A stretch of 64,000 nucleotides of DNA from Clostridium sp. BJN0013 (lineage in GTDB: Bacteria > Bacillota > Clostridia > Clostridiales > Clostridiaceae). Below are positions 1-64,000 of the stretch, in pieces. Position 1 is the first letter of the stretch; each line of letters begins with the position of its first letter. Location of the stretch: NCBI RefSeq assembly GCF_040939125.1, contig NZ_CP162495.1, forward strand, positions 1,178,001 through 1,242,000, given 5' to 3'. The notes beneath the pieces are model-generated. The model saw nothing but the letters and a program-made list of their open reading frames with translations. It was not told where the DNA came from and ran no database searches. Both the position numbers and the translations under genes were made by a program.

Positions 1-464
1 ACAAATTCTGAACATGCTCCAAATGAGTTTATTGCAACTTTTTTGCCAGCAATATCTTTAATACTATTTATGCCACTATCTTTTCTAACTATATATCTCA
101 TATGAGGATAATTAGCTAATGATTGAGTTCCTGCTGCAACTATTTTAAGATTTGAACCTTGAGCATTAGCCATTGCAACTAAAGGAGTATGTCTTAATCC
201 AAAGTCAATACTTCCTGATGCAACTGATGGAACAATTTGAGCTGCTGGTATTTCTCCCACATATTTAATTTTTATTCCCTGTTCTTTAAAATATCCCTTT
301 GAATCAGCAATATACACTGCATCATACCATTGAGTATTGGGATATTTTATTATGATTTCTTTTGAATTTGATGTATTTTTGCTGTTAGTGTTATTTGACT
401 TAGAACATCCAACTGTCCCTAAAGATAATATTGCCGTTAAGACTAAAATTAATAAATTTTTCAT
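1..464 (-). CDS. ABC transporter substrate-binding lipoprotein, NitT/TauT/SsuA type (partial)
   Basis: The frame is open from an ATG at 464 to the window edge, so the C-terminal part lies outside. A GGAGG ribosome site sits about 10 bases upstream. The N-terminus is a lipoprotein signal: a basic start, a hydrophobic core (LLILVLTAILSLGTVGC) and a lipobox Cys, then an Asn/Ser-rich linker. The mature part has the periplasmic-binding pattern WYDAVYIADSKGYFKEQGI, a 'SVASGSIDFG' segment and 'GKKVAINSFGA', typical of SsuA/TauA-like binding proteins that capture sulfonates or related small molecules. The SAM riboswitch in its leader supports a role in sulfur or methionine supply. The substrate cannot be read from sequence. 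Family confident; start confident. Confidence 0.85.
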   Translation of the reverse strand, partial: MKNLLILVLTAILSLGTVGCSKSNNTNSKNTSNSKEIIIKYPNTQWYDAVYIADSKGYFKEQGIKIKYVGEIPAAQIVPSVASGSIDFGLRHTPLVAMANAQGSNLKIVAAGTQSLANYPHMRYIVRKDSGINSIKDIAGKKVAINSFGACSEF

Positions 465-660
465 GTTCAATTTTCCTCCCATTATTAAATAACATTAGCA
501 TAATTTAATATGGGCATAGCGCTATACTCCATTATGTAAATTTTTACTTGAATTGATTAGTCATAATATTTATGAGTATTTTTAATAAAAATTCACGTAA
601 AAATAAATTTAGTCTCCAGTATTTCTGGTGAACTGAAATGTATTAATATATTTATTTTGT

Positions 661-701
661 AAAATAAAAAACTTTCTTGTAAAAACGAGATACAAGAAAG
701 T
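661..701 (-). terminator. Intrinsic terminator of the SAM riboswitch
   Basis: On the minus strand an 11-bp perfect stem (arms 691-701 and 671-681) is followed by a U-rich tract (670-661). It lies directly after the S-box aptamer, so it is the expression platform: SAM binding should let this hairpin form and stop transcription before the lipoprotein gene. Confidence 0.85.
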
Positions 702-816
702 AGATTTTCTCAATTCTCATCTTTCAGGTAATTACCTGTAGGAATTAGCACCTTTAAATAAAATTTAGGTTGCCGGACATCATAGGGCCAGTCCCTCCGT
801 CTCTCTAGATAAGAAA
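695..816 (-). promoter_or_regulatory. SAM-I (S-box) riboswitch aptamer
   Basis: Read on the minus strand, the segment starts TTCTTATCTAGAGAGACGG, then GAGGGACTGGCCCTATGA, then CCGGCAACC, and ends with GATGAGA: the ordered conserved blocks of the S-box. The final block abuts a terminator hairpin. The family is known to bind S-adenosylmethionine and repress sulfur/methionine genes when SAM is abundant. It controls the minus-strand ABC transporter gene, about 200 bases downstream of the terminator. Confidence 0.93.
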
Positions 817-833
817 TATATTTAATTAGCATT

Positions 834-862
834 ATGATATCAAATAAAATATACTTTGTCAA
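834..862 (-). promoter_or_regulatory. Sigma-A promoter for the SAM-riboswitch transcript
   Basis: Minus strand: -35 TTGACA (862-857), 17-bp spacer, -10 TATCAT (839-834). Transcription would begin about ten bases before the first conserved riboswitch block, which fits the expected layout. Confidence 0.75.
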
Positions 863-1037
863 TGAGAAGATGAAAAAGCAGAATGCACACTAAGAAAAAA
901 TAAGAACCTAGTAGGATCCACGGTCAGGCTTTAAATGTGGACAGTTATTATAAATAATTTAGTTTCCAATTTGTATATCTATATATAATGAAAGGCTGCC
1001 GGTAGATGTAAATAATAGTATTATACATGGACATCTA

Positions 1038-1436
1038 TTATCTGTAATCATGACAGATAATGATCTTATCTGCCGCTTCTGACCAGTTTGTATTTTCTAA
1101 ATTAATATTACCTTCACTTATAGTTTTATTGAGATCCAGTAAGAATTCTGCCATAAAATTAAATGTACTTCCCTCATTTTCTTTACTTTCAAACCATATA
1201 TTTCTATTTATAATTTTTACCAGTTCTTTTGATATTAAAAGTCCAAGGCCTGTAGTAGAATGATATTTACTGTGAGGTGGCTGATGGCAAATAAATTTTT
1301 TGAAAATTTGATTTTTAACTTCCTCTTTAATGCCCATACCTGTATTTTCTATGGAAAATTCTAAAATTACTTTTTCATTGTTTCCATTATAAACTTCCAT
1401 AAAACTTATTGAAATTGTATTATTTTTATGGTAAGA
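1038..1436 (-). pseudogene. Histidine kinase remnant (HATPase domain only)
   Basis: This frame encodes an ATP-binding G1 box (ENTGMGI), an F-box-like KKF segment and a G2 box (TTGLGLLISKELV), the GHKL ATPase signature of sensor histidine kinases. There is no dimerisation/His-box domain and no sensor. The homology runs upstream of the first ATG (1400) without a start until a stop at 1437-1439, so the N-terminal part has been lost. The remnant faces the pilus operon and overlaps its promoter region. It probably makes no functional kinase; the C-terminus after residue ~110 resembles the linker of a hybrid kinase, but no receiver domain follows. Confidence 0.75.
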
Positions 1437-1437
1437 T
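1409..1437 (+). promoter_or_regulatory. Promoter of the type IV pilus operon
   Basis: -35 TTGAAA (1409-1414), 17-bp spacer, -10 TAAGAT (1432-1437). The predicted start is within a few bases of the c-di-GMP-II aptamer, so the riboswitch occupies the extreme 5' end of the transcript. Confidence 0.7.
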
Positions 1438-1445
1438 TAAACAAA

Positions 1446-1520
1446 TTAAGGGAAACGATGAAATACGCACTTTAATTCGGGCATCCTTGTGTGTATTAGA
1501 GTTAGTGATGCAACCGGCCC
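1446..1520 (+). promoter_or_regulatory. c-di-GMP-II riboswitch aptamer
   Basis: The segment carries the ordered conserved blocks of class II cyclic-di-GMP aptamers: GGAAACGATGAA, a central CGGGCA...CTTG block, GAGTTAGTGATGCAACCGG. Class II aptamers are common in clostridia, where they control surface and motility genes. Its 3' end overlaps the 5' arm of the terminator at 1518-1563. That overlap suggests ligand binding hinders the terminator, giving an ON switch as reported for the pilus operon of C. difficile. The direction of control here is inferred. Confidence 0.92.
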
Positions 1521-1563
1521 TGTGTTCATAAATAGCATTTATGAATACGGGGTCTTGTTTTTT
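1518..1563 (+). terminator. Riboswitch expression-platform terminator
   Basis: A 16-bp stem (1518-1533 with 1537-1552, some G-U pairs) with a 3-base loop is followed by TCTTGTTTTTT. It lies between the c-di-GMP aptamer and the first pilus gene, so it decides whether the operon is transcribed. Confidence 0.88.
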
Positions 1564-1581
1564 AAAAATGGAGAGTGGGTT

Positions 1582-2343
1582 ATGGATATTTATTATGGTA
1601 TTGTTGTTTTAATTTTTGGGGCTATAGTGGGAAGCTTTTTAAATGTTTGTATATGTAGAATACCTAAAGGTGAGTCCATTGCATATCCACCTTCACATTG
1701 TATGAATTGTAATAAAAAAATTAAGGTGTATGACCTAATTCCTATAATAAGTTATGTAGTTTTAAGGGGAAGATGTAGATATTGTGGTAAAAAAATATCT
1801 TTCAGATATCCTGTCTTGGAATTTATAACAGCAATATTTTATCTATGTGTTTATATTAAATTTGGTATAAGTATAGAATTTGTAAAATACATAGTATTTA
1901 TAAGTATTATGATCGTGATAGGAATGATAGATTCTGATACTAAAGATGTTTATTTTAAAACTACAGGAACAGGTATAGCTGCTGGCATAGTATTTTTAGG
2001 AATATATTTTTATAGGGGAATGCCTATAAAAACCTACATTTATGGAGGAATATTGGCAGGAGTTTTTTTATCTTTAATTATCCTTATAACTAAAGGTGGC
2101 ATGGGTTGGGGAGATGTGGAAATTTCAGTGGTATGTGGCCTATTTTTGGGGTTTAAATATACAATAGTTATGTTGTTTATGGCTTTTATTATAGGGGCGG
2201 CTGCAGGAGTAATTCTCATCTTGCTGAGAAAGAAGTCTAGAAAGGATTATATTCCCTTTGGACCATTTATGGTTATAGCTTCTGCAATTACAATATTTCT
2301 TGGAGAAGGTATTATAAAATGGTACTTATTTAGTTGCTTATAA
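1582..2343 (+). CDS. pilD: Prepilin peptidase / N-methyltransferase (A24 family)
   Basis: A 253-residue polytopic membrane protein that cleaves and N-methylates prepilins. Seen: N-terminal GSFLNVCICRIP; two CxxC pairs (CMNC...CRYC) of the methyltransferase loop; then the aspartyl protease motifs with the first catalytic Asp in GMIDSDTKD and the second in GGMGWGDVE (the family GxGD, here WGD). Several membrane spans follow. A longer in-frame start at 1489 falls inside the riboswitch and terminator; the ATG at 1582 has GGAG 8-9 bases upstream and gives the usual family length. First gene of the pilus operon, directly behind the c-di-GMP switch. Confidence 0.93.
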   Translation: MDIYYGIVVLIFGAIVGSFLNVCICRIPKGESIAYPPSHCMNCNKKIKVYDLIPIISYVVLRGRCRYCGKKISFRYPVLEFITAIFYLCVYIKFGISIEFVKYIVFISIMIVIGMIDSDTKDVYFKTTGTGIAAGIVFLGIYFYRGMPIKTYIYGGILAGVFLSLIILITKGGMGWGDVEISVVCGLFLGFKYTIVMLFMAFIIGAAAGVILILLRKKSRKDYIPFGPFMVIASAITIFLGEGIIKWYLFSCL

Positions 2344-2474
2344 ATGGAAAAATTATTTTTGAGAAGATGTGTTAGTTTAAGGGGTGATGTGATAAAGTTG
2401 AATCCAGTGATTCTTAATAATTTAGACAATTTTCTGCTTATTTTTTAATTTTAATTAAGGGGGATAAAGATATT

Positions 2475-2984
2475 ATGGAAGTGATAAAAAAGAAGAGGGG
2501 TTTTACACTGATTGAGCTTATGATAGTTCTTGCTATTGTAGCTATACTGGCTGTGGTTTTAGTACCTAAATCCCAGATATTTAAAAATAATTCTAAAAAT
2601 GCAGGGGTTACAACTAATGTCAATACTGTAAGGGCATATCTGGAAACTAAGGCTAGTAACGTAGGAGGCAATACTACCTATTTAAATAAGGCAGAGTTAT
2701 TAAACGAATTTAAAGGAGCTTTTGTCACAGGCAATACATCAAATCAGTTATTCAATCCATTTACTAATAAGAATGGTACAGGGAATGCATATGAAGTTAT
2801 TGATAAGACAAATACTAGTCTTACCGATAATAGTAATGAAAAAACTGTAAAAAGTCATGCAGGACTATCCAATCCTAGCGCTGTCAAAAAAGGAGAAGTT
2901 ATAGTGGTGGTATATAAAAATGGGTACGGCGTAGTAGGAGCTGATAGTGGCGGAAGTGCCACCCAGGCATTTATAGTTCAATAA
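2475..2984 (+). CDS. pilA: Type IV major prepilin
   Basis: A 169-residue type IV pilin. A short basic leader ends KKRG and is followed by the cleaved, methylated Phe of FTLIELMIVLAIVAILAVV, with Glu5 present: the class III signal processed by PilD. The rest is a Ser/Thr/Asn-rich globular head ending in a hydrophobic strand (KKGEVIVVVYKNGYGVVG) and a Gly/Ser-rich tail. A strong GGGGG ribosome site precedes the ATG. It is the second gene of the operon and has the compact size expected of a major subunit. A hairpin directly after it may hold its expression above that of the assembly genes. Confidence 0.93.
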   Translation: MEVIKKKRGFTLIELMIVLAIVAILAVVLVPKSQIFKNNSKNAGVTTNVNTVRAYLETKASNVGGNTTYLNKAELLNEFKGAFVTGNTSNQLFNPFTNKNGTGNAYEVIDKTNTSLTDNSNEKTVKSHAGLSNPSAVKKGEVIVVVYKNGYGVVGADSGGSATQAFIVQ

Positions 2985-2988
2985 TTTT

Positions 2989-3020
2989 AAGGGAGAACAT
3001 GTTTTGTCGTGTTCTCCCTT
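2989..3020 (+). terminator. Intercistronic hairpin after the major pilin
   Basis: Arms 2989-2999 and 3010-3020 form a perfect 11-bp stem around a 10-base loop. No U-tract follows, so it is more likely a partial terminator or a 3'-end stabiliser of the pilin mRNA than a full stop. It lies between the pilin stop and the pilB ribosome site. Confidence 0.6.
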
Positions 3021-3059
3021 GGTATAATAAAACTATTAACGAATATAAGGAGTAGATTT

Positions 3060-4736
3060 ATGTCAAAGATAAAAAAACGTCTGGGAGAAATTCTGGTAGA
3101 TGCAGGAGTTATAACAGAAAAAATGCTACAAAAAGCCCTTATTTTACAGAAAAGCACAGGCGAAAAGCTTGGTAAAATACTTGTAGACAAGGGTTTTATT
3201 ACCAATGAACAGATAGTAGATGCTATAAAGCAGCAACTTGGAATACCTCTGGTGAATTTGGATAATATCAATGTAAGGCAGGATATTATAGATATTATAC
3301 CGGCAGGTATTGCAAAAAAATATGAAGCTATTCCCATAGATATTATGAATGGTTCTCTACTTGTAGCCATGAGTGATCCCCTAAATTATTTTGCTATTGA
3401 AGATATAAAGATGGCCACGGGATATAATATTAAAACAGCCATAACTTTAAAAAGCAGTATTCTGGACAACATTGAAAAATATTATGGAAAAAGTAAAGCC
3501 CAGGAAGCGGCACAAAATTATAAGAAAAACTTTTTGCCTCAAAAGACTGTAGTGAAAAAAGAAATAATAGACGAAGCGGCTGCTCCAATTATAAAATTTT
3601 TGAATACCATAATTGAAAATGCAGTTCTATATAATGCTTCGGATATCCACATAGAACCATATGAAAAGAAAATGAGAGTTAGGTTTAGGGTAGATGGTGC
3701 CCTGCGGGAAATTATGAGGACGGATATAGATATGCTTTATCCTGTAATAAGTAGAATAAAGATAATGGCTGGCCTTAACATAGCGGAAAATAGAATGCCA
3801 CAGGATGGAAAAATTAATTTTAAAGTGAAGGAAAGAGATATAGCCATCAGAATTTCTGTAGTTCCTACGATTTTAGGAGAAAAAATTGTAATGAGATTGT
3901 TAGATAAAAGCAATTTTTCCATAGAACTTGAAAAAATTGGTGTAGAAAAAAGTGAATTGACAAAAATAATGAAGATGATATCAAATCCTTATGGTATAAT
4001 ACTGGTATCAGGACCTACTGGAAGTGGCAAAACCACAACTTTATATTCTATGTTAAATGTATTAAATGATGTGACCAAAAATATAATAACCATAGAAGAC
4101 CCTGTAGAATACAATTTGAAAGGCATAAACCAGATGCAGGTAAATACTAAAATAGGATTTGATTTTTCACATGGTTTGAGAAGTATATTAAGACAAGATC
4201 CTGACATAATACTTGTAGGTGAAATAAGGGACAATGAAACTGCAGAAATATCTATAAGGGCTGCACTGACAGGGCATATGGTATTATCAACTATTCACAC
4301 AAATAATTCAGTGGGAACTATAGGCAGATTACTGGATATGGATATAAAGTCTTTTCTCATATCTTCTACACTGTCAGGGGTAGTGGCACAAAGGCTTGTA
4401 AGAAAAATATGTCCAAACTGTGGTGAAGAATATACCAGTGGTGAAAGAGAGATGAGATTATTAGGAGTTGATAGTCCTGTTAAACTGAAAAAGGGCAAAG
4501 GGTGCAGTCTGTGTAACGATACCGGCTATAAGGGAAGGATAGGTATATTTGAGGTACTTGAAGTAGATAAGAATGTAAAAAATCTTATAGATATGAATTC
4601 TAATGAAAGTGAAATTAATAAAATGGCTCTTGAAAAGGGTATGAATACTCTAAGAAAATCATGTATAAATAAAGTTTTAAATGGAACCACTACCATAGAT
4701 GAAATGTTAAAGGTCACTTATGGAGAACTTGTTTAG
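3060..4736 (+). CDS. pilB: Type IV pilus extension ATPase (PilB/GspE)
   Basis: A 558-residue cytoplasmic motor that powers pilin polymerisation. Residues ~1-150 form an MshEN-like N-domain (LGEILVDAGVITEKMLQKAL; GEKLGKILVDKGFITNEQI), a fold that binds c-di-GMP in some homologues. The ATPase core has Walker A GPTGSGKTTT, an Asp box (ITIEDPVEYNL), Walker B region DPDIILVGEIRD and a His box (TGHMVLSTIHTN). The zinc tetracysteine is intact: CPNC ... CSLC. An upstream in-frame ATG at 3009 lies inside the post-pilin hairpin; the ATG at 3060 follows AAGGAG and starts at the conserved KKRLGE. Third gene of the operon. Confidence 0.95.
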   Translation: MSKIKKRLGEILVDAGVITEKMLQKALILQKSTGEKLGKILVDKGFITNEQIVDAIKQQLGIPLVNLDNINVRQDIIDIIPAGIAKKYEAIPIDIMNGSLLVAMSDPLNYFAIEDIKMATGYNIKTAITLKSSILDNIEKYYGKSKAQEAAQNYKKNFLPQKTVVKKEIIDEAAAPIIKFLNTIIENAVLYNASDIHIEPYEKKMRVRFRVDGALREIMRTDIDMLYPVISRIKIMAGLNIAENRMPQDGKINFKVKERDIAIRISVVPTILGEKIVMRLLDKSNFSIELEKIGVEKSELTKIMKMISNPYGIILVSGPTGSGKTTTLYSMLNVLNDVTKNIITIEDPVEYNLKGINQMQVNTKIGFDFSHGLRSILRQDPDIILVGEIRDNETAEISIRAALTGHMVLSTIHTNNSVGTIGRLLDMDIKSFLISSTLSGVVAQRLVRKICPNCGEEYTSGEREMRLLGVDSPVKLKKGKGCSLCNDTGYKGRIGIFEVLEVDKNVKNLIDMNSNESEINKMALEKGMNTLRKSCINKVLNGTTTIDEMLKVTYGELV

Positions 4737-4804
4737 CTTTTAATACCAGATTGCTTTGACGTATTATTTTTAAATACATTGTGGAAATGGTTAGGAATAA
4801 TATT

Positions 4805-5278
4805 ATGAAAAAATTTGTATGTAAATTTTGGAATGATGAATTTGAAATAATAAAAGAAGAAATAGAAGAGGAAAATGCCAATGCAGTAATTGACATTTTA
4901 AAAAATAGAGGTTTAAAAATAATATATGTAAAAGAAAAATTTACTTTGTCTTCATTTGAATTTTTTAATAAAAAGTTTAATGAGGAAATTTTGGCTAATT
5001 TTTGCGGAGAGACTGCCATGATTTTGAATTCTGGAGTAAATCTTTTATCAGGACTTGAGATAATGGGAAAACAGACTAAAAAACAAGATATGAAAAGAGT
5101 AATTTCAAGAATAATTGAAGGTATAAAAAAAGGAAATACTTTAGCTGAATCTATGAAATCCTGCGAAAAGTTCCCTAAACTACTGATTGATATGGTTATG
5201 ATTGGAGAAATCAGCGGAAATGTTGATACCATCTCTTATAACTATAGTTGTACTGGGTATTATGAATTTTTTAAATAA
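4805..5278 (+). pseudogene. pilC: Platform protein PilC/GspF, N-terminal part of a broken gene
   Basis: This frame matches the first cytoplasmic domain of the inner-membrane platform protein that anchors PilB: FCGETAMILNSGVNLLSGLEI and LLIDMVMIGEISGNVD (family pattern 'MVxxGEESGNLDE'). After GNVD the frame runs into unrelated residues and stops. The following ~55-60 family residues, which should include the linker and first membrane span, are missing. Homology resumes in another frame at about 5223. Start chosen at ATG 4805 (AGGA upstream); an in-frame GTG at 4781 is less likely. The gap indicates a deletion of roughly 170-180 bp, not a single-base slip. An assembly error is possible. Confidence 0.75.
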
Positions 5279-5828
5279 CAATTATTTATATATAAGTGCA
5301 AGTATAATTATTTTAATAATTGTTTTTAAATATATAAGTACTATTCCAAAAGTGGCATACTTTTTGGGCAAAATTGTTTTAAAAATTCCAGTTTTAGGTG
5401 ATGTGAAAAAAGATTTAATTACTTCCAGGTTTACTAGAAGTATGGGTATATTTTTAAAATCTGCAGTTCCTATTATAACCATAATGGAAAATATAAAGTT
5501 TATAGTAGACAATCAGTTTATAATGCAAAAAATAGAAAATGTGGAAGATCAGCTTATGAGCGGCATAAAATTTGCAGATTCCATTGAAAATGAAAAAATA
5601 TTTGAACCTCTTGTGACACAGATGATAAAAGTAGGGGAAGAAACAGGAAGGCTTGATGAAATGATGTTTAAATTAGCTGATATATATGATGAAAAAGTAC
5701 AGGTGGGTATTAACAGATTTATGTCCCTGGTTGAACCTGTTTTAACTTTAATTATAGGTATAGTTGTAGGATTGGCTATACTTGGTATGGCATTACCTAT
5801 AATGAAGATTACACAGGAAATGAAATAA
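5202..5828 (+). pseudogene. pilC: Platform protein PilC/GspF, C-terminal part of a broken gene
   Basis: The second PilC domain and its membrane spans: IPSLITIVVLGIMNFLNNN (family 'LPLITRILLGISNFLRNN'), a membrane span (SASIIILIIVF), TSRFTRSMGIFLKSAVPI, VTQMIKVGEETGRLDEMM, and a C-terminal span VLTLIIGIVVGLAILGMALP. The ATG at 5202 lies in the overlap with the upstream part and is not a natural PilC start; real homology begins around 5223. If translated it would give a platform protein with only one cytoplasmic repeat and no first span. Whether pili can be assembled without intact PilC is doubtful, although all other core genes remain. Confidence 0.75.
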
Positions 5829-5843
5829 AATGGAGGTAACTAG

Positions 5844-6503
5844 ATGTTTTCCAAAATTTTGTTTAGTTTCAAAGAAAATTATGCTGATGTAGCTGTTATA
5901 TCAAAGAGGATAAACAAAATAAAGATAAAAAAGGTGGCAAAAATAGAACAAAACAGTGAAAATATCTCTGGAGGAGAGCCTTATGCTGATGAATATAATT
6001 TAAATAAAATTAAAAACATTAGAGAAAAATTTAAAATTAGAAATAAGACTGTAGGTATAATTTTAAATTGGGATAATATTGTTACAAGAGTTATAGATGT
6101 ACCACTGATGAATAAAAAAGATTTAAAAAACTTTATAGAAAATAATATAGAAGAATATTTTGCAGTTAGTATGAATGAGTACTGCAGTGATTATGAAGTT
6201 GTGTATATAGATAAAGAACATAAAAAAGGCAAAATGTCTATCATGTTAACAGTTGTGCCCCGGATAAAATTAAAAAAAATAATGGAGTTTGTAAAATATT
6301 GCGGACTGATTCCAGGGTCTATAGGAATATATCCCGACTATATATCAAATTTATTTTTAGATACAGATATCAGCACAGCAGTTATAGATGTAAATAGCAG
6401 AAAATCTACTTTAACTATACTAGACAAGGGAAAAATATTTCTTTACTCTCATATTTCCAGTGAAAATTATCAAAAAATGAAGAGAATTTCAGTGATATAT
6501 TAG
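5844..6503 (+). pseudogene. pilM: PilM part of a fused pilMN gene (frameshifted)
   Basis: An actin-like PilM cytoplasmic protein of the pilus alignment complex: N-terminal ADVAVISKRINKIKIKKV, the strand pattern KTVGIILNWDNIVTRVIDVP, and AVIDVNSRKSTLTILDKGKI. The frame stops at 6503, but homology continues without a gap in another frame (NEENFSDILENVEYFFNFYS...). The switch lies at a run of six A at 6472-6477; seven A would restore one frame. The restored protein runs to 7315 as a PilM-PilN fusion, an arrangement known in clostridia (pilMN of C. difficile). Causes: true mutation, transcriptional slippage on the A-run, or sequencing error. Good ribosome site (GGAGG) before ATG 5844. Confidence 0.75.
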
Positions 6504-7315
6504 AGAATGTAGAATATTTCTTCAATTTTTATTCTGCAAGGCATTTTGGAAGTAAGATTGAAAAGATATATATTATAGGAGAATTCTATAATAATGCTAA
6601 TTTATACAATTTTATTAAGGAACAAACTTCCATAGAACCTATAATGGGGATGAATGCTAAAATGTCAAAAATGATTAAAAATAGCCCTGTGGATGTAAAT
6701 ATGTATGGTGATATACTAGGGTATTTTATACCAGTGAAAAGTGTGTATAACAAAAAGATAGATTTTATTGATAAATTATATAGAAAAAATAAGAAAAAAA
6801 TATCTGACAATGGGTTTATTGTAATAGAAATGATAATATGTGCTGTAATAACATTGATTATAGCAGTAGGAGCATTTATATACAATAAAGTGAATTTGTC
6901 AAAGTATGATACATCGGGTATAGATTCACAAATAGCTGCACTGAGTAATATACAAAGGGATTTAGACAGTGTGGAACAGCAGAGAAAAGAGTATGAAGAG
7001 AAGTCCAATAATATGCAGAAAATATATAATGATGAATTTAATTATATGATAATACTTGATACTTTAAGACAAGGATTGCCTCAAAATATTACAATAAAAA
7101 GCATTACTTTGGATAAGGATAATGTAAATGTTGTATTTGATGTAAATAATAGTACAATAGACGGCGCTAGAGTGATTGTAGCTGTAAACAAAATGAACAT
7201 ATTCGAACCTGTTGAACTGTCTCAAATAAATCTTAATAACAATGTAGGGGAAATTACACTTAATCTAAAGATATTAGATTCATATAAAGGTGTGAACACA
7301 AGTGGAGAAAAATAA
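6477..7315 (+). pseudogene. pilN: PilN part of a fused pilMN gene (downstream of frameshift)
   Basis: Open in this frame from the A-run to 7315. The first ~55 codons finish the PilM actin-like domain (ending near IEPIMGMNAKMSKM). Then come a basic cytoplasmic segment, one membrane span (FIVIEMIICAVITLIIAVGAFIYN), a coiled coil (QIAALSNIQRDLDSVEQQRKEY) and an extracytoplasmic domain (LRQGLPQNITIKSITLDKDN). That is PilN, which links PilM to PilO. An internal ATG at 6644 exists, but starting there would cut into PilM and it has no convincing ribosome site. The stop overlaps the GTG start of pilO, showing translational coupling. Confidence 0.75.
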
Positions 7316-8132
7316 AAGAGATTTAATGGTTTTAATAGCAATATTGTTTATAGGGGTTAACTATGCCAGTTATACTTATTTTATAAAGACCCAGTTAAAT
7401 AGTGCAGAACAGGCTAAAAATAAGTATATTAATCAAAAACAGGAATTAAGTAATATCAAATCAAAAAAGCAATCTATTTATATCAAACAAAAAGAAGTAG
7501 ATGAACTCAAACAGAATACAGCAGATTTTGATAATATAGTTCCCGTTAAAGTAGACACCCCGAAGCTTATATATGATTTCTATAATGGATGCCAGGCATC
7601 TGGAGTTACGGGGCAGAGTATTTCCTTTCAATTATTAAATAGCAGCAGCAGTGGAACTTCTGGAGAGACTTCTGAGGAATCCGATGATAATACAAATAAT
7701 GAGACAAACACCAATGAGGATAATTCCAAAGGAAAGTTCTATACCCTTACCATAGATTTAAAAATAACAGGAAATAAAGCAAATGTGGAAAATTTTATAA
7801 AAGGACTAAGCAATATTACTGACAGAAAGATTAATGTTAAAAGCATAACCATATCTTCATTAGAAATTTCAAATGATGAATCAGATGGGCAAAATCAGTC
7901 TTCTCAAAATAATATTCCAGATAATGTAATAGGTAATAATTCACAGGAGGATAAAGATAACACCAAAACAGAGACTGATAATAGTCAAATATCCAATCAA
8001 ATTTCTGCAAAAATCATTTTTTATGAATACATACAGGATAAAAAAGATGGCAAGGATGATTCAGCAGGGGATTATGCATTTTATGATAGTGAGAAAGAAG
8101 GATTTAATAGTATTTCCGATATGTTTAAGTAA
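7302..8132 (+). CDS. pilO: Type IV pilus inner-membrane protein PilO
   Basis: 276 residues with one N-terminal span (DLMVLIAILFIGVNYASYTYF), a coiled coil (~32-70), and an extracytoplasmic domain with a long Ser/Asn/Asp/Glu-rich insertion (~120-150) and another such stretch near 190-230. This single-pass, coiled-coil, ferredoxin-like layout and its position directly after pilN mark it as PilO, partner of PilN in the alignment subcomplex. The start is GTG 7302, overlapping the pilN stop. The low-complexity insertions are unusual for PilO and suggest a flexible, surface-facing loop. Confidence 0.8.
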   Translation: MEKNKRDLMVLIAILFIGVNYASYTYFIKTQLNSAEQAKNKYINQKQELSNIKSKKQSIYIKQKEVDELKQNTADFDNIVPVKVDTPKLIYDFYNGCQASGVTGQSISFQLLNSSSSGTSGETSEESDDNTNNETNTNEDNSKGKFYTLTIDLKITGNKANVENFIKGLSNITDRKINVKSITISSLEISNDESDGQNQSSQNNIPDNVIGNNSQEDKDNTKTETDNSQISNQISAKIIFYEYIQDKKDGKDDSAGDYAFYDSEKEGFNSISDMFK

Positions 8133-8166
8133 ATTGTAGAATATGATAATATGAGAGGGTGAATGT

Positions 8167-10143
8167 GTGAACAGGAAAAATGGCTTTACATTAATAGAGA
8201 TTATGATAGTTATATCAATTATAGCTATACTTTCCATGATTTTAGTGCCAAAGGTGGGGGCAGTAAGGCTTCAATCAAAAAATAAAAGTGTATCTACTAA
8301 TGTATTGCTTATTAGAACCTATCTTGAAAATAGAGCTGGAAAAGATGGTATATATATAAATAAAAATAAAAATCATCTGGAGGAAGCTCTCACCAATGTT
8401 ATAAAGGACAAAATTGGACCTGAAATGGTCTCTAATTTTTTTGGCAGCAATGCATTGATAAATCCTTTTAACAATAAAAGTTCTATTATATATTCTCAGG
8501 GAAATGTAATTAACCATACATCTTCTACCACTTCCTCGGTTTTGATATACTATTATACAGATAGTTTACCTTTAAATAATAATAGTGTTATTAACAGTAC
8601 TATTTTGCCTAAGGGAACAGATTTTACAGGAAATGCAGTTGTAGTTGTTTATAGTACTGGCTATATTTTATATGGGTTAGATTATAGTGGAAAAATTATT
8701 GATACTCCATACATTATTAAATTTCCCCCTGTATCTTTAAGCAGTGGAGAAGGCTCTGGAGATGAAAATGATTCAGATGATGACACTGGAGAAAGTAATT
8801 CAGGAAATACTGCAGCAGATTTTTTTGAGGCAAACTGCTTTAATGTGTTTGGAGACAGCGTCAGTCATATTAATTTGGGAAATGGAGATACCAGTATGAA
8901 TATTACAGATTCTACATACCTACAGGGACAGCAAATTATTTTTAAACAAAATACCAATATCAATGGAGATTTTAATGTATTAGGTACCGGAACATCAAAT
9001 AGTGTCAACACTGGAGAAGGAAATAATAATACAGTAAAAGTTACGGGTAAAACCAATTTTCAAGGATATAATATAGAGTTTAATAGTAATTTACAAACAT
9101 ATAGCAATGTATCTATTTTAGGTATTAATAATGTTATTTTTGATAATTCCAATATTAATTCACAATTTAATAATGGATGTATTCAAATACAGAGTGGAAA
9201 GGATATTAATTTTAATAATGGCATCAATGTTTCAAGCAGCAGTTTTTCTGCAGTGGCAGGAGAAAGTGTCAATTTTAATAATGTAAATGGAAATTTAAAT
9301 TTGGACAACAATAGTTCAGCATATGTGCAGGCTTCTAAAAATATATTGTTTGATTATAATGTAAATAGGAATATAGCAGCTGCAGAGGCACAGGCTCCAA
9401 TTACAATGATTGCAGGAAATGATTTTAATTTTGAAAACAATAGTGCAGATGTAAATATTAAGGGTAAAACGTATTTAAAAGCGGGGAATATTCTCAATAT
9501 TTTGAGGAATGTAACCTTGGGAGATACTTATATATGGGCAAATACTTTTAATTATGGAGGTTCAAATATAAATACACTAGGTCTAAATACTCATGTGAAT
9601 AATTTTTCTCATGAGAATTGGGCAAACTTAAATCCGAATTATGTAGAGGTGGCAGCCAGGTCACCTGAACTGCCTGAGGCAGCAGCACCTGCTGCACCCG
9701 TTAGTGAGATAACAACTACTAAGCAAATGAAAAGTATAAAAAATAATGTCTATAGTTCCAGCTATGATACTACTACTTACCCAGGTATAGCCTTTCGTAT
9801 AATCAGAGGATCGGATACTGAGTCGTTAAAGAAATCCTTAAATGATTCAAATATTGATTCAGATGTCTATAAAGTATTAATTATAGAGGGAAATTGTACT
9901 ATTGATGGTACTATTAATAATTGGAGCAATAGAAATTTAGTGTTTAACAATTTTATAATTTATTGTACTGGTAAGATGACTGTAGAAAACAATATTAATA
10001 GTATAACCTTTAATAATTCTGCCATAATTACTAAAAATGCTGATATAAAGGTGGATTTTACTATGACACAGCTAAACAGCAATCAGTATAATGGGAGCAT
10101 TAAAAGTAAAATTAATAATATATGTGAGGAATATTTCAATTAA
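8167..10143 (+). CDS. Very large type IV pilin with adhesin-like body
   Basis: 658 residues starting with a true prepilin signal (MNRKNG before FTLIEIMIVISIIAILSMILVP, Glu5 present), so it should be processed by PilD and join the pilus. Residues ~30-185 form a pilin-like head. An acidic Ser/Gly/Asp linker (~195-215) leads to about 280 residues of short Asn/Ser/Gly-rich beta repeats (NINGDFNVLG, NVSILGINNVIFDNSNIN, GKDINFNNGINVSSS), suggesting a parallel beta-helix. An Ala/Pro linker (AAAPAAP) joins a final mixed domain. Start is GTG 8167 after GAGGG. Such size is far above ordinary pilins (~150-250) and suggests a tip or minor adhesin. Function is inferred. Confidence 0.8.
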   Translation: MNRKNGFTLIEIMIVISIIAILSMILVPKVGAVRLQSKNKSVSTNVLLIRTYLENRAGKDGIYINKNKNHLEEALTNVIKDKIGPEMVSNFFGSNALINPFNNKSSIIYSQGNVINHTSSTTSSVLIYYYTDSLPLNNNSVINSTILPKGTDFTGNAVVVVYSTGYILYGLDYSGKIIDTPYIIKFPPVSLSSGEGSGDENDSDDDTGESNSGNTAADFFEANCFNVFGDSVSHINLGNGDTSMNITDSTYLQGQQIIFKQNTNINGDFNVLGTGTSNSVNTGEGNNNTVKVTGKTNFQGYNIEFNSNLQTYSNVSILGINNVIFDNSNINSQFNNGCIQIQSGKDINFNNGINVSSSSFSAVAGESVNFNNVNGNLNLDNNSSAYVQASKNILFDYNVNRNIAAAEAQAPITMIAGNDFNFENNSADVNIKGKTYLKAGNILNILRNVTLGDTYIWANTFNYGGSNINTLGLNTHVNNFSHENWANLNPNYVEVAARSPELPEAAAPAAPVSEITTTKQMKSIKNNVYSSSYDTTTYPGIAFRIIRGSDTESLKKSLNDSNIDSDVYKVLIIEGNCTIDGTINNWSNRNLVFNNFIIYCTGKMTVENNINSITFNNSAIITKNADIKVDFTMTQLNSNQYNGSIKSKINNICEEYFN

Positions 10144-10224
10144 TATTGTTCACAAGGCTGTTATGGCAGCAGCTCAAAAAGTTTTAAATTGAAATGAATG
10201 TCTTTTTAAAGGTAGGAAATTGAA

Positions 10225-10533
10225 ATGAAAAATACAGGTTTTACTTATGTAGAAATTATGGTGGCAATTACTATATTTTTATTAATGTCTGCTTTAGTGG
10301 TGCGGCTTAATATTACATCCAATAAAAATATAAATATGCAGGTTAAGAGACAAAATTTAATGCTGGAAGCTCAAAAATGTCTTGAAGAATATAAAAATAA
10401 TCCAGAGAACTATCATAATAATTCAGAAGACCATGTTACTTTAACTGAGAGTACTGAAAATCATCTTTCCAAAATTACAATAACTGATAATTCTAGTGGA
10501 GAGATAATATTAATATCACATTTCTTTAAATAA
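10225..10533 (+). CDS. Minor prepilin, PilV/GspI-like
   Basis: A 102-residue protein with a prepilin signal: leader MKNTG, then FTYVEIMVAITIFLLMSALVV with Glu5 present (Tyr at +3). Only a short polar head follows (EEYKNNPENYHNNSEDH...), so it is a small minor pilin. Order after a large pilin and before a PilW-like and a PilX-like gene matches the pilV-pilW-pilX priming-complex order of other type IV pilus operons. Which named subunit it equals is not decided by sequence alone. Confidence 0.75.
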   Translation: MKNTGFTYVEIMVAITIFLLMSALVVRLNITSNKNINMQVKRQNLMLEAQKCLEEYKNNPENYHNNSEDHVTLTESTENHLSKITITDNSSGEIILISHFFK

Positions 10534-10552
10534 TAAGGTAAAGGATGATACT

Positions 10553-11089
10553 ATGAAGAAAAAAGGATTTACCTTAATTGAATTAATGATAGCCCTGAGT
10601 ATTTTTGTTATATTTTCTATATATCTTTACAAAACTTTTTTTTCTCAGATAAAACAGTCATTTAATTTTAACAATAACATAGATGTCCAGTATAATGTAA
10701 ATAAGGCTTTAAATATGCTTACAGATGAGATAAGAAGTTATAATTGTACTAATGATACTAAAATTTTCAAATCTTCAGATAGCAATAATAGTTTTTTTGT
10801 TAACTGTGGAAATGGGGATAGTGAAGAAGGCAATATTGATACAAGTAACAGCAGGGATACAATTGACTTGCTCTCAAATTCACCTGAGTCTGGCTCTCCA
10901 CCCCCCTCTGATATACAATATAATAGGAAAAGTAAAACTTTATATTTAAAAAATGATAACCAAAATAAATGTTTTAATATAGATTCTGTGTTTTTTTTAT
11001 ATGAAAATGGGCTAATTACAGTTACAGTTTCTGCTTCAAGGGGAGATGTACACATTGAAAGATCCACAGCTATCAATTTAAAAAATTAA
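10553..11089 (+). CDS. Minor prepilin, PilW/GspJ-like
   Basis: 178 residues: leader MKKKG, then FTLIELMIALSIFVIFSIYLY with Glu5 present. The head contains VQYNVNKALNMLTDEIRSYN, the long-helix pattern of PilW/GspJ proteins, and later beta-strand segments (KTLYLKND, FFLYENGLITVTVSASRG). It starts 20 bases after the previous minor pilin and is part of the same operon. Probably a subunit of the pilus initiation complex with its neighbours. Confidence 0.78.
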   Translation: MKKKGFTLIELMIALSIFVIFSIYLYKTFFSQIKQSFNFNNNIDVQYNVNKALNMLTDEIRSYNCTNDTKIFKSSDSNNSFFVNCGNGDSEEGNIDTSNSRDTIDLLSNSPESGSPPPSDIQYNRKSKTLYLKNDNQNKCFNIDSVFFLYENGLITVTVSASRGDVHIERSTAINLKN

Positions 11090-11125
11090 AATATTTTTAT
11101 TGTATAATGGGGGTAATAAAACATT

Positions 11126-11608
11126 ATGAAGAAAAAGGGTTCTGCTATTTTAATAGTTGTAATTATTATTATGGTGGTCTTTATATTAGCTGCATACATG
11201 GTAGATATCAGTATTAAAAGTAATAGAGTAGCTTCTGATACCTTAAATAGAACCAGAGAATACTATAGTGCGGAAACTGGTATATATGACAGTATAAAAG
11301 AGATTAATGAAAAGATTGACAATAAAGAACCAGCTGAAGATAGTAATATGGATGGTGAGATTTCAGGTACAATAGAGTATAAGGATGTAGTAGAAGATTA
11401 TAAAGCTGAATTTAAACTTAAAGAAAAGTCTGATGATTTAAAAAAATATACCTTTAAAATTAGAGCTTCAGGAAACTATAATTCCCAAGGATGTGGTGTA
11501 GTTTCAGAGATCACTCTTTATTATGATATTGACAATGACAACAATAAGTGTAAGTATTTATATTATACTATAAATAATTGGAAGGTTTATAAGGCCATGG
11601 ATATATAG
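11126..11608 (+). CDS. Minor pilus protein, PilX/GspK-like
   Basis: 160 residues. N-terminus MKKKGSAILIVVIIIMVVFILAAYMV is pilin-like but lacks Glu at position 5, the hallmark of tip-type PilX/GspK subunits. The segment REYYSAETGIYDSIKEINEKI matches the PilX 'YxAESG' helix. It is the last recognisable gene of the pilus operon; an IS110 remnant lies directly downstream on the other strand, so further pilus genes may have been lost there. Confidence 0.75.
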   Translation: MKKKGSAILIVVIIIMVVFILAAYMVDISIKSNRVASDTLNRTREYYSAETGIYDSIKEINEKIDNKEPAEDSNMDGEISGTIEYKDVVEDYKAEFKLKEKSDDLKKYTFKIRASGNYNSQGCGVVSEITLYYDIDNDNNKCKYLYYTINNWKVYKAMDI

Positions 11609-11634
11609 TATATGAGGTTCTAATTTTTAAAGGT

Positions 11635-12321
11635 TCAGTTTTGATTGCAAAGTAAGGCTGCTTTTTACTCTTGATTGCGGCAAGAGCATACTGAACCATC
11701 ATAGGTTTCAGGTAAGCACCGGCTTTTGCAATGCGGACTGATTTCTTTTTGTCAGCAGATTCATTGTTGGCAGGAGAAAGTCCACATCAGGAGCAGAGCT
11801 GTTTTGCATCATCAAAAACAGTCATATCGACTCCGATTTCGGCAAGAATTATCGTGGCACTGAGTTCTGTGACACCGGGAATAGAGGATATGTATTCCAC
11901 GAACGCATAATAAGGTCTGATATGGACATACAGTTCCACTTCTGTCTGAGTAATCATGTCATTAAGATACTCCAGATGACCACGGACAAGTTCCAACTTT
12001 TTTGCTTGATCGGATTCAAGGCTGTAACCTTTAATGGTTTCAACAATATTATCTGATTTAGCAACGGCTTTTTTCTTAATTAGCTTACGAACCGCTTTAT
12101 CATCAATCGTATCAGCACTTTCCGGTGGATTCCATACAGACATGATAACAGTCATTTTCAGTTAACCAGTCGTGAAACTTTTGGATATCCGAGTTGATGG
12201 TAGAAAAAGATTTCTGATGGTACTCAGATATTCCGTTTTTGTCGGTTGTAACGATGGTTGCAACGATAACATTTTTGTGGATATCAAGTCCACAACAGAT
12301 GGGGTAAGCAAGTCTCATCAT
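11635..12321 (-). pseudogene. IS110-family transposase remnant
   Basis: Minus strand from ATG 12321: AYPICCGLDIHKNVIVATIV (N-terminal DEDD motif of IS110), FHDWLTENDCYHVCMESTGK. The frame then breaks and about 100 family residues are missing. It resumes at VETIKGYSLESDQAKKLELV, IPGVTELSATIILAEIG, FDDAKQLCS-stop-CGLSPANNESADKKKSV (TGA where the family has Trp), KAGAYLKPMMVQYA, and runs out into host DNA near 11635. It has at least one deletion/frameshift, one nonsense codon and a truncated end, so it is dead. Base use is visibly richer in G+C than the neighbours, as expected for acquired DNA. Confidence 0.85.
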
Positions 12322-12540
12322 AAGTATCACCACCTCAATAAAAAAGAATAGCAACATTGACTGTCATCCTGCGACGAAATAAACATGGTTCATTACCAAT
12401 AATAAGAGTCCGGGCTCAAAGTCCCACTTGTTTGTACTTGAAAGGATGACGGCACATATATATGCGGGGTCGAAAAGAATTCGCCACTCACCTCCTCGTG
12501 CTCTATAGTGTATTGCTATTCCATGATAAGATTATAAAAC
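12322..12540. mobile_element. Upstream end of the degenerate IS110 element
   Basis: The stretch between the dead transposase and the radical SAM gene (e.g. GTCATCCTGCGACGAAATAA, GAGTCCGGGCTCAAAGTCCC) has the same higher G+C as the transposase and no open frame. It probably is the non-coding left end of the IS110 copy. No inverted repeats or target duplication can be fixed, which is normal for this family. Confidence 0.5.
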
Positions 12541-12615
12541 AAAAAAAGGTGAGACACAACAAGCTTTTTCATGTCTTGTTTGTGCCTGGGCGAAGCGAAA
12601 GGAATGATTAGATAT

Positions 12616-13485
12616 ATGAGATATGAAGGTATTGTGTACAGACCACCTAGTGAAGCTTATAGCTTGATAATTCAGGTTAGTGTGGGATGTGCCCATAACA
12701 AATGTACTTTTTGTAACATGTATAAAAGTAAAAAATTCAGAATAAAAAGCTTAGAAGAGATATATGGAGATTTATATGAAGCAAGACAAATGTATGGACA
12801 TGTAGAACGTATATTTCTGGCAGATGGAGATTCACTTGTACTGCCAATGAAAAAATTAACACAGATATTGATTAAGATAAAAGAACTATTTCCAAAATGC
12901 AGGAGGGTCTCTGCTTATGCTACACCTAGAGACATTTTAATAAAATCTCCTGAAGAACTTAAAGAATTAAAGGAGTTGGGTATAGGTATATTTTATATGG
13001 GAATAGAAAGTGGAAGTGATTTAATATTAAAAGATATACAAAAAGGAGTTACTTCTTCGGAAATAATAGAGGCAGGCCAGAAGATTAAAAAAAGCGGTAT
13101 CAAGCTTTCAGTAACGTTCATTTCAGGTATAGGAGGAAAGGACAAATGGCAGGAAAATGCCAGGGAATCTGCTAGGGTTATAACTGCCATTAATCCTGAT
13201 TATGTAGGACTTTTAACTCTTATGGTAGAACATGGAACTAAAATGTATGATGATATCAATAATGGAGAGTTTAAACTTTTAAGTCCTGAGGAAATTATGC
13301 TTGAAACCAGAGAGTTGGTTAAAAATATCCATACTAGCAATTGTATTTTTAGAAGCAATCATGCATCAAATTATGTGGCTTTAAGTGGAACTTTATCTGA
13401 AGACAGAGAAAGGCTTATTGCTCTCATTGATGATGTTTTAAGCGGAAAATATGGATATAAGCCTGAAAAATTCAGAAGATTATAA
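12616..13485 (+). CDS. Radical SAM protein of unknown substrate
   Basis: Contains the radical SAM cluster motif in the form C-x4-C-x2-C (GCAHNKCTFCNMYKSKKFR), followed by RIFLADGDSLVLP (the GGE-like strand), ELGIGIFYMGIESGSDLIL (SAM-binding strand) and LSVTFISGIGG. The C-terminal part has RSNHASNYVALSGTLSEDRE. This is the oxygen-independent coproporphyrinogen-oxidase/Elp3-like radical SAM subclass, about 290-300 residues, often seen alone in clostridia. Several in-frame starts exist (12571, 12604, 12616). 12616 fits the conserved MRYEG start and has AAAGGA upstream, though spacing is long. Substrate unknown. Confidence 0.85.
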   Translation: MRYEGIVYRPPSEAYSLIIQVSVGCAHNKCTFCNMYKSKKFRIKSLEEIYGDLYEARQMYGHVERIFLADGDSLVLPMKKLTQILIKIKELFPKCRRVSAYATPRDILIKSPEELKELKELGIGIFYMGIESGSDLILKDIQKGVTSSEIIEAGQKIKKSGIKLSVTFISGIGGKDKWQENARESARVITAINPDYVGLLTLMVEHGTKMYDDINNGEFKLLSPEEIMLETRELVKNIHTSNCIFRSNHASNYVALSGTLSEDRERLIALIDDVLSGKYGYKPEKFRRL

Positions 13486-13512
13486 GAAGAATATAATTTT
13501 ATAAAAATAATA

Positions 13513-13557
13513 AAAAGAGTCTAGGGTGCACTTTAAGGGGCAGGGCTCTTATTTTTT
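13513..13557 (+). terminator. Terminator after the radical SAM gene
   Basis: AAAGAGTC (5' arm) pairs with GGGCTCTT (3' arm) around an internal loop, followed by ATTTTTT. It begins about 28 bases after the stop codon. Confidence 0.65.
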
Positions 13558-13573
13558 ACCCTAAATTATAAAA

Positions 13574-14166
13574 TATAGCACAATTGTTTTAGAGGCGAAG
13601 AATCAGGATAATTATGTTGTGGTAATAATAAAAGATGATGGAGCAGGATTCAATAAGGAAAATATAACAGAATTCAGCGGGCGAGGAGTGGGAATGGATG
13701 TAATAATGAAAAATATTAAAGATATTGGAGGAATAGTAACAGTTCAAAGTAAATATAATGAATGAACTCTTACAATCATAAAAATACCTAGTACTCTTGC
13801 TATTATAAATGGCATAAATATGAGAGTGGGGAATTGTTATTATACCATATCTGTTATTGTTATAACTGAGTTCTTTAGGCCTAAAGCCACTGATCTTTTT
13901 CACATTAAAAAAGAATGAGATGTAATGGCAAGAGGTTAGTGCTATCCTATAATTCGCATACATAATCTATACAGAATTGAAACTAGTATTAAGAAGTTAA
14001 CAGATGGGATAATTGTCATGGTAAGGAATTATGTAAAAAAAATCAAAAATGTAAAAGGCATATCTGACTGTACAGTATTTGGAGATGGAAGTATTAGTTT
14101 AATACTTAATATAGAAGAGCTGGTAACCATAATTGATGGGCATAGTAAAACGAAAAACTGTTGTTA
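13574..14166 (+). pseudogene. cheA: cheA (chemotaxis histidine kinase) C-terminal remnant
   Basis: One reading frame, interrupted by three stop codons, gives STIVLEAKNQDNYVVVIIKD, DGAGFNK, GRGVGMDVIMKNIKDIGG (the CheA HATPase G2 motif), then TLTIIKIPSTLAIINGINMRVG, ITEFFRPK, PIIRIHNLYRIETS and ISDCTVFGDGSISLILNIEEL, the CheW-like regulatory domain. The phosphotransfer, dimer and most of the kinase domain are absent and there is no start codon. No chemotaxis or flagellar gene is nearby. The remnant ends with TAA at 14164-14166, exactly where a copy of the interspersed repeat begins. Confidence 0.82.
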
Positions 14167-14232
14167 ATCAAGTGATTCTAAGGTTCAAATGGATTTTGCT
14201 CACAGGAAATGTTTTCTTCATCTGAACTTATG
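14167..14232 (+). repeat. Interspersed structured repeat, copy A (left half only)
   Basis: Starts with the family left end ATCAAGTGATTC and contains the first hairpin (GGTTCAAATGGA ... TTCATCTGAACTT). The right half (second stem and the CTTCGGATAA end) is missing. It abuts the stop of the cheA remnant. Confidence 0.75.
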
Positions 14233-14359
14233 AGAAAACAGGTTAAGAAGTTTAAAGTGAAATAAATTTAAACAATAATACTTCTTTAGAGAAGAACTTT
14301 AAATATATGTGGGTCATAATACTTTAGAGATGTTATGACCCTAAAAAGAAACATATTTT

Positions 14360-14773
14360 TTATTCTGGAACAACTATGACTAATGTATTGGCATTTTTTA
14401 AAACCTTGTTAGTTACAGAACCAATTATTCTAGCAAGTCCTTTTTTGTTAGACTTAGTCATAATTATTATATCATAATTATCTAATTTTGATTTTAGTAA
14501 TATTTTGTCGGGAGCAGAACCAAAATCACTATACTTTTCGACTTCATAACCTTCAAGTTTTTTCTCGGCTTTGTCCAATATTTCATCCATGTCTTTTTGG
14601 GCTTGTTCTATAGTAGAATTTGTTATAGCCATGTCATTTGCCATAACGATCTCTCTAATAGTCATAAGAGTTATTTTCACCTTATCTGCTTTGAATAATT
14701 TTTTTAGCCAGTCAATAGAGTGCATACTTCGATCAGTTCCATCTAAGGGCACTAAAATTTTTTTCTTTGTCAT
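14360..14773 (-). CDS. Universal stress protein (UspA family)
   Basis: About 137 residues, single Usp domain: N-terminal KKILVPLDGTDRSMHSIDWL, middle DKILLKSKLDNYDIIIMTKSN, and C-terminal RIIGSVTNKVLKNANTLVIVVPE. The G-x2-G-x(9)-S/T ATP-binding pattern is only partly kept (IGSVTNKVLKNA), so ATP binding is uncertain. An in-frame GTG at 14782 is possible; ATG 14773 has AAAGGA ten bases upstream. It is paralogous to the next gene (similar start, linker and C-terminus), the product of a tandem duplication. Cytoplasmic; role in stress survival assumed from family. Confidence 0.88.
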   Translation of the reverse strand: MTKKKILVPLDGTDRSMHSIDWLKKLFKADKVKITLMTIREIVMANDMAITNSTIEQAQKDMDEILDKAEKKLEGYEVEKYSDFGSAPDKILLKSKLDNYDIIIMTKSNKKGLARIIGSVTNKVLKNANTLVIVVPE

Positions 14774-14874
14774 GTAATACACATCCTTTTCAATAATATG
14801 TTGTATAAGAATTTTTATATATTATATTTTCTGTGATATAAATATATTTTCTAAATAAGATTTTATAATGAAAT

Positions 14875-15285
14875 TTATTCTGGAATAATGGCAACTAAGG
14901 TATTTGCATTTTTTATAATTTTACTGGTTACAGAGCCAATCATTCTGTCCAAAGCTGTTTTTGTAGATCTTGTCATAACTATCATATCAAATTTATCCTG
15001 TTCTGCTTTTTTCAAAATTTTATCATCGGCATATCCAAAGGTAAAGTATTTTTCCACTTCATAACCCTCAAGTTCTTTTTCTGCCTTGTCTAAAACTTTA
15101 TGGCTTATTTGTTCAGCCTTGTACATTTTATCCTTTATCATGGTATCTCTTGCCATAAACATTTCTACAACATTCATGAGAGTTACTTGTATTTCATCTT
15201 TTTCAAATAATTTTTTTACCCAATCAAGAGAGTGCATACTTCGATCAGTGCCGTCTACTGGTATTAAAATTTTTCTTTTTGCCAT
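14875..15285 (-). CDS. Universal stress protein (UspA family), tandem paralogue
   Basis: About 136 residues with the same layout as its downstream neighbour: KRKILIPVDGTDRSMHSLDWV, LEGYEVEKYFTFGYADDKIL, RMIGSVTSKIIKNANTLVAIIPE. Start ATG 15285 follows AAAGGA; an in-frame codon at 15294 is less likely. The two genes are about 100 bases apart on the minus strand, each with its own ribosome site of nearly identical sequence, which supports recent tandem duplication. A promoter could lie in the A/T-rich leader 15300-15420, but no strong -35/-10 pair stands out. Confidence 0.88.
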   Translation of the reverse strand: MAKRKILIPVDGTDRSMHSLDWVKKLFEKDEIQVTLMNVVEMFMARDTMIKDKMYKAEQISHKVLDKAEKELEGYEVEKYFTFGYADDKILKKAEQDKFDMIVMTRSTKTALDRMIGSVTSKIIKNANTLVAIIPE

Positions 15286-15454
15286 GTAAAACACATCCTT
15301 TTCAATTATTTATTTTAAGTTTATAGCAATTGGCGCCCTATGTCTATTATAACGTTTTCTAAATAAAAGTATAATCCTTTGAATTTTATAATACAAGTAA
15401 TTGTTTTTATATTTTTCGGAAAATACCCCAGTGTGAATAATGATTTAGTCATAT

Positions 15455-15919
15455 TTAGGGGCTTATTTTATTAAATAGTTTTAAACCTAGGGCAATCAAT
15501 CCTGAGGTTATCATAGGACCTACAGGAACACCGCCTAAAAAAGCAGCAGCAATTACTGCGCCCAAAATTAAAGCAGGCATAATTTCACTGTGACCTTGAA
15601 TAGTCAAGTAGTTCATACCAAGTCCACTTAAGTAAGTTGTAAAAAGGGAAACTAACAGGGCAAATATCCCAAGCCATGAGGTGAAGACATTTCTAATGCT
15701 TATATAGCCTACTTTTCCGTCGGCAATAGGTATTAAAATAGATGCTATAAGTATTACTAATCCTAAGAATAATCCATTTTCTTGTAAGTAGGGAAATATA
15801 AATTTATCTGCATTCAAAAGCTTTAAAATTAAAAGAAAACAGGTGGCTAATGCCACAGAGTTAGCTTTTCCAAGGACAGAAGCAGTTAATATTATTATTA
15901 ATATAATAGTGGATTCCAA
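15455..15919 (-). CDS. UPF0756 (YeaL/DUF441) membrane protein
   Basis: 154 residues, four or five membrane spans: IILIIILTASVLG, VALATCFLLILKLL, GLFLGLVILIASILIPIADG, IFALLVSLFTTYLSGLGMNYL, MPALILGAVIAAAFLGGVPVGPMITSGLIAL. The GxxxGPMITSG end and size are those of the UPF0756 family. Function is unknown; the family sits in the cytoplasmic membrane. Start is TTG 15919, with AAGGAG about ten bases upstream. It lies upstream of, and is co-oriented with, the two Usp genes, but a gap of ~170 bases and separate leaders make an operon uncertain. Confidence 0.85.
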   Translation of the reverse strand: MESTIILIIILTASVLGKANSVALATCFLLILKLLNADKFIFPYLQENGLFLGLVILIASILIPIADGKVGYISIRNVFTSWLGIFALLVSLFTTYLSGLGMNYLTIQGHSEIMPALILGAVIAAAFLGGVPVGPMITSGLIALGLKLFNKISP

Positions 15920-16130
15920 TTTGGTTCATCTCCTTAATTAATAAGTATAACTGTTAGTAAACAGTTATATTTGAGAAAATATATGATTTAAAATGTTTAA
16001 ATATGATGATAACTAATATAGTTAATTTTAATTTTTTATGAAGAATAATAATATATTTTTTACGTATAATTTAATAAAAAAGAAATTATTTAATAGAATT
16101 ATTGAAATATAAGTTATGGTGAAGGTATAA

Positions 16131-16256
16131 AATGATTCAGAGGTTCAGATGGAGCTTGCCTATGAGGAATGCTTTTTCTATTTGAACCTTAGAAGAACTT
16201 ATAAAATGCACGCAGTAGTGCTTATCTTCCAGGTAGTACTAGATAATTACCGCCTT
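16131..16256 (+). repeat. Interspersed structured repeat, copy B (degenerate right end)
   Basis: Contains the first hairpin (GAGGTTCAGATGGAG ... TCTATTTGAACCTTAG), the linker GAAGAACTTATAAA and GCAGTAGTGCTTATC, all diagnostic of the family. The right end departs from the consensus after CTTATCTTCC. It lies in the 450-base gap before the gene at 16371. The rest of that gap is A/T-rich with no gene. Confidence 0.75.
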
Positions 16257-16370
16257 TCAATAAATAACTAGTATTTACAATAAAGCAGGAAATTTGCTGT
16301 GATTTATAGTATTATAGTATTAAAGGTAGTCATAATTATACCTTTAATTATATTATAAGGAGGAATTTAT

Positions 16371-16943
16371 ATGGATGATAGAGATGATAGAATTGTAGAT
16401 TTTAATGATCTTAAAAACAAAGCCAGAGAAAAAGATGTGGAGAAATTTGAAGATTATGTATATGGACTTAGTTATGATATGTCTCAAGGAAAATTAACCA
16501 TGGGAGATTTTTCTCAAAAAATTCAAAAGTATATGGAAAAAAATAACATATCTCATGAAAAGCTGTTTAACATCCAAAAAGAACTTATGAAAAGATATGG
16601 ATTTAACATAGAAGACATAGAAAAACAAATGAAGAGTATGGGAATTGACATATCATCTTTAGAAAAAGGAAATGATTATGAAACCATTAGAAAGACTTTA
16701 AGTTTCCAGGAAAAATATAAAAAAGACATAGGAAATGTACTAATGACTACATATACTATAAATAATTCTGTGAATAATTTATCCATATTTATGAGTGAAG
16801 AAAAAGTAATTTTAGAAAGCACTGAAAAGATAAATCTACAGGATCCTGAATTAAATGAATTTTTATGTTCTTATAAAAAAATACTAAAGGATAAAAAACT
16901 TGTGATTTACTTATGTGAAAATATGGGTGTATTTGAATATTAA
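16371..16943 (+). CDS. Conserved clostridial protein of unknown function (DUF3867-like)
   Basis: 190 residues, soluble, charged and mostly helical: MDDRDDRIVDFNDLKNKARE, YDMSQGKLTMGDFSQKIQKY, KELMKRYGFNIEDIEKQMKS, LSIFMSEEKVILESTEKINL. No signal peptide or membrane span and no catalytic motif. I recognise the start pattern as a clostridial family (probably DUF3867) without known role. A strong AAGGAGG ribosome site precedes ATG 16371. It stands alone between a repeat copy and an A/T-rich gap. Function not assigned. Confidence 0.7.
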   Translation: MDDRDDRIVDFNDLKNKAREKDVEKFEDYVYGLSYDMSQGKLTMGDFSQKIQKYMEKNNISHEKLFNIQKELMKRYGFNIEDIEKQMKSMGIDISSLEKGNDYETIRKTLSFQEKYKKDIGNVLMTTYTINNSVNNLSIFMSEEKVILESTEKINLQDPELNEFLCSYKKILKDKKLVIYLCENMGVFEY

Positions 16944-17208
16944 ATTATAAAATATAAATTATTTTTGTGTACATATAATAAAAAGTAAAGATTTATATAC
17001 TTAATAATTTTAAAAAAAGAGATAAGAAATATAAAAATAGTTCCTCCCTAAATAAAAATTTTATGAAATTATTATTTTAATTTAAGATAAATTTTCAAAA
17101 TACGATAAAAAATATAGAATTATTTATGGCATATTTTACCCTATTATATGCAATAATTCAAAAGCCAACAGGGAAGTGGCTTAACATCTATAACAGGGAG
17201 GTAGAATT

Positions 17209-18336
17209 ATGAAAATTCAAGATTCCAGCATTCAAATGTCTAGTCAACATAGTTTGATAAAAGCTTATCAAAAAGTAGAGAATTTAAATGCATGGGAAGA
17301 TTCTGGGAGCAGCATGCCATCACAATTGAAAGAATTTGCCGAAGATTTGGTAAAAGGAGATAAATTAGAACTATCAGGTGAAGCACAGGGTTTTATGGAA
17401 AAGAAGAAGGAACTTTTAAAAGGGATAGAAGAATATACAGGAAAAGTTTTGGCAGTTAGCAAAGTAGCTAATAGTATAGATTATGTAGTAACTACAGAGG
17501 ATGATTTAAAGCTTAAAATTTTAGAAGATTTTCTAAGGTCAATTTTTAATAGGAAAATTAGGTTTAAATCTCCTAGAGAATTGAATATTCAAATATCAGA
17601 AATTATTAAACCAAATTCACCTGGTAATTTTCAGAATTTAAACATAAATTCTAATACAGGTTCCCAGTTAGGCTGGGGTTTTCAGTATAATTTTAATGAA
17701 TCCTACTTGGAAAGGGAAAAAACATCCTTTAAATCTTCTGGGTTAATTCATACTGCAGATGGAAAAGAAATCAGTTTTGATATAGAGCTTAATATGAATA
17801 GAACTTTTTATACAGAAACTAATTTGTCTGTTCAAGCAGGGGATAGACCAATTGATCCTCTGGTAGTTAATTTTGATGGAGAGGCTACAGAACTTACTTC
17901 TACAAAATTTAGTTTTGATTTAGATTCAGATGGAAAAGAAGATCAAATTTCTTCCTTGAAAGAAGGTAGTGGATTTCTGGCTTTAGATTTAAATGAAGAT
18001 GGAATTATAAATGACGGAGGGGAATTATTTGGTCCTAATTCAGGAGACGGATTTGAAGATTTAGCAAGGTATGATGGTGATCATAATAATTGGATTGATG
18101 AAAACGATGATGTCTTTGATAAATTGAGAATATGGACTAAGGATGAAGATGGAAATGATAAGCTTTTTGCTCTGGGAGAAAAAGGTATAGGAGCAATTTA
18201 TTTAGGGAATATAGGTACGCGATTTTCTATGAGAGATATGGAAAATAAAAGTTTGGCAGAAGTAAAAAATTCTGGAATTTTTGTAAAGGAAAATGGTACA
18301 GTGGGTACTGTTCAGCAAGTTGATTTTATAGTATAA
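17209..18336 (+). CDS. Calcium-loop (EF-hand/dockerin-like) protein of unknown function
   Basis: 375 residues without signal peptide. The N-terminal half is mixed helical with no recognised domain. Residues ~205-330 carry acidic loops of the D-x-[DN]-x-D-G type: DLDSDGKED, DLNEDGIINDGGELFG, YDGDHNNWIDENDDVFD, TKDEDGNDK, ending RTGT-like GNIGTRFSM. This block (FDLDSDGKEDQIS...GFLALDLNEDGIINDGGELFGP) is a recurring module in bacterial proteins, often RTX or VCBS types, and predicts Ca2+ binding. Ribosome site GGGAGG before ATG. The lack of a signal peptide with Ca2+ loops is odd; export by a non-Sec route or an intracellular role are both possible. Confidence 0.7.
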   Translation: MKIQDSSIQMSSQHSLIKAYQKVENLNAWEDSGSSMPSQLKEFAEDLVKGDKLELSGEAQGFMEKKKELLKGIEEYTGKVLAVSKVANSIDYVVTTEDDLKLKILEDFLRSIFNRKIRFKSPRELNIQISEIIKPNSPGNFQNLNINSNTGSQLGWGFQYNFNESYLEREKTSFKSSGLIHTADGKEISFDIELNMNRTFYTETNLSVQAGDRPIDPLVVNFDGEATELTSTKFSFDLDSDGKEDQISSLKEGSGFLALDLNEDGIINDGGELFGPNSGDGFEDLARYDGDHNNWIDENDDVFDKLRIWTKDEDGNDKLFALGEKGIGAIYLGNIGTRFSMRDMENKSLAEVKNSGIFVKENGTVGTVQQVDFIV

Positions 18337-18402
18337 TTGAAGAAAAATAAAATTATATTACAGGTAGTTTTATTAATGATTTAATTGGCTGGAAAAATTA
18401 GA

Positions 18403-18449
18403 AGCTAAATTTTATTCTTATATTTGTGAGAGTAAAATTTAGCTCTTTT
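18403..18449 (+). terminator. Terminator after the calcium-loop protein
   Basis: Perfect 12-bp stem, arms 18403-18414 and 18433-18444, followed by CTTTT. It starts about 65 bases after the stop codon. Confidence 0.85.
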
Positions 18450-19121
18450 ATTGTATAGAAAATAAGTTTATTCTATTACAGCTGAGATAATATATTTTTT
18501 AATCAGTGTCTATCTATCACGAGGATTAGGGATAAATTCTGAAACCCATGTCCTTGAAATAATTTGTTTATTGTCCCAAATGCCGTGATTTAAATATAAA
18601 AATCTAAATGGACTTAATAACGCTATCGGATTAAATCTATGGGGTTCAGCTTGGGTTCAGTGTTATTACTATTATTGCTGCAATACTTTTTTGATGGGAT
18701 CTATAACTTATAATATGGTTGTAAAAAGCAGAGCTGGAAGGGTGGTATATTTTTTAATTTACATACTACATATTAGGATATTTTTAACATACAAAATATC
18801 CTAATATATCAATGAGAGAAACCGTAAATAAAATTAATACTATAATGTGTATATATGTTAGAAAGGTAGGTACTGTTAAATCAGTATCTATTTCTATTTT
18901 GTTTACAAATAGTTAATTATTATGCCATTAAGTTGTAACAAATACTACTTATAATTATAAATGTCTTTAGTAACCAAACCCTAGTATTAAATAAATAGTT
19001 TGTAGTTAATATCCCAAATGTAAATTTAAAATAGTGTCTGTGGTTGCAGGGCACTTTAAACTTAAATGCAACTGCCAGAAGTTCGTATATTAAATTAGTC
19101 TCCTTTAAAATTAATGTTGTT

Positions 19122-19160
19122 AAAAGTAAGTACCTGTTGTTTAGGGTGCTTATTTTTGTT
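19122..19160 (+). terminator. Probable terminator in gene-poor gap
   Basis: AAAAGTAAGTACC pairs with GGGTGCTTATTTTT (G-U pairs included) around a loop TGTTGTTTA and ends in a T-rich tract. The transcript it would end is unknown. Confidence 0.55.
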
Positions 19161-19186
19161 TTAGAAAAGCTTAGTTAATGGAATAT

Positions 19187-19215
19187 TGTGGATAATGTGA
19201 ATAAACTGTGGATAA
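19187..19215 (+). other. Cluster of three DnaA boxes
   Basis: Three 9-mers match the DnaA-box consensus TTATNCACA on the minus strand: TGTGGATAA (19187-19195), TGTGAATAA (19196-19204), TGTGGATAA (19207-19215). They are in one orientation, spaced 9 and 11 bp, about one helical turn. Neither dnaA nor dnaN nor a plasmid rep gene is nearby. Confidence 0.65.
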
Positions 19216-19561
19216 GTTGTTGGTAAGTTAAGGATTGTCTTCGAATGACTTGGTCTCATAGGCAAACTCCGCTTGAATGTAAGAATTACTCGATAGGTGT
19301 GTTTTTGAAAGGCAGCTTTGAGTGCATTGAATTTCTGCCAGAGGATATCGGTCTGTCAGTTTTTGCAAATTCATGAGATCATTTAAAAATTTTAATTAAC
19401 ATTTCTCAAACATTTTTTAAGCAACTTGCAAACGATTCATTAGTAAGGTAGGTACCATCCAATATATATAAATTTATCTTCAGTTAATTTTATGACGTTA
19501 ATATAACAGCATCTGGAGATAATATAAAAATTTTAAATTCAAGGAAAGAGAGGAAATTAAT

Positions 19562-20566
19562 ATGAAAGATACAATTTATTTACTGACTGGTGCAGCTGGA
19601 TTTTTAGGTAACAATATTTCTCATAAACTGATCTCTAAAGGTAAAAAAGTACGAGTGTTGGTATTGAACGGCGATCCCGCGATTAGATATGTACCGAAAG
19701 AGGCGGAGGTTGTTTTGGGTGATCTTACAGATCTGAATTCGTTGGAATCTTTCTTTACTGTATCTGAGAGCAACGAGATGATTGTTATTCACTGTGCTAG
19801 TCTCGTGACAACATCTCCGCGGCCTAGTCAAAAAGTGTATGATGTCAATGTGACGGGAACTAAAAATATTGTGGATTTATGTGTTGCCAGGCATGTGAAA
19901 AAATTGGTATATGTAAGTTCCACTGGGGCAATTCTTGAAGCACCACAGGGTCAGATCATCCGAGAACCTGAACAATTTTTCCCAGATCAAGTAGTTGGCT
20001 ATTATGCGAAAACAAAAGCAATTGCAACGCAATATGTTTTAGAAGCGGTTGACAATAAAGGTTTGGATGCTCCAATTATCTATCCTTCTGGAATAGCAGG
20101 ACCGAACGATAGTGCCTTTGGGCCATTCGCAAGTTTTATGATTCGTTATTGTCAGGGACAAATGCCTGTAGGTGTCGAAGGAACTTTCAATGCTGTTGAT
20201 GTCCGTGATCTTGCGGATGGTGTAATCGCCTGCACAGAGAAAGGACGGAAAGGTGAGGGATACATTATGAGTAATGAGATGGTATCTATGAGGAAGATGT
20301 TTGCTCTCATCAGCGAAGCTAGCGGTGCAAAGTGTATTGAGACAATTCTCACGCCGGAACAGATGAAGGCAATGTCACAAAAGAGTTTTGTCGAATCTGA
20401 AGGTGAGGTAAATCTAGAGGCTCTGAAATTTGAAATATATAACTTAACACGTAATAATAATTTTTCTCCTGATAAAGCTCAAAAAGAACTTGATTTCCGC
20501 ACAAGACCATTTCAAGAAACCATCGTTGATACTGTGGCATGGCTGCGAAGCGAAGGAAAAATCTAA
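19562..20566 (+). CDS. NAD(P)-dependent epimerase/reductase (extended SDR)
   Basis: 334 residues. N-terminal Rossmann motif TGAAGFLGNNIS (GxxGxxG), an acidic/DLTD strand, NVTGTKNIVDLC, the catalytic S and YxxxK (VYVSSTGA ... YYAKTK), and IYPSGIAGPND. These define the extended short-chain dehydrogenase class, closest in pattern to dihydroflavonol-reductase-like oxidoreductases. Substrate unknown. The ribosome site is GAGAGG before ATG 19562. Codons contain clearly more G/C (e.g. GTCCGTGATCTTGCGGATGG) than neighbouring genes, suggesting horizontal acquisition. It has its own terminator and stands alone. Confidence 0.85.
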   Translation: MKDTIYLLTGAAGFLGNNISHKLISKGKKVRVLVLNGDPAIRYVPKEAEVVLGDLTDLNSLESFFTVSESNEMIVIHCASLVTTSPRPSQKVYDVNVTGTKNIVDLCVARHVKKLVYVSSTGAILEAPQGQIIREPEQFFPDQVVGYYAKTKAIATQYVLEAVDNKGLDAPIIYPSGIAGPNDSAFGPFASFMIRYCQGQMPVGVEGTFNAVDVRDLADGVIACTEKGRKGEGYIMSNEMVSMRKMFALISEASGAKCIETILTPEQMKAMSQKSFVESEGEVNLEALKFEIYNLTRNNNFSPDKAQKELDFRTRPFQETIVDTVAWLRSEGKI

Positions 20567-20640
20567 CCATAGAATCACATATATAGAATGTGAGTACTTG
20601 GATTCTCCCTGCCCTATAATAAATTATAAAATTCATTATT

Positions 20641-20700
20641 CCCCGAAAATTGAGCTGTTTATGATAGGCTCGATTTTCGGGGATATTTTTTATTTTTGTT
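20641..20700 (+). terminator. Strong terminator after the SDR gene
   Basis: A perfect 15-bp stem (20641-20655 with 20668-20682) begins CCCCGAAAATTGAGC and is followed by ATATTTTTTATTTTTG. Confidence 0.9.
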
Positions 20701-20804
20701 AGTTTTTATAAATAACATTTTTAACAGCTGATAACGTCATATTAAGTAGAAGTTATGTAAAATATGTTTGACACTGTTGAATTATATTGGAGATGATATT
20801 TTAA

Positions 20805-21018
20805 TTGAAGAATTATATTAAGGAATGTAGAGAAAAAAAAAAGATTATCACAATTCGATTTGGAAGAATTATGTAATATAAGCAGGCAAACTATAAATGC
20901 AATTGAAAATGACAAATATAATCCTAGTTTACAATTGGCTTTTGACATTGCCGAAAATTTAGGAGTTAGGATTGATAAATTATTTATTAATAAAGGAGTT
21001 GAAAAAAATAGGTCTTAG
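20805..21018 (+). pseudogene. Small XRE-type transcriptional regulator, frameshifted
   Basis: After an A-run the frame reads RLSQFDLEELCNISRQTINA, IENDKYNPSLQLAFDIAENLGV, RIDKLFINKG: the whole helix-turn-helix of the ~66-residue YgzD-like regulators. Upstream, TTG 20805 gives KNYIKECREK in the frame that would join it. The two parts are separated by a run of ten A (20833-20842); nine A would make one frame. So it is either a one-base insertion, a slippage-tolerant gene, or a sequencing error. GGAG lies upstream of the TTG. The next gene overlaps its end, as usual for such regulator/membrane-protein pairs. Confidence 0.7.
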
Positions 21019-21178
21019 AAAAATTACTGGATGTACGTTTGAAATTGCCACACTGGTTATAGTTGGCTTTACAATTTACAAAAGTATATCTGGTCAAGAA
21101 GTTGGATTTATCGATATTTCCTCAATTGGCATTGCAATGTCGGGTTTTTTTCTGCTATATTTTATTTGTCTAAGTTGA
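20972..21178 (+). CDS. Small membrane protein paired with the XRE regulator
   Basis: About 60-68 residues with two hydrophobic spans: CTFEIATLVIVGFTIYKSI and ISSIGIAMSGFFLLYFICLS. The start is TTG 20972 (AGGAG six bases upstream) or TTG 20999; both overlap the end of the regulator frame. Small two-span proteins often follow small XRE regulators in Firmicutes. Its downstream end merges with an LRR remnant, so the natural C-terminus may be altered. Function unknown. Confidence 0.5.
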   Translation: MINYLLIKELKKIGLRKITGCTFEIATLVIVGFTIYKSISGQEVGFIDISSIGIAMSGFFLLYFICLS

Positions 21179-21550
21179 CAGAATTAAGGGTAGAGAATAC
21201 ATCAATATCAGTTATACCTGAACAGATAAAATCTTAAAAATCTATCAAGATTGGATTTTAGCAACAATAAAATACTAAATCTACCGGAGGAAGTTTGTAA
21301 TTTAAACAATTTATGGGTGTTATTCGTGCCATTTAATCAAATATAGAACATTCCTGATAATATTAGCAGGCTAACCAATCTGTGGTATTTTGGAATTCAT
21401 AACAATAAAATTAATCAGTTGCCTGAAAGTATTACAAATTTAGTGGACTTAAAATACATTTCATTATTCAATAATGATTTTAAGGATATAGAATATGAAA
21501 TTACTAAATTTAAGAACATGAAATCTATAAGAGTTGATACGATTTTTTAG
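21166..21550 (+). pseudogene. Leucine-rich-repeat protein remnant
   Basis: The translation gives repeats of the bacterial LRR type: LTELRVENTSISVIPEQI, then after a one-base frame change LSRLDFSNNKILNLPEEVCN, LNNLWVLFVPFNQI-stop-NIPDNIS, LTNLWYFGIHNNKINQLPES, LVDLKYISLFNNDFKDIEYE. There is one frameshift (near 21233), one internal TAG (near 21345), and no start codon. It is the tail of a larger LRR gene fused behind the small membrane protein. From 21551 to 21745 only a very short frame is seen. Confidence 0.75.
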
Positions 21551-21745
21551 GGATTTTTATAGGTTGGGGAACTATAATTATGTTCTGTAGTAAGTAGTTA
21601 GGAGTCGAACTAAAATCTTTTGGTCGTCTATCAATCCAAATTACTATGAAAGGTGATAAAGAGATGAATTATAAGATTAATAACTAAATGGCTAAAATTA
21701 GATATATTAAATACAAATAGCTTAAATGTAGAAGAGGGGAATTTT

Positions 21746-22045
21746 ATGTGTGCTGTAGTAAAAAAAATAATATCCAGAAAAGAATTAACTACAGAAAAAA
21801 TAATATGCAAAAATGCTACTTTACCAAGTGAAGAATATGTACTTTTAAAGGGTGTGGTGTATAGTCCACAGAGAAGGCCACTGCCACATGCAGCTATTGA
21901 TATAGTTCAAATCGACAGTAATGTAACACCACAAGTTAAAAAAAACATAGGAGTAACTTTTACATTAGAGGATGGTTCCTATGGTGTACCACTTTTATGG
22001 AAAAAAGGTTATGCCTATGAATTAACTGCATATTCTCCAGCATAA
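21746..22045 (+). CDS. Small beta-sandwich protein, carboxypeptidase-regulatory-like
   Basis: 99 residues with the core YVLLKGVVYSPQRRPLPHAA, IDIVQIDSN, IGVTFTLEDGSYGVPLLWKK, YELTAYSPA. This matches the pattern 'v.G.V.....P..gA.V.v......t.T...G.Y.v' of carboxypeptidase-regulatory/prealbumin-like domains. No signal peptide or anchor is seen. RBS GAGGGG before ATG 21746. Similar small proteins lie at 22130, 24527, 24892 and 25435, all around a Maf-type glycosyltransferase, so they may be parts or acceptors of a glycosylated surface structure (inference). Confidence 0.65.
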   Translation: MCAVVKKIISRKELTTEKIICKNATLPSEEYVLLKGVVYSPQRRPLPHAAIDIVQIDSNVTPQVKKNIGVTFTLEDGSYGVPLLWKKGYAYELTAYSPA

Positions 22046-22129
22046 GAACTGTAACTAATTTCACAGGTTATATATATTATATAATGGAGTAAATAATACT
22101 CAAAATGTAGATTAAAAGGGGAGAATGCT

Positions 22130-22417
22130 ATGGCTAATTATAGACCAAAAGCAGTTACCGTTGCGGCATCTCTTGCAGATTCAGGAACATCATATACTAA
22201 AGATATTAGCACAAGTACCTGGGGCATGTTTTTATTAAGAGGAACGGCCTTAAGTCCTACTGGAGCTGCTATGCAAAGTGGTGCTGTCCAAGTTTGGGAG
22301 AGTACTGCTCCAACAACTGAAGAAGCACAACACACTACCTTTACAGATGCAGTAGGAAGATATGGCGTAACTTGTAAGGCTAATGTTGCCCTAGTAATTA
22401 AGTTCTTTGGAGTTTAA
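22130..22417 (+). CDS. Small Ala/Ser/Thr-rich beta-sandwich-like protein
   Basis: 95 residues: AVTVAASLADSGTSYTKDIS, WGMFLLRGTALSPTGAAM, GAVQVWESTAPTT, HTTFTDAVGRYGVTCKANVA. The 'LLRGTALSPTGAAMQSGAVQV...TTFTDAVGRYGV' segment follows the same beta-sandwich pattern as the preceding gene. High Ser/Thr content would suit O-glycosylation. GGGGAG precedes ATG 22130 and a terminator follows. No signal peptide is apparent. Function unknown. Confidence 0.6.
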   Translation: MANYRPKAVTVAASLADSGTSYTKDISTSTWGMFLLRGTALSPTGAAMQSGAVQVWESTAPTTEEAQHTTFTDAVGRYGVTCKANVALVIKFFGV

Positions 22418-22470
22418 TAATTAGATCTTTAGTAACATTATCAAATTATACAATATAATTTAAAATACAA

Positions 22471-22515
22471 CTGTCCCAAAATAACTTTAAAGTTTATTTT
22501 GGGACAGCTTTTCTA
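22471..22515 (+). terminator. Terminator before the Maf-type gene
   Basis: CTGTCCCAAAATAACTTT and AAAGTTTATTTTGGGACAG form a long, nearly perfect stem (one bulge) followed by CTTTTCTATT. It separates the two small proteins from the glycosyltransferase. Confidence 0.85.
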
Positions 22516-22717
22516 TTATATGAAGGTATCGGTAACAAACAATACAGTTTTTAATATTATAAAATTAAAGGAAAAAATATTCTAAAGAGATAATATAGGG
22601 AGATAATATGCAAAAGATTGAAACGTTGGATGGTTATCATGTTATTATGTAAAAAAGGGAAAAAAATATTATTATTTAGCAGATAAAAATAATTATAAAA
22701 AAGATATTAATGATTTA

Positions 22718-24325
22718 TTGAAAACTATAGATGATATTAAGTTTGATTCGTTAATTATTATTTTTGGTGTTGATACAGGTGAATATTTAAATGCTTTATA
22801 TAATGTCTTGTGTGAAAAAAACAGAATATTAATTTTTGAACCAAATAAGGAAATTTTTGATAAAAGCCAGAATAATATAGATAATGATAATGTAAGATTA
22901 GTTTTTTATGATGAAAATTCTGTGAGATCCAAATTGTATAGTGTGATAAATAATACAAATTTTAATAATCTATATGTTCATGCCTTCGGAAATTATTCCC
23001 GTGTATATAGAGAAGAATATGAAATATTTATGGAAAATTTGGATTGTGTTTATTATACGGCATGCTCTTCTATAAGTATTGCAAACAGATTTAGTCAAAT
23101 ATTTATTAAAAATTTAATAGGTAATCTAAAATCATTAAAAAGTGCAACGCCGGTTAATTCATATGAAAATATAAATAGAGGTATTCCCGCAATAATAGTA
23201 TCCGCAGGGCCCTCTTTGGATAAAAATTTAGCAGATATGGTTAAATATAAAAGTAAATTAGATAAATATTTTATAATAGCAGGAAATAGAACACTTAGGG
23301 CAATGCTTAAAAATGGGATAAGACCGGATATGGTGGTATCAATAGATCCTGTAAATGACAATTATGATATGATGAAGGACTGTTTAGAGGAAGATATACC
23401 GCTGGTATTTTATGAATACAGTAATAGATATTTAATAAGAGATTATAAAGGTGAAAAAATATATTTGTCAACATTATTGTCAAAGACAATACCCAAGCTA
23501 TGTGGACTTAAAGGAGTGTATTTAGGAGGTTCGGTAGCTCATACCTGTGTAGATATTGCAAACATTATGGGATGTTCCCCCTTGATATTGGCAGGACAAG
23601 ATTTTGCTTTTACCTATGGCAAGCATCATTCGGAGTCAGCTGTTTTTGATAGTGATAAAAAAAATAACTATAATACTGATTTAAATGTAAGGGATGTATT
23701 TGGTAACAAAATAAAGACCAATGTAACACTTAATCACTTTAGAGCAAAAATAGAAGAGTATATAAAATTTCATAGTGAAGTTAACAATGTAGAATTTATC
23801 AATGTATCTTACGGGGCGGAAATTAAAGGTGCACCTCACAGGGAATTATGTGAGGTATTTAAAATATATAATGTGGATAGTAGAAAAAAAAATTATATTA
23901 TAGATAGAACAATTGAAATAGATGCAGAAGGTATAGCTTATGATATATTGAATTATGTGAAAAGATGTACAGCTGCGGCAGAAGAGGGAGAAGAGTTATG
24001 TAAAGATTTATTGTCCAGTGAATCTGATAAATCTTTAATGGATATGGATGAAGATGATGAAGAACTTAAAAAGTTTATATATGTTATGGGAATAGTAAAT
24101 GGGTTTGAATCATCACCAGAAAGACTTTATCTAGGCGGATATTTTAATAAATTTTTATTTGATATAAAAGAAGAAACTTTTAATATGTATGCTAAAGATT
24201 ATGATTCTTTGACTTCAAACTTAAGATATCAAAGTAAATGTTTTTTAGCTTATTTTCATAAAATGAGAGATTTTCTGAAAGAAGTTGAGTCTTTAATATT
24301 AGAGACACTGGAGGAGTTTTATTAA
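22718..24325 (+). CDS. Maf/DUF115-type glycosyltransferase
   Basis: 535 residues in the intact frame. Core motifs GIPAIIVSAGPSLDKNL, IIAGNRTLRAMLKNGIRPDM, VVSIDP and SPLILAGQDFAFTYGKHHS are those of MAF_flag10 (motility accessory factor) proteins, which transfer nonulosonic acids such as legionaminic or pseudaminic acid to Ser/Thr of flagellin. The frame lacks the usual N-terminus: an ATG at 22608 with its own ribosome site gives QKIETLDGYHVI, then a frame change near 22647 leads into KKGKKYYYLADKNNYKKDI and this frame. So the gene probably starts at 22608 and carries a one-base slip; otherwise it starts at TTG 22718. No flagellin gene is near; acceptors may be the neighbouring small proteins. 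Confidence 0.85.
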   Translation: MKTIDDIKFDSLIIIFGVDTGEYLNALYNVLCEKNRILIFEPNKEIFDKSQNNIDNDNVRLVFYDENSVRSKLYSVINNTNFNNLYVHAFGNYSRVYREEYEIFMENLDCVYYTACSSISIANRFSQIFIKNLIGNLKSLKSATPVNSYENINRGIPAIIVSAGPSLDKNLADMVKYKSKLDKYFIIAGNRTLRAMLKNGIRPDMVVSIDPVNDNYDMMKDCLEEDIPLVFYEYSNRYLIRDYKGEKIYLSTLLSKTIPKLCGLKGVYLGGSVAHTCVDIANIMGCSPLILAGQDFAFTYGKHHSESAVFDSDKKNNYNTDLNVRDVFGNKIKTNVTLNHFRAKIEEYIKFHSEVNNVEFINVSYGAEIKGAPHRELCEVFKIYNVDSRKKNYIIDRTIEIDAEGIAYDILNYVKRCTAAAEEGEELCKDLLSSESDKSLMDMDEDDEELKKFIYVMGIVNGFESSPERLYLGGYFNKFLFDIKEETFNMYAKDYDSLTSNLRYQSKCFLAYFHKMRDFLKEVESLILETLEEFY

Positions 24326-24375
24326 GATATTTCTAATGGTTAATTTACAATAATATATATTAATGGAGGAGTATA

Positions 24376-24549
24376 ATGGAAAAAGTAATAAATGGGAAAG
24401 TTTACAAACAAGTAAAAATAAGTAAGATGGTGATTAATGGCAAGGAGAAAAAAGGCTCAATAATATCATCGGAGGATACTACTGCAGGTAAGGATACAAC
24501 AGTGACTATATTTACAGAAGATATGGATGAAAAGAATAATGAACAATAG
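24376..24549 (+). CDS. Small hypothetical protein (57 aa)
   Basis: From ATG 24376, with GGAGGAG directly upstream, the frame gives MEKVINGKVYKQVKISKMVI, NGKEKKGSIISSEDTTAG, ending EKNNEQ. Lysine- and Ser/Thr-rich, no membrane span. The strong ribosome site, its place directly after the Maf gene and its overlap with the next start (24527) support a real, coupled gene. Function unknown. Confidence 0.6.
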   Translation: MEKVINGKVYKQVKISKMVINGKEKKGSIISSEDTTAGKDTTVTIFTEDMDEKNNEQ

Positions 24550-24865
24550 TGGAGATACTATAGAGTTATGTGGAAAAACATCCGTGCTAATAAATACTAG
24601 CAATTTAAACCACTGCAGTAAATATAATTTAAATATAATTTTAAAATGTCATAAAAGAGTTATTGTTAAAGGTACCGTATATAATTCAAATAAAATACCA
24701 AGTATTGGTGCTGCAATAGAAGTAATTCAAGTTAATTGTGACAGTAATGTTAAAAAAATAATAGGTTATGCATACACTAATAATAGAGGAGAATATTTAT
24801 TTTGTCTGGAAGTTTTACCGGATATATTTTATGAAATGAATATATATTCTCCTTTAAATATGTAG
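24527..24865 (+). CDS. Small beta-sandwich protein, carboxypeptidase-regulatory-like
   Basis: 112 residues (or 108 if ATG 24539 is used). Core: KRVIVKGTVYNSNKIPSIGA, AIEVIQVNC, KKIIGYAYTNNRGEYLFCLE, FYEMNIYSPL. It closely follows the pattern of the 21746 product (V..KG.VY....P..gAAI.VIQ......K..G......GeY....YSP), so the two are paralogues. The start overlaps the end of the previous gene. Cysteines are present but not in a known motif. No secretion signal. Confidence 0.65.
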   Translation: MKRIMNNSGDTIELCGKTSVLINTSNLNHCSKYNLNIILKCHKRVIVKGTVYNSNKIPSIGAAIEVIQVNCDSNVKKIIGYAYTNNRGEYLFCLEVLPDIFYEMNIYSPLNM

Positions 24866-24891
24866 TGAGTAGTGAATGGGAGGGTGAAATT

Positions 24892-25221
24892 TTGAAATCT
24901 TATGCGGAAATTATTATAACTCCACAGGAACTACGTTTATATGAAATATTAAATAAAAGAATTGTAATAGGAAAAAGTGAGGATATATTAATAGAGGGAA
25001 AAGTCTTGGATTCAAATTATAATCCAGTAGAGGGAGCAGTTATTGGCATTAAAAGTATAAATTACAATTATAGACCTCCTAAAGAAACAGAAATTGGATA
25101 TGCAATTACCAATAATTCTGGAGCATATGCCATAAATATTGAAAAAATTCATAATATTAACTATGAGTTGTATGTATATGAACCAATAATTGAACCCTGT
25201 TCAGAATCAAGTGATTCTTAG
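24892..25221 (+). CDS. Small beta-sandwich protein; 3' end supplied by a repeat
   Basis: 109 residues from TTG 24892, which has GGAGGG 8 bases upstream; a GTG at 24865 is in frame but has no ribosome site. Core: EDILIEGKVLDSNYNPVEGA, VIGIKSINYN, TEIGYAITNNSGAYAINIEK, YELYVYEPI. Same carboxypeptidase-regulatory-like pattern as its neighbours. The last residues (SSDS) and the stop codon TAG are encoded by the left end of repeat copy C, so insertion of the repeat has replaced the original C-terminus or stop. Confidence 0.65.
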   Translation: MKSYAEIIITPQELRLYEILNKRIVIGKSEDILIEGKVLDSNYNPVEGAVIGIKSINYNYRPPKETEIGYAITNNSGAYAINIEKIHNINYELYVYEPIIEPCSESSDS

Positions 25222-25406
25222 GTTCAGGTGGAGTCTGCCATAAAGAAATACTTATCTCCAACTGAACCTTATTAACAGTATTCTTAGTGTCTTTAGCACT
25301 TAGAATACGTTATCCTTTAGGGGAAGAACTTATCCAGACGCGTAGCAGTGCTTATCTCCCACCTTGAAGAGGGCGGGAGTGTTAGCAATGGTAGCGCTCG
25401 GGTAAA
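25206..25406 (+). repeat. Interspersed structured repeat, copy C (long form, 201 bp)
   Basis: Left end ATCAAGTGATTCTTAGG; first hairpin GGTTCAGGTGGAG ... CTCCAACTGAACC; the optional module with stem GTATTCTTAGTG/GCACTTAGAATAC; GAACTTATCC; then AGTGCTTATCTCCCACC...GGCGGGAGTGTTAGCAATGG; right end GCGCTCGGGTAAA. It is the same length as copy D and shares its module order. Confidence 0.88.
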
Positions 25407-25434
25407 CAACAAGTTAAATGGAAGGAATGCTGAA

Positions 25435-25692
25435 ATGAAAAATTGTAATAGGGTATTGATAAAAGGAAAAGTATGTTATAGAAATGGAAATCCAGTTAAA
25501 GATGCAATAGTGCTATTGGAAGCATTCCTTCCACATACAGATTATAGAAAGTTTTGTGGATATACACTTACAAATTGTAATGGAGAGTTTTGCTGCTTAA
25601 TTTACAATAAAAGATATTATTATAAATTAAAAGTTTTTAACAATGAATGTAGTGCCCCAGGCAATGTAAATTGCAGTATACACTTAGAATAA
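25435..25692 (+). CDS. Small Cys-containing beta-sandwich protein
   Basis: 85 residues from ATG 25435 (GGAAGG upstream). A longer in-frame ATG at 25348 lies inside the repeat and is rejected. Core: NRVLIKGKVCYRNGNPVKDA, IVLLEAFLPHTDYRKFCGYT, LTNCNGEFCCLIYNKRYYYK, LKVFNNEC. Fourth member of the carboxypeptidase-regulatory-like set here, with seven cysteines. It is the last small protein before the sugar pathway begins 30 bases later, so probably transcribed with it. Confidence 0.65.
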   Translation: MKNCNRVLIKGKVCYRNGNPVKDAIVLLEAFLPHTDYRKFCGYTLTNCNGEFCCLIYNKRYYYKLKVFNNECSAPGNVNCSIHLE

Positions 25693-25722
25693 CATATCAA
25701 GTAATATTATAGGAGGCAATTC

Positions 25723-26709
25723 ATGAATAAGGTTCTGGTAACAGGAGCGGATGGGTTTATAGGCAGCCACCTGGTAGAAAAACTTTTAAATTCAGGATAT
25801 GGTGTTAAGGCTTTTGTATATTATAATTCATTCAATTCATGGGGATGGTTAGATACATTACCAAAACATGTGCTAAAGGAAATAGAAATATTTAGTGGTG
25901 ATATAAGAGATCCAAGTGGAGTAAGGGAAGCTGTGAAAAATATAGATGATGTGTATCATCTTGCAGCACTAATAGCCATTCCCTTTAGTTATTACTCACC
26001 GGATTCTTATGTGGATACCAATATAAAAGGTACACTGAATGTACTTCAAGCAGCTAAAGAATTAAATACAAAGAGAATTATCATAACTTCCACTTCAGAG
26101 GTTTATGGCAGTGCTAAATTTGTGCCAATAACCGAAGATCATCCCTGCCAGGCACAATCACCATATTCAGCTACCAAGATATCAGCAGATAAATTAGCAG
26201 AATCTTTCTATAGAAGCTTTTCTTTACCTATAACAATAGTAAGACCTTTTAATACCTATGGCCCCAGACAATCAGCAAGAGCTATAATACCCACAATAAT
26301 AACTCAATTGTTGTCACAAAAAGGGGAAATAAGATTGGGCTCACTAAGTCCAACAAGAGATTTTAATTATGTAAAAGATACCGCAGATGGTTTTGTTGAA
26401 ATTGCTAAAAGTGATAAAACAGTAGGAGAGGTAATAAATATAGCCTCCCAAAAAGAAATATCTATAAAGAATCTTGCAGCAGAACTTATAAAACAGTTAA
26501 ATCCGAAAGTTAAAATTGTATGTGAGACAGAAAGAATCAGACCTGAAAAAAGTGAGGTAAATAGATTGTTAGGATCAAATGAAAAGATTAAAAGGTTAAC
26601 AGCATGGGTTCCAAAATTCACCTTTGAAGAAGGTATAAAAGAAACCATTGAGTGGTTTAAGGTAGAGAAGAATTTAGAAAAATATAAAACGGATATATAT
26701 AATATTTAA
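25723..26709 (+). CDS. legB: NAD-dependent 4,6-dehydratase, LegB type
   Basis: 328 residues. Rossmann motif TGADGFIGSHLVEKLL, substrate region AFVYYNSFNSWGWLD, NIKGTLNVLQAA, catalytic STSEVYGSAKFVPITEDHP and YSATKISADKLAE (YxxxK). The FVYYNSFNSWGWLD and IPFSYYSPDSY segments are typical of LegB-type nucleotide-sugar dehydratases, which make the 4-keto-6-deoxy sugar in the first committed step of legionaminic acid synthesis. AGGAGG precedes ATG. First gene of the nonulosonate set; the following genes supply the later steps. Confidence 0.88.
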   Translation: MNKVLVTGADGFIGSHLVEKLLNSGYGVKAFVYYNSFNSWGWLDTLPKHVLKEIEIFSGDIRDPSGVREAVKNIDDVYHLAALIAIPFSYYSPDSYVDTNIKGTLNVLQAAKELNTKRIIITSTSEVYGSAKFVPITEDHPCQAQSPYSATKISADKLAESFYRSFSLPITIVRPFNTYGPRQSARAIIPTIITQLLSQKGEIRLGSLSPTRDFNYVKDTADGFVEIAKSDKTVGEVINIASQKEISIKNLAAELIKQLNPKVKIVCETERIRPEKSEVNRLLGSNEKIKRLTAWVPKFTFEEGIKETIEWFKVEKNLEKYKTDIYNI

Positions 26710-26765
26710 TTGGATTAGAAAAGTTTTTTATTATGTTTTAAATTAAGTAATTAGGAGGAAAGTTT

Positions 26766-27407
26766 ATGGAAAAAATAATATTAATCGGTGCAGGGGGCCA
26801 CTGTAGAAGTATTATTGATTCTATAAATGGATTAAATAATTTTCAGATTATAGGAATTGTTGATAAAAAACATAGGAATCATAGCAGATTAGATATAGAC
26901 AGAGTGTGGTGTGATGAAGATCTTGATTCACTATATAAATCCGGCATAAAAAATGCATTTATTGGAATTGGTTCTACTGCATATCCTGAAATTAGAATAA
27001 AATTTTATAATTTATTAAAAAGTATAGGATATAATTTTCCCATCATAATTGATAAAACAGCTATAGTGTCATGTAGCGCAAAAATTGAAGAGGGTGTATT
27101 TATAGGAAAAGGAGCAATTGTCAATGCTAATGCCTTAATAAAAAAGCAGTGCATTATAAATTCCGGTGCTATAGTAGAGCATGATTGTAAAATAAATGAA
27201 TTTGTTCATTTAGCACCTGGAGCAACATTAAGTGGTGGAGTTTCAATTGGACAAGGAACACATGTGGGAACTAATGCTACAATTATTCAAAATATTAATG
27301 TGGGAAAGAATGTACTTATAGGGGCGGGTTCTGTTATTGTTAAAAATGTTAAAGATGGAATTAAGGTTTATGGCAATCCAGGTCGGGAGGTGGAATGTTA
27401 TGAGTAA
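26766..27407 (+). CDS. Sugar O/N-acetyltransferase, NeuD/LegH type
   Basis: 213 residues. N-terminal small Rossmann-like domain (IILIGAGGHCRSIIDSINGL) and a C-terminal left-handed beta-helix of hexapeptide repeats (VFIGKGAIVNANALIKKQCI, IVEHDCKINEFVHLAPGATL, IGQGTHVGTNATI). The His in EHDC and the PGAT turn are the catalytic region of the PglD/NeuD family. In a legionaminate pathway this acetylates the 4-amino sugar (LegH role) or the finished acid. Ribosome site AGGAGG. Its stop overlaps the next start by 8 bases. Confidence 0.85.
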   Translation: MEKIILIGAGGHCRSIIDSINGLNNFQIIGIVDKKHRNHSRLDIDRVWCDEDLDSLYKSGIKNAFIGIGSTAYPEIRIKFYNLLKSIGYNFPIIIDKTAIVSCSAKIEEGVFIGKGAIVNANALIKKQCIINSGAIVEHDCKINEFVHLAPGATLSGGVSIGQGTHVGTNATIIQNINVGKNVLIGAGSVIVKNVKDGIKVYGNPGREVECYE

Positions 27408-28398
27408 TATTTTTATAATTGCCGAAGCTGGAGTTAACCACAATGGAGATTTAAATACAGCAAAAAAAATGGTTGATAAAGCAGTAATTGCAGGAGTAGA
27501 TGCAGTAAAATTTCAAACCTTTAAGGCATCTAATCTAGTAACAAACTATGCAAAACAAGCTAACTATCAGATTAATCATTTAGGTGAAAAAACTTCTCAA
27601 TTACAAATGTTGGAAAAGTTAGAGTTGAGTTATAGAGAATATATAGAATTAAAGAATTATTGTGATATGAAAAAAATAATGTTTTTATCATCCCCATTTG
27701 ATTTAGATAGTATTGATTTTTTAAATAGTATTGGAATGTCAATTTTTAAAATACCCTCTAGTGAAATAGACAATGTTCCATACTTGATAAAGATAGCAAA
27801 ATTAAAAAAGAAAGTTATACTATCAACGGGTATGAGTAATTTATCAGATATAGAATTTTCATTAAACATCTTAAAAGAAAATGGCACAAAAGATGTTGTT
27901 GTACTTCACTGTAATACCAATTACCCGACTAAAATGGAAGAAGTAAACTTATTGGCTATGAAAACCATAGAAAATGCATTCAAAGTGCCAGTTGGATATT
28001 CAGATCATACAGAGGGAATAGAGGTAGCTATAGCGGCGGCAGCATTAGGTGCCAAAGTTATAGAAAAACATTTTACATTAGATAAAAATATGGATGGTCC
28101 GGATCATAAGGCCAGTTTGGAACCTTTTGAACTTAACAACATGGTTAAAGCAGTAAGGAATATAGAAAGGGCTCTTGGAGATGGGATAAAAGTTCAAACC
28201 CCTTCAGAAAAAATAAATAGAGCGGTGGCAAGGAAAAGTTTGGTGGCTAAAGTTTTCATAAAATCTAAAGAAACATTTACTGAAGAAAATGTATGCGTAA
28301 AAAGGCCTGGGACAGGTATATCACCTAGAAATTGGAGTTATGTTATTGGAAAAAAGGCAAAAAGGAATTTTAAAAAAGATGAGCTTATAGATTTATAA
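27400..28398 (+). CDS. legI: N-acetylneuraminate/legionaminate synthase (NeuB/LegI)
   Basis: 332 residues: IIAEAGVNHNGDLNTAKKMV and DAVKFQTFKASNLVT (TIM-barrel NeuB start), SSPFDLDSIDFLNSIGMSIF, KIPSSEIDNVPYL, VVLHCNTNYPT, GYSDHTEGIEVAIAAAALGA, KVIEKHFTLDKNMDGPDHKA, and a C-terminal antifreeze-like SAF domain (ARKSLVAKVFIKSKETFTEE ... RPGTGISP). It condenses phosphoenolpyruvate with a 6-carbon amino sugar to make a nonulosonic acid. Start ATG 27400, with GGGAGGTGG upstream; the in-frame ATG at 27337 lies inside the previous gene. Confidence 0.93.
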   Translation: MSNIFIIAEAGVNHNGDLNTAKKMVDKAVIAGVDAVKFQTFKASNLVTNYAKQANYQINHLGEKTSQLQMLEKLELSYREYIELKNYCDMKKIMFLSSPFDLDSIDFLNSIGMSIFKIPSSEIDNVPYLIKIAKLKKKVILSTGMSNLSDIEFSLNILKENGTKDVVVLHCNTNYPTKMEEVNLLAMKTIENAFKVPVGYSDHTEGIEVAIAAAALGAKVIEKHFTLDKNMDGPDHKASLEPFELNNMVKAVRNIERALGDGIKVQTPSEKINRAVARKSLVAKVFIKSKETFTEENVCVKRPGTGISPRNWSYVIGKKAKRNFKKDELIDL

Positions 28399-28412
28399 GG
28401 TAGGGAAATTTA

Positions 28413-29360
28413 GTGGAATTTAAATTTATAGATAAAAATGAATATTTAAAAAGAATATCAGAATTCCAAAAGTTATTTAGGAGTTGTTTCAATAGAGAAA
28501 TATCTGAAGAATTCTTGACATGGAGATATATAGATAATCCTATGGGAGATATGCTGGTTAACGCTGTACTTGAAAATAACAAGATAATAGCAAATTATTC
28601 TGTATCACCTTGTAAAATTTGTATTAATGGGAATATAGAAAAGGCCGCATTATCTATGACTACAATGACTCATCCCAATTTTAGAGGAAGAGGATTATTC
28701 CCCAAATTAGCTAAGGGATTATATGAAAGAATGGAGGAGATTGGTTATAAAGCAGTAATTGGATTTCCTAATAATAATTCTCACTTCATCTTTGTAAATA
28801 AATTGAATTGGAAGGACATATATGAAATTCCCACTATGAAATTAAGTTTGTTAAACATAAGTAATTTAAACAATTATAAAAATTTTAATATCATTAACGA
28901 TAAAAAATTTTTACTGGATTATTCTAGGCTTATTGATAACAATAATAACAAAATAAAAATATATAAGGAGCTGGATTATTTAAAATGGAGATTTAGGGAT
29001 AATCCAATTAATAAATATGATAATTATGTAGTAGTTCAAGGACAAACCGTAGTTTCATCAATGATTACTAAGGAGTTTAATAATTATGAAATTGATGTAG
29101 TAGAAATCAATTCATTAGATGATTGTTATACAAAAGAAATATTAGAATGGATTATTGAAAAAGGGAAAAATGATAATTTTAAATATATCAATATGTGGTG
29201 TCAGTTGAATGATAATGTACATGAAATAGCTGAAAGGATTGGATTTATCAACTGTGAACCCATTTCTTATTTTGGAGTTAAGGATTTTAAAGAGGAATCC
29301 ACTGATTTAAACATTTACAATAATTGGAATATACAGATGGGAGATTCGGATGTGTATTAA
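28413..29360 (+). CDS. GNAT-family N-acyltransferase
   Basis: 315 residues from GTG 28413. The acyl-CoA binding signature is TMTHPNFRGRGLFPKLAKGL, followed by GYKAVIGFPNNNSHFIFVNK. Two similar EFLTWRYIDNP and YLKWRFRDNP segments suggest a duplicated fold. Proteins of this type in surface-sugar loci add acyl groups to amino sugars, so it probably decorates the nonulosonate or an intermediate. The exact acyl group and position are unknown. Its end overlaps the start of legG by about 11 bases. Confidence 0.78.
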   Translation: MEFKFIDKNEYLKRISEFQKLFRSCFNREISEEFLTWRYIDNPMGDMLVNAVLENNKIIANYSVSPCKICINGNIEKAALSMTTMTHPNFRGRGLFPKLAKGLYERMEEIGYKAVIGFPNNNSHFIFVNKLNWKDIYEIPTMKLSLLNISNLNNYKNFNIINDKKFLLDYSRLIDNNNNKIKIYKELDYLKWRFRDNPINKYDNYVVVQGQTVVSSMITKEFNNYEIDVVEINSLDDCYTKEILEWIIEKGKNDNFKYINMWCQLNDNVHEIAERIGFINCEPISYFGVKDFKEESTDLNIYNNWNIQMGDSDVY

Positions 29361-30513
29361 GAAAATTTTAGCCTTTACTGGAATTAGGTCAGATTATGAT
29401 CTTATGAGTCTTTTATATAAAAAATTAAATAAAGCAAATGATTTTGAAATTAAGCTTGTAGTATCAGGTGCGCATTTATCAGAAACCTATGGATATACAT
29501 TAAATAATATAGTGGAAGATGGGATACCGGTAATAGCCCAAATTGAAAATCTTATTGATTCCAATTCCAGGGCTTCTAGAATTAAATCACTGTCTATATT
29601 ATTACAGGATTGTATTCATACAGTAGCAGCATATAAACCAGATGTTATTTTATATGCCGGAGATAGGGAAGAAGTGGTTGTTGGAGGATTAATAGGCACA
29701 TATCTTAGAATTCCAACCATACATTTTTTTGGAGGAGATCATGCTTTGGATGGGAATATTGACAATCCAGTGAGGCATGCAGTATCTAAATTGTCATCTC
29801 TTCATTTTGTCAGTAACGAAGAATCAAAACAAAGATTAATAAAAATTGGAGAAAATAAAAATAGAATATTTAATGTTGGAAGTCCAGCCTTGGATAAATT
29901 TATTTCTACTGAGTATATAAGCAAAAAAGAAGTTGTTTATATCTTAGGTAAACCTCGTTGGAACAATTATGCAGTTATGATATTTCACCCCCTGGCAGGT
30001 GAAGAAGATAGAGCAGGTAAGTATTTTGAAGAAATTTTAGTTGCTTTGGAAAAAAAGTCTGTAAATGCATTTGTAAGCTACCCAAATGTAGATAGCGGAA
30101 ACAAGAAGATTATAGAAGTAATAAAAAAATACTATAATAAAGAAAATTTTAAGTTTTATAAAAATATCCCTAGAACTTTATTTATAAATTTATTAAGGAA
30201 TAGTATGTTTATGATTGGAAATTCCAGTGCTGGATTATATGAGGCACCAATATTAAAATTAGGTGCAGTTAATGTTGGAAATAGGCAAAAAGGAAGATTA
30301 TGTGCAGAAAATGTGGTTTTTGTTTATCAAGGAGTGAGTAATATAGTAAAAGGGATAGAAACAGTTTTAGCTGAAGAATTTAAACTTTTATTGGATAAAG
30401 TACAATCACCCTATGGCAGCGGAGATTCAGTTGAGAAGATTATAAGCTTAATGAGAAGCTTAGATTTAAAATCTTATGTAGTTAAATGGGAGGATCCATT
30501 GTTTGGAGGTTGA
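29350..30513 (+). CDS. legG: Hydrolysing UDP-sugar 2-epimerase, NeuC/LegG
   Basis: 387 residues: KKILAFTGIRSDYDLMSLLY, LVVSGAHLSETYGYTLNNI, VILYAGDREEVVVGGLIGTY, TIHFFGGDHALDGNIDNPVR, HAVSKLSSLHFVSNEES, MIGNSSAGLYEAPILKLGAV. This is the GT-B-like fold of hydrolysing 2-epimerases, which release the nucleotide and invert C2 to make the substrate of the synthase. The position between synthase and aminotransferase genes, with translational coupling to the GNAT gene, supports the LegG role. ATG 29350 has GGGAG upstream. Confidence 0.92.
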   Translation: MCIKKILAFTGIRSDYDLMSLLYKKLNKANDFEIKLVVSGAHLSETYGYTLNNIVEDGIPVIAQIENLIDSNSRASRIKSLSILLQDCIHTVAAYKPDVILYAGDREEVVVGGLIGTYLRIPTIHFFGGDHALDGNIDNPVRHAVSKLSSLHFVSNEESKQRLIKIGENKNRIFNVGSPALDKFISTEYISKKEVVYILGKPRWNNYAVMIFHPLAGEEDRAGKYFEEILVALEKKSVNAFVSYPNVDSGNKKIIEVIKKYYNKENFKFYKNIPRTLFINLLRNSMFMIGNSSAGLYEAPILKLGAVNVGNRQKGRLCAENVVFVYQGVSNIVKGIETVLAEEFKLLLDKVQSPYGSGDSVEKIISLMRSLDLKSYVVKWEDPLFGG

Positions 30514-30515
30514 TA

Positions 30516-31187
30516 ATGAGTAATATATTGATTATAGCACCACATGCGGATGATGAAACCTTTGGTTGTGGGGGAAGCATATTAAAGTATGTAAAAGAGG
30601 GTCACAGGGTTTATTGGGTTATAGTAACTTCAATGACAGAGGAACTAGGGTTTTCTAAAGAAAGAATAAATAGTAGAGAATTAGAAATCGAAAAAGTAGC
30701 TAATGAATATAAATTTGCAAAGGTATTTAGATTAGGATTTCCTACTACAGAATTAGATAAAATACCTTTTAAGGATTTAGTGGATAAAATATCTGAATGT
30801 ATTATTGAAACAAAATGTGAAGTTCTGTACATCCCTAATTATGGAGATATACATAGCGATCATAGGATTGTTTCAGAAGCTGCAATGTCTTGTACTAAGT
30901 GGTTTAGGTATAATACAGTCAAAAAGGTATATGTTTATGAAACATTATCGGAAACTGAGTTTGGAATAAATAATTCTATAGATAGTTTTAAACCTAATGT
31001 ATTTATAAATATAGAAGGGTTTTTAGATAAAAAGCTGAAGATTATGAACATATTTAAAAGTGAAATAGGAAAAGCACCTTTTCCAAGATCTGCGGATGTA
31101 GTAAAAGGGCTTTCGGTATTTAGAGGAGGAGCTTCAGGTTATAAAAATGCTGAGGCATTTATGTTATTAAGAGAGAGAATAGAATAA
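30516..31187 (+). CDS. PIG-L family de-N-acetylase
   Basis: 223 residues. The zinc site motif is intact: IIAPHADDETFGCGG (AHPDDE type), and the second part IPNYGDIHSDHRIVSEA (HSDH). The family removes acetyl groups from N-acetylglucosamine-type sugars. It is not part of the standard legionaminate pathway, so here it probably frees an amine for another acylation by the GNAT enzyme of the locus (inference). Start ATG 30516 with GGAGG upstream; the in-frame ATG at 30486 lies inside legG. Confidence 0.88.
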   Translation: MSNILIIAPHADDETFGCGGSILKYVKEGHRVYWVIVTSMTEELGFSKERINSRELEIEKVANEYKFAKVFRLGFPTTELDKIPFKDLVDKISECIIETKCEVLYIPNYGDIHSDHRIVSEAAMSCTKWFRYNTVKKVYVYETLSETEFGINNSIDSFKPNVFINIEGFLDKKLKIMNIFKSEIGKAPFPRSADVVKGLSVFRGGASGYKNAEAFMLLRERIE

Positions 31188-31280
31188 AAATAGCTTTTAG
31201 ATATGGCTTAAAGACAATATTTTAATAGAAGGAGGCTGGAGCAGATAAAGTGAACTTTAAAATATGAGAGGAAGATAATT

Positions 31281-32432
31281 ATGATACCCTTATCTGTACC
31301 AAATTTGAAGGGTAATGAAGAAAAATATGTGGTAGATGCTATAGGAAGTGAATGGGTTTCTACATCAGGCAGCTATGTAAATAGATTTGAAAATGATATA
31401 AAAAAATACTTAAATGTAGATAATGCTGCTGCATGTCAAAGTGGCACAGCAGCAATTCATTTAGCATTAAGGTTATCTGGAGTTAGTGTAAATAGCGAGG
31501 TTATAGTGCCAACGGTTACATTTATAGCGGCAGTTAATCCAGTTAAATATTTAGGAGCAGAACCTATATTTATGGATTGTGATAATAGTTTAAATATGGA
31601 TTGCGGCAAACTTGAAGAATTCTTTGAAAATGAATGCGTGATAACTAACAGTGGATTAAAAAATAAAAATACTAACAGGTATATTAAAGCATTAATAGTA
31701 GTTCATGTGTTTGGAAATATGGCTAATGTTGAAAAAATAAAAGAGTTAACAGACAAATACAAAATAAAATTAATAGAAGATGCTACTGAAGCTTTAGGAA
31801 CCTATTATACTAGTGGAAAATATAAAGGAAGGTTTGCAGGTACCATAGGTGATTTTGGAGCTTATTCATTTAATGGAAATAAAATAATAACAACTGGAGG
31901 AGGAGGAATTTTAATTGGAAAATCCTCTGAGGATATAAAAAAGGCTAAATATTTGTCAACTCAAGCTAAAGATGATGAATTATATTATATACATCATTAT
32001 ATAGGATACAATTATAGAATGACTAATTTACAAGCAGCATTGGGAGTAGCACAACTTGAAAGATTAGAAGAATTTATTGAAATAAAAATTAAAAATTACA
32101 AATTGTATAAGTCAAGAATAAATAATATAAAAGGATTAACACTTCTGGAATTTAATAATAATGCAAGAAACAATCATTGGTTTTATTCTTTATATATAGA
32201 TAATAACAGCTTGGATAGGGATGAACTGTTAAAATACCTTTTAAAAAATCAAATCCAAACAAGACCTATTTGGAAACTAATACACACACAAAGACCATAT
32301 ATAAAAAATCAAGCGTATAAAATTGAAAAAGCCATTAAATATTATAATAGAGTATTGAATATACCATGTAGTACCAACTTAAAAAGGGAAAACATAGAAT
32401 ATATCATAAGCATACTAGAAAAAGCTCAATAG
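31281..32432 (+). CDS. legC: PLP-dependent sugar aminotransferase, LegC type
   Basis: 383 residues of the DegT/DnrJ/EryC1/StrS family: MIPLSVPNLKGNEEKYVVDA, CQSGTAAIHLALRLSGV, DEVIVPT-like EVIVPTVTFIAAVNPVKYLG, VVHVFGNMANVEKI, LIEDATEALGTYY, and the PLP lysine in YSFNGNKIITTGGGGIL. It aminates the 4-keto sugar made by LegB. GAGAGG lies before ATG 31281. About 90 bases without a gene precede it, but orientation and content tie it to the pathway. Confidence 0.92.
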   Translation: MIPLSVPNLKGNEEKYVVDAIGSEWVSTSGSYVNRFENDIKKYLNVDNAAACQSGTAAIHLALRLSGVSVNSEVIVPTVTFIAAVNPVKYLGAEPIFMDCDNSLNMDCGKLEEFFENECVITNSGLKNKNTNRYIKALIVVHVFGNMANVEKIKELTDKYKIKLIEDATEALGTYYTSGKYKGRFAGTIGDFGAYSFNGNKIITTGGGGILIGKSSEDIKKAKYLSTQAKDDELYYIHHYIGYNYRMTNLQAALGVAQLERLEEFIEIKIKNYKLYKSRINNIKGLTLLEFNNNARNNHWFYSLYIDNNSLDRDELLKYLLKNQIQTRPIWKLIHTQRPYIKNQAYKIEKAIKYYNRVLNIPCSTNLKRENIEYIISILEKAQ

Positions 32433-32448
32433 GTTAGGGAGTGTTCTT

Positions 32449-33495
32449 ATGAGTATTCAGGCTCTTTTTATAGATAAAAAAATATCAATACGACAGGCAA
32501 TTGAAAAGTTAAATAAAACTGTAAAAAAGATTCTTATTGTAGTAGAGAATAATAAATTAATAGGTGTAGTTACAGATGGAGATATAAGAAGATGGATTGT
32601 AAAAAGCGGAGATTTATCATTTTCAGTGGAAAATATAATGAATGTACATCCTATATATTTAAATATAAAAAATAGAAATAGAGCAAATGAATTGATGAAA
32701 AAGTATCGTATTGAAAGTCTGCCGCTGGTAAATGAGTATGATGAAGTTATAGATATAATATTTTGGGATGACCTGTATGATAATAAATTTAATTGTAATA
32801 ATACCAGGGATATATCAGTTGTTATAATGGCTGGTGGAAAAGGTACAAGGCTGTATCCGTATACAAAGATTATTCCAAAGGCACTTATTCCAATTGGAGA
32901 GATACCCATAATAGAGAGGATAATAAACAGATTTCTAGAGTTTAAGTTTGAAAATTTTTATATTACTGTTAATTATAAAAAAGAAATAATAAAAGCATAT
33001 TTTAGTAAAAAATTATCATATAAAATATCATTTTTAGAAGAAAAAAAACCTCTTGGGACTGCAGGAGGATTGAGTTTAGTGGGTAACAGCATAGGCAATA
33101 CTTTTTTTGTAAGCAATTGTGACATATTGGTTAATGCTAATTATTCTAAAATTTTAGAATATCATAAAGAGCATAATAACAAGGTAACAGTAGTCACAGC
33201 TTTAAAAAATTATATAATTCCATATGGAATTTTGAATTTAAACCCAAAAGGAGATATAGCCTCAATTGACGAAAAACCCAATTATGAATTTTTAATTAAT
33301 ACGGGTATGTATGTATTGGAAGTAGATGTATTAAGGTATATTCCTAAAGGTATCTATTTTAATATGACAGATTTAATAAATATCTGTTTGTCAAAGGATG
33401 AAAAGGTGGGGATATACCCTGTAACTAATAATGATTGGCTGGATATGGGGGAATTTAGAGAAATGAAAAGTATGATAGAAAAATTAAATATTTGA
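32449..33495 (+). CDS. ptmE: CBS-domain sugar nucleotidyltransferase, PtmE type
   Basis: 348 residues. The N-terminal ~115 residues are a CBS pair (KILIVVENNKLIGVVTDGDI, RIESLPLVNEYDEVIDIIFW). The C-terminal part is a nucleotidyltransferase: VVIMAGGKGTRLYPYTKIIP, KALIPIGEIPIIERII, FFVSNCDILVNANYSKILEY, NTGMYVLEVDVL. This CBS-transferase fusion is PtmE, which makes the GDP-linked glucosamine start compound of legionaminic acid in Campylobacter. Its presence argues for legionaminate over sialic acid. Ribosome site GGGAG; starts 16 bases after legC. Confidence 0.9.
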   Translation: MSIQALFIDKKISIRQAIEKLNKTVKKILIVVENNKLIGVVTDGDIRRWIVKSGDLSFSVENIMNVHPIYLNIKNRNRANELMKKYRIESLPLVNEYDEVIDIIFWDDLYDNKFNCNNTRDISVVIMAGGKGTRLYPYTKIIPKALIPIGEIPIIERIINRFLEFKFENFYITVNYKKEIIKAYFSKKLSYKISFLEEKKPLGTAGGLSLVGNSIGNTFFVSNCDILVNANYSKILEYHKEHNNKVTVVTALKNYIIPYGILNLNPKGDIASIDEKPNYEFLINTGMYVLEVDVLRYIPKGIYFNMTDLINICLSKDEKVGIYPVTNNDWLDMGEFREMKSMIEKLNI

Positions 33496-33528
33496 TTTGA
33501 AAGTTTTTATGATTTAAGGAGATAGGCA

Positions 33529-34248
33529 ATGTATATGGATAGAAGTTTTTTGGCTATAATACCTGCAAGAAGTGGATCCAAGGGCATAATTGATAAAAAT
33601 ATAAAAGAAATAAATAATAAACCTTTAATGGCTTACACTATAGATGCATGTATAAAATCTAAAATTTTTGACGATATAATTGTATCTACTGATTCTAAAA
33701 AATATGCACAAATAGCAGAAAGTTACGGGGCGTCAGTTCCATTTTTGAGGCCTGATGAGCTATCTACAGATACTGCATCAAATCATGATGTTATTTTACA
33801 TGTATTAAATGAAATAAAAAAAACTGGAAGCTCATACGATTATACTGTTCTGCTGCAGCCTACCTCACCCCTTAGAAATGAAAATCACATATTAGAAAGT
33901 ATAGACAAGTTATTGAGTTATGATGCAAATTCAATAGTAAGTATATGTGAAGTAGATCACCCATCAAATATTAATATAGTTTTAGATTCAAATATGCGTT
34001 TGGATTTTCTTTTTGATGACAGCAAAAGAGTAAGAAGACAGGATATGAAGAAGGAATATAGAATAAATGGAGCTATTTATATATGTAAAACAGATTATTT
34101 TTTAAAATATAAGAGTTTCTATAGAGAGAAGAGTTATCCATATATAATGGATAAAATATCATCTATAGATATAGATGATATTTATCAATTTGAATTTGTG
34201 AAATTTATAATAAATAATGATTTTATGATGAATAGTTTTATTGATTAA
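33529..34248 (+). CDS. legF: CMP-nonulosonate cytidylyltransferase, NeuA/LegF
   Basis: 239 residues: FLAIIPARSGSKGIIDKNIK (CTP-binding N-terminus), DDIIVSTDSKKYAQIAES, GASVPFLRPDELSTDTASNH, VLLQPTSPLRNENHI, and YRINGAIYICKTDYFL. It activates the nonulosonic acid as the CMP sugar, the donor used by the Maf-type transferase upstream. RBS GGAGA. A second ATG six bases on (33535) is equally possible. Last enzyme of the pathway. Confidence 0.92.
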   Translation: MYMDRSFLAIIPARSGSKGIIDKNIKEINNKPLMAYTIDACIKSKIFDDIIVSTDSKKYAQIAESYGASVPFLRPDELSTDTASNHDVILHVLNEIKKTGSSYDYTVLLQPTSPLRNENHILESIDKLLSYDANSIVSICEVDHPSNINIVLDSNMRLDFLFDDSKRVRRQDMKKEYRINGAIYICKTDYFLKYKSFYREKSYPYIMDKISSIDIDDIYQFEFVKFIINNDFMMNSFID

Positions 34249-34264
34249 ATTTGGAGGAGTAAAT

Positions 34265-35017
34265 ATGCATAATAACCAAAATTCAGTTAGTATAAACTAT
34301 TATGTTAATGGTTTAAAACACAGTCATTGGGAAATTATTGAGGATAATTGCTTAGGTGATTTCATTGAGGATGATTCTTTGGATTGTTTTCATGAAAGAT
34401 ATTTAAATAATAATTGTTCACCTGTGTATCACAGAAACAATTATAACCCTAAATATAATTTCTGTAATATTTGTCCTCCAGGATTTGCTGGAATAAATGG
34501 GGATGAATATTGCATGGCAGGATTAAGAGCCGTTTTAGGGTATTTAAAAAATGTTGGAGCAACAGATATAATAGTTGAAACAATAGCTCCTGAACCAGCT
34601 GTAAACAATCAGAGTATAATCAGATTTTATCCTGATGCAAATAATATATATACAGCAGCACTAGCACAATTTTCAAATGGAGAAATTGTACCTATTTGTC
34701 AAATGGAGCTGATACAAAGCACTTTTTTAATTGGCAATTCTTACGATTTTAGGACCAGTACCCTAAAAGCTGCCTTAGATACAACTATTTCTGAGATTCC
34801 AAAGGGATATAAACAATGTTGTCAGGAACAATTAAGAATACTTTTTGCAAATAATATAGGAAATAGGGTTTCAAATATAGATACAAGTAGAAATAATGTA
34901 ATTTCAGGTGAAGGTAATATAGTTAGGGCAACAGGTGCAAATACAGTACTAATTAGTTTACCAGGGAATGATGGAGCTGCAGTGAATTTATGCTTTGTAT
35001 CTTCTGTGAGTTTTTGA
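34265..35017 (+). CDS. Protein of unknown function at the end of the glycosylation locus
   Basis: 250 residues from ATG 34265 (GGAGGAG upstream; an in-frame start at 34241 overlaps legF). The N-terminal third is Asn/Tyr/Cys-rich (YHRNNYNPKYNFCNICPPGF); the middle has CMAGLRAVLGYLKNVGATDI, PAVNNQSIIRFYPDANNIYT, and the end is Thr/Ser/Asn-rich with VLISLPGNDGAAVNLCFVSS. No signal peptide, membrane span or known domain is recognised. It follows legF by 16 bases, so it belongs to the locus. A structural surface or spore-coat protein is one guess; there is no direct evidence. Confidence 0.6.
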   Translation: MHNNQNSVSINYYVNGLKHSHWEIIEDNCLGDFIEDDSLDCFHERYLNNNCSPVYHRNNYNPKYNFCNICPPGFAGINGDEYCMAGLRAVLGYLKNVGATDIIVETIAPEPAVNNQSIIRFYPDANNIYTAALAQFSNGEIVPICQMELIQSTFLIGNSYDFRTSTLKAALDTTISEIPKGYKQCCQEQLRILFANNIGNRVSNIDTSRNNVISGEGNIVRATGANTVLISLPGNDGAAVNLCFVSSVSF

Positions 35018-35074
35018 ACTACAAATGTTTATTTAAATTTTATTCTTTTTAATATTTACTGATTTTAAATCAAA

Positions 35075-36487
35075 TTATAAAGAAAGATTTTTATTTTCAA
35101 ATTTTAAAGTAAATGACAAACAAAGGCCTACTAAAACTAATATTACTAAAACTAATGAGGCTGCTCTAAACCCGGTAGCCAAAGCAACTTCCTGTGAAGC
35201 TGAATTATTTAAGGCTTTCAGTTGAGAAGTTGACATAATACTTATAAATACTGATGAACCAATTGCAGCTGATATTTGTTGAAGAGTATTTAGTATAGCT
35301 ACACCATGTGGATAAGCTTTTTTTGGCAATTGATTAAGGGCTTTTGTTTGAGACGGTGACATTGTACTTCCAACCCCAATACATATTACTATATATATGA
35401 CTGTAATCTTTGCAAGAGATGTATCAATAGTTGAGCGTGATAAAATAAATAATGACACAAGAATTATAGTAAATCCTACTGGTATTAAAACCTTTGCCCC
35501 TAATTTATCATAAATTTTTCCACTTATAAGAGTTACAAATCCATTGGTAAGTGTTGCAGGAAGTAATACCATTGCAGACATGAAAGTTGTTGTTTTAAGT
35601 GCTCCTTGAAGAAACATAGGTAACATTACATTCATAGTAAATATTGTTATCATTGAAATCATGACAAGTGCTACACCAATTGAAAATAAAGGATATTTTA
35701 ATGTGCGTATTTCTAACATTGGTTCTTTTAATAATAATTGACGTTTACCAAATAAGAACAATGATATTATTCCAATAATAAATATTATACCAATCATCTT
35801 CATATTTCCACCACCACTAAAACTACTTAGGCCATATATGATTCCTCCAAATCCAATAGTTGACAGTATAATTGATATAATATCAATTTTGGGCTTTGTA
35901 AGAGTTGATACAGTAACTAAATAAATATATCCAAGTATCATAGATAGTAGTATAAGTGGAATTAATATTATAAATAATGCATGCCAGCTAAAAAATTGTA
36001 ATATAAGCCCTGAAATTGTTGGTCCAAGTGCTGGTCCAAGTTGAATTACACAGACACATATACCCATTGCTGAGCCCCGTTTTTCTGGTAGTGTTACAAG
36101 TAATATTGTATTCATCATAATAGGAATCATCATTCCAGTTGCTGAAGCTTGTAATATTCTTGAAATAAGTAATATTGTAAAAGTTTTAGAACAAGCTGCA
36201 CATATTGTTCCAATCAAAAGTATGGTCATAGCTCCTAAATACAGTTTTTTTGTTTCAAAGGATTGGATTAAAAAAGCTGTAACTGGTACCATAATTGATA
36301 CAACTATCATGTATGCAGTAACTAACCATTGTATTGTTCCTGCTGTAACATTCATTTCCTCCATAAGAATATTTAATGCAACATTTAATATAGTTTCATT
36401 AAATAATGCTATAAATGCACTAAATGCCAATACTGCTAGAATTGCCTTTATATTGATTTTTGTTTTGGATTTTATTATTTTTTCCAT
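35075..36487 (-). CDS. MFS multidrug exporter, DHA2 (EmrB/QacA) type
   Basis: 470 residues, 13-14 predicted spans. Seen: ILAVLAFSAFIALFNETILN (motif D1-like), WLVTAYMIVVSIMVPVTAFL, SRILQASATGMMIPIMMNTI, and the drug-antiporter motif C GPALGPTISG. This is a proton-driven drug efflux pump of the cytoplasmic membrane. GAGGAG precedes the ATG at 36487. The leader holds a promoter and an immediate terminator hairpin (36535-36585), so expression is probably controlled by attenuation. Transcribed against the glycosylation locus; the two stop codons are ~58 bases apart. Confidence 0.92.
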   Translation of the reverse strand: MEKIIKSKTKINIKAILAVLAFSAFIALFNETILNVALNILMEEMNVTAGTIQWLVTAYMIVVSIMVPVTAFLIQSFETKKLYLGAMTILLIGTICAACSKTFTILLISRILQASATGMMIPIMMNTILLVTLPEKRGSAMGICVCVIQLGPALGPTISGLILQFFSWHALFIILIPLILLSMILGYIYLVTVSTLTKPKIDIISIILSTIGFGGIIYGLSSFSGGGNMKMIGIIFIIGIISLFLFGKRQLLLKEPMLEIRTLKYPLFSIGVALVMISMITIFTMNVMLPMFLQGALKTTTFMSAMVLLPATLTNGFVTLISGKIYDKLGAKVLIPVGFTIILVSLFILSRSTIDTSLAKITVIYIVICIGVGSTMSPSQTKALNQLPKKAYPHGVAILNTLQQISAAIGSSVFISIMSTSQLKALNNSASQEVALATGFRAASLVLVILVLVGLCLSFTLKFENKNLSL

Positions 36488-36534
36488 TGAGTTTTCTCCT
36501 CTTTATTAGATTAGTCCATATATAGTTGATCTTC

Positions 36535-36585
36535 AAAAAAAGCGAGTAGCTTTGACAACTGGACTTACGTTATCAAAACTACTCG
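36535..36585 (-). terminator. Attenuator hairpin in the MFS leader
   Basis: Read on the minus strand, arms 36585-36569 and 36559-36543 (17 bp, two mismatches) form a stem followed by a run of U (36541-36535). It begins right after the promoter start and ends about 48 bases before the MFS start codon, so it can only be a leader terminator. Confidence 0.7.
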
Positions 36586-36595
36586 TTGTATAGAT

Positions 36596-36625
36596 ATTAT
36601 ACAATAATTATCAGAAATTTTGCAA
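36596..36625 (-). promoter_or_regulatory. Promoter of the MFS exporter
   Basis: Minus strand: -35 TTGCAA (36625-36620), 18-bp spacer, -10 TATAAT (36601-36596). The start point falls a few bases before the attenuator stem. Confidence 0.65.
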
Positions 36626-36779
36626 ATCATTTTTTCTTTTAATGAGCAGTCTACACAAAAGATACTGTACCTACTTCTTTTTACCACACTAGTTTGTTAA
36701 ATAGCAGTAATTATAAAATTAAATAAGTTATCATTTTATAACATAATGTTTTTGCTGAAAAACAGAAAAAGATTGGATA

Positions 36780-36808
36780 TTGACTATCTTAATATTTTTT
36801 GCTATTAT
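36780..36808 (+). promoter_or_regulatory. Promoter of the guanidine riboswitch transcript
   Basis: -35 TTGACT (36780-36785), 17-bp spacer, -10 TATTAT (36803-36808), about 30 bases before the aptamer. Confidence 0.65.
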
Positions 36809-36842
36809 TTTAAAAATAAGAAATTTTAATAATTTAAAGTTT

Positions 36843-36938
36843 TATAGGGTTCTGCAGTTTGAAATTGATAAATTGCTCTGGTCCAAGATAAAACGCACAG
36901 TTTGCTGTGTCCACGGAAGGATAAAAGCCTGGGAGATA
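36843..36938 (+). promoter_or_regulatory. Guanidine-I (ykkC) riboswitch
   Basis: Conserved blocks in order: TATAGGGTTCTGC, CTGGTCCAAGA, AAAACGCACAG ... CTGTGTCCACGGAA, GGATAAAAGCCTGGGAGA. These are the ykkC (guanidine-I) signatures. The family senses guanidinium and switches on exporters. A terminator overlaps the last block and a gdx-type exporter remnant follows, which is the classic target. Confidence 0.92.
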
Positions 36939-36968
36939 TTTTACTATATCGTCTAGGGCTTTTTTATT
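36923..36968 (+). terminator. Terminator of the guanidine-I riboswitch
   Basis: AAAAGCCTGGGAGAT pairs with ATCGTCTAGGGCTTTT and is followed by more T (to 36970). The 5' arm is also the last conserved block of the aptamer, so ligand binding should prevent terminator formation. Confidence 0.85.
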
Positions 36969-36993
36969 TTAATTTTAGGGGAGGAGTAAAATT

Positions 36994-37101
36994 ATGAAAT
37001 GATTATTATTAATTGTAGCAGGGATTTTTGAAGTGTGTTGGGCTATAGGTTTGAAGTATTCACAAGAAAATTTAAAAGACAACATAGTAACTATTTTTTA
37101 A
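36994..37101 (+). pseudogene. gdx: gdx/sugE guanidinium exporter (SMR) remnant
   Basis: ATG 36994 with GGGGAGGAG upstream gives MK-stop-LLLIVAGIFEVCWAIGLKYS, then QENLKDNIVTIF and a stop. The first span of Gdx/SugE proteins with the essential Glu (GIFEVCWAIGLK) is plain, but there is a TGA at codon 3 and the last ~70 residues (three spans) are gone. The riboswitch above it is intact, so the switch may now act on the DUF1287 gene 37 bases downstream, or serve no purpose. Confidence 0.85.
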
Positions 37102-37137
37102 ATATGCTTTATAATAAAAGAAAGAAGGAGGCGAAAA

Positions 37138-37863
37138 ATGAGAAAAAAATTTTTTGTAATGTTCTTAGTTTTAATTTGTTTAATTGCTGTAAGTTTTAAA
37201 CTTTTTACGCACAAAAATGTGTTTTACAGCAAAAATACAACAAAGGTGAAAACTAAGAATACAGATGGTGAAAAAAAGAGTGAAACAATTGATGAAAAGT
37301 TAAATAAAAGAATAGTATTAATAAATTCAGACAAAGATAAAGATGGCATAAAGGATCAAAAAGATATAGTACTTGGAGCAAGAAAGGAAGCAGATAAAAA
37401 GGTAAAATATAAAGAGGGCTATTATATAGGTGGATATCCTCCAGAAAATGAAGGAGTATGTACTGACTTAGTATGGAGAGCTTTTAAAGATGCAGGGTAT
37501 AATCTAAAAGATATGGTAGATGAGGATATAAGAAATTATCCTGGTGATTATGAGAAAATTGAGGGTCAGCCAGATCCCAATATAGATTTTAGAAGGGTGG
37601 CTAATCTTTATGTTTATTTTAAAAAATATGCAGCCAGTATTACTACTGAGTTGAAACCTAATGATATAGAGAATTTAAAGGAATGGCAGCCAGGAGATAT
37701 TGTAACCTTTGAGCACAGTGAACATATAGCTATAGTTTCTGATAAAAGGAGAGCAGATGGTATTCCATACATAATACATAATTCACCACCTTATGCTAGA
37801 GAAGGTGATGAAATTATGTATTGGATGCCTAGAATAACAGGTCATTTTAGATTCCCGAAATAA
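37138..37863 (+). CDS. DUF1287 exported protein
   Basis: 241 residues. N-terminal signal/anchor (KKFFVMFLVLICLIAVSFKLF), a Lys/Thr-rich linker, then the DUF1287 domain: GGYPPENEGVCTDLVWRAFK, DAGYNLKDMVDEDI, DFRRVANLYVYFKKYA, LKEWQPGDIVTF, HIAIVSDKR, IIHNSPPYAREGDE. The Cys in GVCTDLVWRAF and His in EHIAIV resemble an NlpC/P60-like Cys-His pair, so a cell-wall hydrolase is possible, but the family is uncharacterised. RBS AAGGAGG. It could be read from the guanidine-riboswitch transcript. Confidence 0.85.
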   Translation: MRKKFFVMFLVLICLIAVSFKLFTHKNVFYSKNTTKVKTKNTDGEKKSETIDEKLNKRIVLINSDKDKDGIKDQKDIVLGARKEADKKVKYKEGYYIGGYPPENEGVCTDLVWRAFKDAGYNLKDMVDEDIRNYPGDYEKIEGQPDPNIDFRRVANLYVYFKKYAASITTELKPNDIENLKEWQPGDIVTFEHSEHIAIVSDKRRADGIPYIIHNSPPYAREGDEIMYWMPRITGHFRFPK

Positions 37864-38028
37864 TAGCAAGATCAGAGAATATGCATAATTAAACTAGGGG
37901 ATTTGCCATCCTGAGTTTAATGCTAGCCAGATCGTTGTATGTCTAATGGATAGTTATCTCTCCATATAGTTTTCAGATAATGTATAATAGAGCAAAGAAA
38001 CAATAATACATACAAGGGGGCATCTAAT

Positions 38029-39744
38029 TTGAAAAACCATCATGAACTTGAAAAACTATTAATGTCTATAGATGGGCGTGGGTATTCTGCTTATAAAGAA
38101 ATAAAGGGAGCATATGATTTTGGAACTTATCAGCTTTTTGTTGACCATGTCCAGGCAGATCCATATGCTCCTCCATCTAAATCTCATATTGTAATTAACT
38201 GTGATATTACAGGCATTCCAAATGATCTGCTTGATTCCAAAGATAAAATAACAGCTGTTTCGGATTTTCTAACGAGAGTTTTCTGGAAGAATATCCAGCA
38301 CTTAAATAAGGGTATCAGTGGAATAGGGGGTAGTGGACTTTTGCTAATTGATCATTGTGGGCAAGAAATGCTTGAGAGGACAGCTGTTTTGATCAAAAAT
38401 AACCGTATTGAAGTGAGATTTGAAATCGGTCTGCCCGCTGTAGGAAGACGAGTTTTGGGTAAAGCTGCCAACCGTATCTTTCAGGAGATCCTTCCTAAGA
38501 TAGTAGACAGATCCCTGTTTTATAGAAATATTGATCAAAAAGCATTAAAAAATCAGGTAAATTTAATTATGGATCAAATGTATATTCGAAAGGAATTAGA
38601 GAGAAAGGGTCTTGTTGCTTTTATTGGTAATGGTTCCATTTTGCCAAGAGAAAGTGGTATATCAGATAAGCTTTTGTCTAAAGGCAAAATTCCATTTATA
38701 AGCCCGGAAAAATTTGAAATAGAAATTTCACTGCCTTATAATGGTAAAATCACAGGAATGGGAATACCCCGGGGAATAACTTTAATTGTAGGTGGAGGTT
38801 ATCATGGAAAATCTACATTGTTGAAGGCACTTGAACTTGGTGTATATAATCATATTCCCGGTGATGGCAGAGAATTTGTGATTACCAGGCAAGATGCAGT
38901 AAAAATTCGTGCTGAAGATGGACGAAATGTGGAAAAAGTTAATATTAGCACCTTTATCGGCAATTTGCCGGGAAATAAAGATACTTTTAAATTTTCTACG
39001 GAAAATGCCAGTGGAAGTACTTCTCAAGCAGCAAATGTTATGGAAGCTTTAGAAGTGGGGACATCACTTTTATTGATTGACGAGGATACCTCTGCTACCA
39101 ATTTTATGATACGAGATGGACGGATGCAAAAATTAGTTTCAAAAGATAAAGAACCCATAACACCTTTTATTGATAAGGTAAAATCATTATATGATGATAA
39201 TGGGGTTTCAACCATATTGATAGTTGGAGGTTCAGGGGATTATTTTGATGTGGCACACCAAATTATTATGATGGATGAATATGTGCCAAAGGATGTAACA
39301 AGTACTGCCAAAGAGATTGCAAATTCCCATGGATACATACGGGAACAAATCACAAATAGTAAATTTGGAGAAATTACACATAGGATTCCTTTAAAGGTGG
39401 GATTTTTAGGAACAGGGAAAGAAGATCGTATTAAGCCTAGAGGGAAATATAAGATTTCATATGGAAGAGAAATTATTGATCTTTCTGCTTTGGAACAATT
39501 AGTAGATGACAGCCAAACCAATTGCATTGCTGTAATGATTGATTTTTTGAGAAAACGTATATTGGACGATAGGGTATCTGTTTTTCAAGCTGTCAATAGA
39601 CTATATCAGCAGATAGAAAAATTTGGATTAGATTCTATTTCACCCTATACAGGTCATCCAGGTAATCTGGCACTGCCTAGGAAACATGAATTCTGTGCCG
39701 CTTTGAACCGTTACAGAGGATTAAGGGTAAAAATGTCAGAGTAA
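38029..39744 (+). CDS. Predicted ATPase of the ABC class (COG3044-like)
   Basis: 571 residues from TTG 38029 (AGGGGG upstream). Seen: LDRGY-like MSIDGRGYSAYKEIKGAYDF, DHVQADPYAPPSKSHI, a Walker A of form GGGYHGKSTLL, SGSTSQAANVMEALEVGTSL and Walker B LLLIDEDTSATNFMIRD, then TILIVGGSGDYFDVAHQIIM. No membrane domain: it is a soluble ABC-class ATPase, a widespread family of unknown role. Likely monocistronic. A repeat copy starts at its very stop codon (TAA 39742-39744). Confidence 0.88.
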   Translation: MKNHHELEKLLMSIDGRGYSAYKEIKGAYDFGTYQLFVDHVQADPYAPPSKSHIVINCDITGIPNDLLDSKDKITAVSDFLTRVFWKNIQHLNKGISGIGGSGLLLIDHCGQEMLERTAVLIKNNRIEVRFEIGLPAVGRRVLGKAANRIFQEILPKIVDRSLFYRNIDQKALKNQVNLIMDQMYIRKELERKGLVAFIGNGSILPRESGISDKLLSKGKIPFISPEKFEIEISLPYNGKITGMGIPRGITLIVGGGYHGKSTLLKALELGVYNHIPGDGREFVITRQDAVKIRAEDGRNVEKVNISTFIGNLPGNKDTFKFSTENASGSTSQAANVMEALEVGTSLLLIDEDTSATNFMIRDGRMQKLVSKDKEPITPFIDKVKSLYDDNGVSTILIVGGSGDYFDVAHQIIMMDEYVPKDVTSTAKEIANSHGYIREQITNSKFGEITHRIPLKVGFLGTGKEDRIKPRGKYKISYGREIIDLSALEQLVDDSQTNCIAVMIDFLRKRILDDRVSVFQAVNRLYQQIEKFGLDSISPYTGHPGNLALPRKHEFCAALNRYRGLRVKMSE

Positions 39745-39944
39745 TCAAGTGATTCTTAGGCTCAGGTGGAGTTTGCTCATAAGGAATACCTTTCTCCACC
39801 TGAACCTTATTAACAGTATTCTTAGTGTCTTTAGCACTTAGAATACATTATCCTTTAGGGGAATAACTTATCCAGGGGCGCAGCAGTGCTTATCCCCCAT
39901 TTTAAAGAAGATGGGGGTGTTAGCAATGGTAGCCTTCGGATAAA
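39744..39944 (+). repeat. Interspersed structured repeat, copy D (long form, 201 bp)
   Basis: Left end ATCAAGTGATTCTTAGG; first hairpin CTCAGGTGGAG...CTCCACCTGAACC; module GTATTCTTAGTG/GCACTTAGAATAC; AACTTATCC; AGTGCTTATCCCCCAT...ATGGGGGTGTTAGCA; right end GCCTTCGGATAAA. Same length and order as copy C. It begins at the last base of the ATPase stop codon. Confidence 0.9.
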
Positions 39945-39982
39945 AAATTAGTTTTAAAAATAAATGAAAGGTAGAGAAGATA

Positions 39983-41032
39983 ATGAATACACTTTTTACA
40001 CCACGTAAAATTAAAAATCTAGAAATAAAAAATAGAATTGTACTACCTCCTATGGTTTGTTTTAATTTTGCAGATAAGAATGGTTTTGTATCAAAGAAAA
40101 ATATATATCACTATGAAAGAATAGCTAAAAGCGGCACAGGATTAATAATTGTGGAAGCAGCAGCAGTTTCCGAAAATGGAAAAATATTTCCAGATCAGCT
40201 GGGAATTTGGTGTGATGATTATATAGAGGGATTGGGTAAAATAGCGCACATTTGTCATACATATAATGCAAAAGTTATTCTCCAGCTTCATCATGCAGGA
40301 CTTAAAGCCTCCAAGCTTGTTAATAAAGATACTATTACATCTTCTGATTATATTCATAGAAATATGTCTGCCAGGGCTATGACAAAGCATGAACTCCATT
40401 CAATACAACAGGATTTCATAAGTGCTGCCCTTAGAGCCCAAAAAGCTGGTTTTGATGGAGTTGAATTTCATGGAGCCCATTCCTATCTTATGACACAGTT
40501 TTTTTCAACTAAGATAAACAAGCGAGTGGATGAGTATGGCGGAAGCTTAGATAATAGATTGAGATTTACAATGGAGATTCTTCAAGGAGTTAAACAAAAG
40601 GTTGATGCTTCTTTTGTAGTTGGAATTCGGATGGGTTGTAATGAGAGTGATTTGGAAACCAGCATTAATATGGCAAAAAAATTTGAAGCTTCAGGTATGG
40701 ATTATATTCATGTTTCTACGGGATATGATAATACACCAATTAAAGAAGAAGTACCAAAAGATTTTCCCTGTAACTGGATTGTATATGGCGCAGCTAAAAT
40801 AAAAGAACAGGTAAATATACCTGTAATTGCAGTAAATTCAATTAAAACAAAAGAGCAGGCCAATTATTTAATTGATAATAATTTGGTGGATTTTGTTGCC
40901 ATAGGTAGAGCACAGCTTGCAGATCATGATTTTACAAGTCATATAAGAGAAGGAAAGAGTATTATTAAATGCTTAGGATGTAAACCCTGTAGGTGGTTCA
41001 CAAATGGAGATAATTGTCCAAGAAAATTTTAG
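39983..41032 (+). CDS. NADH:flavin oxidoreductase (old yellow enzyme family)
   Basis: 349 residues, TIM-barrel FMN domain: LFTPRKIKNLEIKNRIVLPP, QLHHAGLKASKLV, FDGVEFHGAHSYLMTQFFST, NKRVDEYGGSLDNRLRFTME, FVAIGRAQLADHDF. The protein ends with CLGCKPCRWFTNGDNC, a four-Cys cluster (C-x2-C-x2-C-x8-C) where larger homologues bind [4Fe-4S] before a second NADH domain; that second domain is absent here. Substrate unknown: enoates or enones are typical. RBS AAAGGTAGAG; single gene behind repeat D. Confidence 0.88.
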   Translation: MNTLFTPRKIKNLEIKNRIVLPPMVCFNFADKNGFVSKKNIYHYERIAKSGTGLIIVEAAAVSENGKIFPDQLGIWCDDYIEGLGKIAHICHTYNAKVILQLHHAGLKASKLVNKDTITSSDYIHRNMSARAMTKHELHSIQQDFISAALRAQKAGFDGVEFHGAHSYLMTQFFSTKINKRVDEYGGSLDNRLRFTMEILQGVKQKVDASFVVGIRMGCNESDLETSINMAKKFEASGMDYIHVSTGYDNTPIKEEVPKDFPCNWIVYGAAKIKEQVNIPVIAVNSIKTKEQANYLIDNNLVDFVAIGRAQLADHDFTSHIREGKSIIKCLGCKPCRWFTNGDNCPRKF

Positions 41033-41110
41033 TTTTTTAAATAAATCGGGTAAGTATTTTTAAATTAAATATACTATAAAGAGTAATTTATAAACAGAAG
41101 GTGAATTTTA

Positions 41111-42463
41111 ATGGAGTTTAAAAATAAATCATTATTTAAAATGAATGAAATTCAAATTTTAATATTGGGGTTTTTGTTAATAATTATAGTAGGTGCCATT
41201 TTACTATGGCTTCCTATATCTTCTGAAAATCATACATATACCAATTTTATAGATTCACTATTTGTAGCTACATCTGCAACCTGTGTAACAGGGCTTATAA
41301 CAGTGGATACAGGAACTCATTGGAACTATTTTGGAAAAACGGTAATTTTGGCTTTAATTCAGGTGGGCGGACTTGGATTTATGGCGTTTTCCACTCTTAT
41401 TGCGTTGATTTTAGGAAGAAAAATCACATTAAAGGAAAGACTGTTAATTCATGAGTCACTTAATTCTTTTAATATACAGGGGCTTGTAAAAATGTCAAAG
41501 AACATATTATTGTTTACTTTTTTAGTAGAAGCTGTAGGAGCAGTTGTTTTGTCTTCTCAGTTTGTTCCTCAATTTGGGCTTAGCAGAGGACTTTTTTATT
41601 CAATTTTTCACTCTGTGTCTGCATTCTGTAATGCTGGCATAGACTTAATTGGAGAGGGTAGAAGTTTAGTACCTTATTATAATAATTTTACAATAATATT
41701 TACTATAAGTATATTGATTATCATTGGAGGATTAGGATTTTATGTATGGCAGGAAATATATAATTTAAGTTTTAAGCATATAAAGAGACTTTCTCTTCAT
41801 TCAAAGGTTTGTATAACAATGGCTGTTGTACTTTTAGCCTCTGGAACCATATTGTTTTTTTTATTTGAATTTGACAATCCAGCTACTATGAAACATATGA
41901 CTTCAGGAGATAAGCTGTTATCTTCATTTTTTGCTTCAGTTTCAGCGAGAACTGCAGGATTTAATTCGATTTCCATTTCTGATATGAGTGAAAATAGTAA
42001 ATTTTTAACTATTGTATTTATGTTTATAGGTGGAGCTCCAGGCTCTACAGCAGGGGGGATAAAGACAACCACTGCAGCTTTAATTATAATGACAGCTGTA
42101 TCTGTAATAAAAGGCAGGCAGGAGACTGAAATTTATAAAAGAACCATAAAAAAAGATCTGGTATACAAAGCTATTGTGATATTTATAATTTATGTAATAT
42201 TAATTTCTATATCTTCTTTGATACTAGGTGTAACTGAGAAAAATAAATCCATGGAAACCATAATTTTTGAGTGTGTATCGGCTATTGGAACTTGTGGATT
42301 GAGTATTGGAATTACACCTAGTTTGAGTGCTATGGGAAAAATGATTATAATTATAACTATGTTTTTTGGGAGGTTAGGTGGTCTTACTGTAATATTATCC
42401 ATGATAAACAGGAAGATTCCTAAATCTATAAAATATCCCGAGGATAAAATATTAATTGGATAA
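41111..42463 (+). CDS. ktrB: Potassium uptake channel subunit KtrB/TrkH
   Basis: 450 residues with four repeated membrane-pore-membrane units. The selectivity-loop motifs are visible: TSATCVTGLITVDTG, SVSAFCNAGIDLIG, SVSARTAGFNSISI and SAIGTCGLSIGI. This is the membrane subunit of the Ktr/Trk potassium system. The next gene, 24 bases downstream, is its regulatory partner KtrA, so both are translated together. Length and motifs are complete. Confidence 0.93.
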   Translation: MEFKNKSLFKMNEIQILILGFLLIIIVGAILLWLPISSENHTYTNFIDSLFVATSATCVTGLITVDTGTHWNYFGKTVILALIQVGGLGFMAFSTLIALILGRKITLKERLLIHESLNSFNIQGLVKMSKNILLFTFLVEAVGAVVLSSQFVPQFGLSRGLFYSIFHSVSAFCNAGIDLIGEGRSLVPYYNNFTIIFTISILIIIGGLGFYVWQEIYNLSFKHIKRLSLHSKVCITMAVVLLASGTILFFLFEFDNPATMKHMTSGDKLLSSFFASVSARTAGFNSISISDMSENSKFLTIVFMFIGGAPGSTAGGIKTTTAALIIMTAVSVIKGRQETEIYKRTIKKDLVYKAIVIFIIYVILISISSLILGVTEKNKSMETIIFECVSAIGTCGLSIGITPSLSAMGKMIIIITMFFGRLGGLTVILSMINRKIPKSIKYPEDKILIG

Positions 42464-42487
42464 AATTTGAAAAACGGAGATGATCTT

Positions 42488-43141
42488 ATGAAAAAAAAGC
42501 AGTATTTAGTTGTGGGCCTGGGGAGGTTTGGAAAATCAATAGCTAGAACTCTCTATGAACTTGGAAATGATGTACTTGCAGTGGATTCAAGAGAAGATAA
42601 TGTTCAGGATATAACTCCTTATGTGACACAGGCAGTTGAGGCAGATGCCACTGAGGAGGAGAATCTTAAGGCACTTGGGGTGAATAATTTTGATGTAGCT
42701 ATAATAATAGGTGCCGACATTCAAAGTAGTGTTATAGTTACCTTATTGTTAAAGGAAATGGGTATGAAATTTGTACTTGCCAAGGCCAATACAGATTTAC
42801 ATGCAAAGATTCTATATAAAATAGGAGCTGATAAAGTTGTTTTCCCTGAAAAAGATACAGCTGTTAGAATTGCTCATAATCTGGTATCAAATAATATGTT
42901 GGATTTTATAGCATTATCCCCTGAATATAGAGTAGCGGAAATACTATGTATAAAAAAATGGATTGGAAAAAATTTAGAGCAATTGAATATAAGGTCTAAG
43001 TATGGAATAAATATTATAATGATAAAAAGAGGGGACGATATAAATGTATCACCTGCTTCAGATTTTGTATTTTTGGAAGGGGATATAGTTGTAGCTATAG
43101 GGGGACAAAAAGAAATTGAAAAATTGGAAAATAGCATTTGA
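42488..43141 (+). CDS. ktrA: Potassium uptake regulator KtrA (RCK domains)
   Basis: 217 residues: N-terminal RCK_N Rossmann fold YLVVGLGRFGKSIARTLYEL and DVLAVDSREDNVQDI, AVEADATEEENLKALG, KTDLHA-like ANTDLHAKILYKIGADKVVF; C-terminal RCK_C domain ending EGDIVVAIGGQKEIEKLE. It binds ATP/ADP and c-di-AMP in characterised homologues and gates KtrB. Start ATG 42488 with GGAGATG upstream; TTG 42467 is in frame but lacks a ribosome site. Confidence 0.93.
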   Translation: MKKKQYLVVGLGRFGKSIARTLYELGNDVLAVDSREDNVQDITPYVTQAVEADATEEENLKALGVNNFDVAIIIGADIQSSVIVTLLLKEMGMKFVLAKANTDLHAKILYKIGADKVVFPEKDTAVRIAHNLVSNNMLDFIALSPEYRVAEILCIKKWIGKNLEQLNIRSKYGINIIMIKRGDDINVSPASDFVFLEGDIVVAIGGQKEIEKLENSI

Positions 43142-43280
43142 TATTATATAGTTATTATTTTAATAATGCCATCCCTGTATTGATTTTTAAAATAAATAAT
43201 GCTAAATGCTAATAATTTGCATTTAATTTAATATTATTATAATATTAAGTAAATTTATCCGAATAAGGAGGCATATATTT

Positions 43281-44249
43281 ATGAAAACCAGAGTTGATAT
43301 TTTTTCAGGGTTTTTAGGAGCCGGTAAGACTACTATTATTAAAAAGTTGATTTTTGAAAAAGTATATGCAGGAAATGTAGCTATAATAGAAAATGAATTT
43401 GGAAAGGTGCCAATAGATGGAAGCTTTTTAAAGAAAACAAATATAAGAATAAAAGAAATAAATGCAGGTTGTATATGTTGTACTATTGCAGGGGATTTTA
43501 AAAAAGCTATAGAGGAGATATGCTGTAAGTACAAGCCTCACAGTATTATAATAGAACCTTCTGGAGTTGGTAAGCTCTCAGAAATATTGAAGGTTATAAG
43601 TAGTAGGGAACTTAAAACAATAGTAAATTTGAATCTGGTTATAACCTTGATAGATGTAACAAAATTTAATGCCTATATAATAAATTTTGGAGATTTTTAT
43701 AAGGATCAGATTGAAAGTGCTAAGTGTGTTGTTTTAACTAGAACAGAAAATCAAAGTAGTGAAAAGATTCAATCAGTAATAGAACAAATTAAAAGGATTA
43801 ATAGTGGTTGTAGTATTGTTACTACCCCTATTGAACAGCTAAAGGGGGATAAAATTGTTAAAGCTGCACAGGAAGATTTTAAGGCTGAACTTCTAAAGCA
43901 GGCAGTAAGACTTGAAAGAACGAAATTAAATGTAATTGGTACAAAAGTTTCAAATAAAAACCCAAATAATGTAGATGAAGTTTTTGATAGCTATGGAATT
44001 GAAACTTCAGTTATATACAACAAAAACAAGCTGTTGAATAATTTAAATAAGCTGGGGGATGAAAAACTTACTGGAATGGTGCTCAGGGCGAAGGGTATAG
44101 TTCAGGTTGAAAATAAAAACTGGATAGAGTTTGATTATGTACCAAATGAACTAAATATAAGGGAAACTACATCTGATTTTACTGGAAGAGTATGTGTAAT
44201 AGGCTGCAAAATAAATAAGGATTATATAAACAAGCTATTTACTGCTTAA
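43281..44249 (+). CDS. CobW/G3E-family metallochaperone GTPase
   Basis: 322 residues: Walker A SGFLGAGKTTIIKKL, switch region IENEFGKVPIDG, the metal site GCICCTIAGDF (CxCC), Walker B IIIEPSGVGKL, and a GTP-specific segment VLTRTE. C-terminal CobW_C-like region. The family delivers metals, mostly zinc or cobalt. An inverted repeat AAATGC-N9-GCATTT at 43204-43224, upstream, could be an operator (weak). The following genes are a CobW-permease fusion and a DUF1980 protein, so these three probably act together in metal handling. Confidence 0.88.
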   Translation: MKTRVDIFSGFLGAGKTTIIKKLIFEKVYAGNVAIIENEFGKVPIDGSFLKKTNIRIKEINAGCICCTIAGDFKKAIEEICCKYKPHSIIIEPSGVGKLSEILKVISSRELKTIVNLNLVITLIDVTKFNAYIINFGDFYKDQIESAKCVVLTRTENQSSEKIQSVIEQIKRINSGCSIVTTPIEQLKGDKIVKAAQEDFKAELLKQAVRLERTKLNVIGTKVSNKNPNNVDEVFDSYGIETSVIYNKNKLLNNLNKLGDEKLTGMVLRAKGIVQVENKNWIEFDYVPNELNIRETTSDFTGRVCVIGCKINKDYINKLFTA

Positions 44250-44264
44250 TACGAGGTATAATAG

Positions 44265-45935
44265 ATGATAAAAAAAATTGATGTAGAAATAGTTACTGGA
44301 TTTTTAGGGGCCGGGAAAACTACATTTATAAATGTTCTCCTGGGTAATACTTTAGCCTATGGCCAGCGGGTGCTTATATTTCAGAATGAGATTGGAGAAA
44401 AAAGTATTGAAGATAAATATATAAACAGTGGACAAGTTAATGTGGGAAATGTAATTTCAATGGATATAATTAAAAGTTATAAGCCCCATAGGATTATTAT
44501 TGAACATAATGGAGCAACTTTATTGCAGGATCTGTTAGATACATTAAACCAGGATGAAATAAGAAAAAACTGCAGCATATCAACTATATTTAATATATTG
44601 GATGCAGAAAGTTTTGAACTTTATTTAAATAATATGGAATCCTTGATTTTTCCGCCTATATATAATAGTAATTTAATAATAATGAATAATTTTAAAACAA
44701 TGGCAAAAAAAGATCAAGTAAGGATTAAAAAGAAGATTGAAGAGATTAACTCCTATGCAATTATATTGGGAATTGAAAATATTAATCATTTGGAAGAAGA
44801 ACTTTTAAAAGCTTGTATATTGCGAAAAAAAATTTTAAAAAACATACAAACAGTTACAAAAAATTATTTTCAAGGAGAAGATGAAAAAGCATTAGGGAGT
44901 GTAGAAGCAGCTGAATCAAATAACGGAAAAATAATTATGTATATGATTTTAGGGGTATTACTTCTTTTTGTCTTTAATGGAATAAGAGGATTAACTGATT
45001 TTAATTTTAATTTGAGATTTACTAACAGTTTTTTTACTATATTTATCAGTATAATGCTGGAGGCTATTCCATTTATACTTTTAGGTTCTTTTATTTCAGC
45101 AGTGATACAGGTTTTTGTATCGGATAGAGTTATTTCAAAAGTGCTTCCTAAAAATAAATTTTTGGGAATTATGGGAGCTTCTTTAATAGGATTTGTATTT
45201 CCAATATGTGAGTGTGCCGTTGTTCCTATAGCCAGAAGGCTTATGAAAAAAGGCGTTCCAGCTAGTATAGCTGTTACATTTATGCTTGCGGTACCTATAG
45301 TCAATCCTGTTGTACTGTTATCTACTTATAGTGCTTTTTACGATAGACCCAGTGTTGTATTGTTAAGGGCAGGATTTGGAATTTTAGCAGCTGTGACAAT
45401 AGGCTTTCTTATAGAAATTGTTCAAGGTAAAGATATGCCGGTAAAAGGAAAAGAATTTGAGTCTGACAGTGATATTCTCTGCGGATGTGGCTATAATCAT
45501 CAATATAGTTTAAAAAGGTCAAAAATTTTAAATGTTTTGGAGCATACTACAATTGAATTTTTTGATATAAGCAAATATTTAATAATAGGTGCCGTGTTAT
45601 CGTCAGTATTTCAAACATTTGTACCTAGAAGCATTATAACTCCTCTTGGAATGCACACTGTATATTCTATAATTGTAATGATGCTTTTAGCATTTGTGTT
45701 ATCAGTTTGCTCTGAGGCAGATGCCTTTATTGCAAGGACATTTTTAAATCAATTTACACTAGGCTCTGTTTCTGCCTTTATGATTATAGGTCCTATGCTG
45801 GATATAAAAAATACCATAATGCTTGGAGCAAGCTTTAAAAAAGGTTTTGTAATAAGATTGATAGTATACATTTTCTCTGTTTGTTACATAATTGGCTGCA
45901 TAATAAATATATTAACCACCATGGGGGTGGTGTAA
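44265..45935 (+). CDS. CobW-like GTPase domain fused to a UPF0718 (YcgR/YraQ) permease
   Basis: 556 residues. Residues ~1-205 repeat the CobW fold (VTGFLGAGKTTFINVLLGN, FQNEIGEKSIEDKY, RIIIEHNGATLL) but the metal motif CxCC is absent (INSGQVNVGNVIS in its place). Residues ~220-556 form a UPF0718 permease with about eight spans and the signature FPICECAVVPIARRLMKKG, FMLAVPIVNPVVLLSTY, plus VCSEADAFIARTF near the C-terminus. Usually these are separate proteins. The linker has an Asn/Glu-rich patch. It starts 16 bases after the free CobW gene and overlaps the next start (TAATG). Confidence 0.88.
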   Translation: MIKKIDVEIVTGFLGAGKTTFINVLLGNTLAYGQRVLIFQNEIGEKSIEDKYINSGQVNVGNVISMDIIKSYKPHRIIIEHNGATLLQDLLDTLNQDEIRKNCSISTIFNILDAESFELYLNNMESLIFPPIYNSNLIIMNNFKTMAKKDQVRIKKKIEEINSYAIILGIENINHLEEELLKACILRKKILKNIQTVTKNYFQGEDEKALGSVEAAESNNGKIIMYMILGVLLLFVFNGIRGLTDFNFNLRFTNSFFTIFISIMLEAIPFILLGSFISAVIQVFVSDRVISKVLPKNKFLGIMGASLIGFVFPICECAVVPIARRLMKKGVPASIAVTFMLAVPIVNPVVLLSTYSAFYDRPSVVLLRAGFGILAAVTIGFLIEIVQGKDMPVKGKEFESDSDILCGCGYNHQYSLKRSKILNVLEHTTIEFFDISKYLIIGAVLSSVFQTFVPRSIITPLGMHTVYSIIVMMLLAFVLSVCSEADAFIARTFLNQFTLGSVSAFMIIGPMLDIKNTIMLGASFKKGFVIRLIVYIFSVCYIIGCIINILTTMGVV

Positions 45936-46663
45936 TGAGAAGATTTAATACAGAAGAGTTTATAAAATTTATTATTTTTATAGCTTTTAATGCCCTTTTA
46001 TGTTATTTGATGAAAACAGGAGAGATTAATAATTTTATTAATCCTAAAATGTTTATATATATAAAGATCACTATAGTGGCAATTTTCATATTAGCCTTAT
46101 TTCAATTAACAAAAATATTTACAGTAATGACCAGGAATAAATTTAGAGTAAGCTATTTAATGTTTCTTGCAGTAATTCTAATTGGATTTACAGCAGTTCC
46201 AAATAATTTGAATACAGAAATTGCTGGTAATAAAGGGGTCACAATAACCAATTCAAACAATAACAGTTCAACCAATGAGAATATAAAAGAAAATATAATC
46301 GGAGACAGGATTTTATTTGATGATCACAATTATTATGAAAATATTTTTAAGTTGGAAGGTAAAGTTCAGCAGTATATTGGAAAGAAGGTAATAATAAGAG
46401 GTTTTGTCTATAAGGAAGAAAACTTTAAGGAAAATGAATTTGTTGTTGCGAGAATGCTGATGAGCTGTTGTGCTGCTGATGCTCAAGTCATAGGATTAAT
46501 GTGTAGATGGGACAATGCATCACAGCTTAATAAAGAACAATGGATAAGTGTAGAAGGTACTCTTGAAAGTACTAAATATGGAAATGAAGATATAATGCCC
46601 ATAATAGTTGTACAAAAAATAGAAAATATAGAGGCTCCTGAGAATCCATATATTTATCCTTGA
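45935..46663 (+). CDS. DUF1980/TIGR03943 (YcgQ-like) membrane protein
   Basis: 242 residues from ATG 45935, overlapping the permease stop; the upstream in-frame start at 45881 is inside the previous gene. Two N-terminal spans, one or two more (YLMFLAVILIGFTAV), then an extracytoplasmic domain with VIIRGFVYKEENFKENEFVV, ARMLMSCCAADAQVIGLMC and QWISVEGTLES. The CCAADA motif is diagnostic. YcgQ and YcgR homologues occur as pairs in Firmicutes and are linked to metal homeostasis. A repeat copy begins three bases after its stop. Confidence 0.85.
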   Translation: MRRFNTEEFIKFIIFIAFNALLCYLMKTGEINNFINPKMFIYIKITIVAIFILALFQLTKIFTVMTRNKFRVSYLMFLAVILIGFTAVPNNLNTEIAGNKGVTITNSNNNSSTNENIKENIIGDRILFDDHNYYENIFKLEGKVQQYIGKKVIIRGFVYKEENFKENEFVVARMLMSCCAADAQVIGLMCRWDNASQLNKEQWISVEGTLESTKYGNEDIMPIIVVQKIENIEAPENPYIYP

Positions 46664-46665
46664 TT

Positions 46666-46815
46666 ATCAAGTTATTTAGAGGTTCAGATGAAGTTTGCAC
46701 ATGAGAAATGCTTTTCCTCTATCTGAGCCTTAGAAGAACTTATAAAGGAACATATAAGTGTTTATCCCCCACCTTAAAGAAGCTGGGGGTATTAGTTAAT
46801 TTTATTATAGGATAA
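46666..46815 (+). repeat. Interspersed structured repeat, copy E (short form, 150 bp)
   Basis: Left end ATCAAGTTATTTAGAGG; hairpin GGTTCAGATGAAG...CTCTATCTGAGCC; GAAGAACTTATAAAGG; GTGTTTATCCCCCACC...GCTGGGGGTATTAG; right end ATAGGATAAA. Exactly the same length as copy H. Confidence 0.85.
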
Positions 46816-46870
46816 ATTAAAGCATTATGGATCTAAATTACAAAAGTCAACTATATCTAGGTACCACAAG

Positions 46871-47167
46871 CTAATAATATAGACCTAGTAATAGACCGGC
46901 TGCAAGTAATCCCAGCCAGGAACTGTTTACATGTCCTAGTCTGTGTCCTCTCATGTCATGAACATGCCAGCCATTGAAATAACATGATGGGGATCCATTA
47001 CGTTTATAGAGAGTCCCATTTCTTACATAGCCTATTCGTCTGCAATTTGCGTCATAAAGTACGGGAGTATCAATATATCCAGCAATTCTATTATATCTAT
47101 CGTAAACAGTATTATTGTGTTTTAAATATCCTACTATTCTATCATTTCTATCATATATTCTTTCCAT
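46871..47167 (-). CDS. Small protein with four YDRNxRxxGY-type repeats
   Basis: 98 residues: ERIYDRNDRIVGYLKHN, TVYDRYNRIAGYID, PVLYDANCRRIGYVRN, GTLYKRNGSPSCYFNG, then HVHDMRGHRLGHVNSS and a hydrophobic tail WLGLLAAGLLLGLYY. The fourfold strand-turn-strand repeat suggests a small closed beta structure, like '4-fold beta flower' proteins. The tail could anchor it in a membrane. AAAGGTGG precedes ATG 47167. The function is unknown; the fold idea is inferred from the repeats. Confidence 0.7.
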   Translation of the reverse strand: MERIYDRNDRIVGYLKHNNTVYDRYNRIAGYIDTPVLYDANCRRIGYVRNGTLYKRNGSPSCYFNGWHVHDMRGHRLGHVNSSWLGLLAAGLLLGLYY

Positions 47168-47341
47168 AGGGTAACCACCTTTTCATATTGTGTTTAAATA
47201 AGTTGTAATAGTTAATTTTATGCTATATTATATGAAAAGTTAACCCTGTTGCTACCAATTTACATTCTTTAAATATAGGAGGAATGATGAAAAAGAAAAT
47301 AATTAAACTTAGAATATAAGATAAATATTGGAAGGATTTAT

Positions 47342-47649
47342 ATGTCAATCAGAACAATAAAAAAAGTCATAAAAGGCAATATAGAAAAAGATGGAGCTGG
47401 AGTAAAGCTTGTCAGAATACTGTCTATTTGATAGAGAAATCAAAAATCCAATATACGAAAAAAGTACTGTTTTTTGAAAGTGATGATAAAATGGAAATAA
47501 AGTCAGGTAAAGAAAAAATTCATTTTATTTTATTTACAGGAAAATCTTTAAATGAACCTATTGCATGGGGAGGGCCTATTGTAATGAATTCAAATGATGA
47601 AGTTACTGAAGCTTTTAATGAACTTGATAATGAAACTTTTATCAAATGA
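47342..47649 (+). pseudogene. Pirin-family gene with large internal deletion
   Basis: ATG 47342 (AAGGA upstream) gives SIRTIKKVIKGNIEKDGAGV, KLVRILSI and a stop, matching the pirin start. From 47428 another frame gives IHFILFTGKSLNEPIAWGGP, IVMNSNDEVTEAFNELDNET, matching the pirin C-terminal end. The middle ~170 residues, with the metal-binding His residues, are missing. The last codons and TGA (47647-47649) come from repeat copy F, which starts at 47641. Confidence 0.8.
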
Positions 47650-47750
47650 TTTGAAGGCTCAGATGGAATTTGCTCATAAGTAATGCTCTTTTCCATCTGA
47701 GCCCTAGAGGAACTTATAAGGGATACAGTAGTGTTCATACTGGAGAATGT
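47641..47750 (+). repeat. Interspersed structured repeat, copy F (right end degenerate)
   Basis: Left end ATCAAATGATTTGAAGG; hairpin GGCTCAGATGGAA...TTCCATCTGAGCCC; GAGGAACTTATAAGG; AGTAGTGTTCATACTGG, then loss of consensus. It supplies the stop codon of the pirin remnant. Confidence 0.78.
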
Positions 47751-47851
47751 AAAAACTAATTGAAAGTGGAAAGGTAAAAATACAGAGGCAAATTGAGAAT
47801 TGTGAGGGAAATGGAAGTATTAAAATAAAATATGGAAATGGGGAGAATTTT

Positions 47852-48850
47852 TTGGACAAGGAGTTGTATATAGCCGATATCAGATGGAAGGCCTCTTTTG
47901 AAGATATGATTGAAAAAGTTCAAAGGGAGGAAAACAAGACAGTTTATTATTACAATGAAAATTATATTAAGGGAAAAACAGTGCAGTATGAAATATTTGA
48001 AGGTATATGGATTGTATATCATGATTTTGTATTAAAGGTTAAGGAATTTTTTCCTATGGAGGAAAAAGGCCTTATAGAAATGAATTATTGTATGGCAGGC
48101 AGGTGCGAACTGGATTATTTAAATCAAAAGATATTTTATGTGGCACCAGGGGATTTTGCAGTGGCGATTTTGTCTAGTGGCAATCATAAACACAACTTTC
48201 CCTTGGGAAATTATAAGGGTATTTCCATTACCACCACAGAAGAGAATCTGGATAATTTTCTGAAAAATATGTTTGGGAAAACCACAATTACAAGTTACAT
48301 GCTGCTTCACAAGATGAATGTCCATGGAAAATTCATGATACTGTCCAATAACAGGTACATACAAAGCATAATGGGAAATATAATATCAGAGGATGCTTTC
48401 TGGCGAGAAAGGGCCATTGTTAAATTTTCAGAACTGGTGCTTTTTTTGATTGATAAGGATATACAGATATCTGAAATAAAGGGAAAATATTTTGATAGAA
48501 GGATTATAAGCAAGGTAAAACTTATAAAGGAAGATGTTACGGAAAATGTGGAAAAATATATTACCATAAAGGAAATAAGCAATAAGTATAAGATAAATGC
48601 TAGGACATTTTCGGAGTGTTTTAAAGAGATGTACGGTAAAACTTATTATGCATTTATAAAGGAATTTAGGATAAAAAAGGCTGCGGGAATGCTTTTGAAT
48701 ACAAAAAATACTGTAGGGGACATTGCAATGATGGTGGGTTATGAAAATGCCAGTAAATTTTCAAAAGCCTTTCATGATACTATGGGAATGACTCCAGGTA
48801 AGTTTAGAAGGGGGAGAATTTATGGACAGTTTTGGAGCATAAATGTATAA
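47852..48850 (+). CDS. AraC-family transcriptional regulator
   Basis: 332 residues from TTG 47852 (GGGGAG upstream). The N-terminal part is a cupin-like sensor (YCMAGRCELDYLNQKIFYVA, PGDFAVAILSSG). The C-terminal part has two helix-turn-helix units: TIKEISNKYKINARTFSECF and NTVGDIAMMVGYENASKFSK, AFHDTMGMTPGKFRR. The layout AraC - ABC - ABC matches YbtA with YbtPQ and related siderophore-responsive sets, so the regulator probably controls the transporter pair behind it. A long perfect hairpin separates them. Confidence 0.9.
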   Translation: MDKELYIADIRWKASFEDMIEKVQREENKTVYYYNENYIKGKTVQYEIFEGIWIVYHDFVLKVKEFFPMEEKGLIEMNYCMAGRCELDYLNQKIFYVAPGDFAVAILSSGNHKHNFPLGNYKGISITTTEENLDNFLKNMFGKTTITSYMLLHKMNVHGKFMILSNNRYIQSIMGNIISEDAFWRERAIVKFSELVLFLIDKDIQISEIKGKYFDRRIISKVKLIKEDVTENVEKYITIKEISNKYKINARTFSECFKEMYGKTYYAFIKEFRIKKAAGMLLNTKNTVGDIAMMVGYENASKFSKAFHDTMGMTPGKFRRGRIYGQFWSINV

Positions 48851-48872
48851 ATGGAGTAGATAAATAAGGGGC

Positions 48873-48935
48873 ATAGGGATATAATTCAATATAGTTAGAC
48901 AAGGCTAACTATATTGAATTATATCCCTATTTTTT
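48873..48935 (+). terminator. 26-bp perfect hairpin between araC and the ABC pair
   Basis: Arms 48873-48898 and 48905-48930 are exactly complementary with a 6-base loop, followed by TTTTT. It is an efficient terminator for the AraC gene; its unusual length and symmetry also make it a possible regulator site ahead of the ABC genes, whose ribosome site begins about 10 bases later. Confidence 0.85.
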
Positions 48936-48956
48936 AATAATATGAGGAGGTTGAAT

Positions 48957-50717
48957 ATGAAAAAAGATAGCACTTTTAGAAGATTGATGTACTTTGCTTC
49001 TCAGTGCAGGAACAAAATGACAGCCTCGGTGATTCTTGCCGTACTGGGTGTGGCCTGCGGCATGATACCCTATTTTGCTGCTGCAAACATTACGATGAAA
49101 ATTATAGATGGAAACTCTGATTTCAGGCAGCTTTCATATGTTGTCCTTGCTGCTTTGGCAGGATATACAGGGAAAGTAGGCTTTAATGCACTTTCCACTT
49201 CTATATCCCATAGTGCGGCCTTTACAATCTTAAAAAATATTCGTGTAAAATTTGCTGAAAAACTTTCAAAGGTTCCTCTTGGATATGTACTGGAAAGTCC
49301 ATCCGGAGAATTGAAGACAATAATGGTGGATACGGTTGAAAAACTTGAGGAACCTCTTGCCCATGTAATACCAGAAATGACATCAAACCTTCTGGTACCG
49401 ATATTTGTGCTTTTATATCTATTTTACCTGGACTGGCGTATGGCTCTTATATCCCTTGTTACAATACCTATAGGAATGCTGCTGTATAAGCTTATCATGA
49501 AAAAATATGTGTACTATTATAAGAAATATGTCCAGGCCGGTAATCTGATGAATTCCAATGTAGTGGAATATGTAAACGGCATTGAGGCAATAAAAGCATT
49601 CAACCAGTCCTCAATTTCCTACAAGAAGTATTCCGACTCTGTAGAAAATAATTGTGCCGCAGTGACGGCTTTTTTCAAAAACACACTGTTTTTGTATACA
49701 GCTGTCATGTATGTTACTCCTGAGGCACTGCTTTTTGTCATACCTTCAGGACTTTATTTCTACATAAATGGAACTTTGGCGCTTTCTGTGTTTATAACTT
49801 GTATAATATTGTGTTTTGGACTTTTGACACCTCTTGTACAGGCCATGCAGTACACTGACAGCATAGCTTCTATGGGAACTATTATTGGACAGGTATATCA
49901 AATATTAGATAAAGAGGAATTAAAACGTCCATCTCAATATAAAAAATTAAAGAACTATAAAATAAAGTTTCAAGATGTGACATTCAGCTATGATGATACT
50001 GAAATTCTAAAGGGAATATCCTTTGATACAGTTCCACGTGGAATGACAGCTATTGTAGGGCCATCAGGTTCAGGAAAATCAACTATAGCAAAACTTATCG
50101 CCAGTTTCTGGGAAGCTTCAGGCGGGAGGATAACCATAGATGATGTAGATGTAAGAGATATTCCACTTAAGCAGATAAGTGATGTGATATCCTATGTATC
50201 ACAGGAAAATTTTCTGTTTAACACCTCCATAAAGGAAAATATCCGAATTGGAAAGGAGGGTGCATCGGATGAAGAGATTATAGAAGCAGCTAAAAAAGCC
50301 AGCTGTCATGATTTTATAATGTGTCTTCAAAATGGATATGAAACAGAAGCAGGTGAGGCAGGCAAACATTTTTCAGGAGGGGAAAGGCAGTGTATTTCAA
50401 TTGCGAGGGCCATATTGAAAAATAGTCCTGTAATTGTACTTGATGAAGCCACTGCCTATGCGGATCCTGAAAATGAGGCCATAATACAGGAGTCCATATC
50501 TCAGATGGTAAAGGGGAAAACTTTAATTGTAATAGCCCATAGGCTTTCCACCATTACAACTGCAGATAATATAGTTGTGGTAAATCAAGGCAAGATAGAA
50601 GCTCAGGGAACTCATGAAAAACTGCTTGAAAATTGCAAGCTTTATAGAAAAATGTGGGAGGCTCATATAGGAACTAAAGATAGAGATGAGATAAAAGGAG
50701 GGAAAAAATATGCTTAA
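48957..50717 (+). CDS. ABC exporter-type half transporter, YbtP/IrtA-like
   Basis: 586 residues: membrane domain with six spans (VILAVLGVACGMIPYFAAAN, LVPIFVLLYLFYLDWRMALI) and an ATPase domain with Walker A GPSGSGKST, signature FSGGERQCISIARA, Walker B VIVLDEATAYADPENE and the switch His in VIAHRLSTI. The pattern belongs to the YbtPQ/IrtAB group, which has an exporter fold but imports ferric siderophores. Start ATG 48957 follows GAGGAGG at six bases. It overlaps the next gene by 8 bases, so the two form a heterodimer. Substrate inferred only. Confidence 0.9.
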   Translation: MKKDSTFRRLMYFASQCRNKMTASVILAVLGVACGMIPYFAAANITMKIIDGNSDFRQLSYVVLAALAGYTGKVGFNALSTSISHSAAFTILKNIRVKFAEKLSKVPLGYVLESPSGELKTIMVDTVEKLEEPLAHVIPEMTSNLLVPIFVLLYLFYLDWRMALISLVTIPIGMLLYKLIMKKYVYYYKKYVQAGNLMNSNVVEYVNGIEAIKAFNQSSISYKKYSDSVENNCAAVTAFFKNTLFLYTAVMYVTPEALLFVIPSGLYFYINGTLALSVFITCIILCFGLLTPLVQAMQYTDSIASMGTIIGQVYQILDKEELKRPSQYKKLKNYKIKFQDVTFSYDDTEILKGISFDTVPRGMTAIVGPSGSGKSTIAKLIASFWEASGGRITIDDVDVRDIPLKQISDVISYVSQENFLFNTSIKENIRIGKEGASDEEIIEAAKKASCHDFIMCLQNGYETEAGEAGKHFSGGERQCISIARAILKNSPVIVLDEATAYADPENEAIIQESISQMVKGKTLIVIAHRLSTITTADNIVVVNQGKIEAQGTHEKLLENCKLYRKMWEAHIGTKDRDEIKGGKKYA

Positions 50718-52458
50718 GACCATAAAAAGGATTCTGATATTTTCGGGAAAGCACAGGGGAAAGTTGGTACAGTCCTTTGCACTTAATGTTATATTTTCCA
50801 TTTGTCAGGCAGTGCCTATTTTCGCCATGGTGTATGCTCTAAACAGCATTATAGTTGCAAGAGATACAGGAGAAAATATTACTATGGAAACTGTATTTTT
50901 GGCATTTTTGATAATGGCTGTAGGGCTGGCCGGTAAAATATTATTTGGTTACCTAGCTAATGAAAAAAGAAGTATTGCATGTTTTTCCATGTGTTCGGAC
51001 AAGAGAATTGAAATTGGGGATAGATTAAAGAGAATGCCTATGGGTTATTTTAGTTCCAATAGGCTTGGGGAGATTTCTTCTGTAGTTACTACTACCATTG
51101 GGGATATTGAAAACAAGGCAGGGGATATTTTGGATAAGATTATTGTGGGATTTGTTCATGCAGTTATAATAAGTATTGTAATAAGCCTTTTTGATTGGCG
51201 CATAGGTATTATATCTATTATAGCCATTATTTTAGGTGTGATTGTAAATTCCATACTTCAGAAAAAGAGTATTGATGTTGCTCCAAAACGTCAGGAAGCA
51301 CAGAGTGCCCTTGTTTCTGCGGTGTTGGAATATATACAGGGAATATCCATTGTAAAATCTTTTGGACTTGGTGAAAAATCAAACAGGGCGGTGGATGAAG
51401 CCATTGAAGAAAGCCGAAAGAGGAATATGGGCCTTGAGAAGGTGTTTAACAAGTTGATTGCACTTTACCTATATGTTTTCAAGATTGCAGCATGTACTAT
51501 CATTCTTATGTCCTGCTACCTTTTTTCAGGAGGCAGACTTTCTCTTTTAAGTACTCTCATGATGGTTATATCAAGTTTTGTGATTTACTCCTATATTGAG
51601 CTAATTGGAACTGTATCGGGAGTACTCAGATTGCTTGACAGCAGCATGGATAAAATTCAGGCTGTAGAAGAAATACCTCTTATGGATGAAAGTGGGAGGG
51701 ACATTCAACCTAAAAATTATAATATAGAACTTAAAAATATATCTTTTTCCTATGATGAAAGAAAGATTCTAGACAACATAACTCTTACCATACCGCAAAA
51801 TTCAACAGTGGCTATTGTAGGGCCTTCTGGAGGGGGGAAAAGTACTATCTGCAGCCTTATAGCCAGATTTTGGGATGTAAATGAAGGTAGAGTTCTACTT
51901 GGAGGATATGACGTGAAGGAATATACATGTGAAAGTCTTATGAGAAATATAAGCATGGTGTTTCAAAATGTATATTTGTTTCATGATACCATTTTGAACA
52001 ATATAAAGTTCGGATATCCGGAGGCAACCATGGAGGAAGTAGTTGAAGCGGCTAAAAGGGCCAGTTGCCATGAGTTTATAGAAAAGCTTCCTGAAGGATA
52101 CAATACGTTAATTGGAGAGGGTGGAAGCAGCCTCTCAGGAGGAGAAAAACAGCGTATTTCCATTGCAAGGGCTATACTGAAGGATGCCCCAATAATTATT
52201 TTGGACGAGGCCACTTCAAGTGTGGATCCTGAAAATGAAAACCAGCTTCAGCTTGCCATCCGAGAACTTACAAAATACAAGACTGTTATTATGATTGCCC
52301 ATCGTCTTTCAACAGTGAGAAATGCAGATAAAATTTTCGTGTTGAGTGAAGGACATATTGTACAAAGTGGAAAACATGAAGAACTTATAAGAGAGAAGGG
52401 CATCTACAGGGAGTTTATCCAGATAAGAAAAAAAGCCATTGGATGGAATCTGGGGTGA
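50710..52458 (+). CDS. ABC exporter-type half transporter, YbtQ/IrtB-like
   Basis: 582 residues with the same plan: spans such as SFALNVIFSICQAVPIFAMV and AVIISIVISLFDWRIGIISI, Walker A GPSGGGKST, signature LSGGEKQRISIARA, Walker B IIILDEATSSVDPENE, His switch MIAHRLSTV. Overlaps the previous gene (ATG 50710 before its TGA/TAA end) and shares its function as the second half of the transporter. Both ATP sites look canonical. A bidirectional terminator follows. Confidence 0.9.
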   Translation: MLKTIKRILIFSGKHRGKLVQSFALNVIFSICQAVPIFAMVYALNSIIVARDTGENITMETVFLAFLIMAVGLAGKILFGYLANEKRSIACFSMCSDKRIEIGDRLKRMPMGYFSSNRLGEISSVVTTTIGDIENKAGDILDKIIVGFVHAVIISIVISLFDWRIGIISIIAIILGVIVNSILQKKSIDVAPKRQEAQSALVSAVLEYIQGISIVKSFGLGEKSNRAVDEAIEESRKRNMGLEKVFNKLIALYLYVFKIAACTIILMSCYLFSGGRLSLLSTLMMVISSFVIYSYIELIGTVSGVLRLLDSSMDKIQAVEEIPLMDESGRDIQPKNYNIELKNISFSYDERKILDNITLTIPQNSTVAIVGPSGGGKSTICSLIARFWDVNEGRVLLGGYDVKEYTCESLMRNISMVFQNVYLFHDTILNNIKFGYPEATMEEVVEAAKRASCHEFIEKLPEGYNTLIGEGGSSLSGGEKQRISIARAILKDAPIIILDEATSSVDPENENQLQLAIRELTKYKTVIMIAHRLSTVRNADKIFVLSEGHIVQSGKHEELIREKGIYREFIQIRKKAIGWNLG

Positions 52459-52466
52459 CATTAGTA

Positions 52467-52502
52467 TTAAAAAGAGTCTTTTTTGGTCAAGACTCTTTTT
52501 AA
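52467..52502. terminator. Bidirectional terminator between ABC genes and hcp
   Basis: A perfect 14-bp stem, TTAAAAAGAGTCTT (52467-52480) with AAGACTCTTTTTAA (52489-52502), is flanked by A and T runs on opposite sides. It serves both converging units. Confidence 0.9.
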
Positions 52503-52516
52503 TATTTAGAGTAATT

Positions 52517-54169
52517 TTAATTAATTTGTTTAAGAGAACTTTTCAAGTCCTCTTCAGGAGTACTGATTGGCCTTATATCAAAGGTATCCACTAGATATTG
52601 AAGTATATTAGGGGATATAAATGCAGGCAAACTTGGTCCTAAATATATTCCTTTTATTCCAAGGGATAATAATGCCAATAAATCTGCCACTGCTTTTTGT
52701 TCATACCAGGATAGTATTATTGTTAATGGAAGGGAATTTACATCTGTGTCAAAAGCATCTGCCAGTGCTGTAGCTATTCTAACTGCTGAATAGGCATCAT
52801 TGCATTGCCCCACATCAAGTAATCTTGGAAGGCCCTCAATTGTTCCAAAATCCAATTTATTAAATCTATATTTTCCACAGGCTAAAGTAAGTATTATACA
52901 GTCATTAGGTACCATCTGTGCAAAGCTGGTATAGTAGTTTCTGCCAGGTCTTGCCCCATCACAACCGCCTATTAAAAAGAAATGTCTTATACTGCCTTTT
53001 TTTACGGCGTTTACTATTTCATTTGCATGAGATAGGGTTTCCTTATGACCAAATCCTACTAAAATCTCTTTTGTTTTTTCATCTTCTTTAAATCCTCCAA
53101 GTTCTAAAGCCTTATTTATTATTATACTAAAATCTTTTGTTCCATCTTCATTTACATCTATGTGCTGAACTCCATCCCATCCAACAACACTGGTGGCAAA
53201 TATTCTGTCTTTATATGTTTCTCTTGGTCTCATTAAACAATTAGTAGTCATTAAAATACATCCAGGTATTCCGTCAAATTCTTTCTGTTGGTTTTGCCAG
53301 GCTGAACCATAGTTGCCTACCAGATGTTTATATTTTTTTAGCTCTGGATATCCATGTGCAGGCAGCATCTCCCCATGGGTATAAATATTGATTCCTGTGC
53401 CTTCTGTCTGCTGGAGAAGCATTTCCAAATCTCTTAAATCATGGCCTGATACAATTATAAAGGGTCCTTTTTTAATATTTACATTAACTTTGTGGACAGA
53501 TGGATCTTTATATCTGGATGTATTGGCCTTATCCAATGTCTTCATAACCTCTATGCTCATATCACCCGTTCTCATTGTCATGCGGATCATGTCCTGCAGA
53601 GTTAAATTATCGTTGGTGGTGGCTTCTAATGCTAAAAAGTAGAATTGATCTATCTGCTCACTATTGTATCCTATAAATCTCGCTTGATGTCCATAGGCAC
53701 TTATACCTTTTAATCCATACAATATGGTAGAGCGTAGGGATCTGATATCAGCATCCAGATTTTCGTCGTACATAATTCCAGCTTTAACTGAATCTTTTAA
53801 CATATCTTCTTTTGTATCACTTAAATTATATGTAGCTGCATCTGGATATTTTCCTTCTGGAGATTTATTTCTCAATGATTCTTTTATTTTCTGTGATTCT
53901 TTTAATAATTTTACATGAGAGTTTGAATCAAAGTTTACATTTGTAAGAGTAGTAAATAAAGAATTCTCCAAAAATGTTACTATATTTTTATCTATAGTTT
54001 CTCCTCTGTCAATTAGTGTTTTAGCATAACAGGATATACCTTTCAATTGATATATCAATAAATCCTGTAGATTTGCAATTTCCGGGGTTTTACCACAAAC
54101 TCCACTTTTTGTACATCCTTTTCCACCAAAGGTTTGTTCACATTGATAGCAAAACATAGAATTTCCCAT
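52517..54169 (-). CDS. hcp: Hybrid cluster protein (hydroxylamine/NO reductase)
   Basis: 550 residues, the usual Hcp size. N-terminal Fe-S motif MFCYQCEQTFGGKGCTKSGV with the Cys spacing C-x2-C-x8-C-x5-C. Hybrid-cluster ligand segments are seen: GHDLRDLEMLLQQTEGTGIN (His, Glu), HGEMLPAHGYPELKKYKHL, GCILMTTNCLMRP (Cys), FLIGGCDGARPGRNYY (Cys), LACGKYRFNK (Cys) and a late Glu. The enzyme handles NO or hydroxylamine in anaerobes. A GGAGG site precedes ATG 54169. Two copies of AATAATTATT lie in its leader (near 54186 and 54226) and could be regulator contacts; this is weak. Confidence 0.95.
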   Translation of the reverse strand: MGNSMFCYQCEQTFGGKGCTKSGVCGKTPEIANLQDLLIYQLKGISCYAKTLIDRGETIDKNIVTFLENSLFTTLTNVNFDSNSHVKLLKESQKIKESLRNKSPEGKYPDAATYNLSDTKEDMLKDSVKAGIMYDENLDADIRSLRSTILYGLKGISAYGHQARFIGYNSEQIDQFYFLALEATTNDNLTLQDMIRMTMRTGDMSIEVMKTLDKANTSRYKDPSVHKVNVNIKKGPFIIVSGHDLRDLEMLLQQTEGTGINIYTHGEMLPAHGYPELKKYKHLVGNYGSAWQNQQKEFDGIPGCILMTTNCLMRPRETYKDRIFATSVVGWDGVQHIDVNEDGTKDFSIIINKALELGGFKEDEKTKEILVGFGHKETLSHANEIVNAVKKGSIRHFFLIGGCDGARPGRNYYTSFAQMVPNDCIILTLACGKYRFNKLDFGTIEGLPRLLDVGQCNDAYSAVRIATALADAFDTDVNSLPLTIILSWYEQKAVADLLALLSLGIKGIYLGPSLPAFISPNILQYLVDTFDIRPISTPEEDLKSSLKQIN

Positions 54170-54346
54170 TTTAATATCGCCTCCTGTAAATAATTATTCC
54201 ATATAGTTATTATTATATTTTTGACAATAATTATTCTATAGGTATTCATTATTAGTTTATTCTAGTGATGTCATTGTTTTTATATTGTCAAAAGGTCAAA
54301 AACAAATAATGGATTTATTGAAGTAGTTTGGCATTTTGCCATATAA

Positions 54347-54370
54347 TTTTTTACAGGCACCTGTAAAAAA
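54347..54370. promoter_or_regulatory. Palindromic operator upstream of the MarR gene
   Basis: TTTTTTACAGG-CA-CCTGTAAAAAA is an exact inverted repeat. Its core ACAGG...CCTGT recurs twice in the adjoining promoter, so all are likely sites for one regulator. Confidence 0.7.
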
Positions 54371-54374
54371 TATC

Positions 54375-54403
54375 TTGACATTTATAACAGGTACCAGTAT
54401 AAT
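54375..54403 (+). promoter_or_regulatory. Consensus sigma-A promoter of the MarR gene
   Basis: -35 TTGACA (54375-54380), 17-bp spacer, -10 TATAAT (54398-54403): a perfect consensus promoter. The spacer contains an operator half-site, so regulator binding would block RNA polymerase. Confidence 0.88.
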
Positions 54404-54426
54404 AATGCTAAAGGTACCTGTTATAA
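54382..54426. promoter_or_regulatory. Inverted-repeat operator over the MarR promoter
   Basis: TTATAACAGGTACC (54382-54395) and its exact complement GGTACCTGTTATAA (54413-54426) flank the -10 region and start point. Together with the palindrome at 54347 this forms a three-site array of the ACAGGTACC type, indicating tight autorepression. Confidence 0.75.
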
Positions 54427-54449
54427 ATTAATTAAGGAGGATTTACTAG

Positions 54450-55124
54450 ATGGAAAATAATTTTAACGAACTCTATGAAAAAATGTCAAAACTCCAGTGG
54501 CTTTTGCAGCGTCACCATTTGTTGAGCCATGCGCAATACGGCCCAATGGCCGATCCAACGCGCGGGCAGGGCAGAGTTTTAGCTATACTCAAGCTACAGG
54601 AGAGAATTAGTACCAAAGACCTTTCCTATCTGTTGGGTATTCGGCAGCAATCACTTAATGAGCTGCTAAACAAGCTGGAGAAGAAGGGCTACGTTGTCCG
54701 TGTCCCATCTGAGGAGGATAAGCGTATCATGCTGGTGACGCTGACTGAGAAGGGTAAAAATGAGCACCAGGAATCAGGTCTCAATTCCGAAAGTATTTTT
54801 AGCTGCCTCAGTGAAGAGGAACAGGCGGCATTCGGTAAATATCTGGACAGGATAATCACTGTGCTGGAGTCTCAACTTGGTGTTGAAGTGAACGATGACG
54901 AGTGGGATGAGTGGATGTGTGCTGCTCGTTCCCGTATGGGACATGAGCAAATTGAACGGCTCAGATCCATGCGCGGCGGATTTTTCGGCTCAAGATTCCA
55001 TGATATGTGGTCCAGAAAATCGGCACATGAGCCGCCCAAGCCAAATGACCACGATCCGCATGGCAACTGGCAGAACGGTTTTCACTTTGGTGGACAAAGG
55101 GATAAAAAGCCGGAGGATAAATAA
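54450..55124 (+). CDS. MarR-family transcriptional regulator with extended C-terminus
   Basis: 224 residues. The winged helix is clear: GQGRVLAILKLQERISTKDL, SYLLGIRQQSLNELLNKLEK, KGYVVRVPSEEDKRIMLVTL, TEKG. After residue ~160 comes an added tail (WDEWMCAARSRMGHEQIERL) ending in a His/Pro/Gly/Asp-rich stretch (EPPKPNDHDPHGNWQNGFHF). Codons are visibly more G+C-rich than neighbours, so it is probably acquired. A strong AAGGAGG ribosome site, a consensus promoter and three operator sites precede it; a terminator follows, so it stands alone. MarR regulators usually sit beside an exporter; none remains here. Confidence 0.88.
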   Translation: MENNFNELYEKMSKLQWLLQRHHLLSHAQYGPMADPTRGQGRVLAILKLQERISTKDLSYLLGIRQQSLNELLNKLEKKGYVVRVPSEEDKRIMLVTLTEKGKNEHQESGLNSESIFSCLSEEEQAAFGKYLDRIITVLESQLGVEVNDDEWDEWMCAARSRMGHEQIERLRSMRGGFFGSRFHDMWSRKSAHEPPKPNDHDPHGNWQNGFHFGGQRDKKPEDK

Positions 55125-55159
55125 TAAATAGATGTAAGAAATTTTAATATCATAGTGTT

Positions 55160-55199
55160 GGTGCCGCATATCTAAAAGCCAAAGGGCGGCACCTTTGTT
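55160..55199 (+). terminator. Terminator after the MarR gene
   Basis: GGTGCCGC (55160-55167) pairs with GCGGCACC (55186-55193), followed by TTTGTTT. Confidence 0.75.
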
Positions 55200-55202
55200 T
55201 AA

Positions 55203-55241
55203 AATATAGCTGAAATGGAAAGAGACTATTTAGAGTTAAAT
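55203..55241 (+). pseudogene. Response regulator remnant, part left of the IS element
   Basis: Thirteen codons (NIAEMERDYLELN) that continue on the other side of the IS4-type element as GYSVEIVQDGN. Reading across the target duplication gives a normal receiver-domain segment. Upstream is a stop and the MarR terminator, so the N-terminus was already lost before or at insertion. Confidence 0.65.
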
Positions 55242-56676
55242 CTAACCTACGGACAGCTAATAACCATATAAATGGGAATTAAAATTTGTATAGAAATATT
55301 CTGAAAATAATAAAAAGCACCAATTCATAGTATAAAATTGATTTGCAGCACAATTTTACTAGAAAAGGTGGCTTATTATGATCAATGATCAAGAATATAT
55401 TACTACAGAATTAAAAAAAATACTAGAAAAAATGATAATTTTATCATCATACCGTTTAAATAACTTAATAGCTATAGTTGTAGGAATAATAGTTTCACAG
55501 TCAGTTATATTATCCAAAATATCTCAAGAGCTGAAGGATTCCTATTCTTCAGGTACAGAAGAAAGTAAAATTAAAAGATTGAGAAGATTTTTAACTAACA
55601 AGGCTATTAATTGTGAGAAAATATATGAATTCTTCGCATATAGGTTACTACAAAAGTATAAAAGTCATTCAAAGAAAATATATATAATTTTTGATCACAC
55701 AACTATTATAGATAAATTTGTTATATTACAGTTTTCTTTAAAAGTGGGAAGAAGGGCAGTTCCCCTGTGGTATAAGATGTTCTTATATAAAGATGAGGGA
55801 AGTAAAGATTTCAAGTATATTAAACAAGGACTTAATTTTATACATAAAATAGTAGTTCCCTATAATTTTGATGTTACAATTTTAGCAGACAGGGGATTTA
55901 AAAGTGTCGATTTGTTTAAGTTTATAGATAAGACTTTAAAATTCAAGTATTGTATCAGGTGTACAAAAAATTTAAAAATATCAATATGCGGTAAACCAAA
56001 TATAAAAAAGCTGGGAAATATAATACCTTTAAAGGGAAAGACAAGACACTTTTACAATGTAAAATTAACATCTAAAAAATATATATGCAATCTGGCAGTC
56101 TGCAGGGCAGAAAGTTCTGATGATACCTGGTTCATAGCAAATAATTTAGAACAGACCTTTTCAATTAGAGAATATAAAAAAAGATTTGATATAGAAGAAA
56201 TGTTTAAAGATTTTAAATCTGGTGGGTTCAATTTAGAAGGTACCTGGACACATAATATCCAGTATGCAAGAACCTTATATTTATGCATTTGTATAGCTTA
56301 CTGCTGGATGATAACCCTTGGAACATCTTGTACAAAAGATAAGAAAAATAAACTTATTGGGGCTACAAAAACATTGAGAGACAAACAGGTAAGAATCTAC
56401 AGCTTATTTAGGGCTGGAGTTAAATGGTTCAAAAGATGTTATTATTCTTTAAGAAATACCTATTATTTAAAAATTGCTTTTACATTATATGAATATTAGT
56501 TCCTTTTATTTACATTGACATAAAACACTGTTATAAGTATAAATTTATACTTACATTTTAATCAATTTATTCAATAATAATCAATTAGGAATATGATTAA
56601 ATCCTTGAGTATAAACATCAACATCAATCATTATACTTTAATGGAATTTTATATAAATTTACTGTCCGTAGGTCAG
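55242..56676 (+). mobile_element. IS4-family insertion sequence, complete
   Basis: Ends carry inverted repeats CTAACCTACGGACAG (left) and CTGACCTACGGACAG (right, read inward), 14 of 15 identical. A 10-bp direct repeat AGAGTTAAAT flanks it (55232-55241 and 56677-56686), the target duplication. One transposase gene lies inside. The copy looks intact, and the perfect duplication indicates a fairly recent insertion. Confidence 0.92.
55378..56499 (+). CDS. IS4-family transposase
   Basis: 373 residues, DDE type. Catalytic segments: IYIIFDHTTIIDKF (first Asp), VTILADRGFKSVDLFKF (second Asp, DRGF) and the Y-(2)-R-(3)-E-(6)-K signature in YKKRFDIEEMFKDFKSGGF (Glu). The start is ATG 55378, preceded by AAAGGTGG. 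The frame is complete and ends 177 bases before the right end of the element. The long 3' untranslated part inside the element holds no other gene. Confidence 0.9.
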   Translation: MINDQEYITTELKKILEKMIILSSYRLNNLIAIVVGIIVSQSVILSKISQELKDSYSSGTEESKIKRLRRFLTNKAINCEKIYEFFAYRLLQKYKSHSKKIYIIFDHTTIIDKFVILQFSLKVGRRAVPLWYKMFLYKDEGSKDFKYIKQGLNFIHKIVVPYNFDVTILADRGFKSVDLFKFIDKTLKFKYCIRCTKNLKISICGKPNIKKLGNIIPLKGKTRHFYNVKLTSKKYICNLAVCRAESSDDTWFIANNLEQTFSIREYKKRFDIEEMFKDFKSGGFNLEGTWTHNIQYARTLYLCICIAYCWMITLGTSCTKDKKNKLIGATKTLRDKQVRIYSLFRAGVKWFKRCYYSLRNTYYLKIAFTLYEY

Positions 56677-56686
56677 AGAGTTAAAT

Positions 56687-56824
56687 GGATATAGTGTAGA
56701 AATTGTTCAAGATGGAAATAAAGGAATTGATATGGTCATGGAGGAAATGTATTATGTAATAATTGTTGATTTAATGCTTCCTGGAAAAATAGGTTTAAAT
56801 TATAAATATAATTTTTGTTTATAA
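56687..56824 (+). pseudogene. Response regulator remnant, part right of the IS element
   Basis: After the duplicated TTAAAT the frame reads GYSVEIVQDGNKGIDMVMEE and YYVIIVDLMLPGKIGLN, the receiver-domain strand with the phospho-acceptor Asp (VDLMLPG), then YKYNFCL and a stop. The DNA-binding domain is missing. Together with 55203-55241 it is one OmpR-type receiver fragment split by the IS copy. Confidence 0.75.
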
Positions 56825-56838
56825 AAATATGAAAAGTA

Positions 56839-56869
56839 TTGACTCTGACCTTTGGTAAGGGCGTATGAT
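56839..56869 (+). promoter_or_regulatory. MerR-type promoter with 19-bp spacer
   Basis: -35 TTGACT (56839-56844), -10 TATGAT (56864-56869), spacer of 19 bp containing the dyad CCTTTGGTAAGG. The over-long spacer with a central dyad is the hallmark of promoters that MerR regulators untwist. It lies 20 bases before the MerR gene itself, implying autoregulation. Confidence 0.85.
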
Positions 56870-56889
56870 TATATATGAGGTGAAAAATT

Positions 56890-57636
56890 ATGTTATACAA
56901 GGTTAAGGAAATTTCAGAACTTACAGGAGTTACAATAAAAACCTTATATTATTATCATAAAATAGGATTGCTGAAGCCGTGTAAAATAAGTGATGCAGGA
57001 TATCGTCTTTATGGAGAAAAAGAACTTGAACGTCTTCAGCAAATATTATTTTATAGAGAACTTGATTTTTCCCTAAAAGATATTAAGAAAACACTTGAGA
57101 ATGAACCAAGTCGTATAATGTGTTTAATTAAACAGCAAAAACTGCTTTTTGCGCGCAGGCAGAGATTGGATGCTTTATTGGAGACTATCGACAATTCTAT
57201 TAATCTAGTAAAGAAAGGAGAAACAATGAATAAAGAAGAAATGTTTAAAGGACTTAATGTAGATGAATGGGAAAATGCACTCTTAGAGCATAATAACTAT
57301 ATTAAAGATAACTATGGATATCAAATTCCTAAAATAAAATATGAAAATTTAGAAAATATGAATGAATCTGCAAAAGAAGCACAAAGATTCATAGAATATG
57401 TGGCAACTGCTCTAAAGAGTGGATGGAAAGCAAGTGATAAAAGACTTCAAAAGATATTAAAAGATCATATTGAATTTTTAAACAATCATAGTATGAATAT
57501 AAATTCAAAATTATTTGTTAAGCAGGCCAGATTTTTTCTAGAAGATGATTTTCACAGAGTTGTTCTTGAAAAGCAGCAAATTGGACTTAGTTATTATCTT
57601 TATACAATAGCTGAAATGTATGCAGAGTTAAATTGA
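56890..57636 (+). CDS. MerR-family regulator with TipAS drug-binding domain
   Basis: 248 residues. Residues ~1-70 are the MerR winged helix (YKVKEISELTGVTIKTLYYY, HKIGLLKPCKISDAGYRLYG), then a long helix (~78-112) and a C-terminal helical TipAS domain (MFKGLNVDEWENALLEHNNY ... RFFLEDDFHRVVLEKQ). TipA-type proteins bind thiopeptides or other multicyclic antibiotics and activate resistance genes. A shorter TipAS form could start at an internal ATG (57228 region, with GAAAGGAG before it), as in Streptomyces TipAS. The promoter has the MerR 19-bp spacer. Confidence 0.9.
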   Translation: MLYKVKEISELTGVTIKTLYYYHKIGLLKPCKISDAGYRLYGEKELERLQQILFYRELDFSLKDIKKTLENEPSRIMCLIKQQKLLFARRQRLDALLETIDNSINLVKKGETMNKEEMFKGLNVDEWENALLEHNNYIKDNYGYQIPKIKYENLENMNESAKEAQRFIEYVATALKSGWKASDKRLQKILKDHIEFLNNHSMNINSKLFVKQARFFLEDDFHRVVLEKQQIGLSYYLYTIAEMYAELN

Positions 57637-57645
57637 GTTATAGTG

Positions 57646-57677
57646 AAGTATAGGTGATAAATTTATCACCTATACTT
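57646..57677. terminator. 32-bp perfect palindrome between MerR and msrB
   Basis: The sequence equals its own complement over 32 bases (arms AAGTATAGGTGATAAA / TTTATCACCTATACTT, no loop). It begins 10 bases after the MerR stop. No U-tract follows, so it may be a weak bidirectional terminator or a protein site. Confidence 0.6.
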
Positions 57678-57785
57678 AGTTCATATTTGGATGTATTTTT
57701 CTGTAGAGAATAATAAGAATAAATAATGGGGATAATTAAAATTATTATTAGGATAACTATAAAATCTTTGTTATAAGCTTTGATT

Positions 57786-58232
57786 TTACTTATTTAAAAA
57801 TAATCTTTTATACTCACCGTACCCTTTTCTATCTAAATCATCTAAAGGTATAAATTTTATGGAAGCACTATTTATACAGTATCTGAGTCCTCCCAATTCC
57901 TTTGGACCGTCATTAAAGACATGGCCTAAGTGAGAATTTCCCTTTTTACTTCTTACTTCTGTTCTAATCATTCCATGGGAATTGTCTTTGGATTCATTTA
58001 TATTTTCAGGAACTAATGGTTTTGAAAAACTAGGCCAACCGCAGCCAGAGTCAAATTTATCCAGAGAGGTAAATAAGGCTTCTCCACTACAGATGTCCAC
58101 ATATATACCTTCTCCATTAAAGTTCCAATATTCATTTTCAAAAGGGGGTTCAGTTTCATTTTCCTGAGTTACCTTATATTGTATAGAAGAAAGCTTTTTC
58201 TTTAGGAATTCTTTATTATAAGTATTTGACAT
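57786..58232 (-). CDS. msrB: Peptide methionine-(R)-S-oxide reductase
   Basis: 148 residues. Motifs: [36 protein letters not shown] (resolving Cys), [20 protein letters not shown] and [13 protein letters not shown] with the catalytic Cys. The two CxxC zinc pairs of many MsrB proteins are absent (ICSGEALF has one Cys), so it is the non-zinc form. It repairs oxidised methionine in the cytoplasm. Start ATG 58232 with AAAGGATG upstream; the in-frame start at 58268 is less likely. Confidence 0.93.
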
Positions 58233-58430
58233 AAGAACACATCCTTTTAATTTATTGTAAAATATCAATATATGTTTATTATAACCGTAATGGAAGTGTA
58301 CTAAAATATTAAATTATTTCTCTATATTAGAATTATCTGATATTATTTAAAGTGTATAAAAAATTAATCGATTTATTTAATAATAAACTTTTTAAAATTT
58401 TGTATTTTAAAATTTAAAGAAGGAGGCATA

Positions 58431-58754
58431 ATGATGATTATAACAACTACAAATTGTATAGAGGGAAAGAAAGTTTTAGAATATAAAGGAATTATTTTTG
58501 GAGAAGTAATTTCTGGTGTAGATGCTATTAAAGATATTGCAGCAGGATTTACTAACTTTTTTGGAGGACGTTCAAAATCTTATGAAGGAGAACTTATACA
58601 GGCTAGAGAAGAAGCGTTAGAAGAATTGAAAAATAGGGCGTATGCTGTTGGAGCAAATGCTGTTATTGGGATAGATATTGATTATGAGGTATTAGGACAG
58701 GGAGGAAATATGCTCATGGTAACTGCTTCAGGAACAGCAGTAGTAGTTGAGTAA
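58431..58754 (+). CDS. YbjQ/UPF0145 family protein
   Basis: 107 residues: [97 protein letters not shown]. It is a full-length YbjQ-like protein; the family forms pentamers and is called a heavy-metal-binding domain, but its role is unknown. GGAGG precedes two adjacent ATG codons (58431, 58434); either may be used. Thirty bases separate it from the methyltransferase, so they may be co-transcribed. Confidence 0.9.
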
Positions 58755-58783
58755 AAATAGATTTAATTCAAGGGGGATTGTAG

Positions 58784-59563
58784 GTGGAAAATCAAAGCAG
58801 AGTACAACAAAATTTTGGGAAAAATGCTTCTAATTATAGGTATAGTTCAGTCCATAATAATGCACGGGATCTTGATAGAATGATAAAATTATTGGATCCA
58901 CAACCTGAAGATAGGGTTTTAGATGTGGCAACTGGTACGGGTCATACAGCTATAAAACTTGCACAATACACTCAACAAGTTGAAGCGATTGACATTACAC
59001 GTGAAATGTTACATGAAGCAAAAGAACAGTCATATGAAAATGGAATTACCAATATAGAATTTCGTATTGAAGATGTTCATAATATGAAAATTCCAGACAA
59101 CACATTTCATATTGTTGTCTGTAGATTAGCTGCCCACCACTTTTCAAATATTAAAACAGCCCTTAAAGAAATGTGTAGAGTTCTAAAAATAGGAGGGAAA
59201 TTATATATTTTAGATTGTTCTGTAGTTGATGGATATGAGTCCGAAAAGATGTTTAATGAGATTGAACTATTGAGGGATAGTTCTCATGTATTTTCATATT
59301 CACCATGTTTATGGACTAAATTACTAAGAGAACTTCCTTTAGAAGGAGGACAGTTGAATTTTCATAAAGTTTCGTATGAATTACCTCAATGGTTTGAGCG
59401 TATGAAAACAGAACAAAAAAATAGGGATAAAATATTTGGAATTTTAGATAATTTATCCCAAAGAGTTAAAGAGTATTATCCTTATAGTGAGAATTATATA
59501 ACTACATATAGAGTAGAAATTCTGAAAAAGAAAATTCAAGCGAACGGTATTTGCTGTAACTAG
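58784..59563 (+). CDS. Class I SAM-dependent methyltransferase
   Basis: 259 residues from GTG 58784 (GGGGG upstream). Motif I VLDVATGTGHTAIKLAQYT, motif post-I VEAIDITREMLHEAKEQ, NIEFRIEDVHNMKIPDNTF, VVCRLAAHHFSNIKTALKEM, RVLKIGGKLYILD. This is the UbiE/Methyltransf_11 type. The substrate cannot be read from sequence; such proteins act on small molecules. C-terminal ~90 residues are helical and lack a DNA- or RNA-binding signature. Confidence 0.88.
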   Translation: MENQSRVQQNFGKNASNYRYSSVHNNARDLDRMIKLLDPQPEDRVLDVATGTGHTAIKLAQYTQQVEAIDITREMLHEAKEQSYENGITNIEFRIEDVHNMKIPDNTFHIVVCRLAAHHFSNIKTALKEMCRVLKIGGKLYILDCSVVDGYESEKMFNEIELLRDSSHVFSYSPCLWTKLLRELPLEGGQLNFHKVSYELPQWFERMKTEQKNRDKIFGILDNLSQRVKEYYPYSENYITTYRVEILKKKIQANGICCN

Positions 59564-59582
59564 TTTTTAAAAGAAGAAGTTA

Positions 59583-60083
59583 CTATAAGGATATTTTTAG
59601 AAAATGCATCTTAATAGCCCAGTCTTTTTTATAGGGTATGTTTAAATGGTTTGGAGTATGTTGCGATATTAAGGGATAATCTTTGTCAAATGAAGTTATA
59701 ATTGCCGAGTGTTGAATTTTACCTCTTTTATTTTTATAAAAGATTATATCGCCAACATCAAGCATTGATACAGAATCAACTTCTGTACCTTTGGCACCAT
59801 ATAATTGTTCATCAGCATTGATTTTCAAATACCAGTAAAGTGAACCGGCTACAGTCCATGAGACCGACCACTTGAGGCCGCTGTACCACCATTGATTTTT
59901 ATGTGAAGACACCATTGGAGCTCCACCGGCTTTAAGACATTGGGATATAAAATTTGTACAGTCACCTCCATTATCACCTTGTACAAGGAAATATTTATAA
60001 GCAGGATTTGGTGATTTAGCATAGTTTACAGCATAATTTACAGCTTCTATCCTAGAGTAAGATAAATTATTTCTATAATTCAT
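59583..60083 (-). CDS. Putative amidase-domain (Amidase_6-like) protein
   Basis: 166 residues: YSRIEAVNYAVNYAKSPNPA, GDNGGDCTNFISQCLKAGGA (likely catalytic Cys), WWYSGLKWSVSWTVAGSLYW, VGDIIFYKNKRGKIQHSAII (likely His). The DCTNFISQCL and HSAIIT motifs are those of the Amidase_6 family of putative cell-wall amidases. There is no signal peptide, so it may act inside the cell or at sporulation. The ribosome site (GGAGCAATT) is weak. It converges with the methyltransferase gene. Confidence 0.82.
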   Translation of the reverse strand: MNYRNNLSYSRIEAVNYAVNYAKSPNPAYKYFLVQGDNGGDCTNFISQCLKAGGAPMVSSHKNQWWYSGLKWSVSWTVAGSLYWYLKINADEQLYGAKGTEVDSVSMLDVGDIIFYKNKRGKIQHSAIITSFDKDYPLISQHTPNHLNIPYKKDWAIKMHFLKISL

Positions 60084-60184
60084 AATTGCTCCACAAAATT
60101 GTTTACTTTATAATTTATGTGAATATGTAGTAGAAAATTACTTCGTATTTAACAGTAAATTGTATTTATCACTCTAAGTTTTTT

Positions 60185-60316
60185 ATCAAGTTCTTCTAGG
60201 GTTTAGGTGAAGTTTTCTCTCCATCTGAAATTTAGAAGAACTTATAAAGGAACGAACAGTGTTCATCCCCTACTTTGAAGAATATGGGATGTTAGCTAAT
60301 TGCAGTGTTCGGATAA
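60185..60316 (+). repeat. Interspersed structured repeat, copy G
   Basis: Left end ATCAAGTTCTTCTAGGG; hairpin GGTTTAGGTGAAG...CTCCATCTGAAATT; GAAGAACTTATAAAGG; CAGTGTTCATCCCC...ATGGGATGTTAG; right end GTGTTCGGATAAAA. It ends about 20 bases before the stop codon of the minus-strand DtxR gene. Confidence 0.82.
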
Positions 60317-60335
60317 AAATAGAGAAATGTATATT

Positions 60336-60704
60336 TTACTTTTTAAAATATTCTAGCATGGCAAGAACAGATTCATCGCTGATAACGTGTTCTATAGCAC
60401 AGGCATCCTTATCGGCAATATCTGAATCAACATCTAAAATTTTAATAAGAAATTTACGAATAACATGATGCTTTTTAGAAGTTTGCTCTGCCAGTTTTTT
60501 TCCGGCTTCAGTCAAAAATATTTCTTTGTATTTTTCATTTGTAATCAATCCTTTTTCGCTTAGGGTAGTCATTGCTCTATTAGTACTGGCTTTTGTAACG
60601 CCTAGGCGGTAGGCTATATCAGATACTCTGACTCCTGACTCTTCTTTTGAAAGTTCATATATTGCTTCTAGATAATTTTCCATTGTATAGGTTAATTTAT
60701 TCAT
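60336..60704 (-). CDS. DtxR/MntR-family metalloregulator
   Basis: 122 residues: TYTMENYLEAIYELSKEESG, VRVSDIAYRLGVTKASTNRA (helix-turn-helix), MTTLSEKGLITNEKYKEIFL, AGKKLAEQTSKKHHVIRKFL, DACAIEHVISDESVLAMLEY. Metal ligands of the MntR type are recognisable (Glu and His in AIEHVIS, His in KKHH). It has no SH3-like third domain, so it resembles MntR or short DtxR forms sensing Mn2+ or Fe2+. AAGGAG lies upstream of ATG 60704. Target genes are not evident in the window. Confidence 0.9.
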   Translation of the reverse strand: MNKLTYTMENYLEAIYELSKEESGVRVSDIAYRLGVTKASTNRAMTTLSEKGLITNEKYKEIFLTEAGKKLAEQTSKKHHVIRKFLIKILDVDSDIADKDACAIEHVISDESVLAMLEYFKK

Positions 60705-60778
60705 TATTATTGGTCTCCTTATTAAGAATAGTTTTAACAGTTCTATGGTATAAATTTTAATAGTTTATTGATAGAATC

Positions 60779-61240
60779 TTAAATAAAGTCCAGAAGTTTA
60801 AGGTTAAATACATTTTCATCTGTGATTCTTTCCATTGAAGGGAAAAGAACTTCTACAAGTATCATTTCAATAAGAAATTGAACTTTGCCGCCAATAAAGT
60901 GGCTTGTATGTGCTGTAGCAGAACTAAGTCTACTTCCAATGCTTATATGGAAATGAGGAAGTATTTGACCAGTTTCCTTATTATAGGCTATAGTGCCGCA
61001 GCCAAAGGATTCTACATTTTCGAAATATGCTGGTGAATTCAGCATTGGTGCTTCAGGATGCTCAGTTTTGTTACAGGTACCAACTATAGTTATTTCACTG
61101 AAATCTCCAGAGAAGAAGGGAACGTATCCTTGCTTTACATTGTTTACACTACAGAATTCTTCAAGTTCAGTCATAAAATCTTTTCCATGCTCAAATCTGA
61201 TTCCAAAAGTTCTTCCTATTTTTAATTCTGATGATATCAT
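60779..61240 (-). CDS. PPC/DUF296-domain protein
   Basis: 153 residues: LKIGRTFGIRFEHGKDFMTE, EEFCSVNNVKQGYVPFFSGD, FSEITIVGTCN, FGCGTIAYNKETGQILPHFH, ISIGSRLSSATAHTSHFIGG, VQFLIEMILVEV. The fold and metal-site His pattern (HFHISIG, HTSHF) belong to the plant-and-prokaryote-conserved domain, found in AT-hook DNA-binding proteins and as single domains in bacteria. Role unknown. It is upstream of and co-oriented with the DtxR gene, 74 bases apart. Confidence 0.85.
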   Translation of the reverse strand: MISSELKIGRTFGIRFEHGKDFMTELEEFCSVNNVKQGYVPFFSGDFSEITIVGTCNKTEHPEAPMLNSPAYFENVESFGCGTIAYNKETGQILPHFHISIGSRLSSATAHTSHFIGGKVQFLIEMILVEVLFPSMERITDENVFNLKLLDFI

Positions 61241-61470
61241 TTTTTATCCTTTCTTATCATATATTAATTATTTTTTCTATAAAGTAATTATATTATTTAA
61301 TGTGTTTTTTTACAATTTTTTTGCAGCAGACTTCACGTGAACCCAAGAATCACTTTATAGAATGGATGTAAATTTTGGCTTTAGGTGTGCATTCATTATA
61401 GAAGGATTTTTCACTGGGCTTTAATTGTACCAATTTTATTATAAGAACATATATTGTAAATAGGCTAATT

Positions 61471-61620
61471 ATCAAGTGATTCTTAGGTTCAGGTGGAGTT
61501 TGCCTACAAGGATTACTTTTCTCCATCTGAACCTTAGAAGAACTTATCCAGGAGCGTAACAGTGCTTATCCTCCACTTTGAAGAAGATGGGGGTGTTAGC
61601 ACTGGTAGCCTTCGGATAAA
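61471..61620 (+). repeat. Interspersed structured repeat, copy H (short form, 150 bp)
   Basis: The clearest short copy: ATCAAGTGATTCTTAGG; GGTTCAGGTGGAG...CTCCATCTGAACC; GAAGAACTTATCC; CAGTGCTTATCCTCCAC...TGGGGGTGTTAGCACTG; GCCTTCGGATAAA. CAGTGCT pairs with AGCACTG, and the earlier TTATCC can pair with the terminal GGATAA. It lies 40 bases before the collagen-like gene. Confidence 0.92.
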
Positions 61621-61631
61621 TGCTGTCATAA

Positions 61632-63983
<2,352 letters not shown>

Positions 63984-64000
63984 ATTGCAATATAATTGAT

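Follow-up and report, generated by a model that had tools for sequence, protein, structure and literature searches.

A repeat family of Clostridium with two long hairpins and evidence for its mobility

Results

Copies of the repeat in the 64-kb window

The window analysed here, a stretch of 64,000 nt from Clostridium sp. BJN0013 (contig NZ_CP162495.1), carries copies of a repeat of about 150 nt composed of two long hairpins, which also occurs in a form of about 200 nt with an extra hairpin of 51 nt. All eight places listed by an earlier sequence-only reading matched the family model, with scores between 53.4 and 182.6 bits; five of these copies were among the sequences used to build the model. 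While all eight belong to the family, only five are near full length. The best copy in the window is the 150-nt form at 61471..61620 (+, 182.6 bits), an interval that, as recorded, takes in the 3' ATAAA. Its hairpins, H1 (AAGTGATTCTTAGGTTCAGGTGGAG .. CTCCATCTGAACCTTAGAAGAACTT) at 61474..61545 (+) and H2 at 61546..61617 (+), were assigned from the fold and from cross-species covariation, and empty sites and flank counts identify the ATAAA at 61616..61620 (+; TTTAT on the other strand) as a target pentamer that predates the insertion. Two copies have the 201-nt form, at 39744..39944 (+, 160.9 bits) and 25206..25406 (+, 149.3 bits), and contain the 51-nt hairpin Hx at 39810..39860 (+) and 25272..25322 (+), respectively. 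The remaining copies are a 150-nt form at 46666..46816 (+, 140.4 bits), a 133-nt form with a shortened H1 loop at 60185..60317 (+, 121.3 bits), a diverged copy at 16127..16264 (+, 96.7 bits), a partial copy at 47641..47778 (+, 84.7 bits) that aligns to no more than profile positions 1-101 of 151, and a relic at 14167..14266 (+, 53.4 bits; profile positions 1-66) that is essentially H1 only.

The eight copies face the same way, as had been reported, but the window also holds two weak minus-strand relics, at 19160..19294 (-, E 0.006; inverted repeat I3) and 61272..61358 (-, E 0.057). Other minus-strand matches to the model overlap plus-strand copies and represent their palindromic arms. The left end, taken as a 17-mer and allowing up to three mismatches, has six matches in the window, against 0.32 expected by chance, and four of the six fall among the eight copies. 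The right end GCCTTCGGATAA, described as common to the copies, is exact in only two of the eight, and as a 12-mer with two mismatches it occurs six times against 2.76 expected, near chance level.

Hx was absent from the earlier account. Its 51 nt are 97% identical between copies that share 84% identity elsewhere, and Hx-bearing copies are scattered over the copy tree.

Copy number, gene context and host range

With a covariance model, the 4.1-Mb genome yielded at least 150 copies, i.e. at least one per 27 kb. Intergenic positions account for 62 of 65 copies tested, and these lie in tandem (40), divergent (12) and convergent (10) gene contexts; in the tandem pairs, 22 copies are co-oriented with the genes and 18 opposed. 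Within the order, 69 of 225 genomes gave a match, among them C. ljungdahlii and C. ragsdalei, which are industrial acetogens, and other clostridia, and the best-scoring copy of the family sits in a relative, G004. C. ljungdahlii, C. ragsdalei and C. peptidivorans have copies with 94-95% identity to one in the BJN0013 genome, whereas a single gene stretch compared between this genome and G005 (taken as C. ragsdalei) matches at 72%. No curated Rfam model matched over the repeat copies, the element was not found in the viral, plasmid and phage collections (the viral scan being for one exact 27-mer), and searches of the open-licence PMC literature gave no description of the repeat.

Insertion sites and orientation

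On comparison of these genomes the repeat is a small mobile element, because nine of the 13 BJN0013 copies with alignable flanks are missing, the site being empty or near-empty, in relatives that are about 95% identical. The 61471 copy has an empty site with ATAAA in G004, and the sites of both 201-nt copies are empty in G011 and G004, the target at 25206 reading AGAAA; at 60185, G004 has an element of the same length and G011 a remnant. One further copy, of G004, is absent from G011. At the resulting ten empty sites the pentamer is ATAAA at four, has one mismatch at four and two mismatches at one, and is unreadable at one; it is thus inexact at five of nine readable sites, which counts against a strict target rule. 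ATCAAG is constant on the left side of filled sites, as is GGATAAA on the right. In 50 copies each of the last five letters is nearly invariant (46 to 49 of 50), and outside the element these copies have flanks that are AT-rich only. The insertion point lies directly 5' of the pre-existing ATAAA-like pentamer, which on the opposite strand puts it 3' of TTTAT, and the fixed target is on one side only, as in the PATEs derived from IS200/IS605. No target duplication is evident at the empty sites and flanks, the sequence alone being compatible with a 2-nt AT duplication. In four tandem pairs, of which G048 has three and G025 one, the two copies share the 5-nt site, which is the exact extent of their overlap. 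A classical MITE of a DDE element was rejected, since by inspection the left end ATCAAGTGATTCTTAGG and the right end GGTAGCGTTCGGATAAA are not inverted copies and no duplication was seen.

The common orientation does not extend to the genome, where 73 plus and 77 minus copies are found among the 150 matches listed and each replichore carries copies of both orientations. The replication bias that had been proposed is likewise not borne out: 63 of these 150 lie with the fork and 87 against (p 0.06), the best 50 show no lagging-strand bias (24 with, 26 against), and the weaker 100 divide into 39 with and 61 against (p 0.035). With DNA parameters the plus strand gives the better fold in 26 of 27 copies, and with RNA parameters in 24 of 27; under IS200/IS605 polarity, in which the target lies on the 5' side of the element in the active strand, the minus strand would have to be the active one instead.

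Fold, covariation and decay

The 61471 copy folds with -63.7 kcal/mol (z -6.9 against shuffles). H2 is closed by ATCC/GGAT, which extends to TTATCC/GGATAA once the foot of H1 opens. The pseudoknot suggested earlier between TTATCC and GGATAA is not supported: the GGATAA at the end of the element and the first TTATCC (61544-61549) together form the base of H2, a nested pairing, and the second TTATCC is not conserved, reading TTATCTCCC, GTCATCC and TTTACTCCC in other copies and species.

Across species the hairpins covary strongly. Changes on both sides were seen in 17 of the 46 pairs, against a mean of 13.3 in shuffles, of which 9 of 500 reached as high a count; the cells changed on both sides number 112 against 41.6 in shuffles (0 of 500), slid structures giving at most 23. 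Covariation also links the centre and the left end: columns 5-76 are AU in 22 and GC in 4, and columns 6-75 are GC in 21 and CG in 5. This covariation implies that pairing is needed; it does not imply that TnpA moves the element.

Within the genome, by contrast with the covariation between species, the stems of the copies appear mostly to decay freely. In 70 BJN0013 copies, stem mutations to G.T and A.C are about even (144 to 150). Change per site in BJN0013 copies is nearly as frequent in paired (0.122) as in unpaired columns (0.144). Pairing, at 0.860, is slightly above the shuffled value of 0.843 (maximum 0.848 of 200), so that decay is less than fully free, unless it is the source lineages that differ. 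A first impression of G.U far above A.C in the plus orientation was dropped after counting. The ratio is 33 to 32 in 12 copies of G011 and G004; 32 copies of other loci give 25 to 12 (p 0.047), and the counts are 2:1 for G034, 11:8 for G048 and 9:7 for G025; across species the G.U excess rests on two pairs, being 85 to 35 with and 43 to 35 without them. Unpaired C is rare, which skews the unpaired control itself (102 to 261); per site the changes are C>T 0.124 and G>A 0.109 in paired against 0.057 and 0.191 in unpaired positions, so this control does not tell the strands apart.

Search for the moving enzyme

Scanning of 15 Y1 and two TnpB loci in the BJN0013 genome found no tnpA/tnpB element with the ends of the repeat, the ends having been read for nine IS200 copies, the tnpB element and one further Y1 element. 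This outcome and the presence of copies in both orientations on each replichore are two of the results that the earlier reading had named as refuting it. Both TnpB matches derive from an IStron-like element with ends unlike those of the repeat. The copy beside one tnpB starts about 130 bp past the right end of that element, and no repeat was found within 1.5 kb on each side of the second locus. The repeat accompanies only two of the 15 Y1 loci, both covering one split gene (3953532-3953872) between copies at 3952896 (+) and 3954102 (-). This arrangement was considered as a REPtron and rejected, as the gene belongs to an IS200-like element that is surrounded by sequence of its own and recurs without the repeat.

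A Y1 match is present in nine of 13 relatives and was not obtained in the carriers G003, G004, G015 and G025, the first three of which nevertheless list at least 45 copies each. Several carriers have longer Y1 proteins of about 180-330 aa, which we take to be RAYT-like. Among the relatives (45 Y1 matches in total), the repeat lies near one of 30 Y1 loci scanned, inserted in the 3' end of the gene. IS91-type Y2_Tnp was rejected, since its four matches in the BJN0013 genome have different ends, and it gave no match in the seven other genomes searched. RVT_1 was not matched in G003 and G015, nor IS110 (PF01548) in G025, G034 and G048, and no tested family is common to all carriers searched. Three same-strand pairs of a solo H1 and a solo H2, 1.5, 2.7 and 4.6 kb apart, were inspected by eye as possible autonomous partners and rejected, the enclosed ORFs being ordinary-looking and containing no transposase. 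In 350 kb, ten left-end-only and four right-end-only pieces were counted, with no excess of 5'-truncated copies.

Discussion

The reading that we favour, tentatively and at a little under an even chance, is a non-autonomous two-hairpin mobile DNA element of Clostridiaceae that is recognised as a folded single strand and moved in trans by an enzyme working like the HUH transposases of IS200/IS605 or REP type. The earlier proposal of an IS200/IS605-like miniature element holds as regards a mobile miniature with a similar insertion logic, left and right ends being swapped, and fails as regards shared orientation, pseudoknot and omegaRNA. The likeness follows from the absence of evident target duplication, the fixed pentanucleotide on one side only and the hairpin at each end. 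The element would insert mostly between genes, in either orientation, directly 5' of an ATAAA-like pentamer and apparently without duplication. If the moving machinery recognises the folded strand, active lineages would keep their pairing while inserted copies mostly decay. The central CTTATCC may pair with ATCAAG at one end and with GGATAAA at the other, and the target may be chosen through the same pairing. Against an HUH-like enzyme stand the four carriers without a Y1 match, the failure to find a transposase element with matching ends in the BJN0013 genome, the missing lagging-strand bias in the best 50 copies and the better fold of the plus rather than the minus strand.

The two-hairpin element may instead be moved by something else than a Y1/HUH transposase, for instance by way of RNA or with a recombinase not yet recognised, which we consider a real possibility, if probably not the right one. 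The Y1-free carriers and the lack of a clear orientation bias point this way, and the more stable plus strand ends 3' in ATAAA, as a primed RNA would; yet RVT_1, IS110 and Y2_Tnp are each missing from some carriers searched, and 5'-truncated copies are not in excess. A bolder version, rather unlikely in our view, is a new class of mobile element, a population of modular hairpins that moves without an enzyme of the Y1, reverse transcriptase, IS110 or IS91 type shared among its carriers. In this version smaller hairpins of about 50 nt, Hx entering at the foot of H1 and Hy in the H2 loop, would in turn invade the element and move from copy to copy at fixed sites, so that one mobile element is nested within another. 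Service by a RAYT (TnpA_REP), as for REPs and REPINs, would explain the high copy number, the intergenic, palindromic copies, the tandem arrays in some species and the longer Y1 proteins, but is improbable given the near absence of the repeat from the Y1 loci scanned, the IS200-like nature of the one split gene in the BJN0013 genome and the carriers lacking Y1.

A dispersed functional RNA or cis-regulatory element would account for a stable fold, pairs that covary between species and a slight pairing excess within the genome. We regard it as very improbable, as copies occupy all gene contexts with little preference of orientation, their stems mostly decay freely, Rfam gave no match and close relatives differ in presence. 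The proposal that the repeats are omegaRNA-like guides for TnpB, drawn from two tnpB genes in the same genome and from hairpins and a target-side pentamer that recall IS200/IS605, is hardly tenable: the ends mismatch those of the tnpB element, the candidate pseudoknot partner is not conserved, the second tnpB copy has no repeat and the repeat neighbouring the first lies outside the element's end.

The element is thus very abundant and its sites differ between close relatives, yet no mover was found; identifying the mover would bring to light a new use of HUH transposases or else a new route of mobilisation. Hx, in addition, offers a clean example of one hairpin that seems to invade a different element.

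Among known systems, the omegaRNA of TnpB shares with the repeat its structured nature and one copy close to a tnpB element, whereas the tnpB element lacks this sequence, the closure of the repeat is nested and its copies mostly decay. IS200/IS605-derived PATEs likewise are non-coding, have a hairpin at each end and a one-sided fixed pentanucleotide, and show no evident target duplication. The repeat differs from them in that the BJN0013 genome yielded no cognate element having the same ends, four carriers gave no Y1 match and strand bias is not clear; it also has a putative guide between its hairpins, which are much longer, with 22 and 24 named pairs against the 20-25 nt given for hairpins in PMC6006769. 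REP, REPIN and BIME sequences with their RAYT are similarly abundant, intergenic and palindromic, with tandem arrays in some species, but no RAYT flanked by the repeat was found at the loci scanned, the target is ATAAA, and GTAG lies within both arms of H2, not at the 5' foot. The BOX-type repeats of pneumococcus differ from the element in sequence, length, target and host, and resemble it in being built of modular hairpins with optional internal modules.

Family size and genomic placement

The element is real, abundant, recently active, modular and non-autonomous, and its family is not one of guide RNAs. Sequence comparison together with a covariance model confirmed that the eight places flagged in the window belong to one repeat family. 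The model was built from 31 aligned sequences, namely 27 genome loci, among them the 61471 copy of the window, plus another four window copies, and identified at least 150 copies in the 4,101,691-bp genome (150 of 2,871 candidates were scored, the weakest at 94.8 bits), of which 114 are ∼150 nt long, 34 ∼200 nt and two intermediate. A profile search of 350 kb around the window returned 29 full-length copies, 10 left-end-only and four right-end-only pieces. Based on our own rough ORF calls (81% coding), 62 of the 65 listed copies with sufficient flank are intergenic, in tandem (40), divergent (12) or convergent (10) gene contexts, and between tandem genes the element is co-directional in 22 cases and opposed in 18.

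Immediately 3' of the best copy (61471..61620, + strand) lies a collagen-like protein with long GxT repeats (61653-63983, +; by eye). The window also contains a Guanidine-I riboswitch (36833-36937, +), whose next ORF (37138-37863, +) has by eye the look of a secreted protein and not of an obvious guanidine exporter, a c-di-GMP-II riboswitch (1442-1528, +) heading what appears by eye to be a type IV pilus-like gene cluster and, on the opposite strand to the latter, a SAM riboswitch (714-815, −).

Hairpin structure

The TTATCC/GGATAA pairing, previously regarded as a pseudoknot-like closure, is nested in the predicted fold. In 27 cross-species sequences, hand-chosen from several genomes, 92.8% of stem cells pair and 17 of the 46 named pairs display two-sided change (shuffle mean 13.3, 9 of 500 shuffles as high). 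There were 112 doubly changed cells, whereas shuffles averaged 41.6 (none of 500 as high) and slid structures reached at most 23, a control that leans in favour of the test structure since this was set from the same 27 sequences. Compensatory changes are visible in the letters, from GGTTCAG/CTGAACC to GACTCAG/CTGAGTC and from CAGTGC/GCAATG to CAGCCGT/ACGGATG. Among 31 mainly own-genome sequences, RNAalifold found two-sided change in only one of 16 pairs, and the stem mutations of 70 own copies divide evenly between G.T (144) and A.C (150). In own copies, paired columns have a rate of change per site close to that of unpaired ones (0.122 and 0.144), and the fraction of pairing cells is 0.860 versus 0.843 when shuffled (maximum of 200, 0.848), a slight excess that could originate from lineages of different source copies. 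We read these data as active lineages that must fold and inserted copies that are mostly unconstrained.

Mobility and target site

Two relatives, G011 and G004, are ∼95% identical to parts of window 38000-43000, and 13 of the 29 full-length copies of the 350-kb block had both flanks alignable in one or the other. Nine of these 13 are absent from the relative, with a gap of 0-15 nt, three (1238185, 1242030 and 1304762) are matched in one relative by an element about as long, and one (1367431) falls within a deletion; short remnants were found in G011 at 1243332 and 1238185. In the reverse comparison, 9 of 12 full-length G011/G004 copies had alignable flanks; the G004 copy at 2928861 has a clean empty site in G011, and the other eight sites are filled, remnant or not clean.

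At filled sites the order is left flank-ATCAAG...GG-ATAAA-right flank and at empty sites left flank-ATAAA-right flank, although a 2-nt AT target duplication is a formal alternative parse of the same sites. Of the ten empty pentamers, four are ATAAA (1217744, where G004 is one base shorter than G011, 1239471, 1331597, with one additional A, and G004 2928861), GTAAA, ATCAA, AGAAA, ATGAA and ATATT occur once each, and the one at 1318708 is unreadable. Beyond the element, the flanks of 50 copies display AT-richness and nothing more on either side. In four tandem pairs, three of them from G048 and the fourth from G025, the overlap between the two copies is exactly 5 nt long and consists of a shared ATAA(A/G).

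Inserted modules

In the copies examined, the 51-nt hairpin Hx occupies a single fixed site at the foot of the first hairpin, H1, and 750 kb of three genomes contain 19 occurrences, 17 in full and two in decayed copies. Mean pairwise identity of 31 Hx copies from several species, some picked for similarity to an Hx copy, is 0.97 within Hx and 0.84 in the remainder, with Hx the more alike in 465 of 465 pairs; the 14 own copies alone gave 0.96 and 0.82. A quick tree was made from 123 copies after excision of Hx (35 carriers; the pattern had missed another five insert-bearing copies, which were not included). On it the Hx label required 28 changes versus a shuffled mean of 30.5 (range 26-34), compared with 25 versus 29.6 (24-35) on the H1-only tree and 29 versus 30.6 on that of the second hairpin, H2. 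The trees do carry signal, as on the H1 tree H2 type required only 14 changes (shuffled 29.6) and genome group 16 (33.8). At one orthologous locus Hx is present in G004 and absent in the own genome.

A second module, Hy (∼45-55 nt), is found in the H2 loop in C. ragsdalei, C. ljungdahlii, C. peptidivorans, C. luticellarii and others. Three of its 18 distinct occurrences are in other hairpin contexts, with stem CTTAGTGGG/CCCACTAAG or similar (L064:6278-6319, L077:7600-7641 and L083:575-625), and element families may therefore have modules in common. Another possible explanation of the pattern is gene conversion between copies.

Search for a moving enzyme

The own genome has 15 matches to the transposase domain Y1_Tnp, nine of which are IS200 copies, almost identical to one another and flanked on the left by a run of T. 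Its two TnpB matches lie in 98% identical IStron-like elements (532295-532495 and 1093119-1093319; L090 and L091) with a group I intron recognised by eye, and no long tnpA ORF was found in the 2.1 kb common to both. The ends of this TnpB element do not agree with those of the repeat, and the earlier suggestion of omegaRNA-like guides for TnpB is unsupported. Four IS91-type Y2_Tnp matches (2037436, 2133252, 3619142 and 1034984) also have ends unlike the element's, and Y2_Tnp gave no match in seven other genomes searched. Y1_Tnp matched in nine of 13 relatives searched but not in G003, G004, G015 and G025, carriers with at least 52, at least 52, 45 and 41 (weaker) element matches, respectively. 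RVT_1 matched nothing in G003 or G015, both of them carriers, and IS110, with 34 matches in the own genome, had no match in G025, G034 or G048. No moving enzyme was thus identified among the families searched (Y1_Tnp, TnpB, Y2_Tnp, RVT_1 and IS110); one may since have been lost, or may be of a kind that comes and goes.

Separately, the window encodes a DDE_Tnp_1 transposase (55378-56499, +) and an IS110-type transposase fragment (11787-12155, −). In G007 a longer Y1 gene carries the element in its 3' end (L187:1468-2055 and 2040-2227) and takes its final codons and stop from it.

Distribution across species

Including the own genome, carriers are 23 of 59 genomes compared and, across the order, 69 of 225 genomes and 21 of 56 genera, a single family accounting for 68 of the 69. 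The same-genus G001, G002, G008 and G012 had no element match at E 1e-8; at E 1e-4, two appeared in G001 and one in G012. An exact 24-mer was found in 29 stretches, whose named sources include C. ljungdahlii, C. ragsdalei, C. peptidivorans, C. pascui, C. uliginosum, C. luticellarii, C. muellerianum, C. simiarum and isolate BL-3. Copies from C. ljungdahlii and C. ragsdalei share 94-95% identity with an own copy, whereas a 1.9-kb gene stretch of G005, taken to be C. ragsdalei, matches at 72%, which suggests that the element spread horizontally or that its active form is strongly constrained.

Orientation and comparison with IS200/IS605 elements

A dnaA-like ORF, recognised by eye, begins at base 1 of the genome, the GC skew changes sign between the 1.9 and 2.1 Mb samples, and the terminus was set at 2.05 Mb for replichore assignment. 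Of the 150 copies listed, 63 are co-directional with the fork and 87 opposed to it (p 0.06); among the 50 best-scoring the split is 24 to 26 and among the remaining 100 it is 39 to 61 (p 0.035). The single orientation noted in the sequence-only reading is thus local to the window, and any bias is weak and restricted to more decayed copies.

The likeness to IS200/IS605 miniatures holds in part. The lagging-strand targeting of IS200/IS605, as stated in PMC6006769, has no clear counterpart in a strand bias here and, as far as tested, the element neither shares ends with a transposase element nor has a Y1 enzyme available in every carrier; its putative guide, between the two hairpins, is a further difference. 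What it has in common with these miniatures is its target rule and its nature as a non-autonomous mobile element.
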